A stretch of 33,398 nucleotides of DNA, taken from NCBI GenBank assembly GCA_021296265.1, contig JAGWAT010000016.1:1-33398 (forward strand), given 5' to 3'. The translations under genes and the position numbers were made by a program. Within the stretch, counting starts at the first letter, position 1. Each line of letters starts with the position of its first letter. The stretch comes from Alphaproteobacteria bacterium. Its GTDB lineage: Bacteria; Pseudomonadota; Alphaproteobacteria; TMED109. The notes under the pieces are model-generated. The model searched no databases and was not told the origin of the DNA. It saw nothing but the letters and a program-made list of their open reading frames with translations. Of the stretch, positions 1 through 33,398 are shown piece by piece.

Positions 1-403
1 ACACACGGGCAAGGGGGCTCCGTGTTAATCGCACGGGGCCCTTCGTCGTCACTGTCAACGATCCGACATAACCCCCCTTGTTATCGTCGTTGGCCTCGTC
101 AGCGGCGGCTGGCCATCGTTGCTCGACATTCTCAAGCGTGGAAGCCGTGTTGCGATGGCCGGAGAGTTCGGCGATCCGCTCGTCGAGCTGGACCTCCGGG
201 CGCTTTATCTCACGGATCTCTCGCTGTTCGGATGCACGTATCAGGACGATGCCGTGTTTGAGAACCTCGTCTCCTACATCGAGCGCGGCGAGATACGCCT
301 CGTCGTCGTCAGAGCATATCCGCTCCGCGAGATCGGACGGGTGCAGGAGCAGTTTCTCGCAAAGAACTTCACCGGCAAGCTCGCTCTGATTCCGCCTGGC
401 TGA
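1..403 (+). pseudogene. 3' part of zinc-type alcohol dehydrogenase / quinone oxidoreductase, frame interrupted
   Basis: From about base 71 to the TGA at 401-403 one frame encodes the C-terminal part of a medium-chain (zinc-type) dehydrogenase. A GG-containing segment is followed by LLDILKRGSRVAMAGEF (end of the Rossmann domain), then ELDLRALYLTDLSLFGCTYQ and a C-terminal catalytic-domain tail (YPLREIGRVQEQFLAKNFTGKLAL). These enzymes carry out NAD(P)-dependent alcohol or quinone oxidoreduction. The frame is closed by TAA at 26-28. The more plausible upstream coding sequence (RVNRTGPFVVTVNDPT, bases about 21-68) lies in another frame that ends in TAA at 69-71, so a frameshift near 60-75 is likely. 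Either the gene is broken or the assembly has an error near the six-C run at 72-77. The 5' part lies outside the window. The family assignment is firm; pseudogene status is an inference. Confidence 0.6.
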
Positions 404-671
404 ACGAGGTTACGCGCCCTTATCGCTCGGTTTCCCTGTCTGTCTGGCGTCCTCCTCGGCGCGATGACCTGATCACGAAGGCTTGCCCGCCACGGCCGAC
501 CGGGCCGTATTCGGACGATGTGAATCCTGTTTTCACCGTGACCCCGCCAAAGCGTGGAAGGCTGGTTCCCGGCCGGTATCGGGGCGCCCGCGATGGCGCG
601 ATTGGCCGAACACCCGGGCTGGTCAGGCGCGAGACCCTGCGCCTGCCTTCCTTCTGCGCGAGAAGGCCATG

Positions 672-1805
672 CTAAGGAAGGTGGGCGCCGGCACGCGTCT
701 TTGCTTCTAGGTATTCCCGATTCTGCGGGTTGGGATCGAAACGGTGGCGCACGCGCTCCGCGACATGGATCCCGAACCGGGTCAACGCGGCGATTTTGTC
801 CGGGTTGTTGGTCAGTAGCCGTACCCGTGTGACCCCGAGTTGGCGCAGGATCTCGGCCGCGACGCGGTAGTGCCGTTCGTCGTCGTCGAAGCCCAGCACG
901 GCGTTCGCGGCATAGGTATCGAGGCCCTCGTCCTGCAGCGTGTACGCTCGCAGCTTGTTGACCAAGCCGATGCCGCGACCTTCCTGCGCGAGATAGACCA
1001 GGACGCCGCTCCCCGCTTCGGCGATCGCGGAGAGGGCACCCCGCAGCTGGTCTCCGCAATCGCAGCGCAGAGAGCCAAGAAGATCGCCCGTGAAGCATTG
1101 CGAGTGTAACCGCACCAGCACCGGGGAGTCGGGTGTTGGCTCGCCGACGACGATTGCGATCTGTTCAGTTCCACCGGATACCGGCCGGAAGGCGATGATG
1201 CGGGCGTCAGGCGCGTCGGCGAGCGGCACGTGCGCGCTGCTGACCCGGCGGAGATTGAAGTCGCCCTCCGCGCCATAGTGCTCAAGTTGTCGCACCTGCA
1301 CGGCGAGCAGGTCACGCGTGATGGCCCACATTCGGGCCTCTTCGGACGGCAGCCCGAGTGGTTTGAGCACCGCTGCGGGGGTCAGGTTGGCATGCTTGGC
1401 GAGCTGCACCGAGGCGGTCGCGAGATCATCGGCCTCGAGCGTGCGGTGCAGCTCGGGGGCCGGCATGCCCGATTCCGGGTTGGCGAGGGCCTGAACGGTG
1501 ATGGGGGCGATGTCCGGGCTCAGCCGGAACACCACGACCGCTTGGTCTGTCTCCAGGCCGAGTGCACGTGCGCGCTGGCCAGTAACGACGATGCGCAGGG
1601 CGCCGCCCGGCACGCGGGTCATGGCCGCGAAATCTCCCTCTCCCAGGAATTCCGTGGAGCGGGCCACCGCGCATGCGGACTCTCCCAGGAGAACGACGGG
1701 CTGCCCTCGCCGCAGGTCGCCGATTGCCCGGTCAACGGCAATGACGGAACGCGGGACGGTGCCCGAGAAGCGTTCCTGTGATCCGGACCCGTCGGACTGG
1801 GACAT
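672..1805 (-). CDS. ribA: GTP cyclohydrolase II with degenerate DHBP-synthase-like N-terminal half
   Basis: This enzyme converts GTP to 2,5-diamino-6-ribosylamino-4-pyrimidinone 5'-phosphate plus formate and pyrophosphate, the first step of riboflavin synthesis in the cytosol. The 377-residue protein has its GTP cyclohydrolase II domain in the C-terminal half. Zinc ligands are C237, C248 and C250 in HSQCFTGDLLGSLRCDCGDQ, with the same 11/2 spacing as in E. coli RibA, followed by QEGRGIGL (274-281) and the KLRAYTLQDEGLDTYAAN segment. Residues 1-190 resemble the DHBP synthase half of bifunctional RibBA in position, but I see none of its acidic catalytic motif, so this half is probably inactive; 3,4-DHBP would then have to be made elsewhere. 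The start is ATG at 1805. The gene is divergent from the response regulator, with about 128 bp between the starts, and no other rib genes are adjacent. Confidence 0.93.
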   Translation of the reverse strand: MSQSDGSGSQERFSGTVPRSVIAVDRAIGDLRRGQPVVLLGESACAVARSTEFLGEGDFAAMTRVPGGALRIVVTGQRARALGLETDQAVVVFRLSPDIAPITVQALANPESGMPAPELHRTLEADDLATASVQLAKHANLTPAAVLKPLGLPSEEARMWAITRDLLAVQVRQLEHYGAEGDFNLRRVSSAHVPLADAPDARIIAFRPVSGGTEQIAIVVGEPTPDSPVLVRLHSQCFTGDLLGSLRCDCGDQLRGALSAIAEAGSGVLVYLAQEGRGIGLVNKLRAYTLQDEGLDTYAANAVLGFDDDERHYRVAAEILRQLGVTRVRLLTNNPDKIAALTRFGIHVAERVRHRFDPNPQNREYLEAKTRAGAHLP

Positions 1806-1933
1806 GTTCGATTCCGGAAGCGGAACGCTTCCTGAAGAGTTGGATGAAGCGGAGAGACCGCCAGTATACTGTCTCGGAAGCCCAGCCTAGGCGGTTGCCG
1901 CGGCCAGCGGTGCCGGGGGCAGGAGATTCATTG

Positions 1934-2671
1934 GTGGACAGCACTGCGCGCAACACCTGGGAGTCCGCGCCCCAGGTGCTCATGGTGGAAGACGACGAGG
2001 CCCTGCGCGAATCACTGTCGGAACATCTGTCATACAGCGGCTTCAAGATGGTGGCGGTGGCGACCGGATCGGAGGCGCTGGAACAGGTCCGTACCCACCG
2101 GTTCGACCTGATCCTGCTCGATGTCCGGCTGCCCGATGCCGACGGTCGCGACCTGTGTCGGCGCATTCTGGAATTCGGCCGCTCCCCCCCGATCATCATG
2201 CTTACCGCCGCCGATTCGTCTGCGGACATCGTGCGCGGCTTCGATTCGGGCGCGTACGACTACGTGGTCAAGCCAGTTTCTCCGCCGGCGCTGGTCGCCC
2301 GCATGCGGGCGCACCTGCGCCAGCACGAATTGACCGATGACGCGGAGTTCGCTCTCGGCACGTTCCGGTTCCGCCCGGGAGCCAAGGTGCTGGTAGACGA
2401 GGAGGGGCGGCAGGTCCGTCTGACGGAAAAGGAGAATGCGTTGCTCCGATGCCTCCTGAGGGCGCGTTCGGAACCTGTCTCCCGAAGCCGGATCCTGGAA
2501 GAGGTCTGGGGGTATCATCCGTCGGTACGCAGCCACACGCTGGAAACCCACATATCGCGGCTGCGAAAGAAGCTGGAACCGCGGCCGGACAGCCCACGCA
2601 TCCTCGCTACGGCGCCTGACGCCAAGGGGTACTACCTGGTTCGGCAAGGATCAGGCCACCAGCCGGGCTGA
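1934..2671 (+). CDS. OmpR/PhoB-family response regulator, orphan
   Basis: A two-component response regulator of about 245 residues. Receiver domain at residues 14-125: acidic pair D20/D21, phospho-acceptor D63 in LILLDVRLPD, T91 and K113 in DYVVKP. A winged-helix DNA-binding domain follows (about 140-240): LTEKENALLRCLL, SRSRILEEVWGY, and the recognition region THISRLRKKLE. It should bind DNA as a dimer once phosphorylated. The start is chosen from the AGGAG at 1921-1925 upstream of adjacent TTG (1931) and GTG (1934) codons; GTG gives the better spacing. A longer open frame back to 1778 has no such support and would overlap ribA. No histidine kinase is adjacent, so its signal is unknown. It is divergent from ribA and convergent with the acyltransferase gene. 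Confidence 0.9.
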   Translation: MDSTARNTWESAPQVLMVEDDEALRESLSEHLSYSGFKMVAVATGSEALEQVRTHRFDLILLDVRLPDADGRDLCRRILEFGRSPPIIMLTAADSSADIVRGFDSGAYDYVVKPVSPPALVARMRAHLRQHELTDDAEFALGTFRFRPGAKVLVDEEGRQVRLTEKENALLRCLLRARSEPVSRSRILEEVWGYHPSVRSHTLETHISRLRKKLEPRPDSPRILATAPDAKGYYLVRQGSGHQPG

Positions 2672-2679
2672 CCGCCCGG
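2663..2679. terminator. stem-loop between convergent genes (putative terminator)
   Basis: A perfect 6-bp GC stem (CCGGGC / GCCCGG, loop TGACC) overlaps the response-regulator stop codon. A second hairpin, GGCAGC-TGC-GCTGCC, lies at 2688-2702 inside the 3' end of the convergent acyltransferase gene. Neither is followed by a T-run on either strand, so an intrinsic-terminator role is only suggested by the position between converging genes. Confidence 0.3.
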
Positions 2680-2682
2680 CCC

Positions 2683-3831
2683 CTATCGGCAGCTGCGCTG
2701 CCTGAAGGGCGAGAGCTGGGCCCGGATCGCGTCAATCTCCAGCTGTACCGCCCGCGCCTCTTGCTGAACTGCCTCGGCTACGGCGTCGCGGAAGTGCGGG
2801 TGACGGATCCAGTGGGCGCTGTAGGTGGGTACCGGGAGGTAGCCTCGCTGGATCTTGTGAGGTCCCTGGGCACCGGCCTCGACCTTCTGCAGCCCATGCT
2901 CGATGGCGTAGTCGATGGCCTGGTAGTAGCAGAGTTCGAAATGCAGGAAAGCCTGGTACTCGGAGCAGCCCCAGTAGCGCCCGAACAGGGTATCTCCGCC
3001 GGCAATGTGCAGGGCGCCGGCAATCGGTGCCCCGCCCGCCTGGGCGAGCAACAGGACGACCTGGTCCCCGAGGGCTGCGCCGAGGCGGGGAAAGAAATCG
3101 GCGGTCAGGTAGGGTCGTCCCCATTTGCGGCTGCCGGTGTCCATGTAGAAGCGGAACATCGTGTCCCAGTCATCGGGGCTGATGTCGTCACCCTGGAGGC
3201 GGACGATGTCGATCTCGCTGTCCGCCACCGCCCGCCGCTCGCGTCGGATCGACTTGCGCTTGCGGGCGCTGAGGTCGCCGAGAAACGCGTCGAAGGACGC
3301 GTAGTTCTGATTGACCCAGTGGAACTGCTCGCCGGTTCGCGCAAGGAAGCCATTCTGACTCAGCTGGCGGCATTCCGTTTCCGTCGGAAAGGTGACATGC
3401 AGGGACGACACTCCGGTCTGCTCGGCCACCGACACTAGGCCCTCGAGGAGGGCCCGGCGGGCTCCCTCGCCGGCATCGGGCCGCACGAGCAGCCTGGGGC
3501 CAGTGACCGGGGAGAACGGGACGGCCACCTGGAGCTTCGGGTAGTACCGCCCCCCCGCATCCATGAAGGCCTGGGCCCATCCGTGATCGAAGACGTACTC
3601 GCCCTGCGAGTGGCTCTTCGCGTACATGGGGGCGCAGCCCTCGATTCTCCCTTCAGCAGACTCCAGCACCACGTGGAATGGCATCCAGCCGGTCTCGGGC
3701 GCGGCTGACCCGGAATCCTCCAGCGCCCGCAGGAAGCCGTGCTGAACGAAGGGGTTGTGCGTTCCCGCGCACGCATCCCATGCGGCGGCCGGTACCTCCG
3801 CGATGCGTTCAACGGTGCGGGCCGTGAACAC
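2683..3831 (-). CDS. FemAB-like predicted N-acyltransferase (COG3146 / PF04339)
   Basis: A 382-residue protein of the COG3146 family, whose fold is related to GNAT and to the peptidoglycan aminoacyl transferases FemAB. Members are common in Alphaproteobacteria, and the acyl donor and acceptor are not established. Family-type segments visible are NPFVQHGFLRALEDSGS near the N-terminus, a central FSPVTGPRLLV, the basic stretch LSARKRKSIRRERR, and a C-terminal GGDTLFGRYWGC...FHFELCYYQAIDYAIEHGL...GAQGPHKIQRGYLP. No signal peptide or membrane segment is seen, so it is probably cytosolic. The start is GTG at 3831, three bases after the stop of the upstream RidA-family gene, so the two are almost certainly co-transcribed. 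Family assignment is confident; substrate unknown. Confidence 0.85.
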   Translation of the reverse strand: MFTARTVERIAEVPAAAWDACAGTHNPFVQHGFLRALEDSGSAAPETGWMPFHVVLESAEGRIEGCAPMYAKSHSQGEYVFDHGWAQAFMDAGGRYYPKLQVAVPFSPVTGPRLLVRPDAGEGARRALLEGLVSVAEQTGVSSLHVTFPTETECRQLSQNGFLARTGEQFHWVNQNYASFDAFLGDLSARKRKSIRRERRAVADSEIDIVRLQGDDISPDDWDTMFRFYMDTGSRKWGRPYLTADFFPRLGAALGDQVVLLLAQAGGAPIAGALHIAGGDTLFGRYWGCSEYQAFLHFELCYYQAIDYAIEHGLQKVEAGAQGPHKIQRGYLPVPTYSAHWIRHPHFRDAVAEAVQQEARAVQLEIDAIRAQLSPFRQRSCR

Positions 3832-3834
3832 CGA

Positions 3835-4299
3835 TCAGTCGATTTCGAAGATCGCGTCGATCTCGACGGTCACGTTCCGGGGCAGGGCATTGGTTCCAAC
3901 GGCGAACCGGGCATGGCGGCCGCCCTCGCCGAAGACCTGGAGCATCACGTCGGAGGCGCTGTTGGCTACTTCGGGTTGCCGGTCAAAGCTCTCTACGCAT
4001 TGGACGAAGACCCCAAGCTTCACGCACCGCCGCACCCGATCGAGATCGCCGTCGAGCGCGGACCGCAACGCAGCAAGGATGTTGAGTGCACAGGTCCTTG
4101 CGGCCGCCCGAGCGGTGTCCTCGTCCGCGTCGCGTCCGACGGCGCCGGTGTAGCGAATGTTCCCGTCGACGGCGGGAATCTGGCCCGCGACAAACGCCAT
4201 CCCGGCCGCGAGGATGACCGGTACGTAACTGCCGCCGGGCTTTGGTGCAGCGGGTAGGGTGATTCCAAGTTCCTGAAGTCGGTCATCAATCTTCGGCAT
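3835..4299 (-). CDS. RidA (YjgF/YER057c/UK114) family protein
   Basis: A 154-residue member of the RidA superfamily. Canonical RidA hydrolyses reactive enamine/imine intermediates from PLP enzymes, but this longer subgroup has no assigned substrate. Visible family features are AGQIPAVDG (residues about 36-44), a central amphipathic region (ALNILAALRSALDGDLDRV), and the C-terminal signature RFAVGTNALPRNVTVEID, which contains the conserved active-site arginine. ATG at 4299 is chosen because GGGAG lies just upstream; a longer open frame to 4644 runs over the eipB leader and lacks support. It is the first gene of a two-gene unit with the FemAB-like acyltransferase and is divergent from eipB. Confidence 0.88.
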   Translation of the reverse strand: MPKIDDRLQELGITLPAAPKPGGSYVPVILAAGMAFVAGQIPAVDGNIRYTGAVGRDADEDTARAAARTCALNILAALRSALDGDLDRVRRCVKLGVFVQCVESFDRQPEVANSASDVMLQVFGEGGRHARFAVGTNALPRNVTVEIDAIFEID

Positions 4300-4522
4300 G
4301 GCGGGCTCCCGGCGGGGCGGAGATGTGCAGCAGATCGATTGTATCGACGCTTGCACTCCGGTTGGGAACTGCCGAAGAAGGCGATGGGGGACCGACCGGG
4401 CGCCGGTTGCAAGGCTGCGCGGGCGGGTCCCGGTAAGGACCGCGTAGCCGGGGTCAAACTTTGCCGTCGTTGCGATAGGATGATGCGCATACGTTTCGGA
4501 TATCACTGGGTTAGGTGTCACG

Positions 4523-5401
4523 GTGCTTGAGTCCTTTGGCCAAGAGATAGGCGACTGGCGGCCGCTGCTGCGAATCCTGAGACTGCGCGTGCGTGGGGCC
4601 GCTCTCCGGGCACTCCCGTTGGCGGCTGCCACGGCGGTCTTCATGTCGGGAGCGGGTATTGCGGCGGCGGCTCCGCAGGTCCTGCCGCACCGCGCCGAGT
4701 ATCAGATCACGCTGGACTCCGTGCGAACCGGGGCCATGGTGGCTGCGATGACGGGGATCCTGGGGTTTGAATGGCGTGACGTGTGCGACGGCTGGGCCGT
4801 CAATCAGCGGTTCGGCATCCAATTCACGGACAAGCAGGGACAGCAGCACTGGTCGGACCGGCGCTACCTGACGTGGGAAGCCAAGGACGGCCGCGCGTTT
4901 CGGTTCTCGATCCGCGCGGTCCGGGACGACGTCGTCATCGAGGAAGCGGAGGGGCAGGCGGTTCTGCACGGTGACGGTACGGGCGGCGAAATCCTGTTCA
5001 AGTTGCCGTCGGCCTACCGGGCCGCCCTGCCCGAAGGGACGATCTTTCCCTCTACCCACTTCCTCCGCATCCTGGCCGACCTGAAATCGCCCGAGGGGCC
5101 GCGCGCCGACGTCGTGTTTTCCGGATCAGAGGAAGACGGCCTGCAGCGCGTCAACACCTTCTTCGGTTCGGAGATCGCCGCTGACGGCCTCGAGTCTGGT
5201 TCAGGTTTGGCAGGTCTGTTCGGCCGGCATGTCCGGATCGGCTACTTCCCCTATTTCGACCGGCGGCTGGAAGCCGATTACGAGGTGATCCTGCAGGTGC
5301 GCGAGAACGGCGTGCTCGACCAGTTCGTCATCGATTACACCGATTTCAGCATCAAAGGCGTACTCGACCAATGGATCGAGATCCCGCCGACGGACTGCTG
5401 A
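4523..5401 (+). CDS. eipB: EipB-family (DUF1849) periplasmic cell-envelope integrity protein
   Basis: A 292-residue exported protein matching the EipB/DUF1849 family, which in Brucella is a periplasmic beta-spiral protein needed for envelope integrity. An Arg-rich N-region leads into a hydrophobic core and AAA motif (residues about 28-50), a probable Sec signal peptide. The mature part begins LPHRAEYQITLDS and carries DVCDGWAVNQRF. There are only two cysteines, C88 in VCDGW and the last residue C292, placed like the disulphide pair reported for Brucella EipB. The start is GTG at 4523; GTG at 4589 is an alternative that would give a shorter signal peptide. It is divergent from the RidA gene and convergent with rpmG, 31 bp apart. 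Known role inferred by family. Confidence 0.83.
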   Translation: MLESFGQEIGDWRPLLRILRLRVRGAALRALPLAAATAVFMSGAGIAAAAPQVLPHRAEYQITLDSVRTGAMVAAMTGILGFEWRDVCDGWAVNQRFGIQFTDKQGQQHWSDRRYLTWEAKDGRAFRFSIRAVRDDVVIEEAEGQAVLHGDGTGGEILFKLPSAYRAALPEGTIFPSTHFLRILADLKSPEGPRADVVFSGSEEDGLQRVNTFFGSEIAADGLESGSGLAGLFGRHVRIGYFPYFDRRLEADYEVILQVRENGVLDQFVIDYTDFSIKGVLDQWIEIPPTDC

Positions 5402-5432
5402 ATCTCCGCAGGCGTAGGCGCGGCCAGGTCAG

Positions 5433-5612
5433 CTACTTGATCTTGGTTTCCTTGAAGAGAACGTGCTTCCTGGCAACCGGGTCGTACTTTCGGAGTTCGA
5501 GCTTTTCCTTGCGCGTGCCGGCTCGGGTGCGCTGATTCTTGCGCGTGACGTAATAGTACCCGGTGTCCGCGGTGCTCATGAGGCGGATCTTGTCGGAAAC
5601 GGTTTTGGCCAT
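5433..5612 (-). CDS. rpmG: 50S ribosomal protein L33
   Basis: A 59-residue small basic protein: it starts [18 protein letters not shown], continues YYYVTRKN, and ends [16 protein letters not shown], all hallmarks of proteobacterial L33 in the large ribosomal subunit. ATG at 5612 is preceded by GAGGAA at good spacing. Alphaproteobacterial L33 is usually about 55 residues; here roughly four extra residues (AGTR) sit between QRTR and [11 protein letters not shown]. The lengthening is flanked by a 10-base direct repeat (CTTGCGCGTG on the + strand, 5508-5517 and 5538-5547), so a small duplication or slippage may have made it. In related genomes rpmG tends to lie downstream of rnr on the same strand; here it is separated from rnr by two opposite-strand genes. 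Confidence 0.95.
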
Positions 5613-6169
5613 GGCCTGTTCCTCGTGCCAGCGGAAGAACCCGGAGGGAAACCGATTTTGCCCGCGGTGTCAATCGGTAGGGCGAAGCCGGCGTTGGACA
5701 CCCTGGGTCGGCCCCTTCGGCGCAGGCTGCGCCGTTGCGGAACCAAGAAACTGACTGGCGTTCGCCGTGGGCGCAGCGACTTACGATGGCAACAGGGGTG
5801 CCCGGCAACCGGGTCCGCCGGTGGTTGCAGAAGGCCGGTTCCCGGTAGGATCCGGCTGCCGGCCGCGCGCGAGGGGGTTTGGAATCGGCGGCCAATCATC
5901 TCGCGGGCCATCGAGGGCCACGAGCGCACACTCCGACATCGGGTGACCAGCTTTTCTGCGCTGCTTCGCTTGCGCTGGCAAGGCTTGATCTCGGCAAGAC
6001 TTCCTCGGTGCGCGCCGCTCGTTGCGCTTCGGCGAATCGGCCCAAATGGCCGTGATGGCCTGCCGGCTCTGCGTCCGGAAAGGCGTGGTGCAGCAAGCCC
6101 GTACACGGTTATGCTCGAAGACGATTTCCTGTGATGTACCGGTCCCAGTCCTTGTGGGGAGTTCCTGTC
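5613..6169. other. intergenic stretch without recognised gene
   Basis: About 560 bp between rpmG and the SDR gene. It holds the rpmG leader, a GC hairpin CGGCGCA-GGC-TGCGCCG at 5718-5734 without a T-run, and the leader of the SDR unit. Open frames on both strands give low-complexity Arg/Pro/Gly-rich translations with no family resemblance. No tRNA-like cloverleaf was seen. Confidence 0.5.
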
Positions 6170-6913
6170 ATGCCGCCAACTTCGGCTGAAAAGGTCGCCG
6201 TGGTCCTCGGCGTGGGCGCCGCCAGGGGTGCGGGGGCCGCTATTGCCCGCCGCATCGCCCGGGAAGGCGAGCATGCGGTCGTGATCGGCGGGCGCACGAA
6301 AGACCGTTTGGAAGCGCACGTGCAGGACGGGGAGCTTCGGGGAGAGGACTGGAGGGCCGTGGTAACCGATGTGACCTCTCCGGATTCCGTGCGTGCCGCC
6401 TTGGAGTTCGCTGAGGGTCTGGGGCCCGTGGATCTCGTGGTCTACAACGCAGGGCCCAACCGCGCAATTCCCTTTCTTGAACTTGATGTCGCGACCGTTG
6501 AGGAATTCTGGAGAGTGAGTTGCCTTGGCGGTTTCATCACATTGCAGGAGGCTATCCGTCGCATGCTGCCGCGAAAGACCGGCACCATCATTTGCACTGG
6601 TGCGACCGGTTCATGGAGAGGCGGAGCCCGTTTCGGGCATTTCGGCGCTGCGAAATCGGGACTGCGCATGTTCGTCCAAGCGGCTGCCCGAGAGTTCGGA
6701 CCGCAGGGTCTGCACATTGCGCATGTCGTCATCGACGGCAGCATCGATGGAGAACGCATTCGATCCGTCGCTCCCGACCGAGTGCAGGCCAAGGGAGAAG
6801 ACGGACTTCTTCACGTTGACGGAATAGCTGATACGTACTGGCATATCTATTGTCAGCCACGGTCTGCATGGACCTTGGAAGTCGACCTCCGCCCGTTCAA
6901 AGAGCCCTTCTAA
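6170..6913 (+). CDS. short-chain dehydrogenase/reductase-like protein lacking the catalytic Tyr
   Basis: A 247-residue Rossmann protein of the SDR superfamily. The cofactor loop is VVLGVGAARGAGAAIARRIA (G-x3-G-x-G type), followed by IGGRTKDRL, a D-V-T segment (VVTDVTSPDS) and VYNAGPN (NAG motif). At the active site the expected YxxxK is FGAAK in RFGHFGAAKSGLRMF, so Phe replaces the catalytic Tyr, and no Ser sits 13 residues upstream. The following GLHIAHVVIDGSIDGERI is typical of a divergent SDR subgroup that shares this FxxAK pattern, so the change may be ancestral, not decay. ATG at 6170 has GGGGAG at 6156-6161; an open frame from 6131 is unsupported. It forms a unit with the NIPSNAP gene 38 bp downstream. 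Substrate unknown. Confidence 0.85.
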   Translation: MPPTSAEKVAVVLGVGAARGAGAAIARRIAREGEHAVVIGGRTKDRLEAHVQDGELRGEDWRAVVTDVTSPDSVRAALEFAEGLGPVDLVVYNAGPNRAIPFLELDVATVEEFWRVSCLGGFITLQEAIRRMLPRKTGTIICTGATGSWRGGARFGHFGAAKSGLRMFVQAAAREFGPQGLHIAHVVIDGSIDGERIRSVAPDRVQAKGEDGLLHVDGIADTYWHIYCQPRSAWTLEVDLRPFKEPF

Positions 6914-6951
6914 CCGCGGCCAGCCCGCAATCCGTACTGGAGACAGCCCTG

Positions 6952-7590
6952 ATGATTCACGAACTCAGAATGTATACGTGCCGCCCTGGCACGGCGCCGA
7001 AGGTCATCGAGGCGAGCGGGACCGTTGGGCAGAGAATCCGGAACGGCGACACGTACGGGCGGCTGGAGGGTCATTTCGGAAGCGAGCTCGGCGGTCTCAA
7101 CCAGTACGTGCATCTATGGAGTTACGCGGACGTCGGCGAGCTGGTTCGACTGCGCGGCGAACTGGGAGCACTCGAGGCATGGAGGACCGAATTCGTTCCG
7201 TTGGTGGCGCCGCACATCATGACCCAGACGGTGCGGGTGCTCCGCCCGGCCCGTGAACTCCGGACCCCGGATTCGGACGGCAACCTCTATGAACTCCGCG
7301 TCTACCGGCTGAAGCCCGGCCGCGCCGCTGCGTGGGCGGAACGGATGCTGGCCGCCTTCCCGGCCCGCGAGAAGTACTCAATGAACGTCGGACTCTGGAC
7401 GACGACGTTTCCAGATCCGAACGAAGTCATTCATCTTTGGGCGTATTCCAGCTTCGAGGAGCGCGCCCGGGCGCGGGCGGCCTCGCAGGCGGATCCCGAC
7501 TGGAGGGCATTCCTGGCCGACGCGTTGCCGGACATCGAAGACATGACGTCGACCTTGCTGCTGCCTTCCGCGTATTCGCCTCGAAAGTAG
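6952..7590 (+). CDS. NIPSNAP-family protein with two tandem domains
   Basis: A 212-residue protein with two dimeric alpha/beta-barrel-like NIPSNAP domains. Domain 1 is residues about 1-100 (MIHELRMYTCRPGTAPKV, QYVHLWSYAD). Domain 2 is about 105-205 (NLYELRVYRLKPGRAAAW, EVIHLWAYSSFEERARARA). Bacterial NIPSNAP proteins have no general assigned reaction; many sit beside catabolic oxidoreductases. ATG at 6952 is preceded by GGAGA at 6939-6943, eight bases away, which decides this start against an in-frame 6850 start inside the SDR gene. Co-transcribed with the SDR; the pair interrupts the same-strand run topA - rnr - rpmG. Confidence 0.88.
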   Translation: MIHELRMYTCRPGTAPKVIEASGTVGQRIRNGDTYGRLEGHFGSELGGLNQYVHLWSYADVGELVRLRGELGALEAWRTEFVPLVAPHIMTQTVRVLRPARELRTPDSDGNLYELRVYRLKPGRAAAWAERMLAAFPAREKYSMNVGLWTTTFPDPNEVIHLWAYSSFEERARARAASQADPDWRAFLADALPDIEDMTSTLLLPSAYSPRK

Positions 7591-7598
7591 TTCCGCCA

Positions 7599-7614
7599 GC
7601 TGCCAGGGGGCAGC
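7599..7614. terminator. GC hairpin after NIPSNAP gene
   Basis: A perfect 6-bp stem (GCTGCC / GGCAGC, loop AGGG) starts nine bases after the NIPSNAP stop, between converging genes. It has no T-run, so it is only a weak intrinsic-terminator candidate. Confidence 0.35.
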
Positions 7615-7755
7615 GTTCGAGTTGCAGTGCGATATGGTCGGGCCAACGTCTGTCTGGCACGGCCGCGCCGGCCTGTGTGCGCTCCCCGTCAGGTGCGAGC
7701 CGCCGGCCCTTGGGCCTCGCCCCGCCCTGCTCGCCGGAAACTGGGTCAGGTTGGC

Positions 7756-9687
7756 TCAGTTGATGCGGCGAAAGGCGACGCGGCCGCGAACGGGGTCGGC
7801 GTCCGCCAGTTCCACCGTGATGGCGTCGCCGGGCGCGAACGTTTCGCCGGTAGCCTTCCTGCTGATTTGGCGGGCCCTGGCGTCGAATCGAAAGTATCCG
7901 GGCCCCAGACCCGCCATCGTCAGGAGCCCCTCGATGCCGCTCTCGTCGAGCCGGACAAATGCTCCGAACCGTTCCACACTGACAATCCGGCCTGGCATGC
8001 TTGGTGCGGACACCCGCTGCAGGTAGCGGCTTGCGTAGCGTTGGCAAGCCTCCCGCTCGGCGGCCGTACTCCGACGCTCCTTGGTCGAAAGATCGCCCGC
8101 GAGGGCCCGCAGTTCGTCTGCTTCGAGGGTCGGGCGCGGCTCGAGGCCCAGCGTATGCAGGAGGGCTCGATGTACGTTGAGGTCGCTGTAGCGGCGGATT
8201 GGTGACGTAAAGTGTGCGTAGTGTTGCAGGCCAAGTCCGAAGTGCCCGATGTTGTCGGGGCTGTACTCGGCCTGCGATTGAGCTCGCAATACCGCTAAGT
8301 GTACTGACTCTTCGTCGTGCCGCCCGCGCGCGCGCTCCAGCAGTTCGTTTAGGCGCCGGCCGCTGATCGTACCGGACAACGCGCGCGAGCGACCCGTAAG
8401 GGCGCGTAGATCGTCTTGGAGTGTCCGGATTTTGGAAGCGCGGGGCGCGTCGTGGACCCGATACAAGAACGGGATCTTGCGCTGCATGAGGTGACGGGCG
8501 ACGGCCGTGTTGGCGAGCACCATGAACTCTTCGACGAGGCGGTGGGAATCCAGCTGACGAGCGGTCTCGAAGCGGCTGACATCGCCGGTGGCCGGGTCGA
8601 GCGTGACGGAGGGTTCAACGGATCGGATGTCCAGTGCGCCGCGTTTTCCGCGAGCAGTGCGCAGGAGGCGGAAGGCGCCATGCAAGGCCTCGATGTGCCG
8701 ATGTTCGATCCCGGGAAGTTTCGTGCCGCGTTGGGCTGCTCCCGCCAACGCGTCGTAGGTCAATCGAGCACGCGAGCGGACGAGTGCCCGGCGGAACGCG
8801 GAACGGGTGAGTTCCCCGCTCGCGTCGATGTCGAGTTCAGCCACGACGGCCCCGCGTAGCACGCCGGGCATGAGCGAGCACCAACCGTTCGAGAGGTGCT
8901 CGGGCAGCATGGGGAATACCTGTCCCGGTAGGTAGACGGAATTGCCGCGCATCCTTGCAGCGCGATCGAGTGCTCCGCCCGGACGCACGTAGTGGGCCAC
9001 ATCGGCAATGGCGACGTACGTTCGATAACCGCCTTCGACCTCGCTTGTTGCCGCGATGGCGTCGTCGAAGTCCTTGGCGTCCTCGCCATCGATGGTCACA
9101 AACGGGATGCCGGTCAGGTCATCCCGCCCGGCACTCTTCGGGGGCCCGCATGCCGAGGCCTCCTTCACGGCATCGGGGTCAAATTTCGTCGGGATGTCGA
9201 AGCGCGCGGCGACCATGGCAGGAATGCACCGGGGATCGTCTAGCGAACCGATGCGCTCGAGGATTCGCGCTTGATCGCGCGCGTTGCCCACACTGGAGCA
9301 ATAGACCACATCGCCGGAAGCGATGGAATCGACGGACTGGATGCGGTACGTCGTCGAAGGCTTGCCGCCACAATCTTCGACGCGCAGGCGGCCATCGTGA
9401 GCCGAAACGACAACCCCGACAAAGCGCTCTGGACGGTGCGGGAGCAGGGACAGGATGTGGCCGGTGCGTGGGGAGCTGGATGTCGGGTCGAGGCGGACGA
9501 GTACGCGGTCGCCGATACCGCCAGCACGGCTGAAACGCCGCCGTCTCGGGATGGTTCGGCTCAGGATGATCTCGGAAGGTTCGTCAGACGACCGGTCGCT
9601 TGGCTTCGCGACCAATTCCCCATCGACCGTCACCCCCACGACCTCTGCGACCAGAACGCGGGAGCCCGGATCATCAGTCCTGATCAT
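7756..9687 (-). CDS. rnr: ribonuclease R (RNase II/R family), short N-terminus
   Basis: A processive 3'-5' exoribonuclease of the RNB family, 643 residues. N-terminal cold-shock/OB-like region about 10-130, then the catalytic RNB domain with metal-binding aspartates D200, D203, D206, D208 and D209 in TIDGEDAKDFDDAI. Family segments YVAIADVAHYV, YLPGQVFPMLPEHLSN, LYRVHDAP and HFTSPIRRYSDLNVHR follow. The C-terminal S1 domain starts near MPGRIVSVERFGAFVRL. RNase R proteins are usually about 730-800 residues. This one lacks the N-terminal winged-helix domain and the lysine-rich tail, and the frame is closed by a TAG at 9724-9726, so the shortness is not just a start choice. It lies 181 bp downstream of topA on the same strand, a common alphaproteobacterial arrangement. 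Confidence 0.92.
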   Translation of the reverse strand: MIRTDDPGSRVLVAEVVGVTVDGELVAKPSDRSSDEPSEIILSRTIPRRRRFSRAGGIGDRVLVRLDPTSSSPRTGHILSLLPHRPERFVGVVVSAHDGRLRVEDCGGKPSTTYRIQSVDSIASGDVVYCSSVGNARDQARILERIGSLDDPRCIPAMVAARFDIPTKFDPDAVKEASACGPPKSAGRDDLTGIPFVTIDGEDAKDFDDAIAATSEVEGGYRTYVAIADVAHYVRPGGALDRAARMRGNSVYLPGQVFPMLPEHLSNGWCSLMPGVLRGAVVAELDIDASGELTRSAFRRALVRSRARLTYDALAGAAQRGTKLPGIEHRHIEALHGAFRLLRTARGKRGALDIRSVEPSVTLDPATGDVSRFETARQLDSHRLVEEFMVLANTAVARHLMQRKIPFLYRVHDAPRASKIRTLQDDLRALTGRSRALSGTISGRRLNELLERARGRHDEESVHLAVLRAQSQAEYSPDNIGHFGLGLQHYAHFTSPIRRYSDLNVHRALLHTLGLEPRPTLEADELRALAGDLSTKERRSTAAEREACQRYASRYLQRVSAPSMPGRIVSVERFGAFVRLDESGIEGLLTMAGLGPGYFRFDARARQISRKATGETFAPGDAITVELADADPVRGRVAFRRIN

Positions 9688-9868
9688 CGGTGCACTGCGA
9701 ATTCGGCGAACAATTGTCGGAGACTACCGTTTCGCGGCACGGTCATACGGGTTTGACGGGGCTGCCGACGCAAGTGGCTTCGTTTGGTCGAGACGATTGC
9801 CAATGCCCGTTTCGGGTGTTGTTCGGGCGCGCTCTTGGTCGCTCAGCGGGGGGTCGGCACGTGTACGT

Positions 9869-12436
9869 TCACGACTTCCGCGTCGTGCGTCGTCGTTGGC
9901 CAGGGGTTTTCTTGGCGGCATTGCGTTGCGCTCTGGCTGCAAGCAGCGCCACGGCTTGTTCCATGGTCACCTCGTCCATCGAGGTGTCCTTGGGCAGCGA
10001 CGCGTTGAGGCTCCCGTGCTTTACGTAGGGTCCGAAGCGGCCTTCCTGGACCGTAACGTCTTTGCCATCGTTCGGGTGCGCCCCCAGGGTGATGCGCGCC
10101 GATTGTCGCGAGCGCCCTTTGTCCTGCGCAAGCAGGTCCATCGCACGGTTCATGCCAATGGTCAGAACACTTTCGCCGGTCGGAATGGAGCGATAATCCT
10201 TCTGGTGCTTGACGTAGGGCCCATAGCGCCCAACGCCGGCCTGGACGGGCTTCCCGGATTCCGGATGCAGGCCGATGTCGCGGGGCAGGGCAAGCAGCTG
10301 CAGCGCAAGTTCAAGATCTAAAGTGCCCGGTGCCATGTCACCGGGCAGCGAGACGCGCTTGGGTTTCGCGCCCTGTCCGGCCTCGTCGCCGAGCTGCACG
10401 TAGGGCCCAAATCGGCCGGTTCGCAGGCTCACTGACTGGCCTTCAAGTTCCCCGAGCACGACGGGCTCCCCACCTTCGCTCTTTTCCTCTGAACCGAAGC
10501 TCCGGGTGTACTTGCATTCGGGATAGTTGGAGCACCCGAAAAACGCGCCGAATTTTCCGATCCGGAGTCCAATCTTGCCCTCGTTGCATGTGGGGCAGAG
10601 GCGCGGATCGCGGTCCCCGTCACCGGCGGGAAACACAGCAGGAGCAAGGATGGCGTCAAGACGGTCGATGACCGAACGCAGACGGATTGCCGCCACCTCG
10701 TCCACATTCTCCTTGAAGCTGCCCCAGAAGTCTCTGAGGACCGCCTTCCAGTTGACTTGCCCGCGAGAAACGTCGTCGAGGCGCTGTTCGAGGTTGGCGG
10801 TAAAGTCGTATTCGACGTAGCGCTCGAAGAAGCATTCGAGAAATGTCGTTACGATTCGCCCCCGCGATTCAGGCACGAACCGCTTCTTGTCCAGCCGCAC
10901 GTATTCGCGATCCTGAAGCACGGAGATGATCGAGACATAGGTGGAGGGTCGGCCTACACCGATTTCTTCCAGACGGCGGACGAGCGAGGCTTCTGTGTAG
11001 CGCGGCGGTGGCGTGGTGAAATGCTGCTTGGGCTCGGTCCCCCGGGATCCCAGTTCCTCTTCCCGCTCGAGGGCCGGCAGGCGTCGCCCATTCTCGGATT
11101 CTGTGTCACGCTCCTTTTCGGGCTGGTCACGACCTTCGCTGTAGAGCCGCTGAAATCCGTCGAACACGACGGTTGAGCCCGTGGCACGCAGGCCGATATC
11201 ACCTGTACCGTTGCGTATTTCGGCGGTGGTCTGGTTGACTTCCGCCTTCTCCATTTGACTCGCGACGGTGCGAGTCCAGATGAGCTGGTACAGCTTCGCC
11301 TGATCGGGTGCGAGTTGCCGGGCGAGTGCAGCCGGACCACGGGCGACGTCAGTCGGTCGGATGGCTTCGTGTGCTTCCTGCGCGTTGCGTGCCCGGCTAC
11401 GGAAGCGGTTGGGTACAGCCGGCTGATACCGCTCTCCGAATTCCTTGACGATGACCGCGCGCGTCGCCGCCACGGCAGTAGGCGCGAGGTTCACGGAGTC
11501 CGTTCGCATGTAGGTGATGAGACCCGCGCTGGCGCCGTCGACAGCGACCCCTTCGTAGAGTGACTGGGCTGTGCGCATGGTGCGGGCGGCGGAAAAACCG
11601 AGCTTGCGAGAGGCTTCTTGCTGAAGCGTGGAGGTTGTGAACGGTGCGGGCGGAGAACGTAGAACCCGTTTCTTCTTGACTTCGGCGACTTGGAAGGCAC
11701 TGGCGGCGACTCGTTCGGCGGCATGCCTTGCGGCGGCTTCGTCGGGAAGACCGAACTTGCCCAGCGGCTCCCCGTCCAGGCTCACCAACCGCGCCGTGAA
11801 CGGCGTCCCACCGCGATTGGTCAGTGCGGCATCGAGCGTCCAGTACTCGCGCGAATTGAACGCCTCGATCTCCATTTCGCGCTCACAGATCAGGCGGAGC
11901 GCGACCGACTGCACGCGCCCTGCCGAGCGGGCGCCGGGCAACTTTCGCCACAGAATCGGGGAGAGCGTGAAACCGACCAGGTGATCAAGCGCGCGGCGCG
12001 CTTGTTGGGCGTCCACCAGATCCATGTTGATCGCGCCCGGTTTTTCAAAGGCCTCGAGGATCGCTTCGCGCGTTACCTCATGGAACGTGACCCGATGCGT
12101 AGTGAAGTCAGAGGACTTGTTGCTGCCTCTCTCACGCAAGGCGGCCAGCACGTGCCAGGCAATGGCCTCACCCTCCCGGTCAGGGTCCGTCGCAAGGAAC
12201 AGAGTTCCTCCCGCACCAAGATCCGATGCAATGCTTCTGATGTGCTTGCGGCTGTCCCCCGGCGTCTCGTAATGCATGCTGAAGTCATCGTCAGGCTGAA
12301 CGGCTCCGTCCTTTGCAATGAGATCCCTGACGTGCCCGTAGCTGGCATGCACTTTGTAGTCCGAACCCAGATACCTACCGATGGTACGCGCCTTGGCGGG
12401 CGATTCCACGACTACGACGTTGGTGGCTTTGGGCAT
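9869..12436 (-). CDS. topA: DNA topoisomerase I (type IA)
   Basis: An 855-residue type IA topoisomerase that relaxes negative supercoils by a transient 5'-phosphotyrosine. Toprim domain at the N-terminus: VVVESPAKARTIGRYLG with the conserved Glu, and DPDREGEAIAWH (acidic DxD/E triad). The active-site tyrosine is Y309 in GLITYMRTDS, and EAHEAIRPTD is present. A four-cysteine zinc ribbon follows (CPTC...GCSNYPECKYTRSF, residues about 605-640). After it come three GRFGPYV-type C-terminal repeats and a basic tail (KKTPGQRRRTTRKS). ATG at 12436. The gene is the first intact housekeeping gene left of the RiPP island; dprA, often just upstream of topA in related genomes, is not here. Confidence 0.96.
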   Translation of the reverse strand: MPKATNVVVVESPAKARTIGRYLGSDYKVHASYGHVRDLIAKDGAVQPDDDFSMHYETPGDSRKHIRSIASDLGAGGTLFLATDPDREGEAIAWHVLAALRERGSNKSSDFTTHRVTFHEVTREAILEAFEKPGAINMDLVDAQQARRALDHLVGFTLSPILWRKLPGARSAGRVQSVALRLICEREMEIEAFNSREYWTLDAALTNRGGTPFTARLVSLDGEPLGKFGLPDEAAARHAAERVAASAFQVAEVKKKRVLRSPPAPFTTSTLQQEASRKLGFSAARTMRTAQSLYEGVAVDGASAGLITYMRTDSVNLAPTAVAATRAVIVKEFGERYQPAVPNRFRSRARNAQEAHEAIRPTDVARGPAALARQLAPDQAKLYQLIWTRTVASQMEKAEVNQTTAEIRNGTGDIGLRATGSTVVFDGFQRLYSEGRDQPEKERDTESENGRRLPALEREEELGSRGTEPKQHFTTPPPRYTEASLVRRLEEIGVGRPSTYVSIISVLQDREYVRLDKKRFVPESRGRIVTTFLECFFERYVEYDFTANLEQRLDDVSRGQVNWKAVLRDFWGSFKENVDEVAAIRLRSVIDRLDAILAPAVFPAGDGDRDPRLCPTCNEGKIGLRIGKFGAFFGCSNYPECKYTRSFGSEEKSEGGEPVVLGELEGQSVSLRTGRFGPYVQLGDEAGQGAKPKRVSLPGDMAPGTLDLELALQLLALPRDIGLHPESGKPVQAGVGRYGPYVKHQKDYRSIPTGESVLTIGMNRAMDLLAQDKGRSRQSARITLGAHPNDGKDVTVQEGRFGPYVKHGSLNASLPKDTSMDEVTMEQAVALLAARAQRNAAKKTPGQRRRTTRKS

Positions 12437-12947
12437 GGTCTGTTCGAGCTTAATCGGCCACGCACACGCACCCGGTTCGGCTCTCGACGAGCGGGCGGTT
12501 GACGTGGGGCCGAAAAATGGAGAGCGGCTTTATGAATGTCAAAGGGCTACTCAGTTGTACTAGGTGCTGGGTGTCCGTGGCCAACAGCTCTATCGCCGAT
12601 AGGGTCGATAGAGGGGAGACATGCTTCTCAACAGACCGTGAGGGCGCAACAAGAAACGGAATGAGTAGTTAGGGACTGGAGTCGAATCAAGTCCCCACTT
12701 GCTCCCTCCGGACGCTGGGCGGGAAACCCGCCTGATTCTGGCCTTGCGGGATTGATGGACCCTCGTCTCAGGGTCGCTTGAGCCCAATTGGAGGGATCAA
12801 GTGTGGGTCGGGCCACTCCCTCTCGTCGTTCGCGGGAAACCGGCCGATGGAAGCCGTAAGCCGTGCTCGCCGAACCGGTCATCGTCCCGGGGGCTCGAAA
12901 CCCATCGCACGTGCGCACAGCCCCATCCTTTTCATCTTACGGCGTAT
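12437..12947. other. topA upstream region / island boundary, no recognised gene
   Basis: A 511-bp stretch between the cyclodehydratase stop and topA. No frame encodes a recognisable protein. It includes TATCG-C-CGATA, a perfect inverted repeat at 12591-12601, followed by another CGATA at 12606-12610, which could be operator half-sites for topA, plus the folded block listed separately. No tRNA, SRP RNA, RNase P RNA or tmRNA signature was found on either strand. Confidence 0.5.
12671..12825. other. long imperfect inverted repeat, possible structured RNA or non-autonomous element
   Basis: Bases 12691-12709 pair with 12790-12808, a helix of about 19 bp including two mismatches and two G-U pairs. 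Just outside, GGAGT (12678-12682) can pair with ACTCC (12815-12819). The enclosed 80 bases hold two small hairpins: GGCGGG-AAA-CCCGCC (12717-12731) and GACCCT-...-AGGGTC (12758-12774). This nested, branched layout suggests a folded RNA of about 150 nt or a remnant of a hairpin-type mobile element. Strand cannot be decided. A competing local fold, GGGACT (12672-12677) with AGTCCC, also exists. Confidence 0.4.
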
Positions 12948-15278
12948 TCAGGCAATGACCGGGACAGGGTTGAGATGCGCTTCAGCAATGGGGCGTTCGC
13001 GCCATTTCATCTCGACGGGCACGTCGTACAGTCGCCCTGGTGCAAAACGCTCCCAGAAATGACGCATTCCCGGCACGATGACCCGCACGACTGGCATCCC
13101 GATGTCTGGCCGGGTTTGATCTAGCACTAGGAAATCCATTCCCTTGGTTTCGACCAAGGCACGGCATCGGTCAACATCATCCCGTATGTCCGCGGTATCG
13201 GGAACGGGGTAGTCGGATTGGCCGCGTGGCGCGGCGTCGGGGGCCGGCGATAGGTAGGGGTGGTCGGCAAGCCGTGCATTCTTCCACCACCACAGGCACA
13301 TCGGGTCGTCCACCCCATACCGCGACGCGCTGCTTCCGGGGCGGGGGACCCAGGTCAGGCACTGGTTCATTTCGCACACCGCGCGCAGGGCAGCGACTTG
13401 TGGGTCCGAATGCGCTCCGGCCCCGTAAATAATGTCCTCCACGTGTCCGTCGGTCCGGCGCGAAAGTGCGACGAACACAGGGATCCCGAGATCGCCTGTG
13501 ATGTCCAGCATCCACATATCGCGGTGAAATTTCAGGTACTGATCGGGAGCGGATGCCAGATAGTCGTCGCCGAAGCTTTCGAGATCCACGCGTGGGAAGC
13601 GCAGTCGGTTGTACCACCAGATGGCGAAGGCATCGCGCTCCACCAGCTCGAAGAAACCCTGCAAAACGGCTTCTTCGAACGTGTTGCCGGCGGCACAGCC
13701 GTTGGAATCCGCCCGGAGGTCAGATTGTCCCCGTTCGTCCGGAGTCATGCTGTACAGGATCGAGGTCGGCAGGAATTGTGGCCGGTCCCGCGTGAGTGAC
13801 CACACCGGTGACCAATCCATCGGGATATCGGGGTTGAACCGTTCGGGGACGAAATTGTAGGGATGGCCTTGCGCATTGATTGCTGCCGCGTGCTCGAGCT
13901 GCCGATCGCTGAACAGCTGGACTTCGTTCGGGTGCAGCGCCTCCAGCTTCCCACCGGCGGCAAACTCCGCATAGCTTTGTCGCCGCCGTATCTCATCACC
14001 GTGAAAGGCACCCGAATACCGCTCGATTGCCTCGCACAGTGCGCTTGCCTCTGACTGCCCGGGCGTGCTCCCCTTGCCCGCACTCTTACTGCGCAAGCTT
14101 CGTCGCAAAGAACTCAAGCTCATGGTCCGCAGCGCCTGATTGCTGCCTGCCCAATGGACATGCAGCCATGGGTCCGTCTCCTTCGTGGTGCGCTCCACCC
14201 ATGTCACGACGCCGCTGACTGGACTGATCAGATGGCGGTACTTGGCGAGGGTCTCTTCTGGCGAGACCAAACGCAGGCCGCCGCTGTTTCTTACGCCTTT
14301 CGGACTGGGTCGCAATCGCACAGGAACGATGGGCCGATCCGGCCGGTACAGGGATTCGTCGCCGCAGGCCGTGCACTGCGGGCGGCGCATGACGGAATGG
14401 TGCTGGCTCCCGAGGCGACCAGCGTTGAACACGATTGCCTGCTCGTGGATGGGTGCTACGTCACCGAACACCAGCCATTTGGCGATTTCAGCCGCAACCA
14501 GGCCGAACACAGTTTCGATCACCGTTGGTTCGCACGCGGCAGGCAAAAATGCGGCGCCAGCGCCGGCACGGTTGCGGAGGAATGTATGGACCTCTTGGTG
14601 GCCGCGCAGGCGGTAGGCGAGGCAAGACCAGCACGGCCCCCCTTCGGCCGGCCGAAAGACCGGCCCGAACGCAGGCTGCATGCCGTTTGGACGAACCAGC
14701 ATCCACGGCATTCCGGAGGCGATGTAGCGGCGATTGAGGTCGGCGTGCTGTTCGTCGAGATAGTCGGAGCACACAATCACGGACAGTGTCGGCCGGGCTG
14801 CACTGATGGTCACGCCCATTGTCTGGAGGCTATGGGCGAGGCCCCCTTCATCGCTTGCGATTGCGACCCGTGATGTCCGCAGTTGTCCTTCGGCCCAGCG
14901 CGGTGTAGCGCCAAGCGCGGACCAATAGGCCGCCCGGCCGCGTTCCATAGCATGCTCGCCGGACACCACGTATCCGCGGGCCGCCAGCGAAACCAGAGCC
15001 GCTCGCAAGTCTGCCTGCGAATATTTGCCCTTGAGCGCACCGGCGATGTCGTTGACAGAGCGGGAGCCGTCGAGAAGTGGCAGAAGATCGCCATGGATGG
15101 CTCCATGGAGCAGCGTGTTGAACGATTCGGACACCAGCAGTGTCTGATCGTCAGCAATTGGGCGGAATTCCAAATGCGGCGTCAACGCCGGCACTTCGAT
15201 CAAGCCGCGGTCGGAAACGGTGATCTTCTTCAACAATCCCTGCCGCGCACGGAATTCCAACGATGTCTGTTCGCCCAT
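12948..15278 (-). CDS. TOMM cyclodehydratase: fused E1-like leader-binding (C) and YcaO (D) protein
   Basis: A 776-residue fusion matching the TOMM precursor leader-binding domain plus YcaO cyclodehydratase, which uses ATP to turn Cys/Ser/Thr of a precursor peptide into azolines. Residues about 20-110 look like the winged-helix RiPP recognition element (LLPLLDGSRSVNDIAGAL). Residues 120-310 are the E1/ThiF-like part with a CxxC pair, C216/C219 and C302/C305 (zinc). YcaO spans about 350-776: ATP/Mg motifs SEASALCEAIERYSG (409-423) and GNTFEEAVLQGFFELVERDA (531-550). The usual C-terminal PxPxP is degenerate, ending NPVPVIA. ATG at 15278, no clear Shine-Dalgarno. It is separated from the export genes by 588 non-coding bases, so it may have its own promoter. 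Likely acts on the precursor at 27103-27378. Confidence 0.93.
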   Translation of the reverse strand: MGEQTSLEFRARQGLLKKITVSDRGLIEVPALTPHLEFRPIADDQTLLVSESFNTLLHGAIHGDLLPLLDGSRSVNDIAGALKGKYSQADLRAALVSLAARGYVVSGEHAMERGRAAYWSALGATPRWAEGQLRTSRVAIASDEGGLAHSLQTMGVTISAARPTLSVIVCSDYLDEQHADLNRRYIASGMPWMLVRPNGMQPAFGPVFRPAEGGPCWSCLAYRLRGHQEVHTFLRNRAGAGAAFLPAACEPTVIETVFGLVAAEIAKWLVFGDVAPIHEQAIVFNAGRLGSQHHSVMRRPQCTACGDESLYRPDRPIVPVRLRPSPKGVRNSGGLRLVSPEETLAKYRHLISPVSGVVTWVERTTKETDPWLHVHWAGSNQALRTMSLSSLRRSLRSKSAGKGSTPGQSEASALCEAIERYSGAFHGDEIRRRQSYAEFAAGGKLEALHPNEVQLFSDRQLEHAAAINAQGHPYNFVPERFNPDIPMDWSPVWSLTRDRPQFLPTSILYSMTPDERGQSDLRADSNGCAAGNTFEEAVLQGFFELVERDAFAIWWYNRLRFPRVDLESFGDDYLASAPDQYLKFHRDMWMLDITGDLGIPVFVALSRRTDGHVEDIIYGAGAHSDPQVAALRAVCEMNQCLTWVPRPGSSASRYGVDDPMCLWWWKNARLADHPYLSPAPDAAPRGQSDYPVPDTADIRDDVDRCRALVETKGMDFLVLDQTRPDIGMPVVRVIVPGMRHFWERFAPGRLYDVPVEMKWRERPIAEAHLNPVPVIA

Positions 15279-15866
15279 GGAGTTCGTGAAGCCTGCCGAT
15301 TCCGAGTACGGCGTCGTCTGCGGTCGCCTTGATCGCGGCCGAATGCCGTTCCGCTCGCCCCGTCGGCCGAATTCGGTACTCGCGGAAGGCTACCAGATTG
15401 GGGCCGGTTCAAGGCCGCAGGACCGTTGGCAGCCGAGCTTAGGAGCTTTGCCGAGGCCGGCAGTTCGCCGCGTCCCTGTGGTTGGTGCCGCGCCAACACG
15501 GCACAGGCTTGGGCTCACATCCCGTCAAGGAGATTGGGAACCGGTCGGCGGTATGCATCAGGGCCAGCGATCCATCCCATGAATGATCGCATCCGCAGGT
15601 CTGTTACAAGGCTGCAAGTTTTTTTTACGTCACATGCTCCAGGAATGGCTCTTCCAATCGTGGGGGCATCCATACAAGCTGGTCATGTCCCGACGCTTCG
15701 GGCGGCCGTACCGGCCCGGTGCCGACGGGCTGCCCGGGAAGCATTGTTCGATGTGGATGTCGCAGGAGGCGGGAGCTTTATGTAGCGCTCGGAGTACGTG
15801 GCAGGATGGCACCGCCGCCCGTACCGTGCGCCTTTCCATGGTGCATCGAGATATTCAGGCTGGGAG
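15279..15866. other. intergenic stretch between export genes and cyclodehydratase
   Basis: A 588-bp region without a convincing gene. It contains a T8 run at about 15619-15626 on the + strand, preceded only by a weak GCAG/CTGC stem. Short minus-strand frames (for example 15630-15839, 69 codons, and a 21-codon ATG frame near 15580) lack ribosome-binding sites and any leader-peptide resemblance. It probably holds the promoter and leader of the cyclodehydratase gene. Confidence 0.45.
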
Positions 15867-18785
15867 TCAGGCGATCTGGCGACGAACGAGACTCTGAAAC
15901 ACCCCTTTGCTCGCTGCGAGCGCCGTGAACGTCCCTTCCTGTACGACCTTGCCGGACTGCATCACGAAAATGCGGTCCGCCTGGCGCAGCGTGGAAAGTC
16001 GATGGGCAATAACGATCCGGGTTGAGGAGAGGCGTGCCAGGTTCTTCATGACCTCAGCCTGGTTTTCGTTGTCGAGCCAGTTCGTGGCCTCGTCGAGCAG
16101 CAGGATCCGTGGATTTCGGACCAGCGAGCGGGCGATCATGATGCGCTGGCTCTCGCCGCCTGACAGAACCGATCCGCTGGCACCGACAGGCGTCAGCATG
16201 CCCATGGGCATTGCATTGATCTCGTGGCCAATTTGGGCGGTTTGCGCGGCCTGCCACAATTCCTCGTTCGTGACTTCGTCGTGATGCGCGACGATGTTGT
16301 CCCAAAGATCTTGGGGATGCAGCTGTACATCTTGCGGAACGGCGCCGATGTTCCGGCGCACCTGCTTGACGTTGAGATGCCTGAGGTCACGGCCGTCGTA
16401 ATACACCGAGCCGGCGGACGGTCGATCCTGGCCGAGCGCAAGCCGGAACAGGGTGCTCTTTCCGGCTCCGGATTCACCTGCAATGGCGATGAACTCGCCC
16501 GGACGTGCATGAATCGTCACGTCGTCAAGGATAAGAGGACCATCGGGGTCGTACCGAAATGAAACTCGCTCAAACAATACGTCGCCGCCCAACTGTCCGA
16601 CAGGTTCCCCTGCAGCGGCGCTCTCCGGCAGGGCAGCGAGCAACGGCCCGATTTGGTCGAAGGCGGGACGGATAGCGGCCACGGCTCCGAATGAATCTCC
16701 GAGCCGGGCCACAGCTGTCTGAAACACTAGGAAAACGGTGTAAACGACGAGCAAATCGCCAATTTGGGCCACTTCGTGACCGGGGAGGGCTGCCACGAGA
16801 AGTAGCGCCGCTCCGGCCAGGTAAGGCAGGGCAGCGCCAAAAGCCCGCAGGTGCTCTTCAACCGCATCGAATTCGAGCTCGGCCTGTTTTTGCACGCGAT
16901 AATCGCGCGCCCAAACCGCAAAGGCCGAACCTTCTGCACAGTCGACCCGCAGTTTGGTAATACCGTTGATGATCTGGAACAGCCGCCCCGCCGCCCGGCG
17001 GATAGCCCCAATTATTCGGCCGTAAGGCGCTATCTGGCGTAGCCCTAAAGTTATGGTCACGATCAGGGATGCGACGCTGAATGCTACGGCGACACCGCCG
17101 AGCGTGGCATCGTAGAAGAATATCAAGACTAGCCCGGGGAGCAGAAACAGGATCGAGAGCAAGGCGTTGGCTACGACGCCATGCACTGCATCCCGAAGAT
17201 GCTGGAAGGTCATGCCCCGCATGGCAAGGTCCCCGGACGGGTAGCGACGCAGGATGCCCGGCGGCAACCGGAGCAGACGGTCCCAGAATGCGGCTTCGAT
17301 CCGGGAGGCGGCGCGCCCTTCGATGCCCATGGTGGCCATTCCCTGCAAGATGTGCAGCAGCACTCCGATGACGCCTAGTGAAGTGAGCCCTGCTGTAACG
17401 GTGTAGACGAGCCCGACGTCCCCGCTCGGGATCGCCTCGTCAACGAGGTAACCCAGCACAATGGCGGGTAGCAGCAGAATCAGCCCTCGCGGCAAGCCCG
17501 CCAACACCAGGCGCACGATGTCGGTGGTTAGTCCCTTCGTGGCAATCTCGAACAGGGCGGTCGTTTCCAGACGTTCCGGCGGCAATGGGCGATAGAATTG
17601 CCATGCCTCGCTCTGTAGCGTGCTGGCACGTTCAGCGTTGATTCTCTTACTGCGTCCGCTGACCGGATCGACTTCTCGATACCCCCCGAGGAGGCGCGGC
17701 AGCAAGGCCACCGGCCTGCCGTTGTCCTTGTGGAAGGCCAGCATTGCGTGGCTATCGCCAACCCACCATCGGTCTTCGTGAGACAACCTGACCCGTCGAG
17801 CCCGCACATCGGACGCGTCCAAGATGTGATCTAACGAAATGGGGGTCTCGGACGAACCTGACCGGTGGGGCCATTTGAATTCAATGCCTTCGCGTCGGCC
17901 GACGATCAGGAGAGTTTCCCTCAGTGCCGCATCGTCGGTGGCGCCGGTATCGTCATTCAGCAAGCCATACAGGTTGAACAGGCGCCGCCGAGCTCCCTGC
18001 TCATCAGTCCGACGACTGGCTGCTCGGGCTCTTTCCAAGTTCGCCTGATCCACGACGGCGAGCTGGCGGTTGAGCCGCTCCAGCGCGAACGTGGCTTCGT
18101 GGAAGGCCGTCAGCGCGGGCATCAGAACCCCGTCCTCAGCGAGCTCTTCAGAGGACCTCGTGGAAAGGGACACAGTCTCCATGCAGGTCAGCCAGCTTTC
18201 GGGCGTGAGCGGAAATAGGCCAACGAGGCCGCTTGAAACAAACTCCGTCGGGTCAATCAGGTCCATGAACAGCGTGGTACCCGGTGGAGGCGGCGATATC
18301 CACGTCACCCCGCGACGCGCGGATAGCGTGCCCTGCTGCGCCGGCAGGGTTTGTCCGGGCTCGGCGAGTGCGTCCGGCCGTGTGCGCTTCATGGTGTCCC
18401 GGGCCAACATGCCAGCGAGATCCCTTAGCCACGCATCGACCTGTTCCGCTAGCTCCGCCGGGGGAATCGCCTCCAGGCTGGCGATCGGCAGACGCCGCAG
18501 CACGGACCCCGGCAGCCCCGTGGCGATGATGCTCAGGGTCGTTTCGCGGTCCTGCGCTGCAACGCCTGGTAGCAACCGCCCAGCCTTGGCCCGCAGGACG
18601 TGTTGGCGTGCCGACTGCGGTGTGCCGTCTTCATACTCGACCACGAATAGGTCGACTGCGCCCTCCTCGACGTACCAGACGAACTGTGGGTCCGCCGGCT
18701 CGACTGGCCGATTGCTGGCACAGGGGACTGGCGTTCCCGCCTTTGTGGCGAGACTGGCAAGCGCAGAATGTTTGTTAGCCGTCAT
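15867..18785 (-). CDS. NHLM-type RiPP export ABC transporter, permease/ATP-binding protein
   Basis: A large ABC half-transporter of about 972 residues matching the second ABC protein of NHLM bacteriocin export systems. About 400 N-terminal residues include a cyclic-nucleotide-binding-like segment (FVWYVEEGAVDLFVVEYEDG) and an unusual linker. A six-helix membrane domain follows, then an ATPase domain: Walker A GESGAGKST, Q-loop VPQDVQLH, signature SVLSGGESQR, Walker B ILLLDEATNWLD, switch His in VIAHRLST. It probably pairs with the C39 exporter in the inner membrane. ATG at 18785 follows the upstream stop by four bases; ATG at 18827 is in frame and would overlap that gene by 38 bp. Neither has a strong ribosome-binding site. 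Third gene of the 21909-to-15867 operon. Confidence 0.9.
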   Translation of the reverse strand: MTANKHSALASLATKAGTPVPCASNRPVEPADPQFVWYVEEGAVDLFVVEYEDGTPQSARQHVLRAKAGRLLPGVAAQDRETTLSIIATGLPGSVLRRLPIASLEAIPPAELAEQVDAWLRDLAGMLARDTMKRTRPDALAEPGQTLPAQQGTLSARRGVTWISPPPPGTTLFMDLIDPTEFVSSGLVGLFPLTPESWLTCMETVSLSTRSSEELAEDGVLMPALTAFHEATFALERLNRQLAVVDQANLERARAASRRTDEQGARRRLFNLYGLLNDDTGATDDAALRETLLIVGRREGIEFKWPHRSGSSETPISLDHILDASDVRARRVRLSHEDRWWVGDSHAMLAFHKDNGRPVALLPRLLGGYREVDPVSGRSKRINAERASTLQSEAWQFYRPLPPERLETTALFEIATKGLTTDIVRLVLAGLPRGLILLLPAIVLGYLVDEAIPSGDVGLVYTVTAGLTSLGVIGVLLHILQGMATMGIEGRAASRIEAAFWDRLLRLPPGILRRYPSGDLAMRGMTFQHLRDAVHGVVANALLSILFLLPGLVLIFFYDATLGGVAVAFSVASLIVTITLGLRQIAPYGRIIGAIRRAAGRLFQIINGITKLRVDCAEGSAFAVWARDYRVQKQAELEFDAVEEHLRAFGAALPYLAGAALLLVAALPGHEVAQIGDLLVVYTVFLVFQTAVARLGDSFGAVAAIRPAFDQIGPLLAALPESAAAGEPVGQLGGDVLFERVSFRYDPDGPLILDDVTIHARPGEFIAIAGESGAGKSTLFRLALGQDRPSAGSVYYDGRDLRHLNVKQVRRNIGAVPQDVQLHPQDLWDNIVAHHDEVTNEELWQAAQTAQIGHEINAMPMGMLTPVGASGSVLSGGESQRIMIARSLVRNPRILLLDEATNWLDNENQAEVMKNLARLSSTRIVIAHRLSTLRQADRIFVMQSGKVVQEGTFTALAASKGVFQSLVRRQIA

Positions 18786-18789
18786 CGGG

Positions 18790-21012
18790 TCAGCCAGACC
18801 GGACGAGCTTGCTGTAGGCGCCGTCATTGTCGGCCATCAACGTGTCGTGTGTGCCGCGTTGTATGGTCGCGCCTTTTTCAAGCACGATAATCTCATCACA
18901 ATCGCGCACCGTGCTCAACCGGTGGGCAACGATCAAGCAAGTGACGCCACGCCGACGTATTGCGTCATAAACATATTCTTCGGTAGCTGCGTCCAGCGCG
19001 CTCGTCGCTTCATCGAGAATCAGCACCGTCGGATCACCGACCAAAGCCCGCGCGATTTCCAGCCGCTGCCGCTGGCCACCACTGAAATTGGCCCCGCCTT
19101 CGTCTACTGCTGTCGCGTAGCCGAGCGGCCGTCTGAGGATATCGTCGTGGATGCAGGCGTCGCGGGCGGCGGTGACAATCGCCTCATCGGGAATGGCCGG
19201 ATTCCACAGCGTGATGTTGTCGCGCAGGCTCGCAGAAAAGAGCGCGACCTCTTGGTCCACCATTGACAGGGAGCGTCGAAGCACCTCTTCCGGGATTGCA
19301 TGCCGTGGTTGGCCGTCAAACAAAATCTCGCCGGACCAGGGCTGATAAAGCCCGGATACCAAGCGGGACAGGGTTGACTTGCCGGAACCGCTTGACCCCA
19401 AGATCGCGACCCGCTGGCCGGGTTTGACGAATAAATCGAAATCCTTGATCAGCGGGGGCCGTGCCCGGTTGTAACCGAAGGTGACCCCCCGTAGCTCTAC
19501 TCGGCCGGCCAATTGCAAACGTCCCTTGAACGTCGGGATCGAATCGATTTTAGAGCTCCGGCGTGCGAATCCTGGATCTTCCGATGATTTGGTGATGTCC
19601 TCTAGGCGGTGCATATCGATTTCGAGCGCTTGACACCTTTCAATAAACTCGGCAAACCGGCCAACGGGTTCGAGGAACATGGCCGCTAGGAAGAAAAATC
19701 CGACCAGCGTGCCGAGCGAGATTTGGTCGGTCATTACCTGCGTGGCCCCGACCGTCAGGACGGTCGCACTGCCGAGGATCAGCAGCAACCCGGGTAGGGC
19801 ATTGTTGAAATGGCCGAGTTCCGCGTATCGTTGGTTTGCAGCCAGTTCACGTGCTTGCTGCCCGCCCCAACGCTGGAAGAATCGGTCGTCCGCAGCGGTC
19901 ATTCGCAGACTGTCGGCGTGCTGGAGCATGAGCATTCCGATACCCAACAGCAATCCCTGTTCGCGCCGGACGGCATGACCTTCGTCGATTTTCAGGCGCG
20001 TCACCAAGTAGACAGCCAGCCCGTTTAGCAATCCCAGGCCCAAGACGATCAGCGCGAGCATCCAGTTGTAGGCGAGCATCACCGCGAGAAACACAGCGCT
20101 TGTAACGACCTCGACCAGAAGGCCAACAAACTGTTCCGATAACCCTTTGGCGATCCGATCAATGGATAGGATGCGGGCAGTCAGCTCGCCGACCAGCCGG
20201 TGGTTGAAGAATTCTACTGGCAGGCGCAGTAGTTGCGAGACGGAGCGGTTGCCCGCGATGACAGAGATTCGGACAGCCAGACGCTTCAAACAGCGCTGCT
20301 TTAGCCAGGTCAGCCCGTAAACTAGGATGGCAGTGCCGGCCATCACTGCTGCGACATATGTACCTAGGGGGTTTCCGTCCGCCAGTACGCGGTCCACGAA
20401 AATGCTCAGCAACGCTGGCAGCATCAGCGCCAGCAGCGCCAGCAACAGTCCCGCGGCGGATACGTTGACGATCGCGCTTCCTGCGCCGGTCAGCCAGAGG
20501 GGGAGCTGTCGAAATAGGCTGGGCCGGTCGCCCCCAGTTTGAAACTCGGGCCCAGGGTCGAATTGCAGCGCAATTCCGGAAAAGCCTTGGCTGAACTTTT
20601 GTTTCGTGAGTGTTCGGCGACCCGTGGCGGGATCGTTGAGATAGAAGCATCGGTGGTCGAAGCCTTCGAGAATGAGGAAGTGGTTGAACTCCCAGAACAG
20701 GATTAGGGGAAGTGGCAGCTTGGTGATCTGACCGACTTCCACACTCCGTCCGGTACAGTTGAGACCGTAATGTCGAGCTGCGCGGAAGATGCCGGCGGCA
20801 GTAGAGCCGTCACGACTGACCTCGCATCGCTCGCGCAGCTCGGTGAGCGGTGCCCAGCGCCCGAAAAACGCAAGCACGCTGCCGAGACAGGCAGCGCCGC
20901 ATTCCGTCGAATGCATTTGCAATAGGAGCGGTGTGGTCACCCGCCTCACTAACGAGTCACGCTCAGAATTTTCTCCTACAGCGGCGGGCCCTCCTGCCTT
21001 GTGCGGAACCAT
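18790..21012 (-). CDS. NHLM-type C39 peptidase-containing ABC exporter
   Basis: A 740-residue bifunctional exporter that cuts leader peptides after small-residue sites and exports the core. C39 peptidase at residues about 27-145: C38 in LLQMHSTECGAACLGS, H111 in FWEFNHFLIL and D127 in YLNDPATG form the expected catalytic set. Six membrane helices lie in about 165-450, then the ATPase: Walker A GSSGSGKST, signature FSGGQRQRLEIARAL, Walker B VLILDEATSALD, switch His in IVAHRLST. ATG at 21012 directly abuts the TGA of the adaptor gene, so translation is coupled. The natural substrate is inferred to be the NHLP precursor at 27103-27378, cleaved after SAG. Confidence 0.93.
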   Translation of the reverse strand: MVPHKAGGPAAVGENSERDSLVRRVTTPLLLQMHSTECGAACLGSVLAFFGRWAPLTELRERCEVSRDGSTAAGIFRAARHYGLNCTGRSVEVGQITKLPLPLILFWEFNHFLILEGFDHRCFYLNDPATGRRTLTKQKFSQGFSGIALQFDPGPEFQTGGDRPSLFRQLPLWLTGAGSAIVNVSAAGLLLALLALMLPALLSIFVDRVLADGNPLGTYVAAVMAGTAILVYGLTWLKQRCLKRLAVRISVIAGNRSVSQLLRLPVEFFNHRLVGELTARILSIDRIAKGLSEQFVGLLVEVVTSAVFLAVMLAYNWMLALIVLGLGLLNGLAVYLVTRLKIDEGHAVRREQGLLLGIGMLMLQHADSLRMTAADDRFFQRWGGQQARELAANQRYAELGHFNNALPGLLLILGSATVLTVGATQVMTDQISLGTLVGFFFLAAMFLEPVGRFAEFIERCQALEIDMHRLEDITKSSEDPGFARRSSKIDSIPTFKGRLQLAGRVELRGVTFGYNRARPPLIKDFDLFVKPGQRVAILGSSGSGKSTLSRLVSGLYQPWSGEILFDGQPRHAIPEEVLRRSLSMVDQEVALFSASLRDNITLWNPAIPDEAIVTAARDACIHDDILRRPLGYATAVDEGGANFSGGQRQRLEIARALVGDPTVLILDEATSALDAATEEYVYDAIRRRGVTCLIVAHRLSTVRDCDEIIVLEKGATIQRGTHDTLMADNDGAYSKLVRSG

Positions 21013-21909
21013 TCAGAAGTGATCCGCAGTGAGCAGCGCTACAGGTGCGTGTTGGCCGAGCGCGACGCGTACTGTGCACGGCGTTCCATCGGGCAAGGAG
21101 AAGTCCGTTGGTGGGTCACGAAGCACGATATCGACTCGATCCCTGGCCAGCGGAACAGCCGGGTTCAATCGCGCAAGCCAGTCTGGCAACGGTCCCGTGG
21201 TGATTTGGTCAACCTCGCCTTCCAGTCGACCCGTTCGGCCATCGGTCGTCATGAATTCGACCGTTGCCTCCATCCCCGGCTGAATATGCTGCGCCGTCGA
21301 CCGGTTGACGCGGAGTACGGCTTGGAGAAGGGGTTGTTTAGGTTTGCGGACTTGCGCAACGGTGTTTCCCGCCATTAGGAATTCTCCGGGATCGGAGAAG
21401 AGGGACATGACCTGACCTTCGCTCCGACTGACGATCAACTGCCTTGCCGAGCGCTGGGCTTCCATCTGCAGCAGTGCAACCCGGGCCGTGGCGAGAAGAG
21501 TACGCAGGACGCTGTCGTTTCCGCCGGTGACCTGTTCGAATTCGGTCCGAAGCAAGTTCACGCGGTCGCGAAGTGCCGAGGTTTCACGTTCGAGTTCCGG
21601 CACGTTCTGGCGGGCGATGGGCTGGCCATCTTCCACATGATCGCCCGGTGCGACCAGGAATTCGATCAGTCGCCCTGGCTCGGTGGCAACTACGTTGTGG
21701 CGCTCGCCGGCCTTGATCAACAGGCCATCGACAATGGCGTATCGTTCGATGCTGCCGAAGCCTGCCCAGGCGGAAAACGCCAGAATCAGCAATCCAGTAC
21801 AAACGAGAGCTATACGTTCGTGCGGTGCCGTGATTCTGAGAAGGCCGTCGAGTTGCTCGCGTTCGCCTTTACTGTCGGCGACAACCCTGTGAAATGGGTT
21901 ACTGAACAC
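21013..21909 (-). CDS. NHLM-type secretion protein (HlyD-like membrane-fusion adaptor)
   Basis: A 298-residue adaptor matching the NHLM secretion protein family. One N-terminal membrane helix (about residues 33-54, LVCTGLLILAFSAWAGF) is followed by a periplasmic biotinyl-lipoyl-like half (GLLIKAGERHNVVATEPGRLIEFLVAPGDHVEDGQPIA), a coiled-coil stretch (about 107-165) and the second lipoyl half (SEGQVMSLFSDPGEFLMAGNTVAQV), then a beta-barrel region. It would link the inner-membrane ABC proteins to the outer layer. GTG at 21909; only a weak GGGGA upstream. It heads the three-gene export operon and has hairpins in its 5' leader. Its stop touches the start of the next gene with no gap. Confidence 0.9.
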   Translation of the reverse strand: MFSNPFHRVVADSKGEREQLDGLLRITAPHERIALVCTGLLILAFSAWAGFGSIERYAIVDGLLIKAGERHNVVATEPGRLIEFLVAPGDHVEDGQPIARQNVPELERETSALRDRVNLLRTEFEQVTGGNDSVLRTLLATARVALLQMEAQRSARQLIVSRSEGQVMSLFSDPGEFLMAGNTVAQVRKPKQPLLQAVLRVNRSTAQHIQPGMEATVEFMTTDGRTGRLEGEVDQITTGPLPDWLARLNPAVPLARDRVDIVLRDPPTDFSLPDGTPCTVRVALGQHAPVALLTADHF

Positions 21910-21944
21910 AGATTGCGATTCCCCAACTTACTGTTTAGGCAGAG

Positions 21945-22015
21945 GAGTCAGCCTGACTCGAATTGGTCCGAGTACCTTGACTAACGGAAGCACTAGAAAT
22001 AGTGCGGGGCCAATT
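21945..22015 (-). promoter_or_regulatory. hairpins/operator-like dyads in leader of export operon
   Basis: Directly upstream of the adaptor gene are GAGTCA-GCC-TGACTC (21945-21959), a 6-bp perfect dyad, and a compound stem-loop. In the latter, 21961-21969 pairs with 22007-22015 (nine pairs, one G-U), enclosing GCACTA-GAAA-TAGTGC at 21990-22005. On the minus strand these lie 36-106 bases before the GTG. They could be a protein-binding site or a folded 5' leader; no known riboswitch was recognised. Confidence 0.45.
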
Positions 22016-22913
22016 TGGAGGTAATAACCATCAGCTCAGCAGTTCGGCAAGCTATCGGCACTGGACAGGTGTCTCCTTGACGTTCCGCAGATCAATTGGA
22101 TTGACAAGACGCGGCTGGCAACTCGCATTTCTAGCATCCAAAGTGATCTTGTCAGATGACGGTTACTTCAGTTAACAGAGGGTCGCATCCGAACTAATTC
22201 GCGCCCACCCAAAAACTGACTGGTTGGGGTCCCGACTTTGTTGCGAGTAAGATGATAGCGAGTGGGATTATAGACGATGTAATTCCAGTTCATGATGAGA
22301 ATTGACACCTAATCCGAGTTAGTGCGAAAAACGGGATCGGGCCCGCACGGGCAGGGACAGAAAGTCAATAACGTACTGATTGTAATAGGATAAGACTTTC
22401 CTCGAGATTCGCTAGCGCGCGCCAGATGCGGGCGAGCGAGGGCAGCCAGCGCAAGATACTTGTCATGCCTACCGAAGAAGATGCACGGCCCACGAGCTGC
22501 TGGTAAAGTCCGGTTGGACGGTCGCAGTCTGTGTCCCGCTCAATGCACTCGGCGACCACATGTGTTTGAAATGATGGAAAACTGAGATGCTCGCCGACCA
22601 TCCCCATCGTGCGCCGACACCCTTGGCGGCGCGCGGTACGGCTAACCAACCGACCTCCGACACGTTGGAACCGACGGAGGAAGTGGAGGGTTGCCAAGCC
22701 ATGTTGGAAGCCGAGAGTAGGGAGTTCCCGATTGCGCCTCAGACCAAGCCGTGCAGTAACACACCGGTTGGCGGTCGTTCCTCGCCCGCACCACTTTCAA
22801 GAACGCACGGGGCAAGGACACCTCCACGAGGTGTCGTTCGGAACCGGATGTTGCGAGATCCCTTGGCGAAAGTGGAGTTCACATCGGTCCCAGTCATCAG
22901 ATAGGGGACTGTC
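22016..22913. other. non-coding stretch between divergent RiPP transcription units
   Basis: About 900 bp between the export operon and the 365-residue unknown gene. The 22016-22400 part is visibly more AT-rich than the surrounding DNA. It contains TTGACA-like hexamers (22302-22307; also near 22102) and, on the minus strand, TATAAT at 22267-22272, without convincing paired elements. Frames at 22365-22697 (-), 22587-22904 (+) and 22642-22827 (-) overlap one another and resemble no family I know. It probably holds the promoters of both units plus decayed DNA. Confidence 0.45.
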
Positions 22914-24011
22914 GTGAACGTCGCTGAAGGACTGGCTGGCAGCGAGGAGCGGCTGCTTCACGAGGCCGAATCCTTCGGTCACATGGTCGAGGGACTCAGG
23001 ACCCACATTTCCCCTGCGCTGATCGGAGGTCATGGCTGGGAGAGGCTGCTCATGCGAGCCAGAGAGTTGCCGGTGACCTTTGGCGCCTTCCCGTTCGGGT
23101 TCGAGCTACCACTGCACGAGACAGAGCCAAACGCAGACTTCGGGGTCTCCCTCATCGGCGGGAGCCGTTCGGCCGCATTTATCGAGGAAGCAGCGAGGTC
23201 GCCGGGCGCGTCTCCGGCCACGGTCGGGATCGCCCATCTCCTGAGCGCGATGGAACAGGAAGGCTCAGCCCTTCGTAGTGTCGCCGGCAGGAAGATCCTG
23301 CTCGAGTTTGACATCGACCGGGCCGCTCAGGGGGATTCTGCAGACCCGGGGATCTTCCTTTACCCGGAAACGCAGACGCTTATCGGTGACGGCCGGCGGT
23401 TTGGCGACGTGAATGTCATGCTTGAAGCGGTTTGTGCCGCCGCCGGATGGACATTGACCGACCCGGAACGACGGGAGGCTGAGCGTGTTTATTTGGCGCT
23501 GATACCCGCGACTGGCGTCCGCTCCGTGGGCACCTTTCCGGCACGCGCCAGGAGCATCCGTCTAGCGATGACGGGCTTCCGGACGGCTGGCGAGGTGGAG
23601 GCATTTCTGAAACAGGCCGGCTGGCCCGGGGATCGCGCAGCCGCCACCGCCGTCGTCACGCGCCTCGAGCAACTTGAGGCCTTTGCTCACATGGGGGTCC
23701 ACTTCGACATTGGAGAGAACGGCGTCGGGCCCAAGCTGGGACTCAGCTGCTTCGCTCGGGAGACGGAATGGCTCAAGGATGTCCGGCACTGGTCGGCTCT
23801 CTTCGACGCCCTGCGCGAGGAGCCCATAGTCGTGCGGGAGAAGCTGTCTGCACTGGCTGACACGTCTTCGGGTGCGGAAGTTCTATTTGGCAGGTCCGGG
23901 GCTATTACGCTCCTACGCGGCATTCACCACATCAAGTTAGTTCTGACCGAAAACCGGTTGGAGCAGGTCAAGGCCTACGTCTTCCTGCTGTTAATGAGCA
24001 TGCCGCGGTAG
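22914..24011 (+). CDS. uncharacterised 365-residue protein of the RiPP island
   Basis: I do not recognise this protein. It has no signal peptide or membrane helix, so it is probably cytosolic. Two strand-like segments share an FDI core: KILLEFDID (127-135) and GVHFDIGENGVGPKLGLSCF (261-280). Between them are predicted helices (EVEAFLKQAGW; TAVVTRLEQLEAF) and a strand SIRLAMTGF. The alternation of strand pairs and helix pairs is loosely like a barrel of repeated alpha-alpha-beta-beta units (as in PT-barrel prenyltransferases), but that is speculation without sequence support. GTG at 22914, weak GGGG upstream. It is divergent from the export operon and convergent with the methyltransferase (17 bp between stops). 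Its place inside the island suggests a tailoring or accessory role. Good coding statistics: one long frame, no competing frame. Confidence 0.75.
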   Translation: MNVAEGLAGSEERLLHEAESFGHMVEGLRTHISPALIGGHGWERLLMRARELPVTFGAFPFGFELPLHETEPNADFGVSLIGGSRSAAFIEEAARSPGASPATVGIAHLLSAMEQEGSALRSVAGRKILLEFDIDRAAQGDSADPGIFLYPETQTLIGDGRRFGDVNVMLEAVCAAAGWTLTDPERREAERVYLALIPATGVRSVGTFPARARSIRLAMTGFRTAGEVEAFLKQAGWPGDRAAATAVVTRLEQLEAFAHMGVHFDIGENGVGPKLGLSCFARETEWLKDVRHWSALFDALREEPIVVREKLSALADTSSGAEVLFGRSGAITLLRGIHHIKLVLTENRLEQVKAYVFLLLMSMPR

Positions 24012-24028
24012 CGTGTGGGCGTTGAGGG

Positions 24029-24895
24029 CTAGCACGGTCTAGTGCCGGAGATGAAGCGGTACGTGAAGACGCCTTCCTGCAGCCCTTGATCGTAGTTCAT
24101 GGTCGCTTCCATGAACTCCTGAGATGCTCGATTCTGCCCGCCGGTCGGTGTGGTCACAAACGTGAACAGTAGCCACCGCTTGCGGATCTTCTCGGTGGCC
24201 GGCGCCACCTCAGCGGAGAGATCTTGATCCGTTATACGCTCGAACCCCACCTCCTTGAGCGTCGCCAGCACGTCGCGGCACGGCTCGAGCGGCGGCATGC
24301 GCCACCCCCGCTGAGTGATGACGTGCGCCTCCTCCTGGGTCTCGGATAGCGGCTTGTCGCCCAGTAGCCCTTCCAGGCACTGCCATCGTCCGCCCGGCTT
24401 GAGTACACGGAAGATTCCTTGGAGATAGGTGCGTTTGTCCGGCGCGTAGCAAAAGGTTTCATGATTCAGCACCGCATCGAAATGTGCATTGGGAAATTGC
24501 AGGTCCATGAAGTCTCCGTGGAGAAATTCAACTAGATGGCCCACGCCGCGCCTTTCTGCGTGTTCCGCGGCAACAGCGACGTGGGGCTCACAGTTGGTCA
24601 GGCCGGTGACGTGAATGCCATGCGTCTCTGCCAGCGTGATCGCCGTGCCACCGACGCCGCTGCCGGCATCAAGCACCCTCCGGCCCGGACTGAGGTCGCA
24701 ACCCTGCACTAGGGTCTGGTTGGCACGCAGCAGAGCCTCCCGATCGTTCGTCGTGTTTGGCCCCCACAGGCCGAAATGGCAGGCCAGTAGATTGCCGCCA
24801 AAATTAAGCATGTGAGTGGTCAGGGCAGCGTAGTGATCGGGGACCGAGGTCTCCCAACGTCGCTCATGTGCTGCCGACTGTTTCGGGTGGCTCAT
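24029..24895 (-). CDS. class I SAM-dependent methyltransferase, sterol/geranyl C-methyltransferase-like
   Basis: A 288-residue methyltransferase with motif I RVLDAGSGVGG (73-83), an acidic residue near the end of strand 2 region (NCEPHVAVAAEHAERRGV), motif II GDFMDLQFPNAHFDAVLNHE (127-146) and RVLKPGGRW (163-171). The stretch NHETFCYAPDK...YLQGIFRVLKPGG resembles the C24-sterol / cyclopropane-synthase-like branch, which methylates carbon atoms or nucleophiles in small molecules. The target here is unknown; C-, N- or O-methylation of the azole peptide is possible. ATG at 24895 overlaps the oxidoreductase stop in an ATGA, so translation is coupled. Open frame extends to 25345 but that part lies antiphase within the oxidoreductase gene. 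Confidence 0.88.
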   Translation of the reverse strand: MSHPKQSAAHERRWETSVPDHYAALTTHMLNFGGNLLACHFGLWGPNTTNDREALLRANQTLVQGCDLSPGRRVLDAGSGVGGTAITLAETHGIHVTGLTNCEPHVAVAAEHAERRGVGHLVEFLHGDFMDLQFPNAHFDAVLNHETFCYAPDKRTYLQGIFRVLKPGGRWQCLEGLLGDKPLSETQEEAHVITQRGWRMPPLEPCRDVLATLKEVGFERITDQDLSAEVAPATEKIRKRWLLFTFVTTPTGGQNRASQEFMEATMNYDQGLQEGVFTYRFISGTRPC

Positions 24896-26274
24896 GGACT
24901 TCCTCCGAATGTCATGCTGCCCCCTTCCAATATCCGGTGAGGGTCGAACACCTGCTTCCATCCGATACCTGTTTCGAGGATCTCTCCGTAGTGCTCCTGC
25001 CATTGCCGATGCCCGTAGCCCACCCCGCCCGAGAGATAGCTCTTGCCTCCGATTGCGACGAGAAACTTTGTGATGTCTCTCAATCTTGCCGCCAGTGCGT
25101 TCGCTTTTTCGACATCGTCCAGCACAGCAAGGATTGAGTACGAGATCATGTGCTCCTCCTTGGGATGCATAAAAAACGGGGCGTCGACCGAGTTTGTTGC
25201 GATCGGATATATCCCAGTCCAGCTTCGCGGTGCCCGCGGAATCTCGACCGGGTCTAGCCAGGGCTGGGCGAGCACTGTGTGCAGGGTTTCCCACGGTAGG
25301 AACCAATCGCGCCACGGGTGGTAATGCGTCGGCCGGAAACCCCATGTTGGGAACATGCCGGCATGACCGACATCGGCCGTGTCCCAGACAATCGCCATGC
25401 TGTCGTACCCCAAACCGGACAGCATCTTCCCGTGATCCAGGTCATCGTCGTATTCGGCCGCAGCGCGCAGCACAATTTGTCGGTCGTGAGCCCGCATCTC
25501 CGCTCGCAGATGGTCGAAGCGGCCTTCTTTAACGAGTTCCTTGAGGTCACTGGCGAAGCGCTCGAAATCACGGTAGCGGAACTCATATTGCCGATGTCTT
25601 CTCCCCGCCTTTCGCAGCCGGATCCAAGCTTCGGTGATGACGCCGAAGTGCCCTTGGCCGCCTCTCACGGCATTGAAGAGGTCCGCATTCGTGTCGCGCG
25701 AACAGCGAACACGCTCGCCGGTGCCGACCACCACCTCAAGCTGCTCAACTTGTCCGATCTGTAGCCCGTAGCGGTGTGAGGTGGTTCCCAGCCCAGCGGA
25801 AGATAGCGTGCCGCCCACTGTCACCTCGGTCGCATCCGTGAGTACCCGCGGCAAGTGACCGGTGCCACTCAGCGCAGCCACGACCTTGATCCATGTCGCC
25901 CCGCCTTGTGCGCGCACCAGTCCCTGACCTAGGGGCCTGACTTGGTTGAGCCGCCTCGTGTCCAGCGCCACGCCGCCGTCCGTGAGGCATTGCCCGCCCT
26001 GGGAGTGGCCTCCTCCACGAATGGCCACCCGGACACTCTCACGCGCAGCCCACCGGATGACACTCGATACGTCCTCGGCGCTCTCCGGAGTCGCCACCGC
26101 TCCCGGCATCCTCCTGATCATTCCCCCGAAGTCGCGAGAACATACCTTCCTGTGTTGTAGATCTCTGCTAATTCGCGGTACGGGGCTTCGTTCAATCATT
26201 CTAGGCGCATTCCATGCCTGCCCCTGCGTCTCGATACGGGCACCTGCTATATCGGATGGGTGGGCCTCTTTCAT
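24892..26274 (-). CDS. cytokinin-dehydrogenase-like FAD-linked oxidoreductase (VAO/PCMH family)
   Basis: A 460-residue flavoprotein of the vanillyl-alcohol-oxidase fold. The FAD domain has RGGGHSQGGQ with H90, the residue that carries covalent FAD in this family, and VTVGGTLSSAGLG (151-163) and ADLFNAVRGGQGHFGVITEA. The block LTDATEVTVGGTLSSAG matches cytokinin dehydrogenases closely in spacing, including an Asp (D147) at the place of their catalytic Asp. The cysteine used for a second covalent FAD bond in berberine-bridge enzymes is absent. The C-terminus (VFDPHRILEGG) is also typical. Such enzymes oxidise C-N or C-O bonds. Here it is coupled by ATGA overlaps to the methyltransferase downstream and to the remnant transporter upstream. 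A role in oxidising azolines or another peptide bond is inferred, not shown. Confidence 0.87.
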   Translation of the reverse strand: MKEAHPSDIAGARIETQGQAWNAPRMIERSPVPRISRDLQHRKVCSRDFGGMIRRMPGAVATPESAEDVSSVIRWAARESVRVAIRGGGHSQGGQCLTDGGVALDTRRLNQVRPLGQGLVRAQGGATWIKVVAALSGTGHLPRVLTDATEVTVGGTLSSAGLGTTSHRYGLQIGQVEQLEVVVGTGERVRCSRDTNADLFNAVRGGQGHFGVITEAWIRLRKAGRRHRQYEFRYRDFERFASDLKELVKEGRFDHLRAEMRAHDRQIVLRAAAEYDDDLDHGKMLSGLGYDSMAIVWDTADVGHAGMFPTWGFRPTHYHPWRDWFLPWETLHTVLAQPWLDPVEIPRAPRSWTGIYPIATNSVDAPFFMHPKEEHMISYSILAVLDDVEKANALAARLRDITKFLVAIGGKSYLSGGVGYGHRQWQEHYGEILETGIGWKQVFDPHRILEGGSMTFGGSP

Positions 26275-27051
26275 TTGCGCAATTTCGGCAGGTTTCGAGT
26301 GCCCATCAGCGGGGCCTGCGGGAGCGCGAAGTCGGCGAGAATCGCGAAAGCGACGACCGCGGTGAGCAGTTCCAGTTTGCTCGGTGGAAATGAACGCCGA
26401 TGCGGCCCCTCGGTCCCGGTGGCAAGACGTTGCAGGAACTGACCACCTTAAAACCCTAACCGTTCAATCTACGGCAGCCAATTCCTTCACCGCATTGACC
26501 ACTCTGACACTGTCGTTGTTGGCAGCCGTCTACCGGAAGCTCGCGAGTGACCTGATCCGCGTTGAATACGACGTCACCTACGTGCCTTCGCTCAGCTAGA
26601 CCGGCAGCTTGGAGGTCTTGTTCCGATGTGGCGCTGCCATCGTCGAGAACGATCATGAAGATAACGATGTCGACCTTTTTGCGCGAGTTCGCTCGTGACA
26701 GTGACTCAAAGGCCAGGAAGTCGGGATTGTCCTTGCTCAAGTATATGCGGTGGTGAGTGGGAGGCTTGAGAAATAGGGCCCTTTGGCGAACAGCAGAACC
26801 CGGCGGCGGCCATGACCCATCAGTGACAGGCAACCCGCCCATTCCGCCCACTGCAACCATAAGCTCAGCAAGGTGCAATCGTGTCTGCCTGCAATTGCCA
26901 CTACAGCAACGCGGAATTGTCACCCACACACAGCATCGCTCAGTGTGGTACGCGGCGGCAGCAACGCCTTTGGTCCCATGGCCGACAATAAAGGCAACCC
27001 ACGACGCAAGCGCGTTACCCACGCCCCGCTTCGTGGGCCGCCTTCCGCCAT
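26271..27051 (-). pseudogene. decayed RND/MMPL-family transporter with internal deletion
   Basis: Fragments in different frames match the intact RND transporter at 28092-30449. N-terminal start: ATG at 27051 with MAEGGPRSGAWVTRLRRGLPLL, preceded by GAGGAA. Then LFLKPPTHHRIYLSKDNPDFLAFESLS and IVIFMIVLDDGSATSEQ (about 26610-26780) align with residues 43-93 of the intact protein. DSVRVVNAVKELAAVD (near 26470) aligns with its DGSVSAVNVTVELPE. After about 26450 the frame SFPPSKLELLTAVVAFAILADFALP gives the last membrane helix (intact: VGLLTAMIIGCALLADLVLLP) and runs to a TGA at 26273-26271 that overlaps the oxidoreductase ATG as ATGA. About 500 central codons are missing and several frameshifts are present. 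It was evidently once the second gene of the precursor operon. Confidence 0.82.
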
Positions 27052-27102
27052 CTCAAGTAGTTCCTCGCCAGTACTTTCGGCACACGAAGTGAGAAGTTTG
27101 TT

Positions 27103-27378
27103 TCAGAAGCAGCAACAGAGGCCAGCCGAGATCGCTTCAAGCTGCTCTTCGTCTAGGTTTGATCCGGGCGGCAGCGCCAAATGGATGGTTCGCATGTCGC
27201 TCTCGTGGACCTCGATGTTGACATTACCCGGAAGGTCGATACCAAACTCCTTGTTGATTGTGGCTTTAGGGTCAGCAACCAACTGGCTCCGGAACTCCAA
27301 GTCGTCCATCGCCTTCTGCGTGAGGTGGACACGCATCTCTTCAGCCGACCTGATGGCCGAATCCATGAACGCGCTCAT
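27103..27378 (-). CDS. NHLP (nitrile hydratase-like leader) RiPP precursor peptide, core -LCCCF
   Basis: A 91-residue precursor. The leader resembles the nitrile hydratase alpha-subunit N-terminus, as in the NHLP family: FRSQLVADPKATINKEFGIDLPGNVNIEVHESD is followed by TIHLALPP, the usual conserved core of such leaders. It ends DEEQLEAISAGLCCCF. Small residues SAG (84-86) form the likely C39 cleavage site, leaving LCCCF with three adjacent cysteines as cyclodehydratase targets. ATG at 27378 is chosen because AAGGGAGAG lies just upstream; the in-frame GTG at 27405 would place that Shine-Dalgarno inside the gene. First gene of the minus-strand precursor - (transporter remnant) - oxidoreductase - methyltransferase order. 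The family is well supported; cleavage site and modifications are inferred. Confidence 0.92.
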   Translation of the reverse strand: MSAFMDSAIRSAEEMRVHLTQKAMDDLEFRSQLVADPKATINKEFGIDLPGNVNIEVHESDMRTIHLALPPGSNLDEEQLEAISAGLCCCF

Positions 27379-28091
27379 AAGATCTCTCCCTTCTTCAACG
27401 GTCACAACCGTGGGAAGCTATGATGTTCGGCGAAGTGTGCCGGATACGCTACTTATACACGAGTGAGCAATCTCATGCTTATACTTTTTTCTAGTAGTAA
27501 TATTGGAAAATTTGATGCATAGGGTTTGCTGCGCATGGGGTACGATCGGGCTGACGTGGCGCCCACTATCCTAAATTGATGCACGTGACGCATGTCCCCT
27601 GTGAAAACAGACCTCTGCAACGTGTGCTGGCCGGACAACGGGCGTAGGCAGGGGCGAACCGGGACATCGCAGCCGGGCAATCCCCGCGACGGCCGACGGC
27701 CAAGTGAATTGTGGCAACCGTGCGCATCGAAAGAGCGAGAGTTAGGATCAAGGCTTCGGACAATCTCCAGATCAAGATGTATGAGCGTGACACGCAGAAT
27801 GCTGATCCCTGAGATCCGCCGGACTGGGTGTTGGCTGGAGGACGTCATGGGGCGGTCGCTGCTGATCAATGTTGCTGTGGAATTTGATGTAGTTTGTTTT
27901 CCTGGACACGCTACGACTGGACCTTGGACGGCTACATCGCATGAGAGTTGCTGGCACGTGCGGCAAATGCTGACGCTACACGCTTTGAGATGCGGCTTAC
28001 CGTGCCGACACCGGATTTCGGCATAGCGGTTCCGTTTGATCGAAAATGGGCGGTGGTGGCTCTTGGGCCAACAGCGAGAGTGGCTGCGATC
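27379..28091. other. divergent promoter region between precursor and RND transporter
   Basis: About 710 bp. The first 190 bases upstream of the precursor include an AT-rich block (27450-27515) with two minus-strand TATAAG hexamers (27452-27457 and 27478-27483), a plausible promoter zone, though no clear -35 box was found. The rest, up to 28091, has only overlapping frames (27592-28026 +, 27453-27869 -) without family resemblance. The open frame of the transporter runs back to 27948, but that extension looks non-coding. Confidence 0.45.
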
Positions 28092-30449
28092 ATGGCTGAT
28101 AAACCCGACGTCCTGGCTCCGAGTTTCGAGGCACGATACGCTCGGTGGGTAGTCGCCGCTCGCTGGCCCGTTATCGCAGCCAGTATTATTGTGGTTCTGC
28201 TGGCAGGTACCGGCGGCCTGTTCTTAAAGTTTTCTACCAACTACCGGATATTCTTCAACGCAGACAATCCCGAATTGTTGGCGTATGAAGCATTAGAACA
28301 TACTTACGGAAAGACTGACAACATCCTCTTCATGATCGTTCCGGAAGGTGGCGATGCCACGTCGGAACAGGCGCTTTCAGCTTCAGTCTGGCTGACCGAG
28401 CGTGCTTGGAAAACCCCATATTCGAAGCGCGTCGATTCACTGGCCAACTTCCCGCACACTACGGCAGATGGGGATGAATTGTCTGTGCGCGACCTTGTGG
28501 CCCCCGGGCAGTTGGGCCAAGAACGGGCGCGCAATTGGATCCGTGAGACGGCATTGGCTGACCCCCGTCTCTTAGGGAGTCTCTTGGCTCGGGACGGCAG
28601 TGTGAGCGCTGTCAATGTGACCGTCGAACTACCCGAAGAAAATCAGGCAATTCGAGTGCCTGAGGTCGCCGCATTTGCAGATACAGTGGCTGCGGAAGCG
28701 AAGGAACGGTTTCCGGGCATTGGTTTCCGTGTGGTTGGATCAGTGATGATTAACCACACTTTTTCGGAGGCGTCGGTAAATAGTCAGAAAATCTTCCTGC
28801 CCGCAAGCCTCGGAATTATGGCCCTGATTCTAGGGATCCTTACTCGGAGTATCACGGGCGTGGGGACGACAGGGCTGGTAATCGTCTTTTCAATCATCGC
28901 CTCGATGGGACTCGGGGGCTGGGTAGGTCTTCCTTTCACACCCCCTACCGCCCCGGCTCCGACCATCGTATTGATGATAGTGGTGGCCAACTGTGTGCAT
29001 CTGCTGGTTGCCTTACGGCAGCGCTTGCGTGTCGGTGATGACAAGCGCGCGGCTGTCATTGAAGCGGTCAGGCTCAACCTGTATCCAATCTTTCTCGCCA
29101 GCCTGACCACGGCACTTGGCTTCTTGAGTATGAATTTTTCCGAGGTGCCGCCTTACCGCGACCTTGGAAACTTTGTGGCATTTGGGATCGGCGCTTCCTT
29201 CCTGCTTTCGATCACCTTTCTTCCGGCGTTGCTATCACTGCTGCCAGTGCGGGCGCCGGTGGCCAAGCGACGGGAAAAGCTGGCGGTGGAAGCCATCGCG
29301 GAATTTGTCATTCGGCGCCGGAAGGTATTGCTGTTGGGATCAGTTCCGGTTGTGTTGGCCCTGCTGGCAGCCATCCCGCGCAACGAACTAAACGACGTGC
29401 TGGTTCACTTCTTCGATGAGACCACGGAGTTCCGCCAGAACACTGATTTCTTGGATCAGCGGTTGAGTGGGAACACACAGTTCGAATACTCGTTGGCGGC
29501 GTCCGGACCGGGCGATGTCATCGAGCCCGCCTTTCTTGCTGACGTGGCGAACTTCGCTGAGTGGTACCGCGAACAACCGGAAACACGGCACGTCGAAGTC
29601 ATCACCGATACTTTCCGGCAGCTCAACAAGAGCATGCACGGGGACGATCCCGCGGCCTACGATCTTCCAGCTAACCGGGAACTCGCCGCACAATACCTGC
29701 TGCTCTACGAGCTCTCCCTTCCGCAGGGACTCGACCTCAACCACCGGATTGACCTTGGGCATTCCGCGACGCGGATGACTGTTACGACGCGGACGCTCTC
29801 CTCGCAGGCTGTCCTTGATTTGAACGACCGCGCAGAGGCTTGGCTGCAAGTTAACGCACCCCATATTGTAAACGTGGACAGCTCAGGCCCAGCACTCTTG
29901 TTCGGACACATCGGTCAGCGGAACATTCGAGCGATGCTGCTCGGTACAGGGATGGCGCTGTTGGGCATTTCAGCTGTGCTTCTTGTCGCATTGCGATCGC
30001 TCCGCCTGGGCTTGGTGAGCCTTGTGCCCAATTTCGTTCCCGCAATAATGGGATTTGGCATCTGGGGCTTGGCAGTGGGACAGGTGGGGCTCGCGCTGTC
30101 GGTGGTGGTGGCCATGACAATTGGAATCGTGGTCGACGACACGGTTCACTTTCTCAGCAAATACCTACGCGCGCGGCGTGAGCACCACTGCACGCCAGAG
30201 GACGCAGTACGTTACGCGTTCCAGACGGCGGGGCAGGCGCTTGTCACGACTACGATTGTGCTAATTGCGGGCTTCCTGATTCTGGTCTTCTCGCCATTTA
30301 TTCCCACTGCTCAAGTTGGTTTGCTCACGGCAATGATCATTGGGTGTGCGTTACTTGCCGATCTGGTGCTCCTGCCGACGCTGCTCATGACCATTGATCG
30401 CGGTTCTCAGGTTGCGGGAAGGCTTCGACGTAGTCCCAGGGGACACTGA
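28092..30449 (+). CDS. RND superfamily / MMPL-type transporter
   Basis: A 785-residue inner-membrane permease with the duplicated RND/MMPL layout. The first helix is at residues about 24-44 (WPVIAASIIVVLLAGTGGLFL), a large periplasmic loop follows (STNYRIFFNADNPELLAYEALE onward), then five or so helices with the acidic and small-residue motifs typical of MMPL (IMALILGILTRS, MSMNFSEVPPYRDLG). A second half repeats the pattern and ends FIPTAQVGLLTAMIIGCALLADLVLLP. Members export lipids, hopanoids or small hydrophobic compounds by proton motive force; the substrate here is unknown. ATG at 28092 (MADKPDVLAP) is chosen because the equivalent start exists in the decayed homologue (MAEGG...); the Shine-Dalgarno is weak. 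Its placement next to the precursor suggests product export or self-protection. Confidence 0.88.
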   Translation: MADKPDVLAPSFEARYARWVVAARWPVIAASIIVVLLAGTGGLFLKFSTNYRIFFNADNPELLAYEALEHTYGKTDNILFMIVPEGGDATSEQALSASVWLTERAWKTPYSKRVDSLANFPHTTADGDELSVRDLVAPGQLGQERARNWIRETALADPRLLGSLLARDGSVSAVNVTVELPEENQAIRVPEVAAFADTVAAEAKERFPGIGFRVVGSVMINHTFSEASVNSQKIFLPASLGIMALILGILTRSITGVGTTGLVIVFSIIASMGLGGWVGLPFTPPTAPAPTIVLMIVVANCVHLLVALRQRLRVGDDKRAAVIEAVRLNLYPIFLASLTTALGFLSMNFSEVPPYRDLGNFVAFGIGASFLLSITFLPALLSLLPVRAPVAKRREKLAVEAIAEFVIRRRKVLLLGSVPVVLALLAAIPRNELNDVLVHFFDETTEFRQNTDFLDQRLSGNTQFEYSLAASGPGDVIEPAFLADVANFAEWYREQPETRHVEVITDTFRQLNKSMHGDDPAAYDLPANRELAAQYLLLYELSLPQGLDLNHRIDLGHSATRMTVTTRTLSSQAVLDLNDRAEAWLQVNAPHIVNVDSSGPALLFGHIGQRNIRAMLLGTGMALLGISAVLLVALRSLRLGLVSLVPNFVPAIMGFGIWGLAVGQVGLALSVVVAMTIGIVVDDTVHFLSKYLRARREHHCTPEDAVRYAFQTAGQALVTTTIVLIAGFLILVFSPFIPTAQVGLLTAMIIGCALLADLVLLPTLLMTIDRGSQVAGRLRRSPRGH

Positions 30450-30776
30450 AACATAGCGTGGATACCGGGGGATCGGAAGCACGCCCAGCGGCGGTTCGCA
30501 TTGGGCAGAACAGCGATGGCGCACGCTACGTTGCATTCAATTCGAATAAGGCGGGGATTGCGCCAGATCAGTCGGTGGGGGCGCACGAGCCGATCAGAGG
30601 CGTGCTACCCGCATTTGGTGAACCGAATGGCTGGCAGCACCGGGCAAAGGCGGTGTCGGGAGACCGGCGCCTCCTTGTCAGCGCTGGCGAATCAATCATC
30701 CCGAGGTAACGTGTGCGTGGTGCGCGTGCCGCCGGCTGGTTTGGATCCAGGTCGATATCTGCGCGGGAGAGGACGT
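30450..30776. other. upstream region of pcaHGB
   Basis: About 330 bp between the transporter stop and pcaH. I see no gene and no clear PcaQ-type or other operator. The in-frame extension of pcaH back to 30501 is not supported by a ribosome-binding site. Confidence 0.45.
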
Positions 30777-31472
30777 ATGCCCACCAGGAAGTTGATTGCA
30801 TCAAGCCACCCGCCGTATCGACATCGGGACTACGTATCAACCCGCTTACGGGCGCCGGAGCAGCCACTGCTTCGAGTCCCGCAGTTCTTCCCAGATCGTG
30901 CAGGCCCGCCTATCGGCAGCACAATGCTGGCTCCGGTCGATGCAGACCTCACGAAGAACGGGCGCTGCAATGGCGAGCCGGTCGGCGAGCGGATCATTGT
31001 TGCCGGTCGAATTGTTGACCAGAAAGGCCGGCCGCTTCCCCGGGCACTGGTCGAGATCTGGCAAGCAAACGCCGCCGGCCGGTACACCCAGCCAACCGAT
31101 CAACACGACGCCCCGCTCGACCCGAACTTTCTCGGCGCTGGGCGTTGCGAGTCTGATGCGTCCGGACGTTACAGTTTTCGCACAATCAAGCCAGGCGCGT
31201 ACCCCTGGCAGAACCATCCCAATGCTTGGCGGCCCAATCACATTCATCTATCGCTGTTCGGATCGGGTTGCGGTTCCCGGCTGGTGACTCAGCTGTACTT
31301 CCCCGGCGATCCGCTTCTCACGCTGGATCCCATCTTCAACAGCGTGCCCGCAGGTGCCCGCGACCTGTTGGTCGCGCAGTTCGACCTCGATCGGACCGAA
31401 CCTGGCATCGCCCTCGCTTACCGGTTTGACATTGTCTTGCGTGGCCCCAGGGCGACGCCGCGGGAAGCTTAG
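30777..31472 (+). CDS. pcaH: protocatechuate 3,4-dioxygenase beta subunit
   Basis: Catalytic, iron-carrying subunit of the enzyme that cleaves protocatechuate between its hydroxyls to 3-carboxy-cis,cis-muconate. It is 231 residues, the usual length. The Fe(III) ligands are visible: Tyr in AGRYTQPTDQHD, Tyr in PGAYPWQNHPNAWRPNHIHL, and the two His of NHIH in the same segment. The family start-of-domain GERIIVAGRIVDQKGRPLPRALVEIWQANAAGRY is intact. ATG at 30777 has GGAGAGG at 30766-30772. pcaG begins seven bases after the stop, so the subunits are co-expressed. Confidence 0.96.
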   Translation: MPTRKLIASSHPPYRHRDYVSTRLRAPEQPLLRVPQFFPDRAGPPIGSTMLAPVDADLTKNGRCNGEPVGERIIVAGRIVDQKGRPLPRALVEIWQANAAGRYTQPTDQHDAPLDPNFLGAGRCESDASGRYSFRTIKPGAYPWQNHPNAWRPNHIHLSLFGSGCGSRLVTQLYFPGDPLLTLDPIFNSVPAGARDLLVAQFDLDRTEPGIALAYRFDIVLRGPRATPREA

Positions 31473-31479
31473 GGTCAGG

Positions 31480-32076
31480 ATGCTGCGGCAGACCCCTTCC
31501 CAGACGATCGGGCCGTTCTTTGGTTTCGGCCTCGTGCCGGCCCAGTACGGATTTGCGGGCGCCGCCATCGGCAGCGGAACCATGGTGACGGACCAAGTTG
31601 CAGGCCAACGCATCCGCATCACCGGGCAGGTGTTTGACGGTGCGGGAATGGTGGTTCCGGATGCCCTCATCGAAGTTTGGCAGGCCGATGCGGCGGGACG
31701 TTACGGCGGTCCTGCGCAGGAGCCGCAGGCCGGATCCCCCGACGCGGCATTCACCGGGTTTGGCAGGGTGGGTACGGGCGCAAAACCTGACGCCCGGTTT
31801 GTGTTCGAGACGATCAAGCCGGGCAGTGTCGACGCCCTTCAAGCTCCGCACTTGCACGTGACGCTCTTCATGCGCGGATTGCTGCGCCACGTCTGCACGC
31901 GCATCTACTTCTCTGACGAACGCGAGGCGAACCTACGGGATCCGGTTCTTCGCGCAGTGCCCCACGACCGGAGAGACACCTTGATCGCATGGCGCGACGA
32001 AACGTCGGCCTTCCAGACGTATAGTTTCGACATCCACATGCAGGGGGAACGCGAGACTGTCTTCTTCGATGTCTGA
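31480..32076 (+). CDS. pcaG: protocatechuate 3,4-dioxygenase alpha subunit
   Basis: The 198-residue alpha subunit, which shares the fold of PcaH but does not carry the iron. It begins TPSQTIGPFFGFGL, a hallmark of the alpha chain, followed by GQVFDGAGMVVPDALIEVWQADAAGRY, FETIKPGSV, PHLHVTLFMRGLLRHVCTRIYF and a C-terminal TYSFDIHMQGERETVFFDV. As expected for the alpha subunit, the HIH of PcaH is replaced here (PHLHV). ATG at 31480. pcaB follows in the same frame with its GTG at 32098, 21 bases after the TGA. Confidence 0.95.
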   Translation: MLRQTPSQTIGPFFGFGLVPAQYGFAGAAIGSGTMVTDQVAGQRIRITGQVFDGAGMVVPDALIEVWQADAAGRYGGPAQEPQAGSPDAAFTGFGRVGTGAKPDARFVFETIKPGSVDALQAPHLHVTLFMRGLLRHVCTRIYFSDEREANLRDPVLRAVPHDRRDTLIAWRDETSAFQTYSFDIHMQGERETVFFDV

Positions 32077-32097
32077 TCTTCGTGCAACGACGCCCGC

Positions 32098-33398
32098 GTG
32101 ACGGCTGATCCCTTTTCAGCGCCATCGCACGGCGAGCTGTTCGTGCCCGCCGCCATCCGGACGCTGCTTTCGGACGAGCGCCGCGTCGCTGAGATGGTCC
32201 GCATGGAAGTCGCACTCGCCCGCGCAAACGCAAAATGCGGGGTGATTCCGGAGACTGCTGCGCGCACTATTGAAGGCACGCTGGGGAATTTCACTCCTGA
32301 CTTTGCCGACTTGGGTATCGGGACAGGGGCTGCGGGCGTGCCGGTGCCCGCTCTTGTGGCCCAGCTCCGTGAGGCCGTCGGAGGTTCAGCGGCGGACTAC
32401 CTGCATTGGGGGGCCACGTCGCAGGATGTACTGGACACTGCGCTGGTCTTGATTCTTCGCGATCTCCTGGATTGTCTTGATGACCAGCTCGCCGCATTGA
32501 TCGACTCCCTTGCACGTCTTGCCCATCAGCAACGAAGCACGGTCATGCTTGCGCGGACGCGCATGCAGCAGGCGGTTCCGACCACGTTCGGGGTGAAGGT
32601 GGCGGGTTGGCGCCAGCCCCTTCTCCGCAGCCGGGACCGGCTCAGTCAGTTGCGCCCCCGCCTGCTCTCCGTCCAACTTGGCGGCGCGGCAGGCACGCTT
32701 GCCCCCTGGGCAGGCATCGGGACCGAAGTCCGCCAGGCGCTGGCAGACGAGCTGAACCTGCACGTTCTGACGCTTCCCTGGCACACGCAACGCGACGGCC
32801 TGGCTGAGTTTGCCGGCTGGCTCAGCTTGGTAACCGGAGGGTTGGGTACTATCGGGCTCAACGTCGGCCTACTCGCGCAGAACGAGATCGGCGAGGTTGC
32901 CGAGACGTCGGAAGCGGGACTCGGGGGATCCTCGACGCTGCCGCAGAAATGCAACCCGATCCACAGTGAGATCCTGGTTGCCCTAGCCCGCTACAACGCG
33001 AGCGCCATCGCGTCGATGCATCAGGCGTTGCTCCACGAAGGCGAGCGAAGTGGGGCCGCGTGGTCGCTGGAATGGCTGACGCTGCCCGCGATGGCACTGG
33101 CTGCCGGCGGCGCATTGGCGCATGCGCGCGAGCTCATAACCGGGCTGGTTGTCGATGCTGCTCGGATGCGACAGAACCTGGAGGCGACGGGCGGTCTGTG
33201 CCTAGCTGAGGCGGCTACCTTCGCACTGGCCGCACACATGCCGCGAGCCCAGGCCCAGGCCCTGGTGGGCGAGGCCTGTCGTGAAGCCAAGGCCAGTGGG
33301 CAACGGCTGGTCGCGGTCTTGGAACGACAGACTGATGCACCGGTTCAATGGAGTACGGTGGATGACCCCGAACAATATCTGGGATCCGCCGTGGCCCT
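32098..33398 (+). CDS. pcaB: 3-carboxy-cis,cis-muconate cycloisomerase, 3' end beyond window
   Basis: The fumarase/aspartase superfamily enzyme that converts 3-carboxymuconate to gamma-carboxymuconolactone, the next step after PcaHG. It is open to the window end, about 433 codons visible. The N-terminus is FVPAAIRTLLSDERRVAEMVRMEVALARANA; HWGATSQDVLDTALVL is the conserved second region. The superfamily signature GSSTLPQKCNPIHSEI is at about residue 282, with K and N kept. GTG at 32098 is the only good start before the conserved region, with the pcaG stop in the same frame just upstream. Residues from 410 on look normal, so little of the protein is missing. Confidence 0.93.
   Translation, partial: MTADPFSAPSHGELFVPAAIRTLLSDERRVAEMVRMEVALARANAKCGVIPETAARTIEGTLGNFTPDFADLGIGTGAAGVPVPALVAQLREAVGGSAADYLHWGATSQDVLDTALVLILRDLLDCLDDQLAALIDSLARLAHQQRSTVMLARTRMQQAVPTTFGVKVAGWRQPLLRSRDRLSQLRPRLLSVQLGGAAGTLAPWAGIGTEVRQALADELNLHVLTLPWHTQRDGLAEFAGWLSLVTGGLGTIGLNVGLLAQNEIGEVAETSEAGLGGSSTLPQKCNPIHSEILVALARYNASAIASMHQALLHEGERSGAAWSLEWLTLPAMALAAGGALAHARELITGLVVDAARMRQNLEATGGLCLAEAATFALAAHMPRAQAQALVGEACREAKASGQRLVAVLERQTDAPVQWSTVDDPEQYLGSAVA

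What the first reader, a model, noticed from the sequence alone, without database searches (positions are those of the whole stretch)
12948..30449. NHLP-type azole RiPP island with a pentapeptide-sized, three-cysteine core
The sequence shows a fused E1-like/YcaO cyclodehydratase, a full three-gene NHLM export set and a 91-residue precursor ending SAGLCCCF. In known NHLP/TOMM systems the C39 exporter cuts after a small-residue site, which would release about LCCCF. Cyclisation of three adjacent cysteines would give a tris-thiazole(-ine) of about five residues, much smaller than usual TOMM products, and a possible metal binder. The set of tailoring genes (cytokinin-dehydrogenase-like enzyme, SMT-like methyltransferase, unknown 365-residue protein, RND pump) is not one I can match to a described product.
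Basis: partly seen in the sequence, partly recalled or inferred. Interest (0 to 1): 0.85.

Follow-up and report, generated by a model that had tools for sequence, protein, structure and literature searches.

The report
Halogenase-free sister of sponge srp RiPPs
A bacterium whose closest relatives live in marine sponges carries genes to make a tiny, three-cysteine ribosomal peptide that is probably turned into a row of sulphur rings and, judging from a newly recognised prenyltransferase fold, given a terpene-like tail; it looks like a separate branch of a known sponge-symbiont family.

Summary
A 91-aa NHLP precursor (27103-27378, -) ends EEQLEAISAG|LCCCF, beside a fused YcaO, a C39 export set, a cytokinin-dehydrogenase-like flavoenzyme, a methyltransferase and an RND pump. 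The core is not unmatched: published srp clusters of sponge microbiomes use LCCCW, whose cysteines SrpC turns into thiazolines and whose Trp SrpI brominates. In 78 related loci (capped scan) 82 of 83 parsed precursors keep CCC. The loci fall into two kinds. LCCCW-only (64): brominase in 35, terpene-cyclase-fold protein in 45, the window's methyltransferase in 0. Other cores only (9; LCCCG[ILF], LCCC, RCCC, LSCCM): methyltransferase in 9, brominase and cyclase in 0. The window (LCCCF) belongs with the second, 'type II'. My searches found no description of type II, but the founding srp paper was not held. The 'unknown 365-residue protein' has a predicted ABBA prenyltransferase fold (pLDDT 91) and occurs in both kinds. 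Best reading: a prenylated, methylated or oxidised tris-thiazol(in)e pentapeptide; only the parts, not the chemistry, are shown. Nothing found supports a metal binder. Remnants of a second YcaO, RND gene and CCCGI precursor show a duplicated, partly decayed island.

The parts
27103..27378 (-). NHLP precursor, 91 aa, ending EEQLEAISAG|LCCCF (the only TIGR03793 match over cut-off in the genome)
   Evidence: 60.2 bits, cut-off 50.9; 61-71% to seven CCCG-type precursors; Leu-12, Leu-7, Ile-4, Ala-2, Gly-1, compare LahT substrates (PMC6363468 passages)
12948..15278 (-). fused E1-like/YcaO cyclodehydratase, 776 aa, SrpC-like
   Evidence: TIGR03604, TIGR03882, PF02624; closest solved structures LynD, TruD, MusD; in the type II clade of the YcaO tree, nearest L068
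15867..18827 (-). NHLM ABC transporter without peptidase (ABC2)
   Evidence: TIGR03797 best hit, 679 bits, cut-off 709.4
18790..21012 (-). NHLM ABC transporter with C39 peptidase (ABC1)
   Evidence: TIGR03796 best hit, 850.1 bits, cut-off 853.3; C39 domain like LahT 6mpz, E 3e-34, catalytic Cys, His and Asp kept
21013..21909 (-). HlyD-like adaptor of the export set, 298 aa
   Evidence: TIGR03794 best hit but 86 bits, cut-off 156.2; HlyD homologues seen in 8 of 9 type II loci
22554..22863 (+). remnant of a second YcaO (C-terminal part; stop and frame change inside)
   Evidence: tblastn with the L068 YcaO, E 2e-12; lies upstream of the prenyltransferase-fold gene, the place of YcaO in the 9 type II loci
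22914..24011 (+). 'unknown 365-aa protein': predicted ABBA-fold (PT-barrel) prenyltransferase
   Evidence: AlphaFold pLDDT 91.1, pTM 0.90; the 50 listed Foldseek PDB rows are all prenyltransferases, best E 4.5e-6; no meaningful Pfam, NCBIfam or PDB sequence match
24029..24895 (-). SAM methyltransferase MT1 (about 288 aa; the 438-aa ORF starts too far upstream)
   Evidence: PF08241; frame read; PDB matches to sugar O-MT, MitM, 5gm1, C6-FPP MT, BezA, sterol C24-MT; in 9 of 9 type II loci, 0 of 64 LCCCW-only loci
24892..26274 (-). cytokinin-dehydrogenase-like FAD oxidase with RGGGHS
   Evidence: PF01565, PF09265; best PDB matches cytokinin dehydrogenases, E 7.5e-50 by profile; 59-63% to those of 5 type II loci; 6 congeners have only distant FAD proteins, best E 7e-12
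26603..26773 (-). remnant of a second RND gene, downstream of the intact precursor
   Evidence: tblastn 49% over 57 aa, E 3e-10
27747..27887 (+). remnant of a second precursor, frame ends ..QCCCGI*, just upstream of the intact RND gene
   Evidence: tblastn to CCCG-type precursors, best E 3.7e-7, one internal stop
27948..30449 (+). MMPL/HAE3-type RND exporter (homology starts near 28092)
   Evidence: PF03176, sterol-sensing PF12349; TIGR00921 and HpnN matches below cut-off; 63-78% to the RND of type II loci, 44-45% in three mixed loci

Best explanation
This is a second, halogenase-free kind ('type II', my name) of the srp family of proteusin (NHLP-leader) RiPPs. Proposed working: (1) the YcaO binds the leader and cyclodehydrates the three Cys of LCCCF to thiazolines; (2) the ABBA-fold protein prenylates the peptide, acceptor unknown; (3) MT1 and the cytokinin-dehydrogenase-like flavoenzyme methylate and oxidise the prenyl group, the thiazolines or a terminus; (4) the C39 domain cuts after SAG and the NHLM set exports the pentapeptide; (5) the RND pump moves a hydrophobic product. 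Shown by sequence or model: the parts, their conservation, the two kinds of locus, the predicted prenyltransferase fold. Inferred from srp work: thiazolines. Inferred from fold and context only: prenylation, the targets of methylation and oxidation, the role of the RND pump.
For: Published: SrpE core LCCCW, three thiazolines by SrpC (PMC10858898, PMC10286304). YcaO 64-66% to the YcaOs of six congeners and LynD-like. CCC in 82 of 83 parsed precursors; type II-only vs LCCCW-only loci: MT1 9 of 9 vs 0 of 64, FAD oxidase 5 of 9 vs 0 of 64, halogenase 0 of 9 vs 35 of 64, cyclase-fold fusion 0 of 9 vs 45 of 64, prenyltransferase-fold gene 9 of 9 vs 52 of 64. The prenyltransferase-fold tree (42 of 77 copies) puts the two kinds on the two sides of one branch, 100/100. 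Fold; alternating conserved residues Lys127/Glu131/Asp133, Arg335/His339/Lys341, Lys353/Tyr355. Precedent: the leader-dependent alpha-beta-beta-alpha prenyltransferase MppC geranylates a Trp in a RiPP cluster that also holds a SrpI-like halogenase and a terpene synthase (PMC12715784, PMC11791876). LCCCW loci add a class II terpene-cyclase-fold protein with a fused NHLP-like leader.
Against: No chemistry was tested. The prenyltransferase call rests on one predicted model; TM-scores are 0.35-0.56 with rmsd of 6.5 A or more, and no sequence model agrees. The second structural aligner was never available. LCCCF has no Trp, Tyr, Ser or Thr, so the acceptor is unclear. The FAD oxidase is missing from 4 of 9 type II loci, and MT2 (in 7 of 9) from the window's genome. 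MT1 matches O-methyltransferases at least as well as prenyl methyltransferases. LCCCF was seen only here, in an island with three pseudogene remnants. The YcaO tree is not clean: two LCCCW loci (L079, L120) sit inside the type II clade and L135 outside it. In four of the five mixed loci a second, MCCCGI precursor stands without MT1.
Confidence: 0.52

Rival explanations
1. A plain srp-like azoline pentapeptide: three thiazolines, no prenyl group; the 365-aa protein is a non-catalytic or otherwise acting relative of the ABBA fold, the FAD oxidase is the azoline oxidase and MT1 an N- or O-methyltransferase.
For: No SagB-type azoline dehydrogenase in the 7 genomes of the genus, so a flavoenzyme could fill that role. 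MT1 hits O-methyltransferases first. The core has no usual prenyl acceptor.
Against: The ABBA-fold protein occurs in both kinds of locus and keeps alternating basic and Tyr residues on its strands. A 30% relative occurs with a cyclase-fold relative in two NHLP stretches where no YcaO was seen, so it is not simply a YcaO helper. Azoline oxidation by a cytokinin-dehydrogenase-like enzyme has no precedent that I know (recall).
Confidence: 0.32
2. A metal-binding (chalkophore- or siderophore-like) tris-thiazole pentapeptide.
For: Three contiguous Cys conserved in 82 of 83 parsed precursors while the residues around them vary.
Against: I recognised no metal-uptake or TonB-receptor gene when reading the window's ORFs; this was by eye, no family search was run on most flanking ORFs. 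Conservation of CCC is equally explained by the cyclodehydratase.
Confidence: 0.06
3. A decaying island making no functional product.
For: Remnants of a second YcaO, RND gene and precursor; LCCCF seen only here; MT2 missing from this genome.
Against: One intact copy of YcaO, exporters, prenyltransferase-fold gene, MT1, FAD oxidase, RND and precursor remains. pN well below pS in the precursor. The remnants are complementary: intact precursor with dead RND, dead precursor with intact RND.
Confidence: 0.1

Closest known systems
srp clusters of sponge microbiomes (SrpE/SrpC/SrpI)
   Same: NHLP leader, pentapeptide core with CCC, fused YcaO; the LCCCW loci found here, which I take to be srp, share the NHLM exporters and the prenyltransferase-fold gene
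   Different: core LCCCF not LCCCW; no SrpI, no terpene-cyclase-fold fusion, no LolA-like gene; has MT1, FAD oxidase, another RND pump and HlyD
mpp cluster of Moorena (MppE/MppM/MppC/MppI/MppD)
   Same: long-leader RiPP with a small core; leader-dependent alpha-beta-beta-alpha prenyltransferase (PMC12715784)
   Different: Nif11-like leader and LanM instead of YcaO; Trp acceptor; has a halogenase and a terpene synthase
MprE/MprC/MprD azole proteusins (PMC12455567, part 1 of 3 read)
   Same: NHLP leaders modified by a YcaO
   Different: ten precursors with two to six azolines; MprD is an FMN-dependent azoline oxidase
cyanobactin cyclodehydratases LynD/TruD/MusD
   Same: closest solved structures of the YcaO
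   Different: short, unstructured leaders; cyanobactin prenyltransferases act after leader removal (PMC12455567, PMC12715784)
teleocidin TleC/TleD (that 5gm1 is TleD, and what it does, are recalled)
   Same: ABBA-fold prenyltransferase plus a SAM methyltransferase; MT1 and MT2 both match 5gm1
   Different: not a RiPP; MT1 also matches O-methyltransferases, so the likeness is only suggestive
unnamed NHLP/YcaO families of a sponge BGC survey (PMC9426513, section 9 read)
   Same: that survey predicts further azol(in)e NHLP RiPPs in sponges with oxidoreductases and group transferases; type II may be among them
   Different: cannot be told: its figure is not held and the text names no core or gene set

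Membership tests
srp proteusin cluster | NHLP leader over the TIGR03793 cut-off | tested here: met
   60.2 bits vs 50.9
srp proteusin cluster | core with three contiguous Cys just after the SAG site | tested here: met
   SAG|LCCCF
srp proteusin cluster | C-terminal Trp, the bromination site | tested here: not met
   Phe in the window
srp proteusin cluster | SrpI-like flavin-dependent halogenase | tested here: not met
   G000 best PF04820 hit 18.9 bits, cut-off 21; all 6 congeners have one over it
srp proteusin cluster | SrpC-like fused YcaO cyclodehydratase | tested here: met
   64-66% to the YcaOs of six congeners, which have LCCCW precursors; separate clade
srp proteusin cluster | three thiazolines formed on the core | not testable with these tools
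   needs expression and mass spectrometry
NHLM export set | three transporter families over curated cut-offs | tested here: inconclusive
   best hits, but 850.1/853.3, 679/709.4 and 86/156.2 bits
C39 (LahT-type) leader peptidase | catalytic Cys, His, Asp and oxyanion Gln | tested here: met
   aligned with 6mpz; residue roles from PMC6363468 passages
ABBA prenyltransferase | PT-barrel fold | tested here: met
   predicted model only; the 50 listed PDB rows are all prenyltransferases (that they are of the ABBA kind is recalled)
ABBA prenyltransferase | match to a known ABBA sequence family | tested here: not met
   no such Pfam or NCBIfam hit for any of 42 members; 0 PDB chains by profile at E 1
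ABBA prenyltransferase | prenyl transfer activity | not testable with these tools
   needs an enzyme assay
TOMM with azoline oxidation | SagB-type dehydrogenase | tested here: not met
   0 of 7 genomes; the control rang in 8 of 14
cytokinin dehydrogenase-like FAD oxidases | FAD domain with a His for covalent FAD (GGHS; role recalled) | tested here: met
   RGGGHS in 6 of 6; PDB cytokinin dehydrogenases closest; the cytokinin-binding domain matches only weakly (2.1e-6)

The most novel reading that the evidence does not exclude
The CCC proteusins of sponge symbionts are terpenoid RiPPs. A hidden ABBA prenyltransferase puts an isoprenoid on the tris-thiazoline peptide. The srp lineage then works on the chain with a class II terpene cyclase that carries its own NHLP leader, while the window's lineage has replaced cyclase and brominase by prenyl-chain methyltransferases and a cytokinin-dehydrogenase-like flavoenzyme: methylation in place of protonation, as in teleocidin.
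Probability: 0.3. Interest if true: 0.82.

Novelty: new variant of a known kind. Interest (0 to 1): 0.62.

Why it matters
No final srp product is described in the papers and passages I saw. If a prenyltransferase, and in srp a terpene cyclase, belong to the pathway, a search for the compound by its bromo-peptide mass alone would look for the wrong molecule. Type II loci cannot be found by mining for halogenases, the route by which srp was found (PMC12615548, passages), and by their MAG labels they are spread over four phyla. They offer a natural contrast (Trp and brominase against no Trp and methyltransferase) for testing what each tailoring enzyme does.

Tried and rejected
Considered and set aside: NHLP-Burkholderia two-peptide type (weak hit only, 21.7 bits, cut-off 41); combinatorial NHLP systems with hypervariable cores (the core is conserved); a MAG artefact (a related locus lies beside topA in congeners G022-G027). 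A pattern search for D-x-D-D/T in the cyclase-fold protein found 2 of 53, both in the leader part; the invariant motif is DLDS (DxDS/T in 37 of 37). Search for known ABBA prenyltransferases (PF11468) in 398 genomes for a profile comparison: none, but the control did not ring either, so it shows nothing. Profile comparison of the prenyltransferase-fold and cyclase-fold families: unrelated. PHROGs on the RND remnant ORF: nothing. Literature searches for type II.

The 83 parsed precursors are those with E under 1e-25, not fused, and with an EEQLEA motif. In some searches a gene counts as present at 25% of the reference length and 30% identity; many loci are cut by contig ends, so absences in LCCCW loci are partly truncation. 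Rows share ancestry, so the Fisher values overstate certainty. The YcaO tree holds 61 rows, 8 of them type II; L067, L077 and L034 gave no full-length YcaO.
Full report
What is there. The window is the whole of contig C73 of a 2.54 Mb, 77-contig genome. The precursor (27103-27378, minus) is 91 aa and ends EEQLEAISAG|LCCCF. YcaO, two ABC transporters, HlyD, FAD oxidase and methyltransferase are on the minus strand; the 365-aa gene and the RND gene on the plus strand. The methyltransferase probably starts at 24895, overlapping the FAD oxidase by four bases (frame read; inference).

Who else has it. In the window's order (28 genomes, one family) all 6 other genomes of the same genus carry NHLP precursors over the cut-off; none of the other 21 does. 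Three congener contigs have the same length as named records: VXPW01000021 (Rhodospirillales SB0662_bin_7), JAJDZX010000079 and JAJDWH010000032 (Alphaproteobacteria jk18x bins). MAGs named jk18x come from Caribbean Ircinia sponges (PMC9531527, passages). So the host is most likely an alphaproteobacterial sponge symbiont; this is inference from its congeners. A scan of the species-genome collection with the precursor alignment returned 78 loci, from MAGs labelled Alpha-, Gamma- and Deltaproteobacteria, Acidobacteria, Gemmatimonadetes, Nitrospirales, Nitrospinota, Binatia, Chloroflexi, Rhodothermales and others.

The core is a known one, with variants. Of 83 precursors parsed in the 78 loci, 69 end LCCCW, 4 MCCCGI, 3 LCCCGI, 2 LCCC and one each LCCCGL, LCCCGF, RCCC, WCCCGN, LSCCM. 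LCCCW is the core of SrpE. Its three Cys are made into thiazolines by the YcaO SrpC and the terminal Trp is brominated by SrpI (PMC10858898, part 1 of 9 and passages; PMC10286304, passages). The paper that discovered srp (JACS 2021) is not held, so I cannot say whether it mentions the other cores. A 2022 survey predicts further azole NHLP families in sponges without naming cores (PMC9426513, section 9). A full-text search for the core strings showed LCCCW in print, and no LCCCG or LCCCF in the 15 of 52 papers listed. At the DNA level LCCCF has the codons of an LCCCGF end, as in L067, without the Gly codon, apart from two synonymous differences.

Two kinds of locus. The 78 loci fall into 64 with LCCCW only, 9 with other cores only, and 5 with both. 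LCCCW-only: halogenase 35, cyclase-fold fusion 45, LolA-like 28, YcaO 49, MT1 0, MT2 0, FAD oxidase 0. The 9 others: YcaO 9, MT1 9, MT2 7, FAD oxidase 5, HlyD 8, halogenase 0, cyclase fusion 0, LolA-like 0. The five of these nine with FAD oxidase are exactly those ending LCCCG[ILF]. The five mixed loci all have the cyclase fusion, the LolA-like gene and the type I prenyltransferase-fold gene; halogenase was seen in one, and MT1 and MT2 in the same one (L080). The tree of the prenyltransferase-fold protein (42 of 77 copies) separates the two kinds on one branch with 100/100 support. In the YcaO tree (61 rows, quick method) the window lies in a 9-row clade (SH-aLRT 100) with 6 other type II YcaOs and two LCCCW ones (L079, L120); the type II L135 falls outside. 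The window's YcaO is 72% identical to that of L068, a MAG labelled Deltaproteobacteria (Myxococcota in the tree listing), but 64-66% to those of its own genus, and the FAD oxidase has no close copy in any congener. This points to transfer between phyla. The halogenase over cut-off and the cyclase fusion are missing from the window's genome, while all six congeners have the halogenase.

The unknown protein is a predicted prenyltransferase. It is present in 61 of the 73 single-kind loci and next to YcaO in 15 of the 17 printed loci that show both genes (the window and L120 are the two exceptions). The window's genome has one copy. An AlphaFold model from 42 homologues has mean pLDDT 91.1 and pTM 0.90. 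All 50 listed PDB matches are prenyltransferases, to my knowledge all of the ABBA kind: AmbP1 (E 4.5e-6), IptA, AmbP3, the enzyme of strain CL190, CloQ, EpzP, DMATS enzymes, and the RiPP enzyme KgpF at rank 45; 41 rows have E up to 0.001, TM-scores are 0.35-0.56. Sequence searches see nothing meaningful. Fully or nearly conserved residues alternate on the strands: Lys127-Glu131-Asp133, Arg335-His339-Lys341, Lys353-Tyr355. That they face the barrel is inferred from the alternation; coordinates were not examined. The relevant precedent is MppC, an alpha-beta-beta-alpha prenyltransferase that geranylates a Trp in a leader-dependent way (PMC12715784, parts 1 and 2 of 3); its cluster also encodes a SrpI-like halogenase and a terpene synthase (PMC11791876, passages). 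MppC did not act on Trp82 changed to Phe, which speaks against Phe as acceptor by analogy. Ten papers hold both 'proteusin' and 'prenyltransferase'; in the two of them that I opened the prenyltransferase is not one of srp.

Type I has a matching partner. The roughly 433-aa protein with an NHLP-like N-terminus found in LCCCW loci is modelled (pLDDT 80.8) as a class II terpene cyclase fold: drimenol synthase (best E 9.7e-13), squalene-hopene cyclases, MstE. A DxDS/T motif is present in 37 of 37 aligned copies, with Asp209-Leu-Asp-Ser invariant. Type II loci lack it and have MT1 instead. MT1 and MT2 match 5gm1 (TleD, as I recall) and C6-FPP methyltransferase; MT1 also a sterol C24-methyltransferase and MT2 geranyl-diphosphate methyltransferase; but a sugar O-methyltransferase and MitM score higher for both. 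The idea that methylation replaces protonation of a peptide-bound prenyl chain is therefore a hypothesis, not a finding.

Cleavage and export. The C39 domain is closest to LahT (6mpz, E 3e-34) and keeps Gln, Cys, His and Asp. LahT holds hydrophobic residues at -4, -7 and -12 of its substrate and tolerates charged ones badly (PMC6363468, passages); the precursor has Ile-4, Leu-7, Leu-12, Ala-2, Gly-1. The RND pump belongs to the MMPL/HAE3 group with sterol-sensing and HpnN-like matches, which fits a hydrophobic product but does not prove one.

A duplicated, partly decayed island. Three remnants lie inside it: a YcaO C-terminus upstream of the prenyltransferase-fold gene, where the 9 type II loci have YcaO; an RND piece downstream of the intact precursor; and a precursor remnant ending CCCGI upstream of the intact RND gene. 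In 8 of 9 type II loci the RND gene follows the precursor directly (in L135 it does not), so the simplest reading is an inverted duplication of a precursor-RND pair in which one member of each copy died. One intact copy of each function remains except MT2.

Odds. That the locus is a type II relative of srp making an azoline CCC peptide: about 0.85. That the 365-aa protein has the prenyltransferase fold: about 0.85. That it prenylates the product: about 0.55. Full terpenoid reading: 0.3.

Noticed in passing
L184 and L185 (G389:C196:1-19000; G211:C87): A further NHLP kind: precursors ending GGIAPTDDSY and GGFAPGGDSW with both ABC transporters, a 30% relative of the prenyltransferase-fold protein and a 36-38% relative of the cyclase-fold protein, no YcaO seen in the stretch.
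   Followed up: partly
L031:12708-14006 and the other copies listed (53 in all, some the same contig fetched twice): NHLP-like leader fused to a class II terpene-cyclase fold in LCCCW loci: an enzyme that seems to carry its own precursor-type leader.
   Followed up: partly
G024:C98 (L080) and G025:C6: Two different precursors side by side, LCCCW and WCCCGN or WCCCGQ, and two prenyltransferase-fold genes on the same contig.
   Followed up: partly
L034 (G023:C54:1-16317): A type II-like cluster whose precursor ends GGGSAGCM, without the CCC run.
   Followed up: no
G024:C46:8571-9677 and 22304-22774: A second halogenase and a distant prenyltransferase-fold relative on one contig.
   Followed up: no
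window 30501-32076: Two neighbouring genes that look like intradiol dioxygenases (name by eye, no call); the pair is kept downstream of the RND gene in congeners G024 and G025.
   Followed up: no
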